This document shows positions 1 to 64,000 of a stretch of DNA of 64,000 nt, in pieces. Source of the stretch: Boothiomyces macroporosus. Lineage: Eukaryota > Chytridiomycota > Chytridiomycetes > Rhizophydiales > Terramycetaceae. The position numbers and the translations under genes are program-made. The notes beneath the pieces were generated by a model. The model did no database searches. It had not been told where the DNA came from and saw nothing but the letters and a program-made list of their open reading frames with translations. Each line of letters opens with the position of its first letter. The stretch's first letter is position 1. The DNA is taken from positions 62,001-126,000 of the forward strand of contig JADGKB010000012.1 of the NCBI GenBank assembly GCA_027604185.1, read 5' to 3'.

Positions 1-52
1 ATTGTGTTGCCAGTGTGTTTGAAATTATTTAGAATGGAGATTGTCATTCAAA

Positions 53-259
53 GTGGAAAAACTGTTTGATGAAATCCAAGCTGAATAGGAATTGAGGGAT
101 TTTCCGAATGTACAAGATTTTGCTTACACCAAGACCAATAACCACGAGCGAGAATTCCAAAGATTCTAGTACCCTGAGGACATTAGACAAGTCAGAATCA
201 AGTCTCTATGGAATTGGATGAATTGGTTATGTATTGTAATTTGTTCAAATTCAACGTAG
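53..259 (+). pseudogene. Possible decayed coding stretch at left edge
   Basis: One plus-strand frame reads like protein for about 69 codons (for example YTKTNNHEREFQRF) but contains in-frame TAG codons at 86-88 and 167-169. Neither stop can be removed with an intron of the usual form here. It could be the 3' remnant of a gene starting outside the window, a decayed gene, or chance. No family was recognised. The rest of 1-284 shows nothing else. Confidence 0.2.
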
Positions 260-284
260 TGATGTCATATTCTTCATTTCTAAA

Positions 285-1350
285 ATGAAGGATGCCAAGC
301 TAGACAAGAATATCATGGACGCACATAGTGAATTGCTACATTTGGAAGCAGATTTTCAGGTAAGAGACGTTTAAACGCGAGACTACTCTTCATCGTTGGC
401 AGGACGACCAGTCTGTTGATTTATCACACATACTCAATTTGAAAGCTCCCCTGGATAATCTAATTGATTTATTCCATTCTTTTCAAATCCCAAAGCAAAA
501 TAGTCCAGACATGCCATCGTTTCATGTTGAAACAACGTTGGCTATTTTGCAGTCCCTGTTGTCTCGCTATGACTCTACAGTCGACGCACTTACACAGGCG
601 AGAGACTCTGTTGCGCGTTTGGATTCTAGGCATATCGTATCAAACGAAAGATTGATAGACTGGGCATCCACAACTCTAAAATCAATGGCTGATATCAGGA
701 CCATCTTACTTAATCAACATCATTTAATTTCACATCAACAAGCAGAGAGGGAGCTTTTAAAACAAAGACTTGCAAAAACAGAAAAGCAGCGCCAAACTTC
801 AGAGAATCTGGCATTATCATTGGCAAAGAAACTAAACTCTGCTGAAGAAACAGTTATGCTAATGGTGCAAGAAAAGAAAAAACAAGACCAAAAGATTCTC
901 TCTCTACAAACGCAAATGAAGCAAATTACCAATTGGAAAGAGCATGTTAAAGGTTTGGGAGTAACTAAGCCCCAACCGCATAAGTCAAATAAGAGAGAAA
1001 GGATGCTGGAGTACGCAGAAAAACAACAGGTGCGAAGGATACTAAAGAACGAATACGAAACGTTACTAAAAGCCAAATCCAATTCCCAAACACCTTCAAG
1101 AACCCCTTCAAGAACTCCCACTAGGACTCCCACTAGAACACCAACTAGGTCAAGGTCTAGTTCAAATGCTAAACAGAAAAAGAAAAAAGTAAAGCCGGAC
1201 GAAGAGCTCTTGATTAAATTATTGGAAAACCTGCAAATGGAACGTAAAGAGAAAAAGAACATGTACCCAGCTCAATCGGTACTGTTTTCAAAGCTGCAAC
1301 AAGTAGATGGAGAAATCAATCAATTGGCAAAAGAACTATTATTAGAATAA
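285..1350 (+). CDS. Coiled-coil protein with TP(S/T)R repeats
   Basis: Exons 285-359 and 382-1350, predicted 347 aa. The ATG at 285 opens a 25-codon first exon; a 22-nt intron (360-381, GTAAGA...CGAG) keeps the frame. An alternative acceptor at 402 would make a 43-nt intron and drop seven residues. The protein is hydrophilic, with long heptad-like stretches (about residues 100-220 and 290-345), and a short basic TPSR/TPTR repeat (six copies, coded near 1090-1155) followed by RSRSSS and a Lys-rich run. That composition suits a phosphoregulated scaffold or cytoskeletal/centrosomal linker, but no family was recognised. It converges on the lipase gene with only 3 bp between stop codons. Confidence 0.75.
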
Positions 1351-1353
1351 AGT

Positions 1354-4085
1354 TTATTGGATTGGTGATCTTGGGCGATCAATGTTATTTAGTAAATAAT
1401 TCAAAATATGATCGGCTAGTGGATGATCTGAATTGTCTATAAAATATTGATCTGGCGGGGTTGGGATTATGGTTTTTGCTGGAACTATTGTGAATCGTTT
1501 CCATGGGAGTTGGGTAAGAGCTTTGGCCATTTTATGCTCGGTACTGTCATTGTAGACTGGTTGGGTTGCCAATGGTACCGTAGAAATCTGGTGAAACTTT
1601 GTTGGAATAGTGGAGGGTATAGACTGTAAAGTTCCTATGCAATAGGTAGAATATAATGAGCCTTCTTGGTACATATTCCCATACAGAACCAAATGTTGAA
1701 ATTGACGTAAAGGCTCCATATAATCTGGATGTGTCAAGTACTCTAGAATATGATGGGTATCGCCATCTTCAGTCATAAAGTTGTCAATCAGATTCAACTC
1801 ACATCCAGTGGGAGATATGAGCGGTTTGAGCCATTTGTATGACAATAGCGTGTTGGTGATTGAACTATGCTGAAAACCTAAATGAGGAGTGTCTATGGTA
1901 ATAAAAAACACTGGTTGCAACTTGTTTGGAATAACTTGTTCATCCATCAGCATTTTCAATAGAAATCTTGTGTACAGACCCCCAATTGAATGGCATATGA
2001 ACGAAATTTTGTCTGCATTGCTCTTTTCCACTTCTTCTAATATCCAAGCTAGCAATCTTGTTGATGCTGCAACAATTCCATCATTGGTTTTATGGTCGTT
2101 GCAAGTAGGGATGGATATTTTATAATTTGGTCTTTTGAACTTGTCCCTTAATTTCTCCGCGAGGAAAATCATATCATGGCCAACTCCGTCTATTCCGTGA
2201 ATCAAAATAATCAAGTGTACTTTGGGTTGCTGCACAGTGGCAGGGATTTCTTCAACTACGTTATCTGGGGGACCATCTATCGGCTGTCTGAAATGGTCCA
2301 CCAAATGGGTTATAATTGGGAATCCATGTTTCCTATTAAGGAATTCTGATTTGATAATGATATCGATGTGGGCAAGGAGTGGCCTAGTTGGGATTACTGC
2401 ATATCGTTTCCAAGGAAGGGTAATCAAAGTGTTGAGCATCAAATCTTCCCAAGGCAATTTAGCATTTGCAGTATAAGGAGGAACCACTGGTATTTCTTCT
2501 TCAGCTACATCCGGTATTATAGCAGGAAGTGAAAGCAAGCTAACATCTACTTTGGTCCTGAATGGGCCAAGTTTGCGTATTGCCGCTGTTGAATAGTGCA
2601 CTGAAGCGTCATGTCTTACATTTGAGTACACTATTAATTTAACAAAATATGTCAATGGCTTAATAAACGGTTCTTCAACAAGTTTGAGCAAAAATGGCAC
2701 CTGCAGTTCATTTCCGTCAGCAAGCATAAGTTCTACCATTAGTACTGCCAACCTTTTCCTGTATTCCCAATAAATGTTCCAAGAACGGCCGAGGTAACAT
2801 TTTCTCCAAATATCTTTCCGTGTTCTCGAGACCCCAAGTGCGGAGTTGCCAAAGATATATAGTTAATTGGCTGTATCTTATTAGGAATCAATCCATCTTG
2901 ATACATTAATCCAATCAAGCATCTTCCATACATGCCTCCTAAGCTATGTCCTATGATGGAGATGAATTTAACATTTGTTTGTTTTATCTCTTCCTGTACA
3001 CATGCATAGATTCTTGTCGCTCCAGCCAATATGCCATCGTAGGTGCGTCCATGATTACACTCAGGGGCTAATATCTTGAATAGCGGGCTAGGGAATCGGC
3101 TTTTGAGTCTTGCGCCGATAAACGCCATATCAGTATTGAATCCATCCAACCCATGAATCAATACAACCAAATGAACATCTCCAGTTGGAGGAGATGCTGG
3201 TTTCTCTGTTTCTTTTAGATCGACTACATGGGATTCAAACTGAGTGGCAATAGATTGAATTACGGGAAAGGCATTCTTTGTTTTCCAAAATTCAGATTTT
3301 GAAATATCCAAACTAGAGAAAAACGATTTACCAGAGACTATTGCCATTCTTTTCCATTCTAATCTGTCTAAAGCATTCAATATTTCATTCTCGTGATTAT
3401 CTTCTTCTGGATCAGCGACCATATCAGCTTCACTATCAACTACTATGTGCGGTTGAGAGGTATCTATTGGTTTTTGACCAGCCAAATTTAGAGTGCTCCT
3501 TCTTTTCAGGGACGATGTCCGGTATTGTGAAGAAGAGTTGCTTTTGCAGTACGAGTACGTTACTCTCTTTTCAAATAAATGAAGAGCCTCCAAATACTCT
3601 CGTTTGGCCATTTGTAATAATATTGGATTTTCTTCATCGTCTCGCAATAACAGCTCTTTTCCTGTTTGGCCAAGTATAATACCAAACACGAAGGTCTGAA
3701 GATCCTTTCCAAGGGTATTATAATAATACCTAGATCCCAAGTGATGTGTAGCGATCGTAATAAAGTTTAATGGGGTTACATCCCCTGGGATAATGTTTTG
3801 TTGATGTAAAAGTTTTATAGCATAGCGAGCATACAGTCCTCCTAACCCATGACACACTAAGGAAAGATATTTGGAGTTGTATTTTTGGATCTCCTGTGTG
3901 ATAAACTGATACAGACGCTCCCCACCTTCTTGGATCCCTCCGTTAGTCCTTCCCTGGTTACATTCCGGAATAAGCACCACACCGTACTTGTTGAGAACCT
4001 CCTTTACCGGAATCAAATCCGCGGCAAATCCGTCCATTCCATGTACAAGCACTATTAGGTGTTGGTATATTTTAACTTGTTCCAT
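1354..4085 (-). CDS. Triple-domain DUF676 (lipase-like) alpha/beta hydrolase
   Basis: Exons 4085-2753 and 2732-1354, predicted 903 aa. The 20-nt intron 2733-2752 carries TACTAAT next to its 3' end and restores TGKELML across the junction. Three tandem DUF676 serine-esterase units each start with an HG-D/N-G oxyanion motif (near residues 15, 310 and 623). Unit 2 has GHSLGG (Ser about 381) and unit 3 CHSIGG (Ser about 692), but unit 1 has CHGLGG with Gly80 where the nucleophilic Ser belongs, so it is probably inactive. No signal peptide is visible; family members act on lipids in cytosol or on membranes. The first in-frame ATG is at 4085. A single-unit paralogue is encoded divergently at 4679. 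Confidence 0.88.
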
Positions 4086-4678
4086 TGACTTGCACAATTT
4101 GAGAAAAAAGCAAGCAGCGAATAAATCAGAGACAAGAAAAGATAATAATGAGCTTGTGATATATTAGATATTATATTATGCTAGTTGGATTAGGTACCTC
4201 CATGATACACTGCCATTTCCTACAATGCACTTGGGACTGCCTCGGTAGACGGGAATTTGAGACAGTGTATATGGTAGACATTGTATAGTTTTTAGGCCAG
4301 CCTTTCTGTGTACATTAGATATATTCAAACACAGCTCTTCTGTATTAAAAATCTATGCGATCTGCCCCTTTGCTCTGTAAATCCAGACAAGTTCCAACTG
4401 TAGAACTTGACAAGCCATTTGTGGATGAACTCTACAGCGGAATTAGACACCAAAGACGAGGCTGAATCAATCGCCTAAACTAAATCTCAAAAAAAAACAA
4501 TAAATTTAATGCAAGCATTTATTTCGGCGAATTCCAGAGTGTTCTACTAGCAAGCACAAGACCAACTGGTTTCCTATCTTGGCAGTCAGTGAAATTTTGG
4601 TTATGACCACGTTTGTGTAACCGCATCCCAACATCACAGCCAAGCCAAAGCTTCTTTTTCTTTCCTCCTTGTAATTAA
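4086..4678. other. Intergenic region between divergent DUF676 genes
   Basis: 593 bp without a convincing open frame on either strand. It presumably holds the promoters of both lipase genes. An A9 run lies near 4490. I see no RNA gene or transposon ends. Confidence 0.5.
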
Positions 4679-5668
4679 ATGCACTTGGTCTTGTTGGTAA
4701 AAAGTATTTTAATTTCGTCTAGATTCATGGAGTAAATGGATATGCGAGCGACATGGATTATATTGCTGAAAAGATTCACAAAATTGCCCCAAAAGATACC
4801 ATCATTCAAGCACCACTCTGCAACCAAAAACAATCGCACGACGGAATATTGGTCTGTGCTCAAAGATATCTGAAATGGATAAAGTGGTTCATTGAAAAAT
4901 ACGAGAATATAAATGAAATATCAATGCTCGGGCACTCATTAGGTTGATTTGAATTAACATAGGTGGATTATACGGCCGTTGTCTGGTCGGCTTGCTGTAC
5001 AAAGAAAATATAATTCCGGACCGCTTAAAGCCGAGGAACTTCATAGCGCTATCAACACCTCATTTGCCGCCTGCACATCAAGACTGGCTGTTTGGAAAAT
5101 CATTAAGGAACTGGGGATTAAAAATGCTGATCGGGAAATCTGGAGTGGACCTGGCAATGCAAGATGATCGAGATAAACCAATCCTCCTTCAAATGTCCGA
5201 GGAGCCCTTTACAAAACCATTAGCCATGTTCAACAAGCTAATACTATACGCAAATATACGACATGATCCAGTAATTAATTATGGGAATGCATTGCTCTGT
5301 CGAAAAGACTATCCTGTCTGCAAAGCAGAGAAGCAGCATGGCCAGAAATCTTGGCCATTGGTTTTCCAACATGATGAACCATTGGAGCATTATGAGTGCA
5401 AGGAATTAGCGCAAGATGACAAAATTATGCAACAGTTGATGCAGCTGCCCTGGGAAAGGTACGGGATCGTTCCTTCGCGTCCTTTAATCGCTCATGCGGA
5501 CATGATTATAAAGTTCAAGTAATTGAAAACTAACATAGATCATGGAGTCTCAAACACGGAGAACCTATTATCGACCACATCGCTTCTCACTTTGATGACA
5601 AGACAGATCAAAGCGAAGAAGACAGCTCTGAAACTACAAAAGTAATGCGTGAAAAAGAAGTAATATAG
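4679..5668 (+). CDS. Single-domain DUF676 (lipase-like) hydrolase
   Basis: Exons 4679-4696, 4723-4942, 4963-5518 and 5539-5668, predicted 307 aa. Introns are 26, 20 and 20 nt; the first is longer than usual but is fixed by the HLVLLIHG motif it interrupts. The putative nucleophile is Ser78 in GHSLGG, and the intron at 4943 splits this very motif. The protein aligns along its whole length with units of the triple-domain gene (ENIIPDRLKP, LSTPHL, ILLQMSEEPFTKPL), so it is a paralogue, probably by local duplication and inversion. No transmembrane segment or signal peptide. Substrate unknown; the family includes lipases and esterases. Confidence 0.85.
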
Positions 5669-5691
5669 TATCCATTTGAATATTGTTTTAT

Positions 5692-6737
5692 TTAGTATGA
5701 GAAACACAATACTTCTGGCACTTCCAATGGATTTTCCCCGTCGTACAAGCCAGGATAAAGGTATGAGAAAATTAGTCTTCTGGTAGTGTTCTCTTCTTTA
5801 CCAATGGAAAAAACACCACCTGATTTATATTGCGATTCATCGCTTGCTAGCGGCACTCCTACTTTGATATCTGGGAATTTCACTTGGAAGCTTTGGGATA
5901 CAAGAGGCATCGCCAATCGCAAAGATATGTAGGCAGTTACTAAATCGTTCAAAGGTAGTTTAGCGCCTTCTAGCTTATCAACATGGTTCGCAAGTGCAGG
6001 GAAAACCTTTACAAATAGCTTGTTGACCATCCTTTTTGTTCCAGTTTGGCGATCTACATATTGTTCCAATAAATGCAAACGCTCCAATGGATTCACTATA
6101 TCGTTTCTATAACTGTAGTTTAGGTCGATATATTCGTCCAAATTAACTAAACCTAACGTCTTTCCAAACATGTAATCTATATAACGATTAACTATATAAG
6201 GGGGGATTTCCTTGCTTTCATCAGCAGTTTTTCCTATCTTGGATATTCGTTCAATAATCTTTTTAGAGTAGAAATCAACGATTGAGGCTTTTGCTTTTGG
6301 ATCGAAGCTGTCGATGGAGGTCAAGATTCTGCTTGATAACTTTCCGTAGCCGTAAATCGACTTCATCTTGTGGAACCGCTCTAATAAGTTTCCAGGAGTC
6401 AAGTCCATTGAGTATATCCCATGCGGATTAGGGACAATAGCTCTCTGTCTGAAATAACCCTCTGATTCACTACATTTAGTACACACTCACTGTTGCTGTT
6501 CCAATGAAACGTTTTCTGCAGATGATACTGGAACATGAAATAGCTTGCGATCTGGCGGTGGTGGAAGTTCCTTATTTCTACATTAACCCAAAATTACATT
6601 TCCCTTGCCAAACGCTTTTCCAATTCATCTGCCCGGCTCTTCTCCTTGGCGAGTTCTATTTGTAACCGCTTCAATTCTGCTCGATAGTTTTCATTCTCAA
6701 TTTGCAACTGTTCTAAATCTTTTTGGAGCCCTTCCAT
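5692..6737 (-). CDS. Unknown protein with N-terminal coiled coil
   Basis: Exons 6737-6598, 6577-6491 and 6469-5692, predicted 334 aa. Two short introns (20 and 21 nt) join what otherwise look like two separate open frames. Residues 1-47 form a leucine-rich coiled coil (MEGLQKDLEQLQIENENY), followed by a proline-rich linker (ELPPPPDRK) and a 250-residue folded-looking region rich in aromatic residues. No domain was recognised. The ATG at 6737 is the first Met in frame; an upstream extension would need a TTG start. It shares a 172-bp divergent promoter region with the GlpA-type gene. Confidence 0.75.
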
Positions 6738-6909
6738 ATTGAAAAAGTAAAACCCTGCTTGTTCGTGGTGACCGAAAAGCCTCTTCGGCACAACCAAAGA
6801 ACAATAAATCTTGAGTGGAAAGCGAGACTCAGGTATTGGGAAATGCGGTAGTATTTATTCAAATCACTAAATTTGCTTCTTTGATTTTTCCAACTCGACT
6901 TTTTCAAAA

Positions 6910-8540
6910 ATGGTGTGTGGTGATATCGAAGACATGAATGGTGAAAAATGCAAGAACTGCGATAAAGGATGCAGCAAACCAAAGGTTGAATTATACGATG
7001 CCGTAATTATCGGGGCTGGGGTAATTGGTTGTTCTATAGCTCGCGAGTTGGCAAAGTACCACCTCAAAGTGCTTGTGATTGACAAGAGTTCTGACGTATC
7101 GCAAGGTGCTTCGAAATCTAATAGCGGGATAATTCACGCAGGATTTGACGATCAACATGGCACATTGAAATCCAAGCTCTGCCATAAGGGGAACCATATG
7201 TTTAGGGGTTTAAATGAAGAGCTAAACTTTGGATTCAGGAATATCGGATCTTTAGTACTCGCTTTTTCCAAGGATGAGATCAAATTGCTCGACGAATTGC
7301 TGGAAAATGGAATCAAGAACGGGGTTGAAGGGCTAAAGATTCTTAACAGGGAGGAAACTATAGCCATAGAGCCTCACGTTAATCCGCAAGTATACGCATC
7401 ACTATATAGCCCGTGTGCGGGAATTGTGTCTCCTTATGAGTATACAATTGCGCTTGCAGAAAACGCTAAACAAAATGGAGTCGACTTTCTGCTAACACAT
7501 GAAGTAACGGATATACAAATGGTTTCCAATGATACACACGAAACTGGAATTACGTCTGCAACTGGCAACCACTTTCTAACTAGAATGGCAAGATTTGGAT
7601 TAGCTGTTCGTTCAAAAATTGTGGTAAACGCAGCTGGAGTAATGGCAGATAGAATAGCAGCCATGGTTGGTGCAAATAATTTCTATATAGTTCCACGAAA
7701 AGGTGAATACGTTTTGTTGGAAAAAAGTCAAGGGCATCTAGCAAGACATGTTCTGTTCCCAGTTCCTTCAAAAATCAGGGGTAAAGGTATCCTTGTTAGC
7801 CCTACATATCATGGAAATCTCCTTTTGGGCCCCACTTCTCGCGGATCGGAAGAATCATGTATTTCTCAACGGGAAGTACTCAAGCTTATCATCACTTCTG
7901 CTAGACATTCGGTTCCAGCCTTTGATGCATCAATGGCCATCACATCCTACTCTGGTCTGCGTGCAAAGTCTTCTCGAAATGATTTTATCATTGAAGAAAG
8001 CCTGACAACACCTGGCTTTATCAACGTTGCAGGTATCGATTCTCCAGGCTTGACAAGTTCGCCTGCTATCGCACAGCTGGCCTCTGAATTAATTAGAGGT
8101 GCCTTGTCCAAACATTATAATCATCAAGTTCAAGCAAATCCAAAATTCAATCCAGTTAGGAAACCGATTATCATCAAAAAAACTGAAGAGTTCAAAGGCA
8201 CTATCGATAATGATGACGCTAATTTGAACATTATTTGTAGATGCGAAAGAGTAACCGAAGCAGAGATTGTTGATGCGATACGTAGACCATTAGGTGGACG
8301 CGATACCGATTCAGTGAAACGAAGAACAAGGTAAGTACGATTAATATCAGAGCTGGGATGGGCAAATGCCAAGGAACCTTTTGCGAGCCACGGGTCGCTC
8401 ATGTAATTGCACGAGAATTGGCAATTCAAGAAAAAGATGTTCTTGGCCATACGGCAGGATCGTCAATTCTCCCACATAGGAGAGTGACTGACGAAGACAA
8501 GCAGCTACTCGCAGAAATAGCCAAATTGGCTAAACTTTGA
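6910..8540 (+). CDS. FAD-dependent glycerol-3-phosphate dehydrogenase, GlpA type with BFD domain
   Basis: Exons 6910-8330 and 8351-8540 (20-nt intron GTAAGT...TTAATATCAG), predicted 536 aa. An N-terminal FAD-binding Rossmann fold (VIIGAGVIGCS, about residue 35) belongs to the DAO family; the best match is the anaerobic GlpA/NAD(P)-FAD oxidoreductase group. The C-terminus carries a BFD-like [2Fe-2S] domain with CRC near residue 440 and KCQGTFC in exon 2; the intron lies between the two Cys pairs. Unusually, it has a Cys-rich N-terminus (CKNCDKGC). This architecture is common in anaerobic bacteria and a few anaerobic protists, whereas fungi normally use the mitochondrial GUT2 type, so transfer from bacteria is plausible though the gene now has a spliceosomal intron. 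Exact substrate is inferred. Confidence 0.8.
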
Positions 8541-8562
8541 AATAAAAACAACTATATTCAAA

Positions 8563-9236
8563 TCACAAATTCGAAACCAATTTGGTAAGTCCGAGTAAAG
8601 TGTCTGACTTGGTTTCCTTGATCAAACCAGAGACTTCCTTAAAGTTTTTGTGGGTAGCGTCTCCCATCAATTGGAACAAGATTGATTCTGAAGTTGTAAG
8701 ATAAGCACCAGCTTCACGCATTCGCTAAAATCAGCCAAATATTACTTCGACAGCAACTTTCATTTCTGGTTGATTACAAGAAGAGATGCCATCCAAGACT
8801 AAATATACTTCAATATCATTTCGAAGTAAATCCAGAGTAGTTTGCAAAATACACACATGAGACTAGGTAAGGTAAATAGTACTTCAATTCCAAATAATAC
8901 TACTGTTTGAGTATTGAGAGATTTCACATGCTCTTCGACCTTTGGAATCCACATACTGAATTTAGTTTTTTCCGCAACCAAGCTGGCAGAATTGATATTA
9001 ATTTCCGGAAAAGTACTTCCAAGAGCTGCGTTAATTGATTACAAACCTTTTGGATAGTGCTCAGTGACGATCAATGGAATTTGCAGAATTTCAGAAGCCC
9101 GAACCATTTTATTGGCAGTTTGGATTACTTGCGGACATGCATGTATTATAGATCTGAATCTTTCTTGGAGATCGCAGAGGAAAAAGCAAGTTGAAGCTGG
9201 GTTTGGCAGTCTGGGAATTCGTTTCGAGATTGTCAT
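8563..9236 (-). CDS. Isochorismatase-domain hydrolase (ISOC1/2-like)
   Basis: Exons 9236-9047, 9025-8883, 8862-8746 and 8724-8563, predicted 203 aa; introns 21, 20 and 21 nt. After splicing the protein follows ISOC1/ISOC2 closely: FLCDLQERF (catalytic Asp), IVTEHYPKALG, VVLFGIESHVCILQT with the nucleophilic Cys, and ASLTTSE-like C-terminal motifs (AYLTTSESILFQLMGDA). Such cysteine hydrolases are often mitochondrial or peroxisomal; the N-terminus (MTISKRIPRL) could be a weak targeting signal. Its stop is 22 bp from that of the GlpA-type gene, and it shares about 250 bp of divergent upstream sequence with MON2. The physiological substrate is not known for this family. Confidence 0.85.
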
Positions 9237-9488
9237 GAATTCGGAAAAATTTCAAAACAGTTGGCCGATGATGATGCATCACTCTCACTTGACTTGTTCT
9301 CTGATCAGATTGAAATTATATATCTCAAATTTCTCCCGAATGGATAAGAGGTTTGGGAGTTTATTCGGAATCGTTAGGAACCAACATTTGGAAAGGTTCC
9401 GGATTGATACACCAAGCTACTCGGTAACTATAAGTTGGACTATTTGGCACCAAGTTTTTTCCCAAACAAGTAATCGCGTTAGTAAGAA

Positions 9489-12400
9489 ATGCTTGCCACT
9501 TTCTTGCAGAATGAGTTGATGCTCCTATCGACCGAGTCGAAAAAGAAAAACCCAGAGATTAAAGACGTATCTTTCTCTTACTTTAGGCTGCTGAGCGGTT
9601 GTTGTATTTGATCAGGACCTACAAGGAAGGAAATTTAAACGTCGCAACAGGTAGGCGAAGGCTGACGATAGAGCTATCAAAAACTGAAGAAACGCTTACG
9701 CCATTGTTGCTCTCCTTCAATACGAAAAACCCAAAGTTGATCTCAATTTCGGTTGGCTGCTTTCAAAAGTTGATTTCGCATAATGCTATCCCACCTGTAT
9801 TCAATAACTAATCCAGACCTCAATCGGAGTTATTTTAAAGTCCTTGTCGGATGTAATGGGAACTTCGCAGGACTTGCAGTTGAAAATATTACAAACCATT
9901 TTACCACTTGTTACAAACTACAATCAAATTCATGACGAATTATTAGGCCAAGCCTTGCTATTATGTTTCCATCTACATGATTCCAAAAATACAATTGTAG
10001 CAAACACCGCATCTGCCACCTTTCGGCAGCTTGTTCTCCATGCATTTGAAAAATTGTACAATCAATGTAAGCTTCATTTTAACTAGATTTAAAAGCCAAT
10101 AATATCAGTCCAGGATCAAACGAATTGCAGGATATCACTGAAAGCTCAAAGCCAATCAATAATGCATTAAAATTATACGAGAATGACGCGTTTGTTTTAT
10201 TTCAAGTATCCGTATTTTAATTCAGGACCTGTGCGTATTAATCAATGGCGAACCTGGAACATTTCTGAAAGTCAACTCAATGCAAAAAGCAATGGGGCTG
10301 GAAATTATTGAATCGATCATTTCAACATGTCCTAAACTATTTACCATCGTAAGAAGTGATTAACCAAGTATCCTGACTTGCTAAATCTTGTGAAAGACAA
10401 AGTTTGTCCTTTAATTGTAAAGCTATTTTCAGAAAAGGCGGAGTTTCCTCTCACTGTTAGACTTATCAGGGTAATCAAAAGTATGGTCAAACACTTTGCA
10501 GCAGTAATTCCTATGCCATGCGAAATATTCTTGACAATGTTTGGAAAAATATTAGACACTGATAATTACCCTGCATGGCAAAGGATTCTTGTCCTTGAGT
10601 GCTACAAGGTAATGTTCAATGAACTGGGATTGCAGCGCTCATTATTTGAAACTTTCGACAAAAACCAGCATTGTGCGAGCATTTATGCTGACATTGTCAA
10701 TGGAGTTTCTTCTGTATTGTTTGGAGCAAAAGACTATATGCTGTACTATAATCCCCTTGAAAAAAATGATCCAGCGGGAAGTGAATCATTATTTTTCTTG
10801 TCAAGTGTAAAGGATAATGTCAAAATGCTATGGTATCTATTTTTAATGTAGCTTGGACCAATTGGATAAACCTGAACCGCCTTCCTTTCCAGATGCGTAC
10901 CCTCTATTTCTTGCATACTCTATCTTGATAACCGTTGTGGATTGTCAACACGACTTTATTCTTCCTGTTATACAGCAGATACCTGATGAAGCACTAGGTG
11001 AAGTAGAGGCAAAGAAAATACAAGATGAAAATAATGAAGCTGTTTTCTTGGCGATTGAGATGGCAAACACCGTAGCTCCAGGGATTTATGCCTCTTTAAC
11101 GCTGCTATCTGTGTCTTCCGTAGGTGATGCTATATTTGCAAAAACTGCCAAGGCGATTGAAAAATTTGCTACAGTTGTTGGATTGTTGGGGTTGGTGCCA
11201 TATAGAGATGCATTTTTGGGTACTTTATGCAAAACATGCGTTTCATCTCAGATTCCAAACTACATTGACTATTCATCGTCGCCAAAAGAAATTGAACCAT
11301 TTGACTTTTCTCAGCTACATAATCGCACCCAGCCGGTTTCAGTTTCTGATAGGAATGTTATGCTCTTTAATACCATGATACAAAGTTCGTGTAATCTAAG
11401 CGATGTAATGGATCAAAAAATGTGGTTTGCCGTCTTGGAAACGATTCAATTGTATGATTCGTTAATGTCCCCTTCAAACAAAAGTGTAAGAAGACTCGAG
11501 TCAAGCCCAAGTATCGGCGAGGCTCCCCCTACATTAGTTGCAAAGGAAAGCGTACGAATGAGATCAACCACTTTAACTTTTATGGAAAACTATGCCAACA
11601 AGCTCCCAAATTTAGCTCCAGCTGATAATCAAGGCGTCCAATATCGAGACTCTGTGAAGAAGCTATTTGACAACACACCCACAATGAAACGCCAGCCATT
11701 TATTGACTTTTGTCGGTCATTGTGTAGACTAGCACATGAAACTATGGCGGGACATGGGATCATTCCACCAGGAGTTGTGATAAAGGAAGTTTCTAACGAG
11801 AAATCATTTGCCATTACTAAAATTTTAGAAGTTTCTCATCTGAATATCAAACGCCTAGTTGACCCTTCCGATTTTACAATCTTTGATCTACTTATCAATC
11901 AATTAATCCAAATGGTTCATTCCGCCAATTGTTCCACAGTGATTAGAAACCAAACTTGCTATGTGTTTGGAGAACTGCTCATCTGTGCAAGTAATGAACC
12001 AGTTTTCTCAAATGAAGAAGTGGAATTGCATATCATTGATCCGCTGATGAATTTGATGGCATTTGAACCAATACCCACCACAGAAGGCTCTGTATCTAAT
12101 CTAGAAGTTGCTCCATCCGACAACTTGGCATTGAAGTTGCCATGGCTCCAAGATGTGCGCAAAAGTGGACTAGATATAGTAAACAAGCTCCTTCAGAATA
12201 GTGGCCAGAACTTTAAAGCCAGTTGGAATTTTCTTTTTGATTTGATTTATTTGGCAGTAAAGTCATCGTGCCCTCCAAAAAGGAAAGAAAGTACACTAAA
12301 ACCGATTTTGGAAGCAACTTCTCCAATTGGAATCACTGAAAGCCCTGCATCGTTGGATGGATCTTTCCCATTGAAAAATAACAGTTTGATACGTGCTGGC

Positions 12401-14960
12401 TTCCCTTCAATTCAGTTAGTATGTACGGATTTCCTGTCTTTGCTATCTCCCTTGGGATTGGCAAAATTAATTGATACTGTTACAGTGTTTGGATGCATTG
12501 CAGAAGAGTTAAATATTAGTCTTACTGCAGTTGGTTTGTTGTGGACAATCTGCGACTATATTTTAACCAAACGACAGGCGTTAGACAAAGAAAAACCTGT
12601 TGAAGAAGCCGAGCCAAAATCCCAACCACTAAGAAAGGAATCCTTAAAGTCGGCATTTTTGAATTTCAATTCTACTGAATCGACCTTTTCAGCAACAACT
12701 ATGGACAGTTTGTGGATGTATTTGTTGCATAGTCTTTCTGAACTCTGTTCTGATGATAGACCCGAAGTCCGAAACTCTGCTAATCAAACACTGTTTAGAA
12801 CAATTAGTATGAATGGTCAGAGATTGACCCTGGAATCCTGGGAGCTATGTATCACCCATGTTCTGTTCCCTTTGATAGAAAGAATACAAAACCTAAATTC
12901 CCAGGCAACTTCGAAAACTAACACTGAAAAACAATGGGATGAATCAAAAAGTCTCACTTTGAATGGAATCACGAAATGGTTGATTGACTTCCTGCCCGTT
13001 CTGATTGATTTAGGAGACAAATTCGACAAAGATTGGATTACTTTCTTAAACTACTTTAAATCCTCATGTTTACTAAATTCACAAGATGTTGCTTCAGCAG
13101 CATTGAAAAATTTAAGACAATTAGCGCAATATCCAAAAAACTTTCCTGATCATCATGAAAAGCTTCAAACTAAACAGAAATACCTTTGGAAAGAATTGTA
13201 TAATATTTGGATCCAAATTGGCCAAGGAATAATTGATCAAGCAGACAAAGGGAGTAGCAAAGACTTTCACTTGATTCAATGGTCAAATGGAACGTATCCA
13301 AATCTAATTACTGGTCCATTTACCCAGGACTGTTTGGCGATATACTGTTCCATCATCTTTGATATCTATCCTTCTATTTCAACTGTAGCAGGGCAGCAAG
13401 AATTGCAGGAGATTAGCGATACTCTCAAAAATTTGTTGCTATATCACTCTAAAATTCCTCCTGGAGCGACCAACACTCGTATAAAGGCTGATTTTGTGAA
13501 TGACTTGGAGAATGCGACCCCTACTCAAAATCTTTTCTACGATTTCGTTTCAGGAAAAATTGATTTCACCCCAATACCACATTCCTTTGAAATCATCGCA
13601 TTTGCAATCTCCGATGCAATTCTATTCCCGTTTATTACATTTGGAACCAATAATGAAAGCTTCTTGGATCTAATGAACAATAGCTCGGGAAGTACCCCTT
13701 TAAAGAAGCACACTTACATGGCCATCTGTAAAAAATGCCTTTCTTTGGTTGATGAAGTGTTTTCCCAAAAAGAAGGAATTGATGTAATGCTTAAGAGCGG
13801 GGCATTTGAAGCGGTAATTAAAGCACTAGGAATCCCAATGAAATATAAATACGGATGCCCACAGCCAGGAACTAAGGATCCAACACCGATTTGGAAAATG
13901 GCCACTAGGATCTATATTAAGCTAATGAAATTAGGGCTGCAAGGTTTGAAGAATTACACTAAAGGTAAGCTGAAATTGATTGGAGAAATGGAAAAACGGA
14001 AACTGGATCAAATTTATAAAAGCGTCATCTCCGTTAGCGGAGAGTTTGTTCTTTCTAGCAGGTTCGTAGAAACAGAATCTAACAACAAGTCAGTCAGCCT
14101 ATGGTCCGGTTACTACCGGAGGAATTAAATGAAGATGAAGCATTAGAAACGGAACTGTTGACTTTAATGAAAACGGAGATGTTGACGTTCTTTGGAGACT
14201 CAAGTTTACCTGACGAGTACAGCAGAGAAATACTGAATATTCTTTCAAAGGTAGCATCTCATCAATTGAATCCTCCATTGCCAGTGTTGCCCTTCAAAAG
14301 CAATGCAGGCGGCCATACTCCAAGTATGTCTGTGATCGGTTCACCGGCGGTTGTCCCAGTGAAGGAGGTTGAGATTGATGAGGTTGCGTTTAAATTAGAA
14401 AGCAGCATTCTGAAGCCTTTGAAAGAGAATATTGCGGTATTCTGCTTAAATTCATTATTTGAAATCTGTTCAGTTGAACAAAATGGTTTTAAAATGTTAA
14501 TTTTAGAGTCTTCAGTTGAAGCAAGGATAGCCAGAATTGCGGAAAACATTGTATTGGAGAAATGTAGAAGCGTTATTTCTGAATTTACCAGTGATCGTGT
14601 GAAATCTGGTAAGCAATCTCTTGCAAAGTAATTCTTTTTAATTTCAGATTCCGAAATAACGAAGTAACTTGCGTTCTGAAAGGGCTTCAGACTTTGCGGG
14701 CTTCAAAGAAACCCGTTGGTGGAGACAAAAGTACACATAATTCTAACTCAGCAATATCCGATGATGCTGTCAAAGATTACTTGCACAGTTCTCCCACTGC
14801 GATTCAGTATCAACTTTACCCTAGGTTGATTGAACTCTTGAGTGTGATCTCTGGTAGCTTGTGGTTATTGGAAGCGGGCACTGCCGAGTACCATGAAGAA
14901 TTGCAAATCCTAGAGCTTACAAAGGCAAATTTAATGAAGATTGGAGAAATATTCTCATAA
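9489..14960 (+). CDS. MON2: MON2-like Golgi/endosome trafficking protein
   Basis: Ten exons: 9489-9566, 9587-9650, 9672-9796, 9817-10066, 10087-10205, 10226-10348, 10369-10832, 10852-14061, 14094-14627 and 14648-14960; predicted about 1759 aa. The N-terminus (LQNELMLLSTESKKKNPEIK) matches the DCB region of MON2, a Sec7-ARF-GEF relative lacking the Sec7 domain, and helical HEAT-like repeats continue to the end (RNNEVTCVLKGLQTL). MON2 works with DOP1 in Golgi-endosome traffic. Eight of nine introns are 19-21 nt; the eighth (14062-14093, 32 nt) is the least certain junction, since no 20-nt choice keeps the frame. The start is the first ATG before the conserved N-terminus. Confidence 0.85.
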
Positions 14961-15010
14961 TAAATGTGCGGGCAATGACAAAATTGGTTGAGATATTTAT
15001 ATTAACACAT

Positions 15011-16595
15011 TCAAGAATATAATTCAGTGACTTTGGAGTTTTGACCGTGAGCTTCTTTTTCTACTTTCAACAGTGCAGCCATGAACCCTAGATTTGGACT
15101 GACACCTTTTCTCACCTTTCTCATCAAATCATATGCAGTTTTTAATGTATAATTTTCTTTAGCTACTAGATAGCCTATTACTGCGCTGACTGATCTTGAG
15201 CGTCCTGCTTTGCAATGAACAAACACAATTGCGTTTGGGTTGCCAGAGACTGCATCGCCTAAATTAGCCTATATTACTTATAAAATCAATTGCTTGTTGT
15301 AATGCTTCATCCATATCTACTTCAGTGTTGTCTAAAACTGGAATCCACTTTAGCCCAAATTTCCCGCTTTCCTTTACAACTTTGGAAATTGGTATTTCGG
15401 CGGCCATATTCAAAATGTGCGTTACACCTAAACTGGTTAACTGTTGTGGTCCATCAGGTGCCAATGGAAGCAAATCAGAGCCAACCATGATGTTCTTGTT
15501 GACTCTAGAGAATGGTTGTGGTGGTGCGGCATTGTCATTAGGAGAGGTTACTGGCGTCTCTGCAATGGTTTCAGTTGCAGCTTTAAGCGGTTCTTTTTCC
15601 GGTGCTCCTCCAATTATCAAATTTAATGTAGGTTTTCTAGTTACGGTTTTACTAGGGCCAATGTCTTTCTTTGCCGACAAATCAATCGAGAGAGCTTTTG
15701 TTCCTCTTCCAGATAAGCCCAGTTTAGATATGGATGGTATTGGCGGGGAATTTGGCGGATTTAGTTCTGAAAATCCTACCGGACTGTTTTGGATTTTCAT
15801 GTTAAACTCGCTATCATGAAGGTCGGTCCCATGCAATAAAGAGTTTGCTGATGGCAAGTTATAAACTGCTTGCATCCCGCCATACAGATATGTAACTAGA
15901 GGAGATGCGCCTTGACAAATGTCATTCGACAAGCCATTTGCTAAACAACCCAATAACGTCCAGGTGTCATCATCATAATTATCTTCCATTTCAGTATTAC
16001 ATACCATAATACACTTTTTTCCATTATCCATTTGTTTCCATCTTTCGAATGTGGACAGACATTCGGAATTCGGAGCAAGGAAATTGGATAAATTGAAATT
16101 CGAGTACATTCGTTTTTTGAATCGCTTCGTAACCAGCATTGGGAAATTTGGATTTATGGAGCCTTTCAAATGAGACTTTTTGAAATCATCTGGGCTTCTC
16201 ATATCTATTATTAGTATTGACAAAGGATGATTTCCCCATGCTTCAGGCGCTTGTGCCAGATTCACCATGTTTTTATCATTAATATATTTCATATGGAGCT
16301 CCAAATGCTGCGCTGTAAATGGTTTTATTTGCCCACACCTAATGAATTCTGCAATTGACTTTCCACTGTTATTTTTGAGAATATTTGGAGAGCTTTGCAG
16401 TTCCGGAGTAGCTGATTTATCATTAGATGCTGATTTTAGATTAAGCGCCAGTGATTCTTTGCTCGGTGATTTTCTTAGTTCGTCCAACGAAGACCTGGAT
16501 CCGTCTTTCTTGAGATTAGATATAGATGCCATTTTAGCTTCGGGAATTGTTGCAGCGTGTGTTATTCCTGATAGAACTTTTGGCTGATCTATCAT
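15011..16595 (-). CDS. Rhodanese + dual-specificity phosphatase (MAPK phosphatase-like)
   Basis: Exons 16595-15278 and 15258-15011, predicted 521 aa; the 19-nt intron (15259-15277) sits just before the active site. Order: low-complexity Ser-rich N-terminus (1-90), rhodanese-like domain (about 100-240; DMRSPDDFKKSHLKGSIN) whose active-site loop has no normal catalytic loop, a linker, then a DSPc domain starting at VGSDLLPLAP. The P-loop is HCKAGRSRS (HCxxGxxRS) and the general acid is probably the Asp in VLDNTEVD. The rhodanese-plus-DSP order is that of MAP-kinase phosphatases, where the first domain docks the kinase. It converges on MON2 with 50 bp between. Confidence 0.85.
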
Positions 16596-16947
16596 ATTTA
16601 ATGGACTGTTTTATCCCAATGTAAAATTAAAATGAGAACGTCATATTGTGTTGGAAATCAGCCATTGTTCAGATTTCATATTGTACAAAGCTAAAATAAA
16701 AACACAAGAGATAACAGTGCTCAAAGTGTGCATTGCATGACTTTGTAAGGAATATTCATTGTGGGTTTAGATGCGGTTGGTGTTACGCGTTTCCAGCAAA
16801 TACTTTGATTTAGTCGTGTACTATAGAATTTCCAACTAGGAGATTACTTTTGTCCATCTAGTCTCAATCAAATAAACCTGAATTGAGGAGCTACATGCTC
16901 AGTCTTTATTGAAATTCAAAGAGTTGTTTACTATAAATAATCTCTCA

Positions 16948-17128
16948 GAATCAAGAAGGGTGGCCATAGTGTCTTGGTACGAACGTAAAGTCGTTCCGTA
17001 TCGTACGATACGATAAGAAATGAAGTCTTAGGATACGATAAAAAATGAAGTCTTAGGATACGATACGAAAATTAATAACTGGAGTAAACGATACAATACA
17101 ATGGAGACGTGGTCACCCTAGATTCAAG
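16948..17128. mobile_element. hAT-like MITE with imperfect 8-bp target duplication
   Basis: A 165-bp element at 16956-17120 has imperfect terminal inverted repeats: AAGGGTGGCCA at the left and, reading inward from the right, TAGGGTGACCA. It is flanked by GAATCAAG (16948-16955) and GATTCAAG (17121-17128), an 8-bp duplication with one mismatch. YAGGG-type ends with 8-bp duplications are characteristic of hAT elements. The interior has no open frame but holds a palindrome (TATCGTACGATA) and two direct copies of AAAtGAAGTCTTAGGATACGATA-like sequence, typical of subterminal transposase-binding repeats. Non-autonomous; no transposase is in the window. Confidence 0.55.
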
Positions 17129-17384
17129 GCAGATAGACCTACCCACCATCTTTAATGAATGACACATAGTTGAGGGGACACTAGAGAAGACTGCACTGTG
17201 AATTCTTTCGAATCACCAGAAATTAATGAGTTTCTCAGGATTCACCTAATTCTAATAAAATCTGTCATAGTAGGTTTTATCTCCAACCACCTACTACAGC
17301 AGAATATATCAACGGTGCAATAAATGAATGGCTTTAAAGTTCTTTTTGAAAGAATTCCAGCATAAGTTTTTGCGTATCACTTAG

Positions 17385-17397
17385 TAACCCTAACCCT
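17385..17397. repeat. Telomere-like TAACCCTAACCCT
   Basis: Two tandem copies of the CCCTAA telomere unit inside the long intergenic region. It is too short to call a relic chromosome end and could be chance, or a Tbf1/Rap1-like site. Confidence 0.3.
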
Positions 17398-17984
17398 GGA
17401 CAGTATTTGAAGTGAAAAAAAAATAAGAAAAAATATCCAAATCTCTTTTGCTTGAAACCAGGAATGTAAGTAACGAATGCCAGCCATTGCAAGTGATTAT
17501 TAAATAATATTTGCTACTTCAGAGACAATCGTCAATGAGACCTACAAATCACCAAGATCGATGATGCAATGCTTTTTCATTTTCTAATATCTAGGAAGCA
17601 AAAGTCCTTTTTATCTTTGGTTCATTCCTTGTTTTTCGCAACGAATTCAATGTGGTGATGATATCCGGCATTTGTCTTAGACTTTCTGTCGCTGAAGATA
17701 AACTCCGGCTACCTTAAAACCTATCTGAACATTGAATTTGGAATAATTTTAAACTGAGTCTTTCTTGAGCTTTTATATGTGGGACTGTCTGGTATCTAAG
17801 GGGTATCCTACTGATCCTTTTACTGGCAGTATTTCTCTAATGACTTGCACACTAAACTAAATAGCAGATCATTTTGGTTCAGCAGAGAGATCAAGTTAAT
17901 AATCCAAGAACAATCCTCATTGGTTAAACCGTACACTTGTTTTAATTTTTTTTGCTCAAGTCTCTAGATCTGTAAATTCAAAAA

Positions 17985-19609
17985 ATGTTTTGTGCAAGTA
18001 ATTGAAACGCTGACTGTTAGTTTCTGGAGAAGCTCCGCAAGAGCCAGTGTTCTCTAAGACTGGTTATGTGTTTGAAAAGAGATTGATCATCAAGTATTTA
18101 GCAGAGAAAGGTGTCTGTCCAATCACCAACGAAGAAATGACTGAAGACGATCTATCGCCAATCAAATCCAGTAACAAATCTCTTACGTAGAACCGCTAGT
18201 TAAACCTCGTGCGCCAACCGCAACGTCAGTTCCAAATGCACTGCTCTCTTTACAAAATGAATTCGATGCGGTAATGTTGGAAACATTTGAATTAAAGAAG
18301 CAATTTCATGAATTGCAAAATCAGCTATCAAATGCTTTATATGAAAACGATGCTGCAAAAAGAGTTATCGCCAGGATTATAAAAGAGAGAGACGAAGCTC
18401 GCTCAAGACTACAAGACTTTAAGGCATCTTATGGGGAAAAGAATGCCGAACCTGTTCAAGAAAACGAAGAAATGAATTTGGAAGTCGATACTTTGCCAGC
18501 TGTGGTAGTTAGCAGAATAGATGAAAAATCTGAAGAGTAAATATTGTCTAACGTTAGACTTTCTGCTACTAGAAGAAAGAGAAAGGCTCCAGAAACCTTG
18601 GCCACTGCAGAAGAAATTTCTAGTCTTCAAGAGTCAGCCACCATCAAAACACTTAATACTGCTAAAGAATCTGCTGTTAACACGGTTGAACTTCAGGTTA
18701 AGATTGAAGATGGGGAAACCAGAGAATGGCTTTTGACTGCAGGGGCAGACGGAAGTGCATCTGTTGTTGACAAATCTAGCTTCAAGGTGGTAGCTTCAAA
18801 CAAAGCTCACAAGAAACCAGTTCACTCTGCAAAATGGATTGGAAATACTGACTCATTCTTGACCGCATCTGCAGATGAGACTGTCAAGAGCTGGACTTTG
18901 GAAACTGCAAAGAATGGTTATAAAATCAAAGGATCACAATCCCTTACTGCACATTCTGGTCCAGTTGTTGGAGTATCTGTTCACCCAACTAATGACTATT
19001 TCATTACTGCTGGAGAAGATGCTGTATGGAATTTTGCCGATTTGGAGAGATTCGAAATTATTTCTGCCGTCTCTACTCCAGAAATTACAGCAGGTACTCT
19101 TCTTTAATGTTAGCGTACAGCACAATTCAAATTCACCCTGATGGCTTATTATTAGGAACTGGATCTGCTGATTCAATCATTAGATTGTGGGATATCAAAT
19201 CCAAATCAATTGCTGCTTCATTTACTGGACATACTGGGGCAATTTCAAGCATTGCATTTTCAGAGAATGGATATCATGTAGCTACTGGTTCAACAAAAGA
19301 TAATTTCGTTAAATTCTGGGATTTGAGAAAGTTGACTGATTTCCACACTCTTGAATTGCCCCACACTGAAGGATTAGCTGGAGTACCATCTGTAAAGTTC
19401 GACCACAGTGGAAAATATGTAGGTGTTGCATACGGTAATAACTTGAGGTAGAGCTTTTCTAATTTAGCGTGTATGTCGTCAAGAAATGGAGCTTGATATC
19501 CACTTATGAACACCATCTTTCGCCAGTTACGGATTTCACTTTCGGACCAGATGCTAAATATATTGTAACAGGATCAAAGGAGCGTAAAGTTTCTATTTTG
19601 ACTGCTTAA
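17985..19609 (+). CDS. PRP19: Pre-mRNA splicing E3 ligase PRP19
   Basis: Exons 17985-17997, 18021-18170, 18191-18536, 18558-19093, 19114-19447 and 19468-19609, predicted 506 aa, the usual PRP19 length. The tiny first exon encodes MFCA and, joined across a 23-nt intron, gives MFCAISGEAPQEPV, the canonical U-box start. Next are the coiled-coil tetramerisation region (DAVMLETFELKKQF, ALYENDAAKRVIARI) and a C-terminal WD40 propeller (SFLTASADETVKSW, RLWDIKSKS). PRP19 is the core ubiquitin ligase of the NineTeen complex that activates the spliceosome, so it acts on the same ultrashort introns described here. Its own five introns are 20-23 nt. Confidence 0.95.
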
Positions 19610-19653
19610 TAAAACCTATTCACCCCATTTCAAACTTTTTTAAAATACGCGTA

Positions 19654-20512
19654 ATGAATGGAAACGAGGCCGAAATTGAAGTAGCAGACGATATCCAATT
19701 AGAAAAAAGAACATCTTATTTAGATATAATCAAAGGGAAAATTCAAAAGGAAAACAAGGTCAAGCAATCTAATCCTAGACTGCAATGACCTACCGCGTCG
19801 TAATAATCGGACAATTCTCTAAAGATATAGATAGAGTAGACTATTCATGTAAATTCAAATTCATTCTAGCTTACTATCAAAAGTTTTTCAAAAAGGAGCA
19901 ATCGGAAATGGATATAATTACTGGCATCCTACTCTCATTCAAAAGCTCATTTATTCACATGCTAGAAGTACAATCATACTAACCAGGCTCCCAAAAAAAT
20001 TGTCTATTCGTACTTGACGAATATTGCTTCTAATCCTAAAAGCGAACTGAAAAAGGATAATGTGCCTTTTGTTTCCAGTTCACGAGTATTAGTTTTACAA
20101 GATGATATTCAGGATAGGTTCTTTCCCTTTTGGGCTTCAAAGATTGTCGAGTCTGATGGATCATCTTACTCGGATTTTTCGCAAATGGAGGATTCAAGCT
20201 TGGATGACTTGATTGCTTCAACTTGTATCAATATTTACAAGATTGGAAAAGCTATTGGGCAGTTGAGCAGGGTAATTTTTAGTAATTTAGAGTGAAATGA
20301 AGCAGGCGTTTGAGGAAATTGTGGACAGGTATCATCAATTCATTCCTTCAAGTCAGATGATTTCAGAGTTGGCTACATTTAGAGGATTGATATCTGTGGA
20401 AGAATGGGTGAAAACTTTTCATCAAGAGGATATGGATCTTACACTCGAGTCAGGTAACATTACTTTAACAACAGAACTGGTTTGGCCAGCTGAAAAGCCG
20501 TTGGTTATTTAA
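19654..20512 (+). CDS. TEX47-like / BLUF-fold protein
   Basis: Exons 19654-19758, 19779-19848, 19870-19967, 19987-20271 and 20291-20512, predicted 259 aa. The second intron is a 21-nt stop-free segment; if retained the protein has 266 aa. The core (TYRVVIIGQF, then ITGILLSFKSSFIHMLE, then VYSYLTNIASNP) follows the BLUF-type ferredoxin-like fold, and the following SSRVLVLQDDIQDRFFPFW resembles TEX47, a protein of flagellated cells. The Tyr and Gln that make BLUF domains photoactive are not at the expected positions, so light sensing is unlikely. The TEX47 assignment rests on memory of the family and is moderate. It converges on the acyl-CoA dehydrogenase gene with 12 bp between. Confidence 0.6.
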
Positions 20513-20524
20513 TATATTTTTGTG

Positions 20525-21841
20525 CTAAAGTCGAGCATTTGGAAAGGCTTTCATTGCTTGTTTGATTGCCAGTTGAGCAAGGATTTCCTCAGATCCGCCA
20601 AGAATTGCCCTGAATTTGTACGTCCTTTGAAAGCCTTCTACTTTGCTACCAATACCTAATTGATCTAAAGCGTCCACACCAAATATTTGGCACGCATAGT
20701 CAGAAACGTCATGTGCAATTCTGGACGACAGCATTTTGAGCAAAGCGATTGGACCTGCTAATTTGAGGGACTGTTCTTGGTAATCCATTAATGTCATTTG
20801 ATATGTGATATTTTCCAACCAGCTGTGGCCAGCTTCCAATTTTGATACCTCATTTTAACAACAACCTACCATATTAGCTAGTTTGAATCTAACCGCTGGA
20901 TCTCCAATTGTTGCCACTCCACTAGAATTCTTTTTAACAGCGTAGTTGAAGCATTCACTAATGATTGATCTTGTCTCTGCAAGCGTTCCTGCTACCATCA
21001 CCCACCGTTCGTGATTGAAATTATACATAATGATTTTAAATCCATCCCCTTCCTTACCAAGCAAATTTTCAGCTGGGACCATGCAATTTTCGAATACTAC
21101 ATAAGCAGTTCCAGTTGCAGAATTATGAGACGTTTTTATGGACCTGGTTGACAGTTGTTCGTTGCGTTCAATCAAAATAACTGATATATCATACTTTCCC
21201 GGTCCTGTTCTAACTGCAGTTGTGAAATAATCTGCAAAGGTTCCATTGGTAATCCACTTTTTTACACCATTTACAATATAATGCTTGCCATCTGGGGTTT
21301 TGACTGCAGTCGTAAGTATTCCCGCAACATCGCTACCTGCTCCAGGCTCACTAATGGCTAGGCAAATGATTTTATCACCGTTCAAGACTTGCTCCATTAC
21401 TTTTGATTTAGTTGGCTCTTTGGCAAAGTTCATCACTGGAGGAAGCCCAATTGACAATCCAGATCCAATTGTCTCAGAGTATCCCGGAAGGCCATTGCTC
21501 CTGTTTTCCTCATGCAGTATCATTTCATGAAAATAATCAAATTCTGCTGGTGCAATATCTCCTATAATTTGGAATGTCTCCAGGTGTTTTCCAGGTCCAA
21601 TTCTAGCAGCCAATAATCCAACCTTAGCCAACTTTCTGTACACAGCTTTTGAAGCAGGAGGATTTGTGTCGTCCTTCTTTAACCCAGTGAATATTTCTGT
21701 CTTCAAAAACTTTCGAACCGCCTGCCGGAACCGATAATGAGACTCGCATTCGTTAGCGGGGAATTACTTGTAGTACGGAGATTTGAATCCTTGCAAGTAT
21801 GCTGGTTGTGCATAAGGTGCATAGTTTTCACTTCCATGCAT
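20525..21841 (-). CDS. Acyl-CoA dehydrogenase
   Basis: Exons 21841-21768, 21746-20870 and 20848-20525, predicted 424 aa. The N-terminus HGSENYAPYAQPAYLQGF, the FAD/substrate motifs (ICLAISEPGAGSDVAG, KKWITNGTFADYF) and the C-terminal GGSEEILAQLAIKQA place it in the ACAD family close to fungal/ACAD11-like enzymes; the Glu in GGSEE is the likely catalytic base. It oxidises acyl-CoA to enoyl-CoA in mitochondria or peroxisomes. No PTS1 is visible (C-terminus NARL). The first intron (21747-21767) is odd: only a GT...TG 21-mer removes the in-frame TAA and yields the expected SPYYNESHYRFR. If that is not spliced, the gene would be disrupted or start further in. Confidence 0.85.
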
Positions 21842-21961
21842 TGAAAAAAGCAAACTTTTTGACGGCCGATAGTACTAATTGATACTAGTACTTGAGTAAA
21901 TCAAGGTACTCAAATTCACTTGACAACAGTGTCGTTTACACACGATAAATCTGACACATTG

Positions 21962-24237
21962 ATGTCAATCCCACGCCGTTTATTTGTTTCATTTATCGCT
22001 ATGGAAGATAAAAAGGAAAATACTCTTGAAATATTTGATGAGTCGTATTGGGCGGAATTTCTAACTGGTGCTCAGATTGACAGTTTTTCGGGTCAAAATC
22101 TTGTTTCTCTTTCTCCAAATAGTGACAAAAGCAATTACGAGATGCCTTGCAATGTTGGCCCAGATATACCTGAAACATCATCACTTCAGCAGATACCAGG
22201 TGGGCTTGAGGTCTATGAGGACTGGATAAAGAGTAACTATTATTTTGACATTTCCATGCAGTTCACGCCTATGCAGCATGTTGAATACCAGCAAACTTCA
22301 TTTCCGGATAGTACCACCAGTTTATCAATTGACGATCGACCCAACTTTAATCTTGAATTTGACGCGTTCCTAAACGAAAATTGGACATTTTCACCGTCAA
22401 ATGTGTCTGCAAGTCAAATCAACCAGATTACGCAGAGTCAGTTAAATGCGACAAATGTTTGGGATGATTTTAATGTTGTTGACAATTTAGTCAAAGATTG
22501 CAACGCAATTGACGCAAATGGCCTTGATATCCAATCGCTAAATCAGTCACCGCAATCACAGATTTCAGATCAAAAATATTCTGGCGCTGGGTGTTTCCCT
22601 GGGGAGAAACTTTTGCGCTATTGTAATTGCAAGATTACAAATTATTCTGGAAAGGTCTCTATTGATGTATTATCGTAATGACTGCCCTAATTAAAGGCTT
22701 TTCGCCCAGCAATCTTTCGAAATTACCCATTTTTCACTTTGGTTGTTATACCCAAGTGTTGCCCAAAAATCTTACAGGCAAGAACGCAGGTAATTCATTC
22801 CTGAGGTAGGTTCTTGTGTCCACAACCTAGTTTGTATTTAATCGGAGATGGGTGGGAAGATATTACCTGTTTCACCAAAATTATGAAAGTTGGCAGAGAC
22901 AGTATTCACGAAATGGACACTTACAACAAAAATCAGCTGGGTGAAACTAAATTGTCAATTAAATATCCACTAACGATCACATCTAGCGTCGTCCCAGAGA
23001 TTTTAAATCTTCGAAATGTTGGACTGTCCAGCTTTGTTCGTGACTCTATCGCACTTGTAACGCTTGCACAATTTTCAAAGCTCTATATCGCCGATATGGA
23101 TAAGCAACGTAGTTTTGCATTAAAATTCACCATTCATAGTGGGTCAAAGACGTTCGACCTGGTTACCAAAGAAATCAAAGTGATTTCAAAACCACCAACT
23201 TTGATACCAGAAAGAGACGGCTGTAACAAAGTTTTAATGTAGATGGGCTGTATTCTGGAAATTATATATCTCTTTTCAATCGAATCAATTGCCAATCTGG
23301 CTCAACAAGGTTTTTAGACGTAACAAACCAAATCCTCTCATGCAACGAATTGAAATGGGGCCTCTTTCGAATCTGGTTGCTGTCTGATTTGGAATACATG
23401 TTCCACAAATTAAAAATATCCATTGATACCTTTTCACCAGAAGTCTTGGTCCTTGCATTGTCGACCCAGCATAGCATTCTTTTATCAGAGTACTTGAAAA
23501 AAAAGGCAACTTCAAAGTCAGAATTAATTGAATATGGTGATATTGTAATTCTGGAGCATGTTGAATCTGGAAAACTTTCTATTCCCTTTAAAGTGGAATC
23601 TACTGAAGATGAAAGCCAAAAGGGATACAAAAAGTGTACGAAATTATTAATTTAGATAAAAAGAAAGAACGGCAGTTCTGCACCGGCAAAGTAATGAAGA
23701 ATACACCGATTAGCCAGTTGCAAAAGATAGCACTAAGCGTTGCTCGATTTCCAGATCATTTCCTTTGCCAAATAGACGATGAAATCATGCTATACACTTC
23801 AAATTCTTTATACCAAGGATTTGGGTTAATTGAGCCATGTATCTGGACCATAGTTGGGACGGGTAACTTTGAATAATGTAGATGTTGCCACAGTTTCTTT
23901 TACAATCCCAAATGAAATCCTGACTAATGGATTTACAGGAATCAGCCATTTCCCCTTATTCACCAGTATCAATGTATTCAAAGACGAAGTTGTTTTACAC
24001 GGTGATTTTGTTGGTGATTTTTGGATATTTTTTGGTGGTATTCCTGCAAAAGACGTCAAAGTAAAAGATAAAATGATTTCCGTCAAACTATTGGAAGGTA
24101 TATCTGTATCAAACACGTCTCAATTGGACATGAACAGCGACGGTGTGGTTGAAGAGAAAGCGCCTGTTTTGATGGTATACCAATCAGGAATCGTTTTTAA
24201 CTCTGGCTACGATGTATTTTTGACTTTATTTTATTAA
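21962..24237 (+). CDS. CSL (RBPJ/Su(H)/CBF11-type) transcription factor
   Basis: Exons 21962-22674, 22697-22789, 22810-23222, 23243-23635, 23656-23862 and 23882-24237, predicted 724 aa; introns 19-22 nt. The first 230 residues are low-complexity, Asn/Ser/Gln-rich. The CSL signature follows: VAQKSYRQERRFLCPQP then YLIGDGW (Rel-homology N domain), ISLFNRINCQSGSTRFL and WGLFRIWLL (beta-trefoil), PISQLQKIA, CIWTIVGT and a C-terminal Ig-like domain (LHGDFVGDFWIFFGG). CSL proteins bind (C/T)GTG(G/A)GAA; in fungi (CBF11/CBF12) they act without Notch, on adhesion, lipid and cell-cycle genes. The start could instead be the ATG at 22001. The family is opisthokont/amorphean, which helps place the organism. 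Confidence 0.9.
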
Positions 24238-24257
24238 ATTGCATTCTTGCTCTATTT

Positions 24258-24854
24258 TTAACATGCTTTCCAGTCCAAGTGGAATACTTGCTGAATTGTC
24301 TTTTGCAAGCTTCCATCAAGTGAATCCCCAGAAATGTACCCAGCCAAGGTGGTAGTGTCTCCACCATATAAACGGATAGACGAGTTTACTCTGGCTTTGG
24401 ATTTCTTTCCACAATTGCTTCTTTCTTTGACACCGTTGTTTGATGTCACCAAGTAGTCATTGTCATAGGGTCCAGGGAATACGGTGTGGAAGTTGGGATT
24501 ATTTGGCCGAGCTTTAAAGAAATGAGTGGTGCTTAATTCAGCATTCAGGCCAGCTGGAACGGAAACGTATCCTCTGTGGTCCAAATTTAGGGCAGTATAA
24601 GTGTAACCATGAGCATGGTTCAAATCAACTACTACTGAGCATTGCTTTAAATTTTCAGAGAGTGCGACACCAGGGCCAGAGCTAGCGACAAAGGAGCTAT
24701 AGAGTAAAGTAAAGACAGTAGCATCTGCAGAGATGATGGCTTCTACACTTCCTTGAGGGCAGCCGTCCCCTTGATAAGTAATTTGGTTGATGGTTACTTC
24801 ACCAGGAGGTAATTGCGCAAAGGCAGCACCAAGAACCAGACCATGGAAAAGCAT
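24258..24854 (-). CDS. DUF4360 secreted protein
   Basis: Single exon, 198 aa. A short signal peptide (MLFHGLVLGAAFA, cleavage probably before QLPPG) is followed by the DUF4360 hallmark ITYQGDGCPQGSVEAIIS, then FTLLYSSFVASSGPGV, QCSVVVDLNHAHGY and RGYVSVPAG. Four Cys outside the signal region probably form disulphides. DUF4360 proteins are small secreted proteins frequent in fungi and some actinobacteria, of unknown role. Upstream (minus sense) lies TTTTCACTTTAAAAA, one of several TTTTCAC boxes near start codons in this window. It converges on the CSL gene with 20 bp between. Confidence 0.88.
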   Translation of the reverse strand: MLFHGLVLGAAFAQLPPGEVTINQITYQGDGCPQGSVEAIISADATVFTLLYSSFVASSGPGVALSENLKQCSVVVDLNHAHGYTYTALNLDHRGYVSVPAGLNAELSTTHFFKARPNNPNFHTVFPGPYDNDYLVTSNNGVKERSNCGKKSKARVNSSIRLYGGDTTTLAGYISGDSLDGSLQKTIQQVFHLDWKAC

Positions 24855-25235
24855 TTTTTAAAGTGAAAATGTTTGCTTGAAATTGCTACGTTCGCGCCAC
24901 AAACTAGCGATTCGAAGGAGCCGATTCGTTCCAGAAATGGTATTGATAGAAGGAAAGGTTATCATCCGCCAGGAGATAATATTGCGCTTGAAGAAATTCG
25001 TTCAGTTTTAGCAGTTTTGAAATATTGATGCATTATCTTTTACAAAATAAGGGAAGAACATCTTTGAAAGCTACCCAGTAACTGCTACAAAGGAAATTTC
25101 CATGCTGGTTCAACTCTTGAAGTTTCCAGTGACAGGTGAGGTAGAGGAACAGCGAGCTTTGAAAAGCCACAATAGAAAGTACAAGGTTGAATCAATATAG
25201 GCCTGTAATTCAGATGTTCAATTATGTTTATTGAG
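24855..25235. other. Gap with fragmentary coding-like sequence
   Basis: 381 bp between the DUF4360 start and the MPP-alpha stop. On the plus strand, fragments in different frames look protein-like: KGYHPPGDNIALEEIRSVL (about 24950-25028) and KFPVTGEVEEQRALKSHN (about 25115-25180), the latter ending at a TAG at 25198. I could not join them with introns of the usual type or find a convincing ATG. It may be an unresolved small gene or a decayed one. Confidence 0.25.
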
Positions 25236-26759
25236 TTACAATCTTGAAAAGAATCCTCTTCTGGTTTTTGGTGGTGGTGCCATTAATCCCCATTTAGCCA
25301 ATGTTTGATCAATCTTCCACAATGAATCTCTTGGCCCACTCAAAGGCCCTTCGACATAAACGGTTGGATTAGTTGGCCCATTTGGAGTCCAAGGTTTAGT
25401 AATACCATCGTTGAACTGATATGGGCTTGGAATTGGTTCACCAAGAATAACTCTACGAGCCACTCTAATGACATCAGCAGTGGTTACCATATCAATTCTT
25501 TTGCACATTTCATTAATGTCCAAACGTTGTCCATATAACAGAATTTGTCGGCCAATATCTTCAAGTTCGACCAACTGGCTTTCAAGAGACATTAATAAAT
25601 TGGATTTGAGCATATTTTTTGCACGTTCCAATTCAGTTTGAGTGCAATGCTGAGTCATTGTAACAAGCTGGTCGCAAATTACAGAGAGAATATGATGATG
25701 GGTTCCAGGATCTGATAGAACAGCTGTACTGATACCAAACAAACCAGAATCTGAATAGGAGTGGTTGATTACATTGCAATTCTCTATCCATCCATTTCTA
25801 TTCAAAACGTTAGTATACAATCGAGTATACATTCCTTTTCCTGGCCCACCAGCAGAGAATGAACCACCACCACCTAAAAGAGATGCCAATGTTGCAAGTG
25901 AATAGATATCCGGATCTGTAGATGATAATGCTTCAAATGCAACTTGTACATGAGTCAAAACCATGTCGTCAGGATTAGGGCTTTTTGGCAAATTGGTAGT
26001 ATCTACTACCTGAATACCACCAGTGTATTTGATTTTCTGCATGGACATTTCTTGAGCTTTTAAAATTGAAGGTGAAGCAGGCTCCATATCACCAAAATGC
26101 TTGTTTGCCAAATCAACCAGTTCCTCGTGGGCCATTCCTACACCAACTACAACTATTCTGTCTGGAGTGAACCAAGTATCCCTAAACTGCCTGACTTTGT
26201 GAACAGTTACATCTTCAAGCAGTGAAGGCAATATTTTTTGCGATCTTCCAAGAGTATTAACATCCGGAGCTCCTTGAGTATTATCTCCGTTGCGGTATGC
26301 AACAGCATGCAGCTTTTCTGGCAACTTCTTTTCCATATCCCATTCCAATTCTTTTAGTTCAAATCCTGTACTTTCCTTTACATCTTCAAATTCATGCGGT
26401 AGGAATAGCGGATATCTGACAATTTGAGCTAATATTTCCATCAATTTGGGCAAATCATGGCTGAATACTGAAGCTTGGTAACTCATCATTTCCCGATGAG
26501 GTTCGGATTGGAATTGACCGCCCAATAATTCCATTTGCTTCACTAATTCTTCACTGGAATAGTCCCTGGTGCTTTTAAAAGTAGTTCTGTCCAGTAAATG
26601 GCAACACCCGTAAGTATCACTGGTTTCATTCCTTGAACCAGCGTTCACAAATACACCAGCAGACACAAAATGTGAATTAGTTTCATGCGAAGCGACCCGA
26701 ATGCCATTCGGCAACGTGGAGACTTTGGTTTTTAAAGTTGACAGAAATCGACGATGCAT
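25236..26759 (-). CDS. MAS2: Mitochondrial processing peptidase alpha subunit
   Basis: Single exon, 507 aa. It is an M16 (pitrilysin) family protein with the alpha-subunit features: a basic N-terminal presequence (MHRRFLSTLKTKVSTL), a degenerate zinc site (CHLLDRTTF in place of HFLEH), and the glycine-rich substrate loop GGGGSFSAGGPGKGMYTRLY. With the catalytic beta subunit it removes presequences in the mitochondrial matrix, so this organism has protein-importing mitochondria. The start is the ATG at 26759; only 42 bp separate it from the divergent LCP5 start codon. It is one of the few intronless genes here despite its length. Confidence 0.95.
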   Translation of the reverse strand: MHRRFLSTLKTKVSTLPNGIRVASHETNSHFVSAGVFVNAGSRNETSDTYGCCHLLDRTTFKSTRDYSSEELVKQMELLGGQFQSEPHREMMSYQASVFSHDLPKLMEILAQIVRYPLFLPHEFEDVKESTGFELKELEWDMEKKLPEKLHAVAYRNGDNTQGAPDVNTLGRSQKILPSLLEDVTVHKVRQFRDTWFTPDRIVVVGVGMAHEELVDLANKHFGDMEPASPSILKAQEMSMQKIKYTGGIQVVDTTNLPKSPNPDDMVLTHVQVAFEALSSTDPDIYSLATLASLLGGGGSFSAGGPGKGMYTRLYTNVLNRNGWIENCNVINHSYSDSGLFGISTAVLSDPGTHHHILSVICDQLVTMTQHCTQTELERAKNMLKSNLLMSLESQLVELEDIGRQILLYGQRLDINEMCKRIDMVTTADVIRVARRVILGEPIPSPYQFNDGITKPWTPNGPTNPTVYVEGPLSGPRDSLWKIDQTLAKWGLMAPPPKTRRGFFSRL

Positions 26760-26801
26760 CAACTGTTAATTTTTTCCAATTTTTTTCTTTTTTTTTCAGA
26801 T

Positions 26802-27807
26802 ATGAACAAGCAACTCGATACTATTACACAAATAGCGACACAGCTGAATCAAAGACTAGAATCTTTAAAGGAAAAGTTGAATAGCAAAGAGCTGGAGACC
26901 CAGAACGGTGTCTCCTTGCTCCAAGTACGAATTCATTCTTTGCTCTCCTACGTTACCCACCTTACATATTTTATCATCCTCAAAATAAATGGGAAAAAGG
27001 TTTCTGGTCATGAAATAATAAAGGAGCTTGTACTCCTTCGTTCTGTGTTGGAAAAGACCAAACCACTGGAGCTGAAACTCAAATATCAAATAGATAAACT
27101 TGTCAAGCAAGCCCAAGTCAAAGTAGATACAGAAAACATGGAAATGGACGCATTGCAATTCAAACCAAATCCTAGTGCGATGGCCAGCTCGGAAAAGACG
27201 GAAAAAGCGCAGTTATCTGATGAAGTATATAAACCACCAAAACTTGCCCCTACCTTCTACGATGAAGATGGAAAGAAAGCCAGATTAACAGAAAAGATGA
27301 GAGAAAAAGCCTCAAAATCTCGGTTATTGCGTGATTTAAGATCACAGTATGATGATAGACCTGAAGAATACGATGCAGAAGGTACTGGGTATGGTGCTAG
27401 AGAAGTCGGAGCCTCAAAAGAAGATGAGGAAATGAAAGAAAGAGAGGCATTCGAAGAAGAAAACTTTATCAGACTGAATCTCAGCAAAAAGGAAAAGAAG
27501 ATGGCGCAGAAACTTGGAAAGCAGGGAGGCATCATGCGTTTCCGTAATGAATTTGATGTAAATATTATGCTAATTGTAGGATTTGCAAAGGGACTTTTCA
27601 GATATCTCTGGTATTCATCACGCTGTGGAGGTTGATCACCGAAACACACCAAAGCTTTCAAAGAGGAAAGAAATGTTTGAAGGCACAAAGAGAAAGTTTG
27701 AAGATGCTGATGACATGATTTCTGATATGGCACAGAAGCGCAGGGCCACCAAGGGCAAAGACAAATTCAAGTCGCAGAAAAAGATTTTCAAAGCCTTTGG
27801 CAAATAA
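26802..27807 (+). CDS. LCP5: Neuroguidin/LCP5 (Sas10/Utp3 family) ribosome biogenesis factor
   Basis: Exons 26802-27557 and 27580-27807 (22-nt intron), predicted 327 aa. The N-terminal Sas10/Utp3 domain is clear: NGVSLLQVRIHSLLSYVTHL then IILKINGKKVSGHEII and PLELKLKYQIDKLVK. The middle contains PPKLAPTFYDEDGKKAR and YDDRPEEYDAEGTGYGAR, typical of LCP5 orthologues, and the C-terminus is Lys/Arg-rich (nucleolar). LCP5 is part of the small-subunit processome needed for 18S rRNA maturation. The ATG follows a long T tract shared as divergent promoter with the MPP-alpha gene. Confidence 0.9.
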
Positions 27808-27908
27808 ACTACTATTGTCTCATTTACTCTTGCAAAAGTCACTCTAAACTTCCTCAGTCATGTGCCCCTGATCAAAAAGAGAAATTGTGGGGTCAATTTT
27901 TCAGAAAA

Positions 27909-29309
27909 ATGCAATCCCAGTACACCAAAAAGATTATCGATTTCGAAGCATTAGCATCCTCACTCAACGTAGGCCCCACTTCCAAAGAGCTTTCCGCACA
28001 TCTAGACAAGACTTCAGTCACCTATCGGGACGAATTCCATATTCCCAAAGTCGGTGCAATTACTAGAAATAATCAGCATCCGCTTAAGGATGAAGATGGT
28101 GTTTACATGTGCGGCAACTCATTAGGTTTACAGCCAAAGAGAACTAGGGAGTTGTTGAATCAAGAGTTGGACGTATGGCAGGAAGTTGGTGTTGATGGCC
28201 ACTTTGATCACCGATTAGGCCGCCCATGGGCTAAAATCGACGATTTGGTAAATGAATCCAGCGCAAAAATTGTTGGAGCAAAGGTTGATGAAGTCGCCAT
28301 CATGAATTCGTTGACTGTTAATGTCCACTTTATGATGGTTCCATTTTACACTCCAACACCCAAAAAGTACAAGATCTTGATGGAAGCTAAAGCGTTTCCT
28401 TCAGATTATTTCGCTATTGAATCTCAAGTAAAGTTTCATGGGTACAATCCTGCCGATGCAATTATTCAACTAGCGCCGAGAGAGGGAAGTTTTACTTTGG
28501 AAACTTCTGATATTCTTGAAGCAATTGAAAAGCACGGAGATGAAATCGCGCTTGTTTTGTTTAGCGGAGTGCAATATTATACAGCGCAATACTTTGATAT
28601 TCCTACTATTACCAAGGCTGGTCACGCAAAAGGGTGCATTGTAGGATGGGATTTAGCTCATGCTGCTGGAAACGTACATTTAAAGTTACATGACTGGGAT
28701 GTCGATTTCGGTAATCAAACACTAATAATTAGCTTGCTGGTGTTCATACAAGTACTTGAACTCTGGCCCTGGAGGTATTGCGGGTGCATTTGTTCATGAA
28801 AAGCACAGAAACACTGTCAGACCAAGGTTGATTTATTCTGACATAGATTTGCTGGTTGGTGGGGAAATAACCCTGAAACAACTTTCCAAATGAACTTGGA
28901 ATTTGACTCTATTTCTGGTGCTAGAGGATACAGATGTTCCAACCCATCAGTATTAACTGTAATAGCACTAAAAGCTTCATTGGACGTATTTGACAAAACT
29001 GACATGAAAACCTTGGTAGAAAAGTCTCAAAAGTTGACTGCATACCTTGAATACTTGGTTGACACTTTATTACCAAAAGACAGAGTGCAAATCATTACTT
29101 GCCGTGACCATTTGCAAAGAGGATGCCAACTTTCATTGATGTTCTTGAAAGAGGGCGAAATGGACATTATTTTCAATAGGCTCCATAGCGATGGTATCAT
29201 CTGTGATGAAAGAAGACCAAACGTATTGAGAATCGCACCTACTCCTCTTTACAACACTTTTGCAGATATTCACAAAGTTGTCACTGCTATCCAATCTCAT
29301 TTCAAATAA
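27909..29309 (+). CDS. Kynureninase
   Basis: Exons 27909-28710, 28733-28826 and 28847-29309 (introns 22 and 20 nt), predicted 452 aa. The PLP site is split by the first intron: after splicing, [20 protein letters not shown] appears with the Schiff-base Lys in [17 protein letters not shown] and [15 protein letters not shown] are further family motifs. It hydrolyses kynurenine or 3-hydroxykynurenine to anthranilate or 3-hydroxyanthranilate plus alanine, in tryptophan breakdown or de novo NAD synthesis. No other pathway gene is nearby. The fungal equivalents are called BNA5. Confidence 0.95.
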
Positions 29310-29322
29310 AAGTAATCTAGGT

Positions 29323-30263
29323 TTATTCATTTACAAATTCGATTTCCAATTCTTCTTCTTGGTCATAAATTATAGTTTCGGTTTCGATATCATCGTCAGT
29401 TGGAATATAGTACTCTCTCTTGTTCCTAATAGGCGACCAAGATATCTGCACTTGACTGATTGGACACTCTTCTATAGCAGTCTGATACTTGTAATTTGAC
29501 CGTGGTTTTAACCACTCCAAAGTATCTTTTTTGTTTTTTTCCAAGTACTTTAAAATGCTTCCTACAGAGACTACACCTATATCATACAACAAATGAATTT
29601 CATCCTGAATGAGTGATAATTACCATCAAACCAAGCACCATCAGCTCAGCCTCGATTGTTTCTGAAGGAATGACAAAGTTATTGTAAATCCTTTTGAATA
29701 TCATGAATTCCTGAATTAGAAACGGATACCTCTTCGTTCAGCCGGTTGTTTAGCTTTAAATAATCTACAATTGATACCAATGCGATACGTACACAGTCCA
29801 AGTCAGTGGCATCAGTTTTTACGGCAAGGTCGCCAAGGCTAATACAAATAGACATGGCAGTGGAGTTGGAAACTAGTAGCTGCGTGATAGTTTCCCTAGC
29901 CCTCTCTTCAAAATCAATAACATCTTCAGTTTCGTCTTCATCCATATACTCTATAAATTCAGGTTGACTGGTGAACTTTTGACACCCCTGACACATTTCC
30001 AATTCTTTCGATAAAAACTCTTCCAATTGCATTTCCCTTTCGTCGATCCTTGCCTTGGCATTGATGTAGAGCTTGTCAACGATTGCCCTGCTTTCCTTTT
30101 CTTGGGACAGTTCCAATTGCAACTGCTTGTTCTGCTCCTGCAATTCGATACACTTTTGCTTCCAGTAATTCTCTTGTGGGTTTACAAAATGCTTTAGCGA
30201 TTCGACCAGGCTGTATAATTTTGCAATGAATTTGTAATATACAAATGTTGTTAACTGCGTCAT
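29323..30263 (-). CDS. Unknown coiled-coil protein
   Basis: Exons 30263-29730, 29710-29624 and 29604-29323, predicted 300 aa. Two 19-nt introns unite what look like two genes; total exon length is a multiple of three. Residues 35-95 are a coiled coil (QEQNKQLQLELSQEKES), then an acidic segment with a CxxC (CQGCQKF), a helical region (TITQLLVSNSTAMSICISLGDLAV), and an acidic C-terminus. No domain was recognised. Upstream in minus sense lies TTTTTTTCACTTGAAAC. It converges on kynureninase with 13 bp between. Confidence 0.75.
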
Positions 30264-30592
30264 TTTTGGAAAAAGTTTCAAGTGAAAAAAAACATTTTCG
30301 ATACCGCCATGCTACTCGAGTAGAGACTACCAGCAGACTTTGGAGGGCAAATATTCTGGCGGTTGGATTGAGTTTGGGATTAATCTTTGGGTAACACTAA
30401 AGGCGATCCTTGAGCGTACATACCAAGGAAGAGCAGCCAGTCAAACTCTTAATCTGAGCAACTTGAACGCTAGAGTATTCTTACCAAATTAATCTGGTGT
30501 CTTGCGAAATTGTCTGGTATTCTCCTTACGAATGAATCCCCATTATACAGAGCGTGCAATTAAAGAACTTAAAATAATCATCGATTCCAATC
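30264..30592. other. Upstream region of PEX11 with a small unassigned frame
   Basis: It contains a palindrome TACTCGAGTA (30313-30322) and a 65-codon plus-strand frame ending at 30492 (includes GGWIEFGINLWVTLKAILER) without an ATG. The frame looks protein-like but has no recognised homology; it could be chance, an uncalled small gene, or a relic. This is otherwise the divergent promoter region for the coiled-coil gene and PEX11. Confidence 0.3.
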
Positions 30593-30625
30593 ATGTTCTC
30601 GAGTAGAGATTTAATTTTACCGAAA

Positions 30626-31460
30626 ATGTCGTCTCAAATCGCTACCTGCGCAGACGTTACAGTGAAATTATTATCCAATGGATTAGCAAGAGACAAGATC
30701 AACAGGTACTAATCACTAACAAGACTCGTCCAGTACTATTCCAAATTCTTGATTTGGTTTGGAAAGGAAAAGTACACCAAAGAACAACTCGCAAGATTAC
30801 AATCATTAATGGTACTAATTGTTAATACAGTCTGCCATGGCGTCTACTCGTAAGGGTAAGTGTTGTTAATATAGCGATGAGATTGGGTAAACAACTGGAG
30901 CATTTTCGTAACGTGCAAAAAGCAAGCTCAATCAAGGACGATATCGTACGTATTCTCACTGTAATTAAGTCCGGAGGGTTAGGAATGTGGTTGATGTTTG
31001 ACGCTATGGGATGGGTAAACTATTTCTAACAAGGCTCATTCAACTAAACTGATACAACTACAAGACTCGAAGCTAGTCGCTAAAAGTACGTATTACTAAC
31101 TTGGGGGGTAACCAGTTCTGGCTTTCGTCGCTTATTGCTTCCCTCTTGTTGAATATCTACCATCTAAGGCACTTTTTACTAATACAGATGGAACCAAATC
31201 AGATTATCGCAAGAGCTGGCAATCAAGAAACCTATTCCAGGCTTAGATCCTAAAGATCCTCAAGCAACCAAGATAAAGAGCTTGAGAGCGTATGAAAATG
31301 TTAATTTAGTGAACAAGGAAGTTTGATTTACAGTGCTATATCTGATGCTCTGGATGTATGTATACCAGCAATCAATGCAGAATACTTGCATTTGGATGGC
31401 GGTATTGCTGGGCTATGTGGATCAATAACTTCGGTTATGGCTATTTGTAAGTGGAATTAA
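30626..31460 (+). CDS. PEX11: Peroxin-11 (PEX11)
   Basis: Eight exons: 30626-30705, 30724-30811, 30831-30855, 30875-31014, 31034-31085, 31105-31168, 31188-31289 and 31310-31460; predicted 233 aa, the usual PEX11 size. Motifs: LARDKINRLVQYYSKFLIW, LGKQLEHFRNV, the hydrophobic GNQFWLSSLIASLLLNIYHLR, and a C-terminal GGIAGLCGSITSVMAI membrane segment. PEX11 elongates and divides peroxisomes. Its introns are the smallest set here: 18, 19, 19, 19, 19, 19 and 20 nt. The sixth (31169-31187) is GC-AG. The fifth (31086-31104) seems to end in GG; a conventional GT-AG alternative of 40 nt (31066-31105 region) would lose about seven residues. The start could also be the ATG at 30593. No long open frame exists, so the gene is easily missed. 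Confidence 0.85.
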
Positions 31461-31500
31461 TAGTAGGGAAAATTCTTGAACCAATGTTGAAATAAAGAGT

Positions 31501-32849
31501 TTATTCGGCTTTAGTTGCCTTTTCGTATACTTCACCCAATACTCTGAGCGCTACTGCTCTTCTTCTTCTCACTTCAGTTGACACAGATTCATCTCCCAAA
31601 GTTGCATCACATACTTCTCTAACAACTGCTTCAACTTCAAGTTTACTGCCTCTCCATAGAGCTTCCATACCTTTAGAAGCAGCTTCGTGTTCTAGCTTTG
31701 CTTTTAGTTCTCTTTCTTCATCTGTCAACTCTTTTTGAACAGCGTTCTCTTCTCCCTCTCCTTCTGCCTTCTTTTCTAGATTCTGTAGTTTGGTAAATGA
31801 GCTTTGCAGATCAAATGCTGTTTTAACAGTTCCAACAGTTTCACTGATAATGTGTGCTTTCTCTCTGAATCCGTTCACAAATCTTGATCCGAATCCCCAT
31901 GTTCTGTTGAACACATTTCCATTGGAATCAATGATTGCAAGCCATTGATCAGCTTTTAGGCAATAAGTATAACCAATTGCATGTAGTAATTCTATACCAT
32001 AAGATTCATCTTTTAGAGAATCTACTTCAATTTGGGATATAATTCTGAATGAATTCAGCGCTTCTTTCGCCAAATGTTCCATAGTGGTTCCAACTGGCGG
32101 CGAATCTATTGATGGGCTAGGGAATGCATCAGTGTACAGCGCCAGTTTTGAGACGAGGTTTGACACCAGTCTAGATACTCTGCTCTTACGCTGTGCAATT
32201 CGCTCTTCTGGTGTAATTGGGCTGGAGTTTCCTTGATCTCCACCCATTGCTTCCTTGAAATCTCTAGCAATTGAAATTTCTCCAATGATTGAAACAAACT
32301 TTTCTCCTCCAAACTGCTGTTTAAAGAACTGCTCTGGGTCTACGAATACATTATCAGACGATGCAGCTCCTTTTCCGTGTCTATTATAAAAGGCTCGCTT
32401 TTGTGGATCAGATAGAACTAGAATGAGAATCCAATTACCTTGATAAGCCTCTGAAATCTGTTTGAATTTTTCATCCGCAGTTGGATCGTCTAGATTCTTG
32501 TCTGGATGGTATTTCATTGCAGATATATAGTACGCTTTCTTGATGGTGGCCGCAGATGCATCCGCTGGGACTTGAAGGAGATCATAATAACTCATATCAA
32601 TTGGTTTTTCATCTTGGTCAACATTCAACTACCTGTTCCTAATGCTGTAGGTTTGGGCTTCTGCTGTGGTGGAGGCGTTTTTGGTTTGGTTTTAGGAATG
32701 TCTGTTTGTGCATGGCAAGAGTAACATTCTACTGAATAAAAAGAATCGCTGGTTTGTGCAGTTGGTATTGTGAATTCAAATGTGATTTTGCAAACGGGAC
32801 AGCAAGCTGTCATTGACACTCCCGGGGGTCTACTCTGAATGACTGCCAT
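31501..32849 (-). CDS. DnaJ protein of the CAJ1/DJP1 type with N-terminal Cys motif
   Basis: Exons 32849-32633, 32612-32439 and 32417-31501 (introns 20 and 21 nt), predicted 435 aa. N-terminal residues 1-55 hold two CxxC pairs (CPVC and CYSC), a likely zinc ribbon, then a Pro/Lys linker. The J domain ([25 protein letters not shown]) follows, and the C-terminal half matches the DnaJ-X domain of CAJ1/DJP1 ([20 protein letters not shown]). DJP1 assists peroxisomal import in yeast, and the convergent neighbour is PEX11. The second intron is a 21-nt stop-free segment; removing it restores the canonical [16 protein letters not shown]. Confidence 0.9.
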
Positions 32850-32930
32850 TGAATTTGTTAAACTTTTTCAAAGGCGGGCCTTGTGAAGTGGGCTAATTTT
32901 CACGTTGGGAAAAATCAAAAACGTTACAAT

Positions 32931-34425
<1,495 letters not shown>

Positions 34426-37400
34426 ATGGAATCCAAAGAAACCAACATCACAGTAGTAGTAAGAGTAAGGTAAGCAGAAAATAATTTTCTAGGCCTCGAA
34501 ATCAAAGAGAGATTAGAGAAAACTCGTCGGTATGCGTTACGGCGCAGAATAACCAAATAATGGTAAAAGCAAACCCAAGTGCCAGCGATGCTACCACTAA
34601 AACATTCAGTTTTGACAAGGCATTTGGACCGGGTGTAGGACAAGAAACGGTTTTCAAAGAAGTTGTTGCAGGAATGCTCCAAGAAGTACTGATGGGTTAT
34701 AACTGTACGATATTCGCATATGGTCAGGTAATCTGAATTAATCTAGACTGGCACAGGGAAAACATATACTATGGAAGGAGATCTATCTGAACCAACAACA
34801 GGATCTGGAATTATCCCAAGAACCCTTTACTCATTATTTGATCAGCTAGATAATGAGACTCTTGAATACTCTGTCCGTGTCTCATTTATCGAGTTGTATA
34901 ATGAAGAACTAAAGGATCTTTTGTCTCCTGAAACTGATTTCAGGAAACTAAAATTATATGAGGATTTGAACAAGAAAGGTTCAGTGGTGATCCAAGGGCT
35001 TGAAGAAACTTTGGTTAAAAATGCGGATGATGTGATTACTATATTACAAAGAGGAAGCAAAAAGAGACAGATTGCTGCCACAAAAATGAATGAATCCAGT
35101 AGTAGATCACACGGTATCTTTTCAATCACAGTTCATATAAAAGAAAATACACCTGATGGCGAAGAGCTGTTGAAAGTTGGCAAGCTGAACTTGGTGGATT
35201 TGGCAGGTTCTGAAAATATTGGACGATCAGGAGCGGAAAATCGTAGAGCCAAAGAAGCTGGAATGATCAACCAAAGTTTGTTGACTTTGGGACGTGTGAT
35301 TAACGCCTTGGTGGAAAGAAGTCCACATATTCCTTATAGAGAAAGTAAATTGACAAGAATTCTGCAAGATTCCCTTGGAGGAAGGACCAAAACATGTATC
35401 ATTGCAGCAGTCTCACCTTCGAAATGCAGTATTGAAGAGACTCTGTCCACTTTGGATTATGCTCATAGGGCCAAAAATATTAGAAACAAACCAGAAATCA
35501 ATCAAAAGATGACAAAGAGGGCTCTCATTAGAGAGTACATTAATCAAATTGAACGTTTAAAAAGCGATCTACTGGCAGCAAGAGAAAAGAATGGGATATA
35601 TCTGTCCCCTGAAGTAATTTTTATTTAACAGCAGTCTTATAACACTCTAGTTGCTGAAAATAACGGTAATAAAGCTCAAGTGGAAGAAGTGTCAAAGTTA
35701 ATGGAAGGACAAATTGAAGAGATGAAAAATCTTGAAGCAAAGTTCAAGCAACAAACTGAAATGCTATCCATCACTACATCTCAGTTAGAAGATGCCATGG
35801 CGGATTTGGACCAAAAGAAGAGTGATATTGAAAGGCTGTTTGGGCAAACTCAACAATTGCAACAGAGTTTATCGGAACAACAATTTATTACCAGGTATAT
35901 TTCACTTGATATTAGTGCCTACGCAGAAACAGAAAGACAACTTGATTCCTTGGCAACTGGCTTAGCAGACACGCTTCAATCTAGCATTAATGATTTGGAA
36001 GGCCTGCATCAAAAAATTGAAAGAAAAACTACTGTAGAAGCTGAGAATACAAAACTTTTCGAAGAATTCCAAGGCAAAATAGTGTCCAACATTTCTTCTG
36101 TGGAAGAAAGAATCCAACAATTTGAGCAATGCTCGACAGAGATTTGTGAAAAGATTAACAGCGATTCTGACAACTGTATCAAGCAGTCTTTGGAGTTACT
36201 TCACACAAGGGAACAGCTGTATACTGAAAGTGTGACCAAATTAGCAGAGATGCAACAGCAGATCTCGAATGGAAGCAGTTTAATATCGCAAGAGTTCACC
36301 AATACGCTTGCTAATATCGTTAAACTTGCCGACAACCTTGGTACTCAAGTTACTGCTATACAAAATGAACTGCTTTCCAGCCAAAAAACAATGGTTTCTC
36401 AGCTTCAATCAAGTATACATGCATTTACATCAAAAGTAAAATTTTACTAACAAGCTCTCTTCCGATTGGAATAACACTTTGCAAATTGTTTCTGGTCTTG
36501 AAAATGGAGCTACTGAATATTTGGAAAATTCCAAGAATCACAGGGAAGAACAGCATAAATCTCTAGTTGACAAACTCACTAGTCAAGTAATTCTTTTTTA
36601 ACCCTGATTAATCAATTGTCTGACGATAACAGAGCACTAAAACACCAAGTAGAGTCGCAAAAGGAGACACTCAGACACAAAGAATCACTTGTTTTAACTG
36701 AAATTGAAGCTTGCTTAAAGAAATATAGAGCCGACTGGGAAGAGACTCTTGATTCTACTGTGCAAGAAGCTGCAAAGTCAATGGAAGGGGGTTGTGAAAA
36801 GTTGGCAGAAATCGTTGGTGAGGAGATTCACGCAAACGGCGAATTCCAAAATCATTTGGTTCAACAAAAAGAATTTCTTGAATACCAAACTCAAGAGTTT
36901 AGCAAACTACACAACTCTGCAATTAAGGTAAGTTCTAATTAAGGTAGAATGTAGAGGAGACTGCTATGGAAAGCAACTCTGGTTTGGATAAAATGTATGA
37001 AAATTCATTGGGTTTGGTCAAATCACTTGACGCTCAAGTTCAGGAATCACTCAAGATCATTGTTAATGACGAACAAAAACACTTGACTAAATTACACGAC
37101 CTAGCTGCTGAATCAAATAAGACTGCTGTTGATTCAATTGGCATGGGTAGAGAATTCTTGAGTGGACTTTCTCAAGAATCAATGAAGTTGCACGAAACAT
37201 TCACTAGTCATGTGCAACAAACCAAGAAAAATGTAAATGCTGATTTGACAGTAGGTTGAAGAACAATCTAAAGAACTTCAAGACATTAAACAAGAATCGA
37301 TCCATATACTCAAAGCTTGCGAGAACGTAGTTCGAGAGCAGTCCTTGTACATGGATGTTCCAACTGGTGCAACACCAAGAAAGAGAAAAATCCCGTACAA

Positions 37401-37598
37401 TAGTTTTAATCTAGATTGCCTGCACCATGGGAGCTGACTAAAAGCCATGAGGAACTAATCCATGAGATGCGAAAAGGAGTAAAAGAAAAAGAAAATAATG
37501 GGATGTTTAATAGTAAGCTACCAGTATCTTCAATAACTACACGAAGGGGTGGATCCACTTTAAGCGATTTTAATGACGATTTTGAAATGGAAAATTGA
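34426..37598 (+). CDS. Kinesin-5 (BimC/Eg5/Cin8) motor
   Basis: Ten exons: 34426-34469, 34493-34727, 34747-35613, 35632-35894, 35916-36435, 36455-36586, 36607-36927, 36948-37232, 37255-37394 and 37415-37598; predicted 996 aa. N-terminal motor: VRVRPRNQRE, P-loop [11 protein letters not shown] split by the second intron, [11 protein letters not shown] (switch I), [15 protein letters not shown] (switch II). A long coiled-coil stalk follows, then a C-terminal BimC box ([18 protein letters not shown]). Kinesin-5 tetramers slide spindle microtubules apart. Introns are 18-23 nt. The sixth (36587-36606) has TG instead of AG at its 3' end, and the fourth is a stop-free 21-mer. Summed exon length is a multiple of three. 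Confidence 0.93.
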
Positions 37599-37763
37599 GT
37601 ATAATGTCTACTGTTCCCTCCAGATAATAAAGTAATTTTATCACAAGATGTTCAAGTTTTAATGCAGTTTAGCTATGCCAAGTTAAATCCATTAAATTCA
37701 GAGTACCGTTAGATAAATTTATAAAGTGTTTCTAACTATGTTTGAGCGAATAAGAGTTTATTT

Positions 37764-39890
37764 TTAAAGAGAAAAGAATGCCTCGTTGTTGTGCCATTCA
37801 ATCTTCAAACTTTTCCACCATTCCTCAGTTTCTTCTTGAATTTCCTCCTTCTTTAAGGTTCCATTCGGTGCGTGCCTCTTTGGGCCTCTATAGCTAGGCT
37901 TTTTAGGAGGTGCATCCTTGGTAGATGCTTCGCTTTGTACGTTTGACGAAGAATTTTTTCCTCTGGATCTGCTTCTTGATGTGTCAATAACTCTAGTTCT
38001 CCTTTTGGCAGTTGGAAGAGCAGAATGAACTTGGTTAGCATTTTTCTTTTCAGTTGCATCTTGATCTAATTTTGACTCCTTGTTAGCTGGAACTTCCTCA
38101 ACCTCTACCGCCTTGGTCTCAACATCATTGTTATTTGGTGTGGGTTGTTGTTCAACGTTGTTAACTTTAGGTGCTTCAACCTCCATTTTACCATCATTCA
38201 CCTCTTGACAATCTTTTTCTATTGGTTCTGAGGAAACTTTAGGTTCTTTGATTTCCACTTTACTGGGATTGACTTGTAGGGATTCCTGTTGCTTTTCTTC
38301 TTTGGGCACAGGCTTATCTTCAGCTTTAACTTCTGGTTGAATTGGTTCAGCCAATTGACTTGTCCCAATATCTTTAATTTCCTTGGAATCAGATAAATTT
38401 TCTTCAGATTTCTTCACAGCATCTTCATCCAAACGCATTTTCTTTGATGGCGGCTCTTCTAATTCTTGCGGATCGTTAATGATTTCTATAGTCTGGATAT
38501 CAGGATTAGCTTGTTCATTGTCGTTAGGCACTCGGGATTTTCGTGCATTTTTAAACACTTCCATAAGGTATGCATCATATATTTTCAGCCTTGGGTCACG
38601 TTTATCAAGTTCTGGTGCGTATTTTTCATTCAAGCAATCAACATATCCATCTTGGCTCTTTCCTACATTTGCTCTACCATGTGGAGTTTCAATTTCGGAT
38701 TTATTCCAGTCTGCAAAGAACGCCAAATGAGGAGTATCAATACTTCTATGAATTTCGAAATAGCAAGATCTGTTGAACTGCCTACGATCAAAAAATGGAG
38801 AAGGACACCAAATTTGAAGCAGACGGAAATTCCACCTTAAAGCTTGGTTAGCAGCTTCTTGTAGTAGCTTGCTAGCGTTTTCTGCTGAAGTAACATAGTG
38901 CCTGGTAATCGTAAAGCTTCGACGTTGAAAGTCCATATACCACAAAAGAAAATTATCACTCCCTTTAAGTGACGCACCGTTATAGAACTTTTGTTTGTAC
39001 CCAAAATATTTACCCATGAAGATTGAACGGGCATCGAAGTGATGCTGCTTTGATGGCTCTGGGATCAACGAGAAAACATTAATCTCGCTGTCAAACACAT
39101 TATTGATGACTCTTGAGGCATCATCAAGAATAAATGGGCGGGCAGTCTCCGTAGTGAGGAGAACAATGTCATCTTTGGTCGGTTGATAATGTCTACCAAT
39201 TAATAAGTGTTCATAAAACAAAGAGTGGGCGGTAAATCTTTCCAGCCCAGCTCTTTCGTAAGTGTTAACAGCTTTAGGACCATATGCCACTATTCCAATA
39301 AAGCCTTTTCGCTTTTTATAAATTCGGTATATAGTTGAGAGTAATTCGTGGGAATGATGTCTTCCAATGTACTTTTTTCTAGTATGTAGTGAGGATAGAG
39401 CTAGGACCAATCCTTGAACAACTCTTCCGTTGACTTTGCATATCCCAGGAAGGTGGTATGCTTCAATATGGCATATTGTCTTTGTCACATCGTTTGCCGG
39501 AGCCAAGACCCATGCAGTACAGTAGTTGCTATGGAACGGAAGTTTAATCATTTCTTGACTATATGATTCCCATTCACTTTGATTCAAGTGTCTGTGGAAA
39601 TCTTCAAAAGTATCCATTCTAAGTTGGTGGATTAAATTCGGGTCAGAAGTTTGATAAATCACCCTTGGTTCGGAGGACAGAAAGTGTCTCCCACTTCTTC
39701 TAGTTTTCTCTTTTGGAGGATTTTCTGGTTCATCAGTGCTTGGAGGATTTTCTGGTGCAGCAGAGGGATTGCTTTCTGTGGCAATTGCGGGTTGTGAATT
39801 GTCATTCGCTGGAGTTTCTGTTAGGGCTGCAGGTTCACTTGCGGTAGTCGCATCCTTTGTTGCATCACATTCACTGGTTACTTTGGACAT
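37764..39890 (-). CDS. LYC1-like GNAT acetyltransferase with long acidic/basic tail
   Basis: Single exon, 708 aa from the ATG at 39890. After a Pro/Ala/Glu-rich N-terminus (1-65) comes a GNAT-like region (TAWVLAP, ICHIEAYHLPGICKVNG, LSSLHTRKKYIGRHHSHELL as the acetyl-CoA loop, FIGIVAYGPKAVNTYERAGLERF), and a second half (LLWYMDFQRRSFTITRHYV) that resembles the C-terminal lobe of LYC1, the fungal lysine N6-acetyltransferase. The last 250 residues are low-complexity Glu/Pro/Lys with an RRTRVIDTSRSRSRGK basic patch, suggesting a nuclear protein, which LYC1 is not. Substrate therefore unknown. The assignment is moderate. Confidence 0.65.
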   Translation of the reverse strand: MSKVTSECDATKDATTASEPAALTETPANDNSQPAIATESNPSAAPENPPSTDEPENPPKEKTRRSGRHFLSSEPRVIYQTSDPNLIHQLRMDTFEDFHRHLNQSEWESYSQEMIKLPFHSNYCTAWVLAPANDVTKTICHIEAYHLPGICKVNGRVVQGLVLALSSLHTRKKYIGRHHSHELLSTIYRIYKKRKGFIGIVAYGPKAVNTYERAGLERFTAHSLFYEHLLIGRHYQPTKDDIVLLTTETARPFILDDASRVINNVFDSEINVFSLIPEPSKQHHFDARSIFMGKYFGYKQKFYNGASLKGSDNFLLWYMDFQRRSFTITRHYVTSAENASKLLQEAANQALRWNFRLLQIWCPSPFFDRRQFNRSCYFEIHRSIDTPHLAFFADWNKSEIETPHGRANVGKSQDGYVDCLNEKYAPELDKRDPRLKIYDAYLMEVFKNARKSRVPNDNEQANPDIQTIEIINDPQELEEPPSKKMRLDEDAVKKSEENLSDSKEIKDIGTSQLAEPIQPEVKAEDKPVPKEEKQQESLQVNPSKVEIKEPKVSSEPIEKDCQEVNDGKMEVEAPKVNNVEQQPTPNNNDVETKAVEVEEVPANKESKLDQDATEKKNANQVHSALPTAKRRTRVIDTSRSRSRGKNSSSNVQSEASTKDAPPKKPSYRGPKRHAPNGTLKKEEIQEETEEWWKSLKIEWHNNEAFFSL

Positions 39891-40287
39891 CACTGGTAAA
39901 AAATTGCGAATGCTTGTCACAGATATGCTCAGGACCCTATCACTTTTGGAAAGAAATGCCTTTTTGGGAATTTGTGAATAAGTTACGCAGCATTTGATGT
40001 TAGTGAAGCACTCTCAACGCACTATTAACTAATTGGAAAGTCTGTCTTGTGTTTTGGGTAGTGCTTCATACGAGAAGATACAAAGAATTTCCCACACGGT
40101 CCTTATTCGTCTTTAAGTTGCGATTAAATACAGAGAGTGAGCTAAGAGTATTATTTTTTCTTTCACTGTCCAAAATGGAATAGGTGCGGAGCATTATTCG
40201 CCAAAGAAAAGTGAGCTCTGAAAGAAAAAGATTTCCTCACGGCTAAAAGAACAAAATCGATTTTTCGTTTGGGGATAATTTGGTTCT
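39891..40287. other. Divergent promoter region, LYC1-like / kinase
   Basis: 397 bp, no gene or repeat recognised on either strand. Confidence 0.5.
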
Positions 40288-42293
40288 ATGTTGTTTGTTT
40301 TCTTTGACGCGCTAATGGAATTGCCAACAGAGAGTGAAAACCCAGGACCATTAACAACTAAAATTATTCAAAATTTGAACACAGGTGCAAATTTAAATGC
40401 TATTTTTAATGACCCTGTATGGAACACCGAAAAAGATTGTGCAGACCCTGAAAAATTGGTGGAAGATATAGATTTGCAGATTGCGAGATCCAAGCCATTA
40501 CCTCCGTCCCCGCAGATTGAGAAAACTAGTGCTGTTGCCGAACCAAAGCCTAAAACTCCTCCTCCTTTGCCAACGCGACCTTCAAGAATGGGTCAGTTAG
40601 CTAGGTCGCCGATAAGGGCAGTATCAATCACATCTCAAGCTCAAGAAATTCCATTTCCGGCTGTTAATACTAAACAAGACTCATCTTCAACAGTTGTAGA
40701 AGGAACGAACACTGTAAAATCGCAGGAAAATGATACCAGTCAAACTACGTCGGAATCATCCAGCCAAGCAGTAGAAACTAACGTAGATGATACTCGACAA
40801 GCCCACAATAGGAAATTTATTGGGAAATGGCAGTTGGGGAAAACAATCGGCGAAGGCTCCAGTGGAAAAGTAAAACTTGCCAAGCACATGGATACAAAGG
40901 AAACTGTAATCAATATTAAATGTAGTGTGTTGTCAAAGCAGTTCGTAGACCAAAAATTACAAATTTGGACTCTAATCACACTGAAACCGATCCAGTGTTA
41001 ATGGCCAAAGTCTACAAACGAGAGCTGTATATGATTCGGGAGGCTTGTTTGGGTATCATGCTTCAACATCCAAATATTGTCCGACTACATTCAGCTGTGC
41101 TGGGTGAAAATCACTTTTATTGCTTCTTTGAGCACGTAGAGGGTGAGGATCTGGTGGACTTCATTTCCAGAGAAGGAAAAATGAAGGAGACTCTCGCAAG
41201 ATCCATTTTCAGATGTGTAGTATCGGCTGTTGGTATTTTTCAATTAATGTAGAATACGCTCACAGAAATAATGTGGTGCATAGAGATATTAAACTGGAAA
41301 ATATACGTTATAATAGTAAGACGGGAATGGTGAAATTGTTGGACTTTGGGTTTGCAACGTTTTCTACTGACTCTGACTTTTTGAAAACAAACTGTGGAAG
41401 CCCTTGTTATGCAGCACCAGAAATATACGACAACAAACCATACATTGGAACGTTGATAGACGTTTGGTCTTTAGGAGTAAAAATTGCTAATTCAAGGTTT
41501 GCTTATATGGAATGGTCACTGGGTCCCTTCCATTTGACGGGCCAGATTTTAAAACACTCGCAGCAAGAGTACGTTCGGGAAAAGTCGATTTTCCAAAAGA
41601 ACTATCAATAGGTACCTATGTTTTTATATAGATGTATGTAACTTGATAACAGGAATGCTCACCACTAATCCGCGCAGACGGTTCAATTTAGCTACTGTAC
41701 TAGCCCATACTTGGGTGAATATTGGTTACAGTACTATTCCAACCGATTATTTGGAACACAATAGAGACAGAGAGCCACTGATCTCTTTGGATTGGGTAAA
41801 GACATTAAACAGTGCTGGAGTGTGCCAAGCTGGATGTATTTTGATGGTGGAATTAGAATCGCGAATACCAACAAGAAAGTTAACTCAGGAAATTACTGTA
41901 ACCGATGCAAATGTGGATGGCTCAACGGATGATGACAGTACTGAAGAGCAAACTGCTGAAGGTGAAGCGGAAAAGTTTATGAGCAAAATGACTATTAAAG
42001 ACAAAAAGAGGAGCAACATATGGTGGAGACGCCTTTGGAACACAATTGAAAATGCTAGTAGGGCAAATTTGGGTAAAATATTTAAAAGGGGAAACCATCT
42101 TAATGCTGCAGAGTTACCATATGAATCTTTAACTGCCGAGTCAAGCACAAGTACAACTTCCACAGTAACTTCATCTAAAAAGAACCACTTTCGATCAATA
42201 ACGGAAGCCCTAGGTTTCCGCCCTAATTCATCAAGCGAGAGTGGAAGAAAGAGACCATTGTGGAAAGAATTCAGACCAAGATACCGGCAATAA
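40288..42293 (+). CDS. KIN1/KIN2-like Ser/Thr protein kinase
   Basis: Exons 40288-40905, 40926-41232, 41253-41476, 41497-41611 and 41632-42293 (four introns of exactly 20 nt), predicted 641 aa, or 632 aa from the ATG at 40315. A Pro/Ser-rich N-terminus of about 170 residues is followed by a complete kinase domain: GEGSSGKVKLA, CVVKAVRR, HRDIKLEN, DFGFA, the T-loop CGSPCYAAPEIY and DVWSLGVCLYGMVTGSLPF. CAMK-group features and WVNIGY after the domain fit the KIN1/MARK branch, which regulates polarity and exocytosis. The 200-residue tail is Ser/Thr/Lys-rich, with no recognisable KA1 domain. Confidence 0.85.
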
Positions 42294-42324
42294 AGAATAT
42301 TTTATTACAATATTATGAGGTTCT

Positions 42325-43302
42325 TTATATAATTGTTAAAGCTACTGGTATCCTTTTTGGAGATCGCTTTGGTCTTTCTGGAAGATGGCAGTCCCCATTC
42401 TGAATTCCCAAGCAAACAGGGCAAAACTGGCTTTCCCCATTAGGTTTATACTGCTCTGAGATGAGGTTAATAATCGAAGACAGTAGAGGTTTGGCATCAT
42501 CAACAGTTATTTCATCTAAAGTTACATCCTTAGGCTGCTGGCATTCTTCAATATCCTCTGAAACTTCTTCCAAAATCTCAATGTTGTCTATTTCTTCAGT
42601 CTCCATAAATGATATGATTGTTTCCGCTTGAGGGCTGACCAAGAATGATGCAGACGACAATGTGTTAAACTCGAATGGCAAATTTGAATTTCTTGTTGTA
42701 ATCTTCAGAGTACTTAATGGCCGTCTGTTCTTTTCGATATTTGAAAAGGTGCGTTGCCATTCTTCAATAGCTGCTTTGGAAGTTCTGAATGAATCGCTGT
42801 TCTCTTGTACACCAACTTCTGACTGTGGAACACCGTGCATAATCGTTGAATATCTAGAATATAATGAATCTGTATCTCGTTGGATATCGCGCATCACTTC
42901 GGTAGTGGTTCCATCATAGTCAATGTTGAAATCTTCCTCACCAACAACCCACCTTCTATTTGGCGAAGCACTTTCGTCTGCAAATTCTGAATCGGTGTCT
43001 TCTCTGTCAGTAGCCCATTGTAGCAGGTCTTCATCGTAAGACAAAAAAGTGCCTTGCGAAATTTGATGATTAAGTGTGCGGCCATCTTTAAAAGAGCTGC
43101 CAAGGGAATACTGAGAAGTTTTCAACTGGAGCTGTCTCTTTTCAAAGGGGGTATTGGTGATTGGGTCGGAAATGGTAATACCAGAGTGGACATCTTTGTG
43201 CGTCTTTGAGAACTTTCTGACCAACGACAAAATCAGCTTCTTTCCTTTCTTTGTTTTACCAGGCATATCTTTGATAAATACTGTGAGGTCTGTTTCTTTC
43301 AT
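42325..43302 (-). CDS. Unknown acidic protein with C-terminal CxxC
   Basis: Single exon, 325 aa, ATG at 43302. A basic N-terminus (KTKKGKKLILSLVRKF) precedes VHSGITISDPITNTPF, which vaguely resembles a CRIB motif but lacks the conserved His pair. The middle is polar and acidic, and the end has CPVCLGIQNGDCHLP, possibly half of a metal site. No family was recognised. It converges on the kinase gene with 31 bp between. Confidence 0.7.
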   Translation of the reverse strand: MKETDLTVFIKDMPGKTKKGKKLILSLVRKFSKTHKDVHSGITISDPITNTPFEKRQLQLKTSQYSLGSSFKDGRTLNHQISQGTFLSYDEDLLQWATDREDTDSEFADESASPNRRWVVGEEDFNIDYDGTTTEVMRDIQRDTDSLYSRYSTIMHGVPQSEVGVQENSDSFRTSKAAIEEWQRTFSNIEKNRRPLSTLKITTRNSNLPFEFNTLSSASFLVSPQAETIISFMETEEIDNIEILEEVSEDIEECQQPKDVTLDEITVDDAKPLLSSIINLISEQYKPNGESQFCPVCLGIQNGDCHLPERPKRSPKRIPVALTII

Positions 43303-43504
43303 TTTTTAAATGTCGAAGGGGCGGATGTTTTTTTTGGAACCTTTGCGGCGTAACATCAATGGGTTCTAGTGATTTTCTGAGCCTCATCTTCGAGGTAAAT
43401 AATACTTCCTAATTGGTGCCGATGGACTAGATACAATGCCAAATCCAGCCGGTAATAGGGAAACTGCCAAGTTAATTTTAGCATTATATTAACGAATTGC
43501 ACAA

Positions 43505-45376
43505 TCACGACCAGCCGCCACCACCGGCATCAAAGGTATCCCACGGATTACTTGGTTTTACAGCAAATGGATCTGTGGCAGGTTTAAAGTCAAATGTATC
43601 TGCAGGCTTGAATTCTGGAACAGGAATATCTGGCAAATCAGGTGGTGGTTTTCTGCTGTTATATGCTTGTTCCATTCTTTCAGATATTGAAAGATGCGCC
43701 ATGGAATTGTCCACTGGAGGAGTGTAGTACAAGTCATGATTGAGGCCAGCGCTGCTAGCACTAGAATTATAAAATCCAGAATGATCTGTCTGCACCTCCT
43801 CACTTGTGTTAAAAGTCGGTTGTGGGGCTGGACTAACACCAAATGCCGAATCAACACTGAAAGCCTGGACTTCCACAGGTACTGGCTTTAGAGACTCTTT
43901 GGAAGAGTGCTCTGTTTTCCGTTGAGGCAAAGATGGTTTTGGAGTGTTTGGTGCAGGTTGAGTTTTAGCTGGATGCTTTTCCTTTGGTTTCGGGGAAACA
44001 CTTTGGTTTGTGGTAGGTTCAACTTTAGACGTACGTTCTGACTCTGCAGCGACTTTCAACATAGTGGCACGTTTGCCTTCCTGTGCTTTCATAAGATCAT
44101 TGATTGCTCCCCACCATTCTGCTGAATCTGCCATTGTAACTCCTCTGAACTACTGTTAGCTAGATTTACCTTGTGCTTTGCATCTCTTCCAAACATTCCA
44201 CCACCTTTTCCAAGTAACGCAAGCTCCTCTGGTTCCTTTTCATTCATCATTAATGGCGCCAAAGTGCACTCTGTCAAATCAATTGAAATTTCTGGTGCTT
44301 GATAAAATTGTTCTCCTGGACCTAGCTCTGGTAAAGTGTGCAAAAATCCAGAATGGGTTAATACACCCACCGATGGTTTGTATGCCCGCTTGAACACCCC
44401 TTCCTTTCGCAAAAGCTTTCCTTGTTTAATGATGGTCAATCCAGGATCGTCGTGTCCGTCATATGTCAAATCTGAAACTTTAACTAATGGGCAAGGTGCC
44501 AAGAACCGCTTTTCATTGCTTGCAGCAAACAAACTCCAATCTCTCTCTGGATCCATCTGGTTTAGCTGAGTTTGCATCGCTTTAATTTGATCAACTTGCT
44601 GTGTAAAATTAGAAGACCTCCATTCATAAAAAGTAGACATGGAGACTTTGATATTTTGTACAACTACAGCTTCAAATGCAGCAAAATCTTCTTGCTGAGC
44701 CATGATTTTATCGCGATACTCTTGCTGCTTAGAGTTGCAGTATGCAATATGCCTTTGAAGCGCTTTTGTTAATAAAGAATACCTTGATTTGCTATCCATG
44801 GGTCTCTTGGAGCATCCTTTCCTATTTCAGGGACTTCAGTAGATTCACCCTTCCATTGTTGGCGCATTAAAGAAGTACGTACATTTGCTGCCAACCTCAC
44901 ATAAGTTTCTAAATCCGTAGACAAATCCCTATCCAGTTGAGTCCACTTTCCGTCGCTATCTCTTGCTTTCTTGTTTATTTCTCCAAGAAGCTCTTTTAAA
45001 ATCGGAATCAGCTGCTCTTCAATATTTGCTGCTGAATTCGCTCTAATTTGTGCTCGCTTGGTTTGTTGGTCCGTCATATCTTGCAAGAACGACTACATGA
45101 ATAACGTATTTACTTTCACAGACTCTTCTTCAGCAAACAGTCCCAAATGTTCGCTCGCCAAAGCGGTTGTCAATTCCTTTGAGGTTTTACTTAATGACTC
45201 TGAAAGTCTCTTTTCCTGCTCTTACATTAGCTTCTCCTACCTACAACAATGGATAAATATTTAATTAGGTGAGAGACTATACTAGCCCACCCAAGCATCC
45301 GCTTCATGCATAAGGGAGTGACGCTTAAGGGAATCAATCCTTGTGATGGGTTGTCTGCAAACGGAGCTTTGTTCAT
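43505..45376 (-). CDS. SLM1-like BAR + PH domain protein
   Basis: Exons 45376-45241, 45220-45114, 45092-44783, 44762-44170 and 44149-43505 (introns 20, 21, 20, 20 nt), predicted 596 aa. The N-terminal half is a BAR-like helical domain (SEHLGLFAEEESVK then SFLQDMTDQQTKRAQIRANSAANIE, close to yeast SLM1). A PH domain starts at GLTIIKQGKLLRKEG and ends at the tryptophan-rich helix SAEWWGAINDLM. The C-terminus is Pro-rich with PSNPWDTF. SLM1/2 bind PI(4,5)P2 at eisosomes and are TORC2 targets. The start is uncertain: upstream in-frame ATGs (up to about 45526) would lengthen the N-terminus. Confidence 0.85.
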
Positions 45377-45568
45377 GGCAAAAGTAGATTTCGCCAGCGC
45401 GGAATATAACTCCCTACTCAATTTTGCAACGGGGAAATGAACTGAACAATTTAAACTCGATAGTTTGAATAAACACTGAATATTGTTTCTTTCCATTTGT
45501 TTAGTGTTTGTTTGGCATCGCATTGTGGAAGGCATATAAATAGTAAATAAAACAACTTTGAGAATTTA

Positions 45569-48500
45569 ATGGGGCAGCAAGATAGCCAAGCTACTATACA
45601 AGTACGGAAGCCCAAAGAGATTGGCCTGTGGAGTAATGTTTTCCTCAGCAACTGGTTCTTTTTGTGGGTAATTCCAATTCTGTCAAATGCCAAACCGGAA
45701 ACGATTTCCAACATTAAATTCAATTTCAGAACTCAAGAAAAAGCAAAAGTAAACGTAAATCTGCTGGACGAAGCATGGAAAAAGGAGCTTGAGGTGAACA
45801 AACAGTGAGTTCCTCTTAATACTAGACATCCATCAATCAAAACGGCATTGCAAAGTGTATTTGGATTTGAATACGGAATGATTGCATTTTACAAGATTCT
45901 CTGGACCTTCTTTACTTGGGCCGGTAATTGCAAATATAATGACAGGTGCCTGGTATTTGCTCAACTTGATGTTGAATTTCTTGGGAATACATAGCACTGA
46001 ACCAAATTTCAATGGCCACATGTATGCAATGGCACTGTTCTTGACTGGCCTCTTTTCCTCTGTAGCTATCCATCAGCAATATGCAGAGTGTAACAGAGTA
46101 GGCATCAAGGTTAAGGCAGCCTTGATGGGTGTGATTTATAGAAAATCCCTTCGATTATCAAGAGTAAAGGGAGGTGCTGGTGAAGTTTTGAACATCTTGA
46201 CTGCTGAAGTGCAACGTATCAATGATTTTGTGGCCAACTTTCATTTTCTATGGGCCGCTTTTGTCGAAGTCGCATTAATCATTGGCCTGTCATTCTACCA
46301 AATTCAAATATCTGCACTCCCTGCAGTAGGTTTTGTAATTATTCTATTGCCAATTCAAATGTACTTGGGGAAGAGAACAAATGATCTCGGACGAAGCCAA
46401 GCGTTAAAAACGGTGGAACGAGTTCATCTGATGTCTGAATTACTAACTGCTATCAAATTGATCAAATTTTATGCCTGGGAAGTACTCGATTATTGATGTA
46501 GGTCCCATTTGCAAAGAAGATTGAAGAATTAAGAAAAGAAGAAATGAAGTATGTATATGACGGATTAATGACCAAAGTAATTAACTACACAATCGTCTTT
46601 GCTATTCCAGTTTTAGTTGCACTTACGTGTTTAGCCACCTATGTAGCAATAGGCAACCAGCTCACGGCATCTGTCGTATTCACGACTCTTTCGGTATTTA
46701 ACACTTTGCGTTATCCCTTCTTTATGCTGCCTATGGCTGTAAAGTCATTCGTTGGTGGAATAGCTGCAGCAGAAAGAATCAACCAATTCCTTTTGCTTGA
46801 AGAAGTAGTGGAACAAAAAACCGAAAAGGCTCCTGAAGGATCGGATTTAGCCCTTGAAATTGAAGATGCTGACTTCAAGTGGGACGGGACTGAAGGAAAC
46901 GAGCCAACTATTAAAAACATTTCTTTGAAAATCAAGAAGGGCTCAAAAGTTGGAATTGTTGGAGACGTTGGATGTGGCAAGTCGTCAATTATTGCCGCTA
47001 TTTTGGGACAAATTAGAAAAATTAGAGGCGAAGCTAAAGTCTATGGCTCCACCGCTTACATGTCACAAGAAGCATGGCTTTTGAACATGACTTTGAGGGA
47101 AAATATTTTATTTGGTAAATCTTACAATCCTACCACTTACAGAGAAGTTATCCGCGTTGCAGGTTTGCAAAGAGATCTTACGTTGCTAATTGCTGGAGAT
47201 CAAACCGAAATTGCTGAAAGAGGTGCTAATTTATCCGGAGGACAAAGACAAAGAGTTTCTCTTGCTAGATCCATTTACTATGATGCTGAAATTGTACTGA
47301 TGGATGACCCTCTTTCAGCTGTCGATCAACATGTTGGTCGTCATATCTTTGAAGAATGTTTTATGAAGCACTTGAAACCTAAAACCCTGATTGTTGCTAT
47401 CAATCAACTGCAATATCTTAGTCAACTGGACCACATTATCTTTGTGGAAAACGGCGAAATTCACTCGCAAGGTACTTATGCATATATGATGGAAAATGTC
47501 GAAAAGTTTGCAACATTGGTGAACTCTCATGTTTCTGATGAAACTGAAATCGAAGAGGAGCCAGAGCCAATCATGAATGACAAAACCTTTAATCCAGTAG
47601 AAATCGTTGTTACTCCAGAACTAAAGTCACCTAAATCAGCAAAGGATATGATTGAATTAAATAGTTTATCTGTTACAGCAAAAAACCAACTTTCTGTAAG
47701 AAATTGGAAAGACGTGAATGAAAACACTATTCGTTCCATGATTGACAAGCAAAGCTCGCAGGTTATTTTGGATAGCAATGGGGATCATGATGTCGCCTCA
47801 GCGATTTTAAGGAACGAATTATCCCAATATACTAGCACTGAAAAAGTAATTGTACAACCTGGAATCCATGATGAAAATGAAGAAGAAGCAATCAAGAAAG
47901 GCAAACTTGTTCAAGATGACGAGTCAACAAAGACAGCTGGTGCAGCAGATTTCCTAGCATATGGAAGAGCAGGATCAGGCGTTTTCGTTACCATTTTGGT
48001 CGTAATTACATTTATTTTGGTTCACGCCTTATTTAGAATTGGTGGAGATTTCTGGCTACGTTTGTGGGTCCCAAGGGTAGGTGGATTTACAGATGCAGTC
48101 TACGTTGGAGTTTATGGTGCTTTCTGTGCAGCATTCACAATTGGTGCACTTGGAAGGGGTTTGTTTTTCATCAATGTTACTGCTGATAAAGCAAAAAAAT
48201 TACATGACAGGCTATTTGACTCTGCAATTCATGCCCCAATGGGATTCTATGACACAACACCAATTGCTCGTATTTTATCATGCTTTTCAAAGCATCAACT
48301 TCATGTCGATGACACCATGCTTGATGCCGCTATGCAAGCTTTGCAATATTTGCCACTTGGTTTAGGCGCTCTTATAATATGTGCTGTGTTGATTCCTTGG
48401 AACTGGGCACCGTCTATCGGAATTGTAATTATCGGTTATATCTTGTTGAAATTGACCTTCCAAGCTGATATTTCCACCAAATCATTGGAAGCCGTGACAA

Positions 48501-49841
48501 AACCTCCAATCTACTCACATTTAACAGCCACTTTGGAAGGGCTGCTTTCAATTCGTTCATACCATGCACAAGAACGTTTTGATGAATTGAATTTGGTCAA
48601 GCTTGATGCAAATCACGAAGCAGCTTTCGCTATGCAGAATGGTATTTGATGATTTTACTGTAGTTAAATCTTTCCAGGCGCTATATCTGGATATCTTGTC
48701 GTCGCTCGTAATTTATTTTTCAGCCTTGTTATTAATATTTGTCAGAAATGAGGATAGTATAGGTTCTATTGCAGGTTTGGCACTTTCAAATGCCCTGCAG
48801 ATGCTAGTTTTTGTTCAATGGACGGTCAGACAATGGGGTGATGTCGAATCGCAAATGTCATCCGTTGGGCAATTAATATTCTATGGAAATATCAAACCGG
48901 AAGCACCATTCGAAATTCCAGATAAGAAGCCTCCTGCTGAATGGCCAACAGAAGGAAAAATCAAATTCACCAATATTGAGCTTAAATACCAAAAGTTTGG
49001 AGTCTCAGTGTTGAAAAATATTAATCTTGTTATTTACCCAATGGAAAAGATTGGTATTGTAGGAAGAACGGGATCAGGAAAATCTACTGTATATCATATT
49101 TAATTGTAGTTGCTTATATCATTATTACGAATTGTTGAACCTTGCAATGGTACCATCACAATCGATGATTTGGATGTTTCAGGAATTGGGCTACACGATT
49201 TAAGAAACAAAATTGCTATTATTCCTCAAGAGCCCGTCATGTTTGTTGGAACCATTCGTTCCAACCTGGATCCATTCAATAAATCCACAGATGAGGAGAT
49301 ATGGAAGGCACTTGATGCCGTTTTCTTGGGAGAAAAACTAAGAAAGGCACCATCAAAGCTCGACACTGCAGTTTCAGAAAATGGAAAATCCGTCTCTCAA
49401 GGTCAGCGCCAGCTGTTGTGCATTGCCAGAGCGATCCTATCCAAAGCAAAAGTTTTAGTTTTGGATGAGGCTACAGCATCTCTGGATGCACAAACTGATT
49501 TGATGATTCAAGAGGCAATCAAAAAGAACTTTGGAGAGTTAACCATGCTCACAATTGCTCACAGATTGAATACAATCATAGAATCGGATAGAGTACTGGT
49601 AATGGATGCTGGCTGTGTAAAAGAATTCGATGAACCTAAAACGCTACTTGAAAACAAGGATGGTATTTTTAGAAGTTTGGTAGATCAGACTGGTCCTCAG
49701 GCTAGTCAAAAGCTTATTGAAATTGCCAACAAAGCGCACGAAGAAAGAGTTGCAAGAGGTTACCACTTCCCTGCTAAACAGGAAAAAGCGGACTCTAGTA
49801 AGCCTCTGAAAGTGACTGACATCGCTGCCGGGAATATTTGA
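45569..49841 (+). CDS. ABC transporter, ABCC (MRP/YCF1) subfamily
   Basis: Exons 45569-45804, 45826-45923, 45946-46481, 46502-48641, 48664-49088 and 49110-49841, predicted 1388 aa (introns 20-22 nt). Topology TMD1-NBD1-TMD2-NBD2, without the extra TMD0. NBD1: Walker A GDVGCGKSS, signature LSGGQRQR, Walker B IVLMDDPLSAVD (Asp replacing the catalytic Glu, usual for ABCC). NBD2: GRTGSGKST, split from its continuation by the last intron; signature SVSQGQRQ; Walker B VLVLDEATASLD. Such pumps export glutathione or lipid conjugates across vacuolar or plasma membrane. The second intron (45924-45945) resolves what looks like a frameshift in TMD1. Confidence 0.93.
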
Positions 49842-49884
49842 ACATATTTTGCTTCGTTTCTAGATTGTAACAATAAAAATTATA

Positions 49885-52800
49885 TTATGACAAGTGGAAA
49901 CTTTCTTTCCCTTCATACATGGCAAACAAAAATCGGTCAGTCATGACCTGAGTATTCGAATATTCTGGAACTTTAAGATAGTGAGCGCCTATTGTTAGAA
50001 TCTAGTTACAAGTCATTACACTTGGTAGAATCAGGTCAGGGTTCTCGTTTTTCATGGTGGATTTGCGAACAATCGTCAGAACTGGGTTTAGATTCTTTAG
50101 TCCTCCTAATGGAAGCACTGGTGATCCAGTAACAAACGATAGGAACGCCCGTTTTTGATTGTAGTCAAATTTCACCAGCATTTCACATAGCGCGGTTAAT
50201 ATTCTGGAATTTTGAGTATAACCATGGTCTGCTTTGATTAAAGTCAATAATTCTGAGTTAGATATGAATACCTGTGAATGACCAATCAAGTTGGAAGTCA
50301 CCCGAAAGAATACATTGAATTTCAAAAATGTCAAAAGGCGAGAAACTCTCGAGATCTAAAATCTTTGAAAACCCGTTCTTGAAAGCTTCAACTTGTTTTG
50401 AAACCCCACTACCAACATATGCATCAACCACCAATTCCAGATAGGTTTCAATGTTTTCATTATTCACTTTCACATTGTCTCCATTTTCTACAAGAAGGTA
50501 ATTCGGGTCGCTAGGTAAAGTGAAATCTAGTTCAAGTTCTGTAATATCCATTCTAGAAATTTTTGAAAGACTTTCATCTAACATGGGATCTAATGCCTAT
50601 TGATTAGAAAAAGATACCTTCAAATTGTTTCTGTTGGCACCAGTCTGGGGTTTACAATGAAAAACTTGTTCCAGGAACAAAGGATTAAACTGAAGATCAA
50701 GATATCTAGAATCACAGATTGCTTTCGCGCAAAAGGTTCCAAGTATTTCAAACAAAGATAAAACATCCGATGCATCTTTTAGTGGACGCGGGTACAGACC
50801 ATGAAAAGCATCCTTCATCTTTCCAGCAATTTCACTATGTTTCCACAGTCTCTTGGCTATAGTATCCGTATTGAAATATTTACAAACAAGGGCATAAAAC
50901 TCTAAAGTAGGACCAAGCCCACTTCCTGCTTCGTCATGGAACTCGAACTCAATGGTCGAATACTTGACATCCTTTATATTTACAACCTGTTCCAGTGCTT
51001 CTAGAATTGCATTTCTGTGCACAACCACCTTCTTCCTATCTACTCGCACTTGAGTAATGTCCGTTAGGGAATGGCAATCTAACCAATTTATCAAATTTCG
51101 CGAGTTTCCAAGGTGAGTTATTTTGAAGAATTTGAGTCTGGTTTCAAAGGGCAACAGGAAGCTGTAGTTGTATACAAGTGACCATACCCAATCAGGATGA
51201 AGGGACGAAATTGCTAAAATTGGATCAGCCATTTGTCGATTTAATTTTGAGACTATCTTTTCGTTCTTGATTTTGGAAGAGTACAAACGGTCCAGAATGG
51301 CTAAAAAAAGGAGAGAAGTCTGGAAGATTTTTGGTGCAGTGGTAAAGTCTGTTGGAAGATTAATTAGCACATCTACACAAGTCGAGCATCGACAAGCGCT
51401 GGTGGATATGTAAAACGGCTCTGGTTTTACTGTTTCTACTTTTTTGGGTGAGTAAATAATTGTGTGCGTCTTGTACCAAATTTTGGACAAATCCCCTCCT
51501 AGAGCATGGAAAATGGCACTGAACAAAGTTGTACCAGGAAGGATTGGCTGTTTATCAAATTCAAACGTCAAGCTTTCCAAATCCGTTACCTTTTCACATG
51601 CATCGTCTTTGAGTGTAGAGGCAGATTGTTCACTTGTAATTTCAGAAGGCTTTGTCGATTTTCTGTGATCTATTTCCACGTCATTGGCTGTCGCGTTTGC
51701 AGTATTAGAAGTATCCATATTTATATCCATATCAATTGCATTACTAGACATTGATTTTTTAGGCGATTTGGTCGTTTTACTTCCTGAAGAATCTATGGAA
51801 TCAATATTTGCTTTCCCTTCCAGGTCATTACAGTCTTGATCCTGCATTTCCATATTATCCGAGTCTGCTTCATCTTCCGAATCTTCTTCCATATTAACGT
51901 CGTCTAACTGCTCAAAGATATTGTAGCCTGTAATCTTCCCAGCATTTTCCGCTGTAGCATCTCTAGATTCAATATTTGGGCGCTCCTCTCCACTGCTCTT
52001 CTCTTCAATGATTATCTCAGCATCTTCTTCGTCGCTTTCTTCCAATTCCAATGAATGGCTTTTTAAATAGCTTTGCAGAGTCTTTACACTTCCCAAAGCG
52101 GGCACTGAAACAAATACACCATCATTTTCCCCGGACTTTAGTATGATTCGCAAATGCTTATTGATCTGCGAAGGAGAAATCGTTTCGTAACGATATTCTG
52201 TGGAATGCGTAAATTCATAAACATCTGTCTTCGATATGAACTCGTGTGTAATTGATTCTAATGTCCTGCAATCACTATCAAACACTTTTTTAAACAATTC
52301 AATTCTTGTGCTAATCGGAACTGTGTACGAAGTTTGATTAAGAGGAATGTTGAATATATGACTATCTTCTGTCCCAGGAGACGTTAAAAAATCAACTATG
52401 GTTGGTATGAAACTAGATTGGAAAACCTGATAGTTTGTAGATTCATAAAGAGCTATCTTTTTAACTTTTTCAAGTAAGTGAACTATTTCGTTTTCATCAG
52501 GTTGGCATGCTGTTGACAATTTTTGAATAGACAACAAGAGTGATTCCAACTTGATTTGCATTTGGTTTACGTCCGATTGACTGAATTGCAAACATTGATC
52601 AAGGAGATGTACACTTTTAGCAACCAGTTGATCAAACAAAACAATTTCTGATGTCCAAGTGGTAACTAGTGGATTAAATGGGCGTGCTTCCTTTTGTAAA
52701 GCTTTGATTCTTGACACTATGTTGGATTCCTTTAATTTTGGTATTTGGGAAGTTGCTCTCTCAATGAAATTACTGATGGCACATGCTCCTCCCTTTTCAA

Positions 52801-54352
52801 ATTCATTCTCCTTTGGCTGTGCTTCAGTAGAGCTCGAGTCCTCTGCTGTAGTCTTTGGAAGATCGGTAATACTAGTGGACATTTCATAATCATCGTATTC
52901 ATCTTGGGAATCTTCATCTTCACTTTCCTCCGTCTCATTTTCCTGAATTACGGTAGTTGGCCGAGCCTCCTTTGTTTCTTGGATTTCTTTCAACAGTTTT
53001 ATCAATTGTTGCCTTTTGTTTTCCATAGATACAAATAAACCTTCATTTTCATAACTGGTTAATATTCGATCATCTGCTTCCTTTGCAAGAATCGCCAAAA
53101 CGGTAGCATTGTAAACTGCTAGCACCTCCTGACTGGTGTTTTTAAATAGTAATGTTTCATAAACAATTTTTGCTACTGACTTGAGATACGGTTTGTAATC
53201 TGTAGGTTTACACAATTGAAATATCTGACATACCAGTATCAATACCTTTTTGCGGACTGAAAACGTATTACAAGTGCTAAATGTGGAGCAGAGTTCAGGT
53301 ATAAGCTTCGCAAATTCTGAATAATCTCCACTTTTACATTCCGCCTCTTTATCATTGGATATCTTCCAAATGCCGTTGGCAATCAATGGCGGCATCAAAT
53401 TTGTCAACATATCTACGATAGCAGCTTGCTTGCTGGAATCCTTTTTAGCTATAATTAGTTCTCTGCTCATATTGGAAATAAATAATTTCCGAGCACTTAC
53501 CCATAATCCTGATAGAAATATCCAGCAATCCGAATTCTGCCATCTCTTTGTATTTGTATTTTTGTAATATCTTGAAGTATATAGGTTTTTCTGTCTGAGA
53601 AAGCTGCTCACAACATTTTTGCAACTCGAGCTTTTCCAATATTGGTGAGTAATTTGAGATCGAGTGAATACAATTACCAGCCTTGTTTGATATTTTTTCA
53701 TCTTGGTGATTCAAAAGGGAAAATAATATCGGAATGGCTGGTTTAATCAATTCAATTGTAGCAGATTTATCAGAGAGGTATTGCAGGCAGGCACAAGCGT
53801 TAGTGACGATGGAAATGGATTTATCTTGGACATGAAGAGAGAAAAAGTCCAGATACTGCAAACATGCTATTATTCCACCTATGCTAAGATTTTTGTTACC
53901 CTTTTTTAGAATTGTAATCGAACATTCAGAGCTAATAGCATGCAACAAATAAATAATCTAAGGTGAGCTTCAACCTACTTGCTCCGCCAAATCAATGAAC
54001 TCCAAATTGTTCAGCTTTTCCAGCAGTATTTCGATCCCCTTTTGCTGTTGTATCAATAGAGAAGCATGTGGTAACACTTCTACCACATTTGTCAAACACC
54101 GCAACGCCAAAAGGACTGTATCGATCAGATCAGTTGGTGTTGAAATCAACTGAATTAATACTGAGACTATTGACGATGGAATTGAATCTAAATTAAAACA
54201 AAATTACCTATGTTAGAAAATGTAACCTAAAGTCAGTAAAAGCTACCTGTAGTTACTAGCAATAGTTCGGATAGTTCTGACAGCGCAAATAGAGCTGTGG
54301 TCGAGTCCGACTGAAGTTCCTGAATCAGTTCGTTTATTCTCTTTCTGGTCAT
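49885..54352 (-). CDS. UFD4: HECT E3 ubiquitin ligase, UFD4/TRIP12 type
   Basis: Exons 54352-54247, 54187-53979, 53957-53501, about 53460-50618, 50596-50272, 50252-50010 and 49988-49885; about 1425 aa. N-terminal ARM repeats (LALRCLTNVVEVLPHAS, LQYLDFFSLHVQ) match TRIP12, the middle is acidic, and the C-terminus is a HECT domain with LPSVMTC (catalytic Cys) followed by YLKVPEYSN, ending EGKESFHLS. UFD4/TRIP12 handles ubiquitin-fusion degradation and N-degron substrates. Intron 1 (54188-54246) is a 59-nt block made of three abutting intron units of 20, 19 and 20 nt. The third intron starts at 53500 and ends at 53461 (40 nt) or 53449 (52 nt), both in frame; others are 19-21 nt. Confidence 0.92.
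54188..54246 (-). other. Three back-to-back introns in the UFD4 gene
   Basis: Read on the minus strand, 54246-54227, 54226-54208 and 54207-54188 are each a complete intron by local consensus (GT..., a TGAC/TAAC/TAAT element, TAG) with no exon between. All three must be removed to keep the frame; removing only the first exposes an early TAA. Confidence 0.75.
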
Positions 54353-54529
54353 TACTATGGAAAATTTTCTGTGGTTTTTAACTTTTAAGCTGCAACATCA
54401 CGTGATATACCAAAGAACACTACAGAATCAAATGCTTTAAAGGAGAAAGATAAGTAAACGGGCTGCTCCCAGAAATGAACGCATTTACAACTAGCATAAT
54501 GTAGAGGGTTTATTACGCGCAATACAGTT

Positions 54530-55027
54530 TTACTTTATAATCAGTACTGGCACACTTCCCTTCATAAGGTAATCCGATACAGATCCTAAAAAGTACTTTT
54601 CCAAGTTACCCCTCTCTTTAGTGCCTATAAGGATCATATCAAAAGTCAAGTCGTGTTTGTCCATATACTGCGGTTAATAGATTTAGACCTGCGTTATGTC
54701 CATTGTACCTTTTTAGTAATTTCGCCGACAGAACCTTCCCCTTCGATTTGAGTAAACTCGTACTCGAACGAATATTTCGATAAAATCTCAATCAACTTTG
54801 CATTTTCGGTTTGCGCTTCATCTTCGATTTCCATATTGTACGCCTTTTCTAAATGATCAATGTACGGTGTGGTCTTATTAGTTGAAAAGTACTTGTTTTG
54901 GGTTGAGTGCGATTACGTTCAAAATAATCAGATTGTATTCCTTTAGATTCTGGCATAAATTCGAAGCATAGTCTAGCGATTTGATCGATTCGCTGGTGCT
55001 GTTTAAAAGAATCAAGATATTGAACAT
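54530..55027 (-). CDS. Universal stress protein (USP) domain protein
   Basis: Exons 55027-54893, 54873-54709 and 54667-54530, predicted 145 aa, one USP domain. The start FNILILLNSTSESIKSLDYA forms the first strand and helix, and the C-terminus ILIGTKERGNLEKYFLGSVSDYLMKGSVPVLII carries the ATP-binding G-x2-G-x9-G(S/T) type motif in modified form (GTKERGN...GSVSD). The second intron region (54668-54708) is two abutting introns of 21 and 20 nt. Role unknown; likely a small nucleotide-binding stress protein. Confidence 0.85.
54668..54708 (-). other. Two back-to-back introns in the USP gene
   Basis: Read on the minus strand, 54708-54689 (GTACAATGGACATAACGCAG) and 54688-54668 (GTCTAAATC...CCGCAG) abut exactly. 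Removing only the first leaves GTC TAA in frame; removing both restores the USP fold at YMDKHDLTFDMILIGT. Confidence 0.75.
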
Positions 55028-55086
55028 TTTCAAAAATTTGAGTCATGTTTAGCAACAGTTAAGGCAACACGTGAAAAATTAGGAAT

Positions 55087-56633
55087 CTATAGCAATGTAT
55101 TCAGAGATATGAAAATGAAGGCAGACAACAATGAAAATGAAGAAGCGGAGCCTTTCGGCTTATTGGCATTTGGGGCTTCTGTTGGAGATGGAGGCAGTGT
55201 CATTAGTGGTACTGGGGCACTAGTTTGATTCATAATACTATCCCAAGCATTGAGAATCAGCCCATGCACTCGTTTAGCCTCATCGGTTGAAGAATTCGTG
55301 AGTTTATACATGTCACTGCAGTGGTGGCCATCTTGAACTTGAATAAAGGTATTTGAGGAATTGCCAACGGTTTTTATACCCAAATAACTCCATGGATCTA
55401 TTGTGCCATGAACGAAGACAACATTTGTGGTATAATTGGTAATCGCCAGGCCTTGATATTTAGCATTGAAAGAGTCGATATCGGGAGGATTCAAGTAAAA
55501 GAGTTGCTTGCAGACAGACAAAGTCGCCGACAAACTCAACTGACTTGAAAACGCAGATTGATGTGGGGCTTCATACAACTGAAAGAAACCAAACTCTGCA
55601 CAGCCCTAAATTAAACAATTCCTACCTGGTATATCCAAAGGATCAAATCGTCTTTTGACATGCCGGTTGAATCCACTGGCTGATTATTCACAACAGTGTA
55701 AAGTGTATTATAATCTGCAAGTACATCTGTATCACTGGCATTTGGGTTTATCAGATTATTTAAATAATTTCCAGAGCACACAAAGTCTACAAGCTTCACC
55801 TTTTTGCCACCAAGAGCAAGGGTTGGCGAAAATCCGTACTGTACTATAGGAGACAACAATCGTGAGATTGCTGCAGGGACGGAGGAACTAGAGTCCGCAT
55901 CGTTCAACTTCACTGCTCTTCTCCATCCGGCAGCGCAGGCATCAGAACCGCCGGATTTTGCCAGACCAATGTCCACCGCGTATCCGTATTCCCAAAAGTC
56001 TGCCTTGGCTAATACTGGAGCAGAAGATGCGTGAGCAGCATAGACTACGTCAGGATATTTCATTCTCATCCATGCAGCAAGGTTGCCAGGATAGCTTCCA
56101 CCAACCGTAATCCATCTACTTTTGCCATTCACATTCTTGGAGTAGCTTTTGATAAAATTGTATCCATCCTCTAACGCCTGCCCAACATTAAAGGTAGTCA
56201 TTGCTGCCTTCATATTTGGTGATCCTAAAGCTTCACTAATAGGGCTAAGGCCATCAGCTCCGTAGAAACGGTGTTCCAAGATAATCAAAAGTCCTTTGTA
56301 TCTTTGTGCTAGTTCATAGTGCAATTCATAAGGCAGAAAGGTAGCATTGATTTGGGATTCACCACCCATTTCTAAAAAGATTGGTCCACCATTAGCTTTA
56401 TCATAAAACTCATCGTCTACATAGAATCGCTGTTTAAATGTTCCTTGTTTTGGATCATTGTGATCCAATAGTTGGTCGAAATACTGGTAGTTGATTACTT
56501 TGTCTTTGATTTCAGGTTTGAATTTCATTCTGTCATTAATGCGTTGCTACCTTAGCAGGTCTTTATAGCCGTTGATCTGAAAAGCGGCATTTGCCAAACA
56601 GAGCAAGCAGAAAGTGAGAATGTTGAAGCTCAT
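55087..56633 (-). CDS. Serine peptidase S28 (PRCP/DPP7-like), probably GPI-anchored
   Basis: Exons 56633-56551, 56529-55626 and 55605-55087 (introns 21 and 20 nt), predicted 501 aa. Signal peptide MSFNILTFCLLCLANAAF in the first exon. Catalytic elements: GGSYPG (Ser), GTIDPWS (Asp), DGHHCSD (His). LLDHNDPKQGTFKQRFYV and EHRFYG are S28 hallmarks. After a Pro/Ser/Thr linker the protein ends in a hydrophobic tail (SFSLLSAFIFISLNTLL) typical of a GPI-anchor signal. These secreted enzymes cleave after proline. Nutritional or surface role inferred. Confidence 0.92.
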
Positions 56634-56974
56634 TGGCAGTTTCCTGTTTTCTGACTATTTAAATTCCTTGTGTTTTGTCACGGTTGTACTGTCACATTCC
56701 TCTTTCGGAACTACAAAAGAATCAACCGACCGAACAGCTCCAACTTAAAGGATAGTAAGCATGACGAGGCTATGCTTGAGAGAGGTAAGCATCTATTACC
56801 AGTCTGGTGCCAAGGCTTTAATCCTGGTGGAATTGATCGCTTAACCATTTCCAACTGAATATCTGTCTGATATTTACATGCATGCATTCAGTGTACAAGT
56901 ATAATTGAATGGCCGCTACTTTCTGGCGAATCATCATCATTCATCCATCTCTGAAAAAATCTCTCGAAAAAATT
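56634..56974. other. Divergent region S28 peptidase / chorismate synthase
   Basis: 341 bp. A 62-codon plus-strand frame (56670-56858) lacks an ATG at its start and any recognised motif; I regard it as chance. No RNA gene recognised. Confidence 0.5.
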
Positions 56975-58289
56975 ATGTCTACCTTTGGAAGGTAAAATTG
57001 CCTTAATGTTCCAGTTTGTTTCGAGTAACTACATTTGGCGAGTCTCATTGTAAAGCAGTAGGTGTTATTGTTGATGGCTGCCCACCAGGTTTACCCCTTT
57101 CAGAATCTGACGTGCAACCTCAATTAACAAGGAGGAGGCCAGGTCAAAGTGATTTAACTACACCAGTAATACATACTAATATCAGAGGGACGAAAAGGAT
57201 CAGGTTACAATTTTATCCGGATGTGAAAAGGGGTATACTTTAGGAACCCCAATTGCAATGATGGTTCCAAATCAAGACCAACGACCACACGATTATGGCG
57301 AAATGGACTACTATCCAAGACCTTCGCATGCGGATTGGACTTATTTGCAAAAATATGGAATCAAAGCATCATCTGGAGGAGGTCGCTCAAGTGCCAGAGA
57401 AACAATTGGTATTTTGGATTAATGAAAGGTAGAGTGGCAGCATCCGCAATTGCAGAAAAGTATTTGAAATCTGCATTTGGAATTGAAATTGTCGCTTTCG
57501 TTAGTGCAGTGGGCAACGTAAGAATGGAACCAATGGAAGATTACGAAGATGCACAAGATAAAGGCGCATGGTTGGAAAAATGGCACAAATGGTGGAGTTA
57601 TTTAAACGGTGTGCAAAGAAAGGATGTGGATGCGAACGAAATCAGATGTCCTGACCCTGTAGTAGCGGAAAAAATGAAGCAGGTGGGTTATTTACTAACC
57701 AAAAGAGAATCTTGAAAGCAAAAGAGGACCAGAATTCCATTGGTGGTGTCGTTCAGTGTGTCATTAGAAATGTTCCAACTGGGTTAGGAGAACCATGCTT
57801 TGACAAGTAATCACTCTTTTAATTAGGCTCGAAGCCAAACTCGCACACGCAATGCTTTCAATCCCTGCTACCAAAGCCTTTGAAATTGGTAGCGGAATGG
57901 CAGGTACTCAAATCCCTGGTAATGTTCACAATGACTCATTTGTACAAAACGATGGTCGCATGCGGACAGAAACAAACTTCTCTGGTGGTATCCAAGGCGG
58001 TATTTCTAACGGTGAGGATATCTACTTTAAGGTGGCCTTCAAATCTGTAGCCACCATTGGACAGGAGCAGGAAACAGCAAAGTACACCGGTGCTGCTGGC
58101 GTTTTGGCAGCGAAAGGTAGACATGACCCTTGCGTTTTACCAAGGGCTGCTCCTATCGTCGAATCTATGGCTGCGTTAGTTATTATGGATATGGTTTTGC
58201 AACAAGAAGCAAGGAAGGGTGCAGCAAGTCATTTGCAAAAGAGCGACATTCCTCCGGTGCTTACTGGCAAATTGGAAGGTGCGATGTAA
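56975..58289 (+). CDS. ARO2: Chorismate synthase
   Basis: Exons 56975-56991, 57015-57165, 57186-57408, 57429-57682, 57706-57806 and 57827-58289 (introns 23, 20, 20, 23, 20 nt), predicted 402 aa. Signatures: [15 protein letters not shown] (signature 1), [36 protein letters not shown], and [15 protein letters not shown]. It makes chorismate from EPSP using reduced flavin, the last shikimate step, showing that the organism makes aromatic amino acids or at least keeps this enzyme. The 17-nt first exon encodes only MSTFGS before the first intron. Confidence 0.95.
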
Positions 58290-58333
58290 TAAATATCATT
58301 AACTTAATGATTACATTGGTTTATTTTATCAAC

Positions 58334-59046
58334 TCAAGAAACCGGAGCTACAGAAGTCTTGAACAGTCCATCAGGTCTTTGTTCCTCTTCTTTGATAAAC
58401 TGTAAAACTTCATCCACAAATGTTCCCGCTTTCCCACTTGCTAAATCCTCTTTGTAAGTGGTGGCTCTTGCAATAGCTTCCTTGAAAATTGTTACCACAT
58501 TACTTCCATCGCTAGCAGATACAAAATAAAACGGCAAATCCTGCTCATTACCTCCTCTCTCTATTCTTCTCTTTTCTACAAACGCGAATGATTTCGTAGC
58601 TCTTGAAGGGTCCATATCAATCTTGTTCGCAACAACAATAACCGGCATCTTTATACCACGATGTGAAACTAATTCTTCATACCAAGTATCCAAATTCTTG
58701 TACCTATATTAATAAATCTTACGTTATCTTTCTAGTAACGTCAAAAACTAGGATACAACAATGAGCTCCGTGGTAGTAACTGGCATGCATACTTAAAAAG
58801 CGCTCTTGCCCAGCTGTATCCCAAAAATCAACTTCTAAATTTTCAGATGGGGTTTGTGGATTTGGACATACATGCCTGTACAATGTCAAGGCATAAGTAG
58901 AAGACTGGTGGGGGATGTAATCGTCAAGTAAATATCTTTCCATGAGTTTAGATTTCCCTACTGCAGAGTCTCCTAATAAGATAATCTTGTGAGTTGCAAA
59001 GTACCTTTATATCTGCTGGTTTCTCTACCTTTTGAATGTCTTTCAT
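58334..59046 (-). CDS. RABL2: RABL2-like small GTPase (ciliary)
   Basis: Exons 59046-59005, 58985-58723 and 58703-58334 (two 19-nt introns), predicted 224 aa. It follows RABL2 closely: IILLGDSAVGKSKLMERYL, STYALTLYRH, VDFWDTAGQERFLSMHASYYHGAHCCILVFDV, VVANKID and YFVSASDGSNVV. RABL2 binds IFT-B and controls entry of IFT trains into cilia; the family is restricted to flagellated lineages. The frame stays open upstream to an ATG at 59208, which would add 54 residues (GILDYICNVQTRKALWELI...) not present in RABL2; I chose 59046 because it matches the family's short N-terminus. Confidence 0.92.
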
Positions 59047-59337
59047 GAACGCGTATAAAAAGATGAATTTGCTGTTGATGATTTTGGGTGCATAAATGCC
59101 TTCAAGTTTGTTTATCAGTTCCCACAAAGCTTTCCTAGTCTGAACGTTGCAAATATAGTCCAGGATACCAGCGTTGGCATAAATTCCACCGTGAACTACA
59201 AACACCATATCTGAATAGATATACTAATGTATTCGTAAAATGCATTCAGAAAGCTAATAATATCGGCCATTCACTATTAAAAAGGTTTATTAATTGGCCC
59301 ATCTTGTAATTCGTACTTCACACCAGATGATTACAAG

Positions 59338-59814
59338 CTACTTTTTTTTCTTGTTGAATGTTTCTTCCCAGGATCTAGCTCTACTTTTCCATGCAAATTT
59401 ATCTTTAGGGAGATTAGATGTCGGTTTGTATTCGGGAATTCCTTCCCATTTCTTAGCTGGATTAGCTTCAGCGTCGTGTCTGATACTCAGAATAGTTCCT
59501 TTGAATGGAATTCTGTTGATATTATTAATTAAATACTCTGCTGCATTTTTGTCTATTGATGCGAATCCAAAGAGCTTTGGTTCCCTCGTAGTTTTGTTGA
59601 AAGCAATTTCACACTTTTGAGCGTATCCAAATCCATCTAGAAATTCATACAGTTCATCGCTTGTAGTTCCAAGAGGAATATTCTGGATAAAGACCCTTTG
59701 TAAATCTTCTTTTAAATTCTTTAGCCTATCGCTGTATACCGCTGGAATAACGCTGGGAAATGCCGTCCTGATTTGGGAATATAAATATGGACGCTTTACT
59801 ATTCTAAAGTTCAT
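59338..59814 (-). CDS. Small RRM protein
   Basis: Single exon, 158 aa. One RNA-recognition motif: RNP2 is RVFIQNI and RNP1 is KLFGFASI, with DELYEFLDGFGYAQKCEI between. The N-terminus is basic and lacks acidic residues up to about position 29 (MNFRIVKRPYLYSQIRTAF), consistent with mitochondrial import, and the end is WEETFNKKKK. Specific role unknown; a mitochondrial or nuclear RNA-binding factor is inferred. The start codon is 30 bp from the divergent SGT2 start. Confidence 0.85.
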   Translation of the reverse strand: MNFRIVKRPYLYSQIRTAFPSVIPAVYSDRLKNLKEDLQRVFIQNIPLGTTSDELYEFLDGFGYAQKCEIAFNKTTREPKLFGFASIDKNAAEYLINNINRIPFKGTILSIRHDAEANPAKKWEGIPEYKPTSNLPKDKFAWKSRARSWEETFNKKKK

Positions 59815-59844
59815 TGGAAACCAAAAGAAAAAAGTCTAGAAAAA

Positions 59845-60857
59845 ATGGGTGATCAAAAGAAGCTTGCTTATGCGATTTGCGATTTCCTCTCCAGAAACAT
59901 TAAAAATGGGACAATCAAGAGCGACGACGCAGAAGGAATCGAAGGTAAATTTAGTACTGATTTCAGTTGCGATTCAATGCATTGGGGAAGCATTTGGAGT
60001 CAGCTACCCTGAAAACACTGAATTGAAGGCAGCAGCAAATCTGGAACAAGTATTCAATGTATTCCTAAAGACCCAAGAACAAGCGCAACCAAAGAAGAAG
60101 GAGAAAGTGGTCAACAAGGAATTGGCGGAAGACTTGAAATCTCAAGGCAACAAATTATTGGCAACAAAGAACTATGCTGAAGCAATTGTAAAATACACTG
60201 AAGCCATTGAAGCGGACGATACTAATGCCGTGTATTATTCAAACAGAGCTGCTGCTTATTCTCAACAAGGAAACCATGAATTGGCTGCGCAAGATGCCAA
60301 GCAAGCATTGAAGATTAACCCAGATTATTCAAAAGCGTATTCCAGACTAGGACATGCTGAATACTGTCTTGGAAATTATCAAGCTGCTGTTGATGCTTAT
60401 ACAAAAGGCAGTGAAATGGAACCAAATAACGCTTCAATTAAACAATCACTTGCTGCTGCTCAACAAAAGTTGGGATCTGTTTCTCGTCAAGCTGCAGATC
60501 CAGTTGGTTCAAGTCCATTTGGTGGAATGGGAGGAATGCCTGACATCTCTCAAATGATGAAGTATATCTGGTTAATATTAGTGATCCAAATATCATGAAT
60601 ATGGCCGCAAAGATGATGAGCAACCCTGCTGTAGCTAATATGATGAGCAACCCAGCTATTGCAAATATGATGAATGGTGCCAGAAACGGTGGTGGTATGC
60701 CAGATATTGCTTCCTTGATGAACAACCCTGAAATTGCGCAAATGTAATATTGATTAATATTAGGGCATCTTCATTGATGAGTGATCCCGAAGCAATGAAC
60801 ACTTTGATGAGCAATCCAGCCCTAGCAAACTTGGCAAAGAATTTACCTAAAGAATAA
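59845..60857 (+). CDS. SGT2: SGT2 (SGTA) co-chaperone
   Basis: Exons 59845-59944, 59967-60561, 60582-60743 and 60764-60857 (introns 22, 20, 20 nt), predicted 316 aa. The N-terminal dimerisation domain KKLAYAICDFLSRNI then VAIQCIGEAFGV is the GET4/5-binding module. Three TPR motifs (LKSQGNKLLATKNYAEAIVKY onward) bind HSP70/90. The C-terminus has repeated MMSNPA(V/I)ANMM and LMSNPALANL units, the methionine-rich substrate-binding part. SGT2 hands tail-anchored proteins to the GET pathway. The two last introns interrupt the NP-repeat region. Confidence 0.95.
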
Positions 60858-60948
60858 ATTGATTTTAATTTCATTTTTTTCTTTTGGTTGAATTGGTGTT
60901 TAATATCTGTTGCCCTAACATGCAAAATGTCTTCCTCAAGCTATCAAC

Positions 60949-61134
60949 TTGAAAAATCAAGAAATCAACCTGAAAACACAAGAATTGCTCAATCGTCTTG
61001 CACATTTGGATGATAAACTAGGGGCATCAATTAGATTATGTGATGGTATAGTGGCAGCCACCAATTTAGATGTTTCAACTGCTGAAATCTTTCAAAATCG
61101 CATACCAAACACGGGCCAAATTGACCACAATTAA
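60949..61134 (+). CDS. Uncertain small open frame
   Basis: About 60 codons with a protein-like amphipathic helix (LNRLAHLDDKLGASIRLCDG) but no in-frame ATG; no usual intron connects it to an upstream start. It could be a small complex subunit with an unseen first exon, or chance. Together with 61135-61394, where nothing was recognised, it fills the 536-bp gap between SGT2 and SAS-6. Confidence 0.25.
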   Translation: MKNQEINLKTQELLNRLAHLDDKLGASIRLCDGIVAATNLDVSTAEIFQNRIPNTGQIDHN

Positions 61135-61394
61135 ACTCTACTAAATTCTTTCAGCTAAATAAAGGTGTTTTATACACTCGAATGGCCTGTTCGATACTCT
61201 TTCATGTGGTGCGATATCTGATTAATGACTCTTTCATGTGATACGAACTTGATCTATATTTACTTGAAATAACAGAATTTCTTTCCCAGTTTGCAGTCGA
61301 GTATCTCACAGATCAGTAATCAAAAAGCAATTAAAAGCTCAAACAGACTTTAAAGTTGCAAAGTTTTTCATTTTTGTCTGAACTCGAGAATCTA

Positions 61395-63181
61395 ATGGAA
61401 GTGCTGTTCAACAAACCAATCTCCCTACAAATCAAAAATCAAACCGAGAACAAAAAGCCGATAAATATTAAAATATCGCAGATACAAAAGGAAGTAAAAA
61501 AAGTATTTGTTTACTAACCAAGCTCAACTTTCAACTTACGGACGAAACGGATCCCTTCTTTTTCTTTTACTTGGATATTATTGAGCAAGACTTCCACTTT
61601 ATAAAGCAGGAGCAAGGACTACTGATTGATTTTGTAGAGTTCCCAGTTAAATTTATAGAGCTTTTGGAGGCGTGTATTGCAAGTGGAAAAGATCTTCACC
61701 CAAAGTAATCCATTGGTAATAATAGGTTTGTTGCGCAGCTACAGCAGGATGATCGCTATTCTACTTTTTCAATAATTGAAGCAAACTCCTTCAAGCAAAT
61801 CAATCACCTCTCCTTAAAGTTCAATCAAGGGAATGATTCTACCATTAAAGAGTACTTGGCAACAGTAGTAAAGGACTTTAAAGTACTTTGTTTCTCACGT
61901 AGACTCAAACCCACAATCTGCAACAGGCTCTTTCTCAATCAACTAGATCTTGCAGGGAATCTGAACAATTAATATCAAAGATAAGTGCAGAACTGGATCA
62001 GCTCAAGATTAAGCACTCTGAAGAAATGAATATTTTGAAACAAAATCATTTGATAGAACTTACCAAAGAGAAGGAACGCTTTATGGGAGATAAAGACAGT
62101 TTTAGAGAGACTAATGAGCAATTATTGCAGAGCACTAGATCAGACTATGAACTAAAAGTTAAAGATTTATCGGAAAAACTTAATAGCCTAAACGTATCCT
62201 ATTCTCATATTCTGAAACACTCTCAATCTTTGGAAACAGCAAACTCAGAGCTCACAAAAAAGTTGGAATCTGTCACTCAGGATTTATCGTTTTCTAGACA
62301 GGAGAGTGAACGATTGTCAGTTACCAAGCAGCATCTTCAGGACTCCAACAAAATGCAAGCTGCAAAGATTGGCATTTTGGAAGCAAATTTAAAAGAAACG
62401 GAAGAAAGAGAACGTGCAGCTTTGGAAGAGAAAAAGAAAGCGCTAGATAAAGTCGATTTGATACAGATTCAAATAGTAATCTTGCTTTAAACTAGAAACG
62501 TGAGGAGGACTCTGTTCAAGTATTAAAACATCAGGTAGAAGGATTAGAGCAAGGGCTGAAAAAGGCTGGAGAGGAAATCAACAAGGTATAATATACTAAT
62601 TCAGGGTAATGAGATTATCAAGCGTTTGCAGCTGGACTTGAAGAATGCAAAAACCAAGATCAAGCTAAAGAATACTGTTACTCTTCAGCAAGAAAAGCTC
62701 TTGGATGAGCGAATGGCTTCGATAGAAACTTTGCAAAAAGAACTTGCTCAATCACATAAAACTAGCCAAGAACAGCAAACAGATTTGGAGACCAAATCAA
62801 AGAAAATCACAGATTTGACTTCCCAATTGGAAGAAAGCAGAAAAATTATTGAAGATAACAATAGAGGTAAATCGGTTCTAACAAGTTATTGAATGGCTGC
62901 ACAAGCAATTGAATGAAGAAGCACTGCAGAAACCATTATATTCAAAAGGGTTTACTCAGATCGACTTTTCCAAATATACTACTGTAGAGCCAGAAAAATA
63001 TGCAGACTATAGGCAAACACCTAAACAAAAAGAAGAAATGGTCTTTACACCAAGAGAAAGAGAGCTTCCTTCCGTTCCAAGAACAGTTACACCCAACCTT
63101 CCCAAATTTACTCAACCTACCACTAGTATTCCGTTAAAATTTGATCAGCCAGTTGTCCAGCCTAAAAGTAGTTACTTTTAA
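61395..63181 (+). CDS. SAS6: SAS-6 centriole cartwheel protein
   Basis: Exons 61395-61502, 61523-61704, 61726-61882, 61903-62475, 62496-62585, 62605-62866 and 62886-63181 (introns 19-21 nt), predicted 555 aa. The N-terminal head domain reads VLFNKPISLQIKNQ, LTDETDPFFFYLDIIEQDF, QGLLIDFVEFP, and the PISA-like motif region NSFKQINHLSLKFNQGND. A long coiled coil follows (NEIIKRLQLDLKNAKTKIKL, NTVTLQQEKLL), then VIEWLHKQLNE and an unstructured Pro-rich tail. SAS-6 sets the nine-fold symmetry of centrioles and basal bodies, so this organism builds flagella. Confidence 0.95.
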
Positions 63182-63192
63182 TAAAAAGAGAT

Positions 63193-64000
63193 TTATTCGC
63201 TAGAATTATTTTCTGGATTCTGTTTAAAAAGGAATTCTGCCAAGTAATCAATTGGATCCTCTGGCCGAATTTTAGCAACTTCTACCAGTCCAGCAGTTAA
63301 AGTAGGCATAATATACTTTACCAAGTAGTTTCTTAATGGCTCGGATTGGATTTCCAATACTTCCTGCTCTTGTTTACGCACTTGTTCCAACTTTGCATTC
63401 CATTCCGCAGTTGCTTTGTTGTGGCGTTCAATTTCTTCTTGCTGTCTCTTAAATCGCTCTTCAGCAGCTGCTGCTTCGGCATTCAACTAACGTTAGAATA
63501 ATATACTTTTGCTTTTTCAGCTTCTTTTCTTTCTGCTGCAATTTGCTCTGGAGTTAGTCCGTAATTTCGAGGTTCGCCCAATTCTTTTTGGATTTGCTCA
63601 ATGATTTGATTAGTTTCGAGTAATTCAGCTTGCAAAATTGCCGGACTGATTTCTAATTCATCGAAATAATTCAAAACGGTTAATTCGTCAGTGTTGTTCT
63701 TTCTGAAATCATCCAGTCTTTTTGTCAACGCTAAATTAATGTATTTCTACCTTCTTCAGAATTCTTTGTGCCTACTACAGCAGATTCAGGTAATTTTTGT
63801 ATCCTTTGTTTGATGGCCAAGTCAGACATTTCGATTGTGAACACAAACTCTGGAACGACCACGTCATCAACAACAGGAATAATTCTTTCTTCTTTTCCAT
63901 CATCGTCCGAGGCTTCGTTAGTAATATTTACGTTTAAATAATTCGGCTGCTTCCTCCATGGTAGTTGGGAAACCATCGAGTATATAACCCTGATTCTTGC
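63193..64000 (-). CDS. AK7: Adenylate kinase 7-like protein, 5' part outside window
   Basis: Exons 64000-63932 (partial), 63912-63751, 63730-63507 and 63486-63193; introns 19, 20, 20 nt. Visible parts: NQGYILDGFPTTMEEA (NMP-kinase core), FTIEMSDLAIKQRI, a coiled segment (AAAAEERFKRQQEEI), and a C-terminal Dpy-30 motif (LRNYLVKYIMPTLTAGL then PIDYLAEFLFKQNPE). An adenylate kinase fused to Dpy-30 is the AK7 architecture, an axonemal enzyme balancing ATP/ADP/AMP in flagella. It converges on SAS-6 with 11 bp between, two flagellar genes side by side. The N-terminus, including the P-loop, lies beyond 64000. Confidence 0.92.

Follow-up and report, generated by a model that had tools for sequence, protein, structure and literature searches.

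Candidate introns of the window and their homology checks

The window, a 64-kb stretch of the 15.2-Mb assembly of the chytrid Boothiomyces macroporosus (Rhizophydiales), carries protein-coding genes interrupted by candidate introns of about 20 nt. The gene finder called 116 introns on both strands between positions 360 and 63931, and 109 of them are 18–26 nt long. These numbers agree with the first-pass annotation, which had placed about 110 introns, nearly all of 18–23 nt with a mode of 20, and had assigned the DNA to an organism of fungal affinity, as its chytrid source bears out. The individual features are as follows.

8331..8350, + strand: 20-nt intron (gene finder) in the gene at 6910-8540, a putative FAD-dependent oxidoreductase as judged by eye
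17985..19609, + strand: PRP19 gene (Pfam Prp19) with five introns of 23, 20, 21, 20 and 20 nt
28711..28732, + strand: kynureninase intron 1, 22 nt; alignment to a solved kynureninase continuous
28827..28846, + strand: kynureninase intron 2, 20 nt, GTT start; alignment to a solved kynureninase continuous
30856..30874, + strand: candidate PEX11 intron GTAAGTGTTGTTAATATAG, 19 nt (gene finder); the PEX11 label comes from the first-pass annotation
34470..34492, + strand: kinesin-5 intron 1, 23 nt; alignment to human KIF11 continuous
34728..34746, + strand: kinesin-5 intron 2, the kinesin example of the first-pass annotation, 19 nt; alignment to human KIF11 continuous at FAYGQ/TGTGKT
40906-40925, 41233-41252, 41477-41496 and 41612-41631, + strand: four 20-nt introns of a MARK-like kinase; alignment to MARK1 continuous at all four
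54668..54708, - strand: two candidate introns of 20 and 21 nt adjoining without an exon, or one 41-nt intron (gene finder)
56992..57014, + strand: chorismate synthase intron 1, 23 nt, phase 2; 109/111 covering homologues gap-free within 6 residues
57166..57185, + strand: chorismate synthase intron 2, 20 nt, phase 0; 119/119 covering homologues
57409..57428, + strand: chorismate synthase intron 3, 20 nt, phase 1; 118/120 homologues
57683..57705, + strand: chorismate synthase intron 4, 23 nt, GTG start, phase 0; 119/120 homologues
57807..57826, + strand: chorismate synthase intron 5, 20 nt, phase 2; 118/120 homologues
58986-59004 and 58704-58722, - strand: two 19-nt introns of a Rab-like GTPase; alignment to Ypt7 continuous at both

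Twenty of the 116 introns were compared with homologous proteins, and 19 of them join their exons without an indel near the junction; the other 96 were placed by reading frame and motif. At the five chorismate synthase junctions, at least 98% of the covering homologues are gap-free within 6 residues. In the five other genes, for which PDB alignments were read by eye, 14 of 15 junctions have no gap within 3 residues; four of the five PRP19 junctions are clean against a solved Prp19, and the fourth shows a one-residue gap. The kinesin-5 comparison covered the aligned domain, outside of which seven of the nine introns lie, and an acyl-CoA-dehydrogenase-like protein with two introns gave no PDB match at a strict threshold. 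The candidate PEX11 intron has no other exact copy in the assembly.

Proteins of relatives carry read-through inserts at the same positions and in the right phase, namely at chorismate synthase intron 5 in Globomyces (9 residues) and in P0026 (6 residues), and at intron 3 in P0033 (14 residues). The corresponding lengths of 27, 18 and 42 nt suggest that putative introns of 18 and 27 nt occupy one shared position in these relatives. The Kappamyces U2AF65 record stops with VRIGLLTW at a Boothiomyces intron position where other records continue, which on hand back-translation would fit read-through; it is left out of the inserts given above. Both deposited B. macroporosus proteins that we compared look incomplete: chorismate synthase begins at residue 96 of the gene model given here, and the U2AF65 record is 11 residues short and runs together with an upstream gene. 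These two cases out of two warn that ultrashort-intron genomes are poorly handled by annotation.

Length class and splice-site architecture

The gene finder was run on 264 kb, made up of the window and 20 stretches of 10 kb, or 1.7% of the genome. In a flat round, with only GT..AG ends required and a flat length prior of 10–150 nt, 124 of 319 introns pile up at 19–22 nt, while the other 195, thinly scattered over the remaining lengths, are largely attributable to chance, as the noise of a weak model. After refitting on the same sample with learned splice-site and length models, 399 of 430 introns fall at 18–26 nt with a mode of 20, the counts from 18 to 26 nt being 2, 64, 175, 88, 50, 15, 3, 1 and 1. 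Since the refit carries a learned length prior, the less circular evidence comes from the flat round, in which the 19–22 nt class already shows. A chance test on both strands of the window, counting segments whose two open frames stay closed unless the segment is removed, found 38 bridging GTA..YAG segments of 18–21 nt; seven other motif pairs gave 3 to 9 apiece at the same lengths, and no other length was prominent.

The 399 of 430 introns at 18–26 nt place B. macroporosus among the ultrashort-intron genomes, in which nearly all introns measure about 25 nt or less, and the intron-rich genome with a tight size class that had been proposed from the window extends to the 264 kb. Genome-wide, introns of this size of about 20 nt are estimated to number 23,000. 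The 31 refit candidates outside 18–26 nt, some of them explained by fused gene models as judged by eye, form no peak, and the anchored motif described below occurs in only 25 of 168 flat-round candidates of 25–150 nt; a second, longer intron class was rejected. A few of these candidates with good ends, such as one of 52 nt at 53449-53500 (- strand) of the window, look real.

The GTA 5′ end noted in the first-pass annotation is borne out by 361 of the 399 refit introns, whose 3′ ends are TAG (253), CAG (90), AAG (50) and GAG (6). Among the 137 flat-round segments of 17–24 nt, GTA is found in 116 and YAG in 112; only the third bases count here as free evidence, because GT..AG was required. Position +5 is weak in the refit introns (G 22%, T 43%). 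The middle, which had been called pyrimidine-rich, is T-rich (43.5%), but C reaches only 13.7% and there is no strong pyrimidine tract. A 3′-proximal branch motif was likewise recovered: YTRAY with 4–7 nt after its A is present in 90 of the 137 flat-round segments, against a mean of 10.5 and a maximum of 19 over 200 runs with shuffled interiors, and 106 of the 137 carry YTNAY with the same tail, where shuffling leaves 22.5 on average. The predicted branch A lies at position 14, 15, 16 or 17 in 41, 57, 9 and 5 of 119 introns, respectively, with a tail of 5–6 nt from this A to the end of the AG. The spacing of 2–5 nt previously given between the motif and (T/C)AG proved too long: of 362 scored introns, 303 have just 1–2 nt separating YTNAY from the final NAG, and both the kinesin and the PEX11 examples have 1 nt. 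The stricter motif WCTRAY is found in only 21% of the 399 refit introns. Whether exons avoid decoy introns was judged from very few events, 1 observed against 2.2 expected. With its anchored YTRAY, B. macroporosus departs from the short-intron, intron-rich class without a branch-point signature of Irimia and Roy (2008).

Spliceosomal components encoded in the genome

PRP19, a splicing and ubiquitin ligase factor, is encoded inside the window, and family searches of the assembly found SF1, U2AF35, Slu7, Prp18, Isy1 and Cwc25. Taken one exon at a time, U2AF65 falls short of the model cut-off, yet it is aligned end to end; U2AF35 forms a full-length open frame once introns of 21, 19, 19 and 20 nt are removed and includes one GC..AG intron. 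Cwc25 retains its MGGG start. The U2 and U6 snRNA genes score above the cut-off and keep GUAGUA and ACAGAGA, respectively, and a U1-like gene with the 5′ end AUACUUACCUG reaches 68.8 bits, just under the Rfam gathering score of 69.5. Of the components whose comparison had been proposed, U2 snRNA, SF1, both U2AF subunits and PRP19 are encoded, and a loss of U2AF was rejected. SPF45, sought with a single fragment as query, gave no match as such; as a substitute for U2AF it was discarded, the single hit reading as an RBM39-like RS-RRM-RRM-UHM protein.

Reduced spliceosomes of the microsporidian or mikrocytid type are marked by the loss of 3′-splice-site factors, some of which those groups are not known to encode. 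In B. macroporosus, SF1, U2AF65, U2AF35, Slu7 and Prp18 are all encoded, and the family searches found every factor sought, Cwc25, Isy1, U2, U6 and the U1-like gene included. The spliceosome reduction anticipated in the first-pass annotation is thus not supported by these family searches, and its microsporidian comparison stands for intron architecture only, because the 3′-site factors are encoded.

Two of these proteins diverge in part of their sequence. RNP1 of U2AF65 RRM1 reads KEHCHVEF, with H-C-H in place of the usual aromatics, whereas F or Y occupies position 3 in 118 and position 5 in 118 of the 120 matches listed, which include the B. macroporosus record itself. RRM2, the ULM tryptophan and the UHM are all retained. 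One of the four U2AF65 junctions lies in a poorly conserved stretch, and only 56 of 119 homologues align across it without a gap. Isy1 begins MAPKTLAQKQE in B. macroporosus and in Boothiomyces sp. JEL0838, whose protein is 98% identical, against a MARN start in 68 of 118 homologues among the matches listed. Its 5′ gene model is uncertain, with two introns around a tiny exon, and the JEL0838 record is spliced differently. Because of these differing models, and since a by-eye alignment can match DKLANILKKYD to EKAQSMLYRFR if an extension precedes it, an outright loss of the Isy1 N-terminus was softened to divergence.

Interpretation and comparison with known systems

The segments are very probably U2-type spliceosomal introns of B. 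macroporosus, shrunk close to a mechanical minimum: they have GT..AG ends and a branch motif able to pair with U2, and the genome encodes U2, U6, a U1-like gene and the splicing proteins searched. All the evidence comes from one assembly and the gene models built here, and a gene finder is able to place short gaps that mend frames; yet an origin of the segments as indels of the assembly, or as frame errors so patched, is extremely improbable, for indels would share neither GTA, an anchored YTNAY and YAG nor a 20-nt peak with other motif pairs flat, and relatives carry inserts at the same places in the same phase. Twenty nucleotides is also very short for a spliceosome. The GT..AG ends, the U2-complementary branch motif, the GC..AG example in U2AF35 and the encoded snRNAs and factors nevertheless make removal by DNA elimination, ribosomal bypassing or an endonuclease-ligase pathway very improbable. 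A reduced or specially modified spliceosome, which would add to the preferred reading rather than replace it, is rather unlikely. The RNP1 of U2AF65 and the divergent Isy1 N-terminus, paralleled by a non-conserved one in Stentor (PMC9505925, available text), speak for it, whereas every factor searched by family was found, U2AF65 keeps its RRM2, ULM tryptophan and UHM, Cwc25 keeps the MGGG start reported lost in Stentor (PMC9505925), and the 5′ gene model of Isy1 is uncertain.

As spliceosomal introns, the segments would be excised in the cell with the A of the motif as branch point. The 5′ GTA would be read by U1 and U6, and YTNAY would be recognised by SF1 and then by U2. The 3′ splice site would be chosen a short, set distance beyond the branch point, which leaves no space there for a polypyrimidine tract. 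A spacing of about 14–15 nt between the 5′ G and the branch A, followed by 5–6 nt up to the end of the AG, would give the lower limit, and we infer that the sharp fall below 19 nt reflects a physical limit. It is conceivable, if doubtful, that U2AF65 partly gave up tract reading and was retained for its contacts. As an equally tentative extension, Boothiomyces and its near kin may splice independently of a tract, using a branch-point ruler and a U2AF65 whose RRM1 no longer reads poly-U and which is retained to connect SF1, U2AF35 and the U2 snRNP.

The known systems are compared here as far as the available text of the cited sources describes them. The Bigelowiella natans nucleomorph has over 800 introns spread across about 300 genes (PMC10245619), and resembles B. 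macroporosus in its narrow 18–21 nt range, its intron richness for its genome and its GT(A) start (PMC10245619, PMC2483917). It is a relict endosymbiont nucleus, whereas here a fungal nuclear genome bears an anchored branch motif, and the text available reports no branch-point signature for chlorarachniophyte nucleomorph introns (PMC2483917). Stentor coeruleus (15–16 nt) shares the GTA start, a fixed branch A, the 5-nt tail, retained snRNAs and a diverged Isy1 N-terminus; it differs in a loop of 10–11 nt against 14–16 here, in the lack of a strong branch consensus, in having introns in only about 18% of its genes and in the lost glycine start of Cwc25 (PMC9505925, as far as its text is available). 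Mikrocytos mackini (16–17 nt) likewise has uniform, ultrashort introns of conserved sequence, but it is a parasite with 224 introns and 17–19 identified spliceosomal proteins (PMC10245619), against an estimated 23,000 introns here and no sign of comparable loss among the factors searched.

Yarrowia lipolytica and Trichomonas vaginalis also keep the spacing between branch motif and AG constant (2 and 4 nt, and 2–3 nt in Boothiomyces, on the count described by Irimia and Roy). Their introns are few, and in Yarrowia also long (mean 269 nt, 719 introns), whereas those here are ultrashort and many. The nuclei of Paramecium and Nyctotherus, free-living or non-nucleomorph, likewise contain very short introns only, of about 25 nt (PMC5014332); both are ciliates, and Paramecium is reported without a branch signature in the text available (PMC2483917). 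Among the titles and abstract openings listed, the openly licensed literature yielded no description of ultrashort introns in a chytrid, which is weak evidence of absence.

B. macroporosus thus presents an odd combination, being intron-rich, with ultrashort introns, an anchored branch motif and its 3′-site factors kept. The ultrashort-intron cases compared are a relict nucleus, parasites and ciliates, while short-intron, intron-rich genomes are described as lacking a branch-point signature in the available part of PMC2483917; B. macroporosus fits neither pattern. If the tentative reading of U2AF65 were true, an intron-rich organism would here be uncoupling U2AF65 from the polypyrimidine tract, and its Isy1, in parallel to that of Stentor, would have been reshaped to accommodate a lariat loop of 14 nt. 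Because introns of about 20 nt, near the lower end of known intron lengths, occur in most sampled genes and the usual splicing proteins searched are kept, B. macroporosus offers a natural test of the shortest possible intron. An opisthokont spliceosome that would handle near-minimal substrates by the thousand makes it possible to test how small loop and tail can become, whether U2AF is required and why intron numbers fall sharply below 19 nt.

Size class and number of the short introns

The assembly of Boothiomyces macroporosus, a chytrid of the order Rhizophydiales and family Terramycetaceae, comprises 15,203,306 bases in 216 contigs, and the window corresponds to C12:62001-126000. It encodes a SAS-6 N-terminal domain, which fits a zoosporic fungus. 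By eye, the adjacent genes at 1354-5668, on both strands, carry repeated lipase-like domains with GHSLGG-type motifs, and the protein at 1354-4085 has three copies of the domain. Segments of the form GTA..YAG, 18-21 nt long, that bridge two open frames which are otherwise closed number 38 in the window; each of seven control motif pairs yielded 3 to 9 such segments of that length.

A gene finder trained on long open frames was run on 264 kb, made up of the window and 20 further 10-kb stretches, a sample of one species and 1.7% of its genome in which splicing is read from DNA and protein comparison. Given only GT..AG ends and a length prior kept flat over 10-150 nt (flat round, second-pass counts), it predicted 319 introns, of which 124 measure 19-22 nt and 195 are thinly scattered over other lengths. 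After splice-site matrices and lengths were learned, a partly circular refit gave 430 introns in 147 gene models, of which 399 measure 18-26 nt (mode 20). The density of these short introns is 1.9 per kb of coding sequence, with an average of 2.7 in each gene model; 35 models are intronless. Both rounds fall steeply under 19 nt, the counts at 19 and 18 nt being 23 and 2 in the flat round and 64 and 2 in the refit, and bear out the tight ultrashort class proposed in the first-pass annotation. Scaled by length, the genome total is estimated at ~23,000 short introns, if the sampled 1.7% is representative. Two loci show a special arrangement or length:

Window 54668-54708, (-): directly adjoining candidate introns, one of 20 nt and one of 21 nt, not separated by an exon
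Isy1 locus L039, 1761-1806: 46-nt intron with good ends, whose removal matches the Boothiomyces sp. JEL0838 protein

The former is either one 41-nt intron or two taken out in turn, while the latter suggests that somewhat longer introns may be spliced too. A comparable intron pair flanks an exon of a few bases elsewhere in Isy1 (L039, ~1259-1299).

Intron junctions in homologous proteins

Homology was checked for 20 of the 116 window introns, the other 96 resting on reading frame and motif. In chorismate synthase (56975-58289, +), the five junctions are free of gaps within 6 residues in 109/111, 119/119, 118/120, 119/120 and 118/120 of the covering homologues listed, the 120 including the species' own record. 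The other five genes were aligned to PDB chains, gaps within 3 residues of a junction being judged by eye.

Table. Gap-free junctions in alignments to PDB chains
Kinesin-5: 2/2
Kynureninase: 2/2
Prp19: 4/5, with a one-residue gap at the remaining junction
MARK-like kinase: 4/4
Rab-like GTPase: 2/2

Outside the window, the four junctions of U2AF65 are gap-free in 56/119, 118/120, 117/120 and 116/119 homologues listed. The first sits in a poorly conserved stretch, where Globomyces reads ATGLFLLPCH and Kappamyces ATGMFLLPSH, matching the prediction from the called 19-nt intron.

A stop-free intron of 3n length may appear as extra residues in a deposited protein. Records P0001-P0039 (chorismate synthase) and P0241-P0261 (U2AF65) were screened for insertions 5-20 residues long and no more than 3 residues from a junction, a view biased to 3n intron lengths, and only three were found. 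At the position of chorismate synthase intron 5, Globomyces pollinis-pini (P0002) carries YTLQFLIHR, which back-translates in the right phase to the 27-nt GTAYACNYTNCARTTYYTNATHCAYAG, and an uncultured protein (P0026, source lgn) carries YLGLIR, which likewise gives the 18-nt GTAYYTNGGNYTNATHAG with the branch A at 14 and a tail of 4. At the intron 3 position, the record Hompol1 (P0033), presumably Homolaphlyctis, has 14 extra residues, equal to 42 nt. Read as retained introns, these inserts indicate that intron positions are common to B. macroporosus and its relatives, and short introns of this build seem not to be confined to one assembly.

The deposited Boothiomyces proteins (P0003, P0241 and P0001), compared with window 56975-58289 and the U2AF65 locus L031, look wrong at ultrashort introns. 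The window chorismate synthase is 100% identical to HK103_000936 over 76% of its length, the deposited protein beginning at residue 96 of the rebuilt model; the Boothiomyces JEL0866 record lacks three residues at intron 1. The deposited U2AF65 (HK103_002678, contig C2) lacks 11 residues in the first-junction stretch and runs together with an upstream gene that carries PF17136.

Splice sites and branch motif

Among the 137 flat-round segments of 17-24 nt, 116 start with GTA, as the first-pass annotation had described, and 112 end with YAG. A branch motif was scored in 119, with its A at 14 (41), 15 (57), 16 (9) or 17 (5) and a tail, counted from after the branch A to the end of AG, of 5 bases in 42 and 6 in 53. 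YTRAY with a tail of 4-7 occurs in 90/137 segments vs an average of 10.5 and at most 19 when the interiors are shuffled (200 runs), which supports a 3'-proximal branch motif; the 2-5 nt assigned earlier to the space between motif and YAG is corrected to 1-2 nt. The refit geometry agrees: in 362 scored introns the branch A lies at 14, 15, 16 and 17 in 125, 163, 45 and 12, with none at 13 and 15 below that, and the tail is 4, 5, 6 and 7 in 15, 145, 158 and 27. Of the refit set, 62% contain YTAAY, 73% YTRAY and 21% the more stringent WCTRAY. At the 5' site GTA is accompanied by a weak +5G, and the middle, previously called pyrimidine-rich, is indeed T-rich (43.5%) but has little C (13.7%).

Spliceosome components and comparison with known systems

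Of the components proposed for checking, U2, SF1, U2AF35, U2AF65 and PRP19 (inside the window) are found in the genome, as are Slu7, Prp18, Cwc25 and Isy1. U2 snRNA has two genes with GUAGUA, and U6 carries ACAGAGA; a U1-like gene scores 68.8 bits vs a gathering score of 69.5, with AUACUUACCUG close to its 5' end. The U2 genes (L022 and L023; 142.2 and 135.4 bits) have diverged in their 3' stems and share the branch-pairing region. A SNORD24 C/D snoRNA (17488-17568, +; 47.8 bits) lies ~420 bases upstream of the PRP19 start, outside all called introns. U2AF35 forms a full-length open frame after removal of introns of 21 (GC..AG), 19, 19 and 20 nt. U2AF65 scores 230.7 vs a cut-off of 310.3 in an exon-by-exon search whose RRM model also weakly matched two bacterial control genomes, and once spliced, the protein can be aligned with U2AF65 over its full length. 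The Cwc25 region is doubled (L036 and L037, on contigs C49 and C100; 1500/1500 bases identical), and on contig C20 the RRM model matches equally well at 74242 and at 119309; either duplication or redundant assembly may account for both. A search covering U1, U2, U6, SF1, U2AF65, U2AF35, Slu7, Prp18, Cwc25 and Isy1 showed none of the loss of 3'-site factors expected under the suggested spliceosome reduction.

The short introns are most likely removed by splicing, in which GTA would be recognised by U1 and U6 and YTNAY by SF1, then U2; loop (5' G to branch A) and tail would be near the smallest size allowed by the active site, and exon ligation would use the AG 5-6 nt beyond the branch A. Slu7 and Prp18, most important in yeast for distant 3' sites, are retained despite the short branch-to-AG distance.

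In U2AF65, the RNP1 octamer of RRM1 is KEHCHVEF. RNP1 aromatics contact RNA, and positions 3 and 5 are each F/Y in 118 of the 120 matches listed, own record included; one other listed record reads KNSAIVEF. The protein keeps RRM2 RNP1 (KGFAFCEY), the ULM tryptophan and the UHM GRRF. It is reasonable to read the RRM1 change as relaxed selection, because the 5-6 nt after the branch point would leave no room for a tract; other causes are possible. Isy1 begins MAPKTLAQKQE in B. macroporosus, where the 5' gene model is uncertain, and in JEL0838; Globomyces reads MANNQKEKQKSVVHRF, and 68/118 homologues listed start with MARN, many others being cut at an inner Met. For Stentor, PMC9505925 reports a non-conserved Isy1 N-terminus and loss of the Cwc25 glycine start, and its authors conjecture that clashing with a sharp lariat is thereby avoided. 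Boothiomyces Cwc25, in contrast, keeps MGGGDLNLKKSW.

The intron lengths resemble those of the Bigelowiella natans nucleomorph, given as 18-21 nt in the part cited (PMC10245619), the 5-nt tail is like that described for Stentor introns (PMC9505925), and the anchored 3' end is similar to the arrangement that Irimia and Roy present for Yarrowia and Trichomonas (PMC2483917). In the portion of that work cited here, strong elements accompany few introns, and Paramecium, B. natans and dicyemids are short-intron, intron-rich and without a branch-point signature. WCTRAY reaches 21% in B. macroporosus vs 29% in its Drosophila row; the distinguishing feature would therefore be that the motif is anchored rather than that its consensus is yeast-like. 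Unlike Paramecium, B. natans and dicyemids, B. macroporosus combines many short introns with an anchored, though degenerate, branch motif.

What the first reader, a model, noticed from the sequence alone, without database searches (positions are those of the whole stretch)
285..63931. Genome-wide ultrashort introns of 18-23 nt with a branch element almost touching the 3' splice site
Of about 110 introns placed by frame and homology, nearly all are 18-23 nt (mode 20). They share GTA at the 5' end, a pyrimidine-rich middle, (C/T)TAA(T/C) and then only 2-5 nt before (T/C)AG. Examples: GTAATCTGAATTAATCTAG (kinesin), GTAAGTGTTGTTAATATAG (PEX11). Comparable sizes are known in chlorarachniophyte nucleomorphs (18-21 nt) and heterotrich ciliates (15-16 nt), and microsporidian introns also have 3'-proximal branch points. 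A free-standing, intron-rich genome of fungal affinity with such a tight size class would be a strong subject for spliceosome reduction studies.
Basis: partly seen in the sequence, partly recalled or inferred. Interest (0 to 1): 0.92.

Follow-up and report, generated by a model that had tools for sequence, protein, structure and literature searches.

The report
Ultrashort introns in a soil chytrid
A zoospore-forming fungus, most likely the soil chytrid Boothiomyces macroporosus, has genes interrupted by predicted introns that are almost always only 19-23 bases long, among the shortest known, although all ten splicing parts looked for in its genome are present and look ordinary, so it would let biologists test how small an intron a normal spliceosome can remove.

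Summary
A gene-joining scan with no length prior (window plus 20 x 10 kb from 20 other contigs) gave a GT-AG peak at 19-21 nt (62 of 151 joins); eight decoy dinucleotide pairs gave 1-6 each. After training, 199 of 207 introns are 18-23 nt, mode 20. By motif the branch adenosine sits at base 14-15 in 168 of 199 and 5-6 nt before the end in 170 of 199. Seventeen of 20 modelled junctions in three window genes align without nearby gaps to another species' protein. The genome is most likely Boothiomyces macroporosus, a chytrid (Rhizophydiales, Terramycetaceae). Public proteins of Boothiomyces sp. and Terramyces sp. hold four 7-residue inserts at these intron positions, each readable as an unspliced 21-nt GTA...YTRAY...AG intron, so the trait likely spans the family. 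Spliceosome reduction is not supported: U1, U2, U6, SF1, U2AF65, Slu7, Prp18, Yju2, Prp19 and Cwc25 with its glycine plug are present; a full inventory was not made. Rare longer introns (52 nt; probably 30 and 40) keep the branch-to-3' spacing. No transcript evidence was available. New variant of a known kind; the literature listings seen show no such report for chytrids.

The parts
17998..18020 (+). Prp19 intron 1, 23 nt
   Evidence: junction ungapped, 14/14 identical to P0001
18171..18190 (+). Prp19 intron 2, 20 nt
   Evidence: ungapped 19/19 vs P0001; Terramyces record carries a 7-aa insert here
18537..18557 (+). Prp19 intron 3, 21 nt
   Evidence: ungapped vs P0001 and P0002
19094..19113 (+). 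Prp19 intron 4, 20 nt
   Evidence: ungapped 19/19 vs P0001; Terramyces record carries a 7-aa insert here
19448..19467 (+). Prp19 intron 5, 20 nt
   Evidence: ungapped vs P0001 and P0002
30706..30723 (+). PEX11 intron, 18 nt, the shortest found
   Evidence: read by hand; spliced 5' part of the gene matches Pfam PEX11 at 3e-26; 3' part of the gene not resolved
30812..30830 (+). PEX11 intron, 19 nt
30856..30874 (+).
31015..31033 (+). PEX11 intron, 19 nt
34470..34492 (+). kinesin-5 intron, 23 nt
   Evidence: ungapped 19/19 vs P0121
   Evidence: ungapped 19/19 vs P0121 and P0122
35614..35634 (+). kinesin-5 intron, 21 nt
   Evidence: ungapped 19/19 vs P0121 and P0122
35895..35915 (+). kinesin-5 intron, 21 nt without in-frame stop
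   Evidence: missed by the finder; read through it gives a 7-residue insert absent from P0121 and P0122
36436..36454 (+). kinesin-5 intron, 19 nt
   Evidence: ungapped vs P0121
36587..36606 (+). kinesin-5 intron, 20 nt, candidate GT-TG ends
   Evidence: ungapped vs P0121 and P0122 but low local identity, 9/19 and 6/19
36928..36947 (+). kinesin-5 intron, 20 nt
   Evidence: ungapped vs P0121
37233..37254 (+). kinesin-5 intron, 22 nt
   Evidence: ungapped vs P0121 and P0122
37395..37414 (+). kinesin-5 intron, 20 nt
   Evidence: ungapped vs P0121 and P0122
49989..50009 (-). UFD4 intron, 21 nt
   Evidence: ungapped 19/19 vs P0243; P0242 has a 7-aa insert here
50253..50271 (-). UFD4 intron, 19 nt
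   Evidence: ungapped vs P0243; P0242 has a 7-aa insert here
50597..50617 (-). UFD4 intron, 21 nt
   Evidence: ungapped vs same-species record P0241; one gap vs P0243, ten vs P0242
53449..53500 (-). UFD4 intron, 52 nt (long exception), donor GTAAGT, end CTAATTATAG
   Evidence: ungapped vs P0242 and P0243
53958..53978 (-). UFD4 intron, 21 nt
   Evidence: ungapped 18/19 vs P0242
54188..54207 (-). UFD4 intron, 20 nt
   Evidence: lenient set; three gaps nearby in relatives, inconclusive
54227..54256 (-). UFD4 intron, probable 30 nt
   Evidence: lenient set; three to five gaps nearby in relatives, inconclusive
28711..28732 (+). intron, 22 nt, in a kynureninase-like gene (name recalled)
   Evidence: lenient set; replaces a 105-nt call of the strict set
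28827..28846 (+). intron, 20 nt, same gene
   Evidence: lenient set
2733..2752 (-). intron 20 nt
   Evidence: ab initio strict set
4943..4962 (+). intron 20 nt
   Evidence: strict set
5519..5538 (+). intron 20 nt
   Evidence: strict set
6470..6490 (-). intron 21 nt
   Evidence: strict set
6578..6597 (-). intron 20 nt
   Evidence: strict set
8331..8350 (+). intron 20 nt
   Evidence: strict set
8725..8745 (-). intron 21 nt
   Evidence: strict set
8863..8882 (-). intron 20 nt
   Evidence: strict set
9567..9586 (+). intron 20 nt
   Evidence: strict set
9797..9816 (+). intron 20 nt
   Evidence: strict set
10067..10086 (+). intron 20 nt
   Evidence: strict set
10206..10225 (+). intron 20 nt
   Evidence: strict set
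10349..10368 (+). intron 20 nt
   Evidence: strict set
10833..10851 (+). intron 19 nt
   Evidence: strict set
14628..14647 (+). intron 20 nt
   Evidence: strict set
15259..15277 (-). intron 19 nt
   Evidence: strict set
19759..19778 (+). intron 20 nt
   Evidence: strict set
19968..19986 (+). intron 19 nt
   Evidence: strict set
20272..20290 (+). intron 19 nt
   Evidence: strict set
20849..20869 (-). intron 21 nt
   Evidence: strict set
23223..23242 (+). intron 20 nt
   Evidence: strict set
23636..23655 (+). intron 20 nt
   Evidence: strict set
23863..23881 (+). intron 19 nt
   Evidence: strict set
27558..27579 (+). intron 22 nt
   Evidence: strict set
29605..29623 (-). intron 19 nt
   Evidence: strict set
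29711..29729 (-). intron 19 nt
   Evidence: strict set
40906..40925 (+). intron 20 nt
   Evidence: strict set
41233..41252 (+). intron 20 nt
   Evidence: strict set
41477..41496 (+). intron 20 nt
   Evidence: strict set
41612..41631 (+). intron 20 nt
   Evidence: strict set
44150..44169 (-). intron 20 nt
   Evidence: strict set
44763..44782 (-). intron 20 nt
   Evidence: strict set
45093..45113 (-). intron 21 nt
   Evidence: strict set
45221..45240 (-). intron 20 nt
   Evidence: strict set
46482..46501 (+). intron 20 nt
   Evidence: strict set
48642..48663 (+). intron 22 nt
   Evidence: strict set
49089..49109 (+). intron 21 nt
   Evidence: strict set
55606..55625 (-). intron 20 nt
   Evidence: strict set
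57409..57428 (+). intron 20 nt
   Evidence: strict set
58704..58722 (-). intron 19 nt
   Evidence: strict set
58986..59004 (-). intron 19 nt
   Evidence: strict set
60562..60581 (+). intron 20 nt
   Evidence: strict set
60744..60763 (+). intron 20 nt
   Evidence: strict set
61503..61522 (+). SAS-6-like gene (name recalled), intron 20 nt
   Evidence: strict set
61705..61725 (+). SAS-6-like gene, intron 21 nt
   Evidence: strict set
61883..61902 (+). SAS-6-like gene, intron 20 nt
   Evidence: strict set
62476..62495 (+). SAS-6-like gene, intron 20 nt
   Evidence: strict set
62586..62604 (+). SAS-6-like gene, intron 19 nt
   Evidence: strict set
62867..62885 (+). SAS-6-like gene, intron 19 nt
   Evidence: strict set
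63487..63506 (-). intron 20 nt
   Evidence: strict set
63731..63750 (-). intron 20 nt
   Evidence: strict set

Best explanation
These segments are very likely GT-AG introns of 18-23 nt, predicted to be removed by an ordinary major (U2-type) spliceosome, in the genome of a chytrid fungus that is most likely Boothiomyces macroporosus. How it would work: U1 pairs with GTA(A) at the 5' end, SF1 and then U2 snRNA (GUAGUA) pair with a YTRAY branch element whose A lies at base 14-15, and the 3' splice site is the AG reached 5-6 nt after that A (shown: motif positions, consensus and snRNA sequences; inferred: the pairings and their order). With the branch A at 14, the U6 pairing on the 5' end and the U2 pairing on the branch site would fit side by side with about 2 nt to spare (footprints recalled). 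I read the sharp floor (shortest seen 18 = 14 + 4) as the point at which these two RNA helices would collide. Introns in this family have likely been eroded by deletion down to that floor, and canonical protein factors would cope there. There seems to be no hard ceiling: a 52-nt intron and probable 30- and 40-nt ones occur and keep the same branch-to-3' spacing.
For: Length peak without a length prior and flat decoys; 199 of 207 at 18-23 nt in the strict set, decoys 4-9. Branch A by motif at base 14-16 in 190 of 199 and 4-7 nt from the end in 191 of 199; 126 of 134 introns with a single YTAAY have A at 14-16. Seventeen of 20 junctions in Prp19, kinesin-5 and UFD4 are ungapped nearby against another species' public protein; 16 of those 17 introns are 19-23 nt and one is 52 nt. 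Four of four 7-residue inserts at these positions in Terramyces sp. and Boothiomyces sp. proteins fit a retained 21-nt GTA...YTRAY...AG intron; random 8-mers fit at 0.0019. U1 AUACUUACCUG, U2 GUGUAGUA and U6 ACAGAGA are canonical. SF1, U2AF65, Slu7, Prp18, Cwc25 and Yju2 are present; the Cwc25 MGGG start aligns to human and yeast Cwc25. Pfam matches the spliced models. In these models SF1, U2AF65, Slu7, Prp18 and Cwc25 carry introns of 19-24 nt; Yju2 has none.
Against: No transcript of this species was available, so splicing itself is inferred. U2AF65 scored 230.7 bits, below its family cut-off of 310.3, in a six-frame search that splits genes by exon. U1 scored 68.8 bits, just below Rfam's 69.5. 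Factors not searched (U2AF35, SF3 subunits, U1 proteins, Isy1, U4, U5) could still be altered. The branch A is assigned by motif, not mapped: the best site is a full YTRAY in 154 of 199, and 6 of 134 single-YTAAY introns put the A at base 8-11, which I take for misassignments but which, if real, break the floor. In human cells about 46 nt between donor and branch point is the reported minimum (PMC11291888, passages seen), so an unmodified human-like early complex would not fit; some difference must exist that I did not find. All 34 introns of 3n length in the strict set have in-frame stops, a detection bias, so lengths 18 and 21 are undercounted.
Confidence: 0.78

Rival explanations
1. Reduced or remodelled spliceosome: the introns are real, but they can be this short because the organism lost or changed factors that need space, as proposed for Stentor or seen in mikrocytids.
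For: Stentor (15-16 nt) is reported without detectable Slu7 and Prp18 and without the Cwc25 glycine plug (PMC9505925); mikrocytids (16-17 nt) have only 17-19 identified spliceosomal proteins (PMC10245619). Many factors were not searched here.
Against: Each of the ten parts tested is present: U1, U2, U6, SF1, U2AF65, Slu7, Prp18, Cwc25 with plug, Yju2, Prp19.
Confidence: 0.12
2. Selected length: the spliceosome of this lineage measures the donor-to-branch distance, so that purifying selection, not deletion drift to a floor, holds introns at about 20 nt.
For: The distribution has its mode at 20, not at the minimum, and almost no tail. Donor-branch and branch-end spacings are negatively correlated (r = -0.72 in 134 introns), though a few misassigned branch points inflate this.
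Against: A 52-nt intron persists in a conserved gene, and 30- and 40-nt ones are probable; the 40-nt case rests on recalled topoisomerase II continuity.
Confidence: 0.25
3. Not spliceosomal: DNA elimination, ribosome bypassing, or assembly and sequencing errors that mimic short insertions.
For: No RNA evidence is available.
Against: GT...YTRAY...AG anatomy matched to the genome's own U1, U2 and U6; decoys are flat; apparent retained copies at the same positions in two other species' proteins.
Confidence: 0.01

Closest known systems
Chlorarachniophyte nucleomorph introns (Bigelowiella, Gymnochlora; 18-24 bp in PMC4035089, passage seen)
   Same: Same size class, narrow distribution.
   Different: Those lie in relic nuclei with very small reduced genomes; this is a 15.2 Mb free-standing fungal genome in which the ten tested spliceosome parts are present.
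Heterotrich ciliate introns (Stentor coeruleus, 15-16 nt; PMC9505925, passages and section 10 seen)
   Same: Uniform tiny introns, GUA start, canonical U1 and U2 motifs, SF1 and U2AF2 kept; about 5 nt after the branch A.
   Different: Stentor branch A is at base 10-11 with no strong branch consensus; Slu7 and Prp18 not detected and the Cwc25 plug missing. Here the branch A is at 14-15 by motif with a clear YTRAY, and Slu7, Prp18 and the plug are present.
Mikrocytid introns (Mikrocytos mackini, 16-17 nt, 224 introns; PMC10245619, passages seen)
   Same: Very narrow size range.
   Different: Parasite with 17-19 identified spliceosomal proteins and few introns; here roughly 12,000 introns by extrapolation from 207 in 264 kb.
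Yeasts and protists with fixed branch-to-AG spacing (Yarrowia 2 nt, Trichomonas and Giardia 4 nt; PMC2483917, passages seen)
   Same: Branch element almost touching the 3' splice site; in that paper's measure this genome is at 2-3 nt.
   Different: That paper ties the constraint to intron-poor species, and Yarrowia introns are rather long; here both sides of the branch point are short and introns number about one per kb of coding sequence.

Membership tests
Major (U2-type) spliceosomal introns | GT-AG ends above chance in reading-frame context | tested here: met
   peak for GT-AG only. One candidate GT-TG exception (36587-36606).
Major (U2-type) spliceosomal introns | Branch element complementary to U2 and 5' end complementary to U1 of the same genome | tested here: met
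   Full YTRAY as best site in 154 of 199 and GUAGUA in both U2 copies; GTA(A) and ACUUACC in U1. The +5 base is G in only 31 of 199, so it does not pair with U1 in most introns.
Major (U2-type) spliceosomal introns | Removed from mature mRNA | not testable with these tools
   No RNA data; indirect support from ungapped protein alignments.
Introns of reduced genomes (nucleomorph or mikrocytid type) | Reduced spliceosome | tested here: not met
   All ten parts searched or seen are present; not a full inventory.
Stentor-type tiny introns | Branch A at base 10-11, total 15-16 nt | tested here: not met
   Branch A by motif at 14-15 in 168 of 199 and at 10-11 in 5 of 199; no intron below 19 nt in the strict set although lengths from 12 nt were allowed.
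Stentor-type tiny introns | Cwc25 without glycine plug; Slu7 and Prp18 undetected | tested here: not met
   MGGG start aligned to human and yeast Cwc25 (I trimmed the predicted model to that methionine); Slu7 and Prp18 found.
Minor (U12-type) introns | U12 snRNA and U12-type branch element | not tested
   No genome search was left for U12; the consensus seen is not of that type (recalled).
Stwintrons (twin introns, PMC5639578, passages seen) | Internal intron interrupts a splice element of an external one | tested here: inconclusive
   One 40-nt segment in L033 parses as 21 + 19 nt back to back; two similar candidates (L009, L022) read as exon plus intron against recalled relatives, one in the window is ambiguous.

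The most novel reading that the evidence does not exclude
A whole family of free-living fungi runs an essentially unmodified spliceosome at a donor-to-branch distance of 14 nt, showing that the true minimum of an intron is set by RNA geometry (the U6 helix on the donor and the U2 helix on the branch site just not overlapping, plus a 4-nt tail) and that the roughly 46-nt human limit is a property of early assembly, not of the catalytic machine.
Probability: 0.42. Interest if true: 0.88.

Novelty: new variant of a known kind. Interest (0 to 1): 0.74.

Why it matters
Introns this short were known from relic nuclei, parasites and giant ciliates, some with altered spliceosomes. Strains of Boothiomyces and Terramyces have been isolated from soil or water on pollen bait (PMC11210171, passages seen), and the spliceosome parts tested here are canonical, so the open question of what sets the minimum intron size becomes testable. 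It also matters for data: public proteins of the same family likely translate 21-nt introns as 7-residue inserts, and the B. macroporosus UFD4 record has 1192 residues where the spliced reading gives 1427; most of the difference is conserved in Boothiomyces sp.. These proteomes would need re-annotation with a lower intron limit.

Tried and rejected
Rejected: (1) loss of Slu7 and Prp18 as the explanation, which I had predicted from the short branch-to-3' distance; both genes are present. (2) Back-to-back intron arrays as a general feature: four loci looked enriched at gap 0 (5 pairs), but L009 and L022 dissolve into exon plus intron when read against recalled relatives, the window case (54188-54246) is ambiguous, and only the 40-nt topoisomerase II segment (L033) stands, on recalled continuity with human topoisomerase II. 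(3) Long introns in the strict set: eight of 207 exceed 24 nt (26, 71, 105, 80, 103, 47, 106, 25 nt). The 80-nt one reads as a 20-nt intron with a TG end plus exon, the 105-nt one as two short introns plus exon, the 26-nt one sits in a frame conflict, the 25-nt one is plausible, the other four are unverified. (4) A 129-nt snoRNA host intron at 17466-17594: flanking splice signals this good arise by chance in 1.6% of placements, and SNORD18 gave no hit, in a search whose controls also gave none; left as a lead. (5) Ribosomal RNA for taxonomy: the SSU search did not complete. (6) Compensation of missing +5 G by -1 G: not seen.

Told against the reading: a fifth case (the window's own kinesin intron) failed because I ran it in phase 1 although it is a phase-2 intron; it was not rerun. 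A gap at the first Prp19 intron of Terramyces (6 residues, beside an unrelated N terminus) was left out of the four inserts. Against Terramyces alone 2 of 5 Prp19, 5 of 8 kinesin-5 and 3 of 7 UFD4 junctions are ungapped, and against Boothiomyces sp. 2 of 7 UFD4 junctions.

Led nowhere: papers PMC5701793, PMC10716661 and PMC11649378 hold none of the terms sought; PMC6349667 is not held.

Full report
What was checked. The window lies in contig C12 of a 15.2 Mb, 216-contig genome. I fetched twenty 10-kb stretches from twenty other contigs so that 'genome-wide' could be tested on 264 kb. I wrote a gene-joining scan that finds the best-scoring chain of coding stretches and joins them only across a given dinucleotide pair. 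With GT-AG, any length of 10-120 nt allowed equally and no other signal, it made 151 joins, 62 of them at 19-21 nt. Eight other dinucleotide pairs made 124-145 joins each, with 1-6 in those bins and no peak. So the size class comes out of the data and is not put in. The controls are decoy pairs, not shuffled sequence.

Length and anatomy. The model was then trained on its own calls, seeded with the 18-23 nt joins and a 30% uniform length term. The strict run gives 207 introns, 199 of them 18-23 nt (19: 47, 20: 96, 21: 34, 22: 19, 23: 3); five decoy pairs under the same model give 4-9 in that range. At looser settings the totals rise to 252 and 287 with 239 and 268 in range, and decoys rise to 5-16 and 7-20, so some percent of the looser calls are expected to be false. 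In the 199 short introns the third base is A in 94%, +5 is G in 31, and the best branch site is YTAAY in 136 and YTRAY in 154. Its A lies at base 14 (85), 15 (83) or 16 (22), and 5 (91) or 6 (79) bases follow it. In 134 introns with a single YTAAY, 126 have the A at 14-16, two at 17 and six at 8-11; I take the six for misassigned sites. About 1.6 bases on average lie between the branch pentamer and the final three bases. The spacer is U-rich (44%) and C-poor (10%). Branch points are assigned by motif only. One 18-nt intron (14 + 4) was read by hand in PEX11 at 30706-30723; the spliced 5' part of that gene matches Pfam PEX11 at 3e-26, its 3' part was not resolved.

Independent support from other species. 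Prp19 spliced at five predicted introns gives 506 residues, the same length as and 94% identical to Boothiomyces sp. JEL0866. I tested 20 modelled junctions in Prp19, kinesin-5 and UFD4 against public proteins: 17 are ungapped within nine residues on each side against at least one other species. Three in UFD4 (50597, 54188, 54227) have gaps nearby (1-10 columns) and are inconclusive by that test. Sixteen of the 17 are 19-23 nt, one of them (36587) with a TG end and low local identity; the other is 52 nt. Against single relatives the counts are lower: Terramyces 2 of 5 (Prp19), 5 of 8 (kinesin-5), 3 of 7 (UFD4), Boothiomyces sp. 2 of 7 (UFD4), because those records have inserts or lack segments. 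The kinesin alignment also showed a 21-nt intron without a stop codon at 35895-35915 that my finder had read through, so 3n introns are undercounted; all 34 3n introns in the strict set have an in-frame stop.

The family. Two Terramyces Prp19 positions and two Boothiomyces sp. UFD4 positions carry an insert of exactly seven residues where this genome has a 19-21 nt intron. Each can be back-translated, in the right phase, to a 21-nt GTA...YTRAY...AG with the branch A 5-6 nt from the end; random 8-residue windows from six of these proteins fit in 0.19%. The simplest reading is that these are unspliced ultrashort introns in public gene models, so the trait is likely shared by at least three species in two genera of Terramycetaceae (lineages). 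The window's own species is most likely Boothiomyces macroporosus: its UFD4 record (P0241) is reported 100% identical apart from gaps, with one residue differing at a junction, and its contig of 225,486 bp fits C12 if contigs are numbered by falling length, as the fetched ones are (C11 229,245; C15 186,708). That record has 1192 residues against 1427 in my model; most of the missing part is conserved in Boothiomyces sp.

Splicing machinery. U1 (68.8 bits, just under Rfam's 69.5 cut-off), two U2 copies (142 and 135 bits) and U6 (62 bits) have canonical 5' splice-site, branch-site and ACAGAGA sequences. SF1 keeps its helix-hairpin, KH and zinc knuckles and a KRKTRW motif; U2AF65 has three RRM matches but scored below its family cut-off in the exon-wise search (the meaning of the KRKTRW motif is recalled). 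Slu7, Prp18, Yju2 and Cwc25 are present. The Cwc25 MGGG plug aligns with the human and yeast proteins; the predicted model began 43 residues earlier and I trimmed it to that methionine. In Stentor, with the branch A at base 10, the plug is missing and Slu7 and Prp18 were not found (PMC9505925). The contrast suggests, but does not prove, that between 14 and 10 nt the machine must change.

Exceptions. A 52-nt UFD4 intron (53449-53500) ends CTAATTATAG, a probable 30-nt one ends CTGACTTTAG, and a 40-nt segment in topoisomerase II (L033:2308-2347) ends TTTAATTCAG: the branch-to-end spacing is 5-6 nt in each, only the donor side is longer (read directly from the sequence). So the 3' spacing looks general and the donor side seems to have a floor rather than a ceiling.

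How it likely works. Shown: sizes, motif spacing, snRNA sequences, presence of ten parts, cross-species continuity. Inferred: that the major spliceosome removes these introns; that the floor at 14 is the non-overlap of the U6 and U2 helices (footprints recalled); that deletion brought the introns there. Human introns need about 46 nt between donor and branch point (PMC11291888), so early assembly must differ here, for example by U1 leaving before U2 docks firmly; the weak +5 position would help such a hand-over. That step is speculation.

Literature. The ten searches of the held library showed no report of introns of this size in chytrids or other free-living fungi among the papers listed; each list showed 3-40 papers (of 125,450 matching papers), only listings were seen, and most subscription papers are not held, so a mention elsewhere is possible. 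Comparators come from passages of PMC10245619, PMC9505925 (also its section 10), PMC4035089, PMC2483917, PMC8476143 and PMC11291888. Lim et al. (PMC8476143) give 3.93 introns per kb for two chytrids; the strict density here is 1.03 per kb, so this lineage may also have lost introns, though my count is a lower bound.

Noticed in passing
36587-36606: Kinesin-5 intron with GT-TG ends and a normal branch element; frame supported by two relatives, local identity low.
   Followed up: partly
L033:2308-2347: A 40-nt segment in topoisomerase II parses exactly as two ultrashort introns (21 + 19 nt) with no exon between them.
   Followed up: partly
17466-17594: SNORD24 (47.8 bits) lies inside a possible 129-nt intron GTAAGT...TTCTAATATCTAG; a second C/D-box-like match (20 bits, below cut-off) follows at 17650-17732.
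   Followed up: partly
49885-54352: The deposited B. macroporosus UFD4 protein has 235 residues fewer than the spliced reading; most of them are conserved in Boothiomyces sp. JEL0866.
   Followed up: yes
17388-17397: Interstitial telomere-like CCCTAACCCT (motif recalled) just upstream of the snoRNA pair.
   Followed up: no
6910-8540: Predicted oxidoreductase with a C-terminal cysteine-rich part, resembling bacterial glycerol-3-phosphate dehydrogenases (recalled); possible horizontal transfer.
   Followed up: no
1354-4085: Predicted protein of about 900 residues that looks like three tandem alpha/beta-hydrolase units (recalled), with a related single unit at 4753-5668.
   Followed up: no
34265-34348: Tandem repeat of a GCAAACAGAAG-like unit upstream of kinesin-5.
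   Followed up: no
L037, L038: The Cwc25 locus occurs as identical 3,111-base stretches on contigs C49 and C100: recent duplication or uncollapsed haplotypes.
   Followed up: partly
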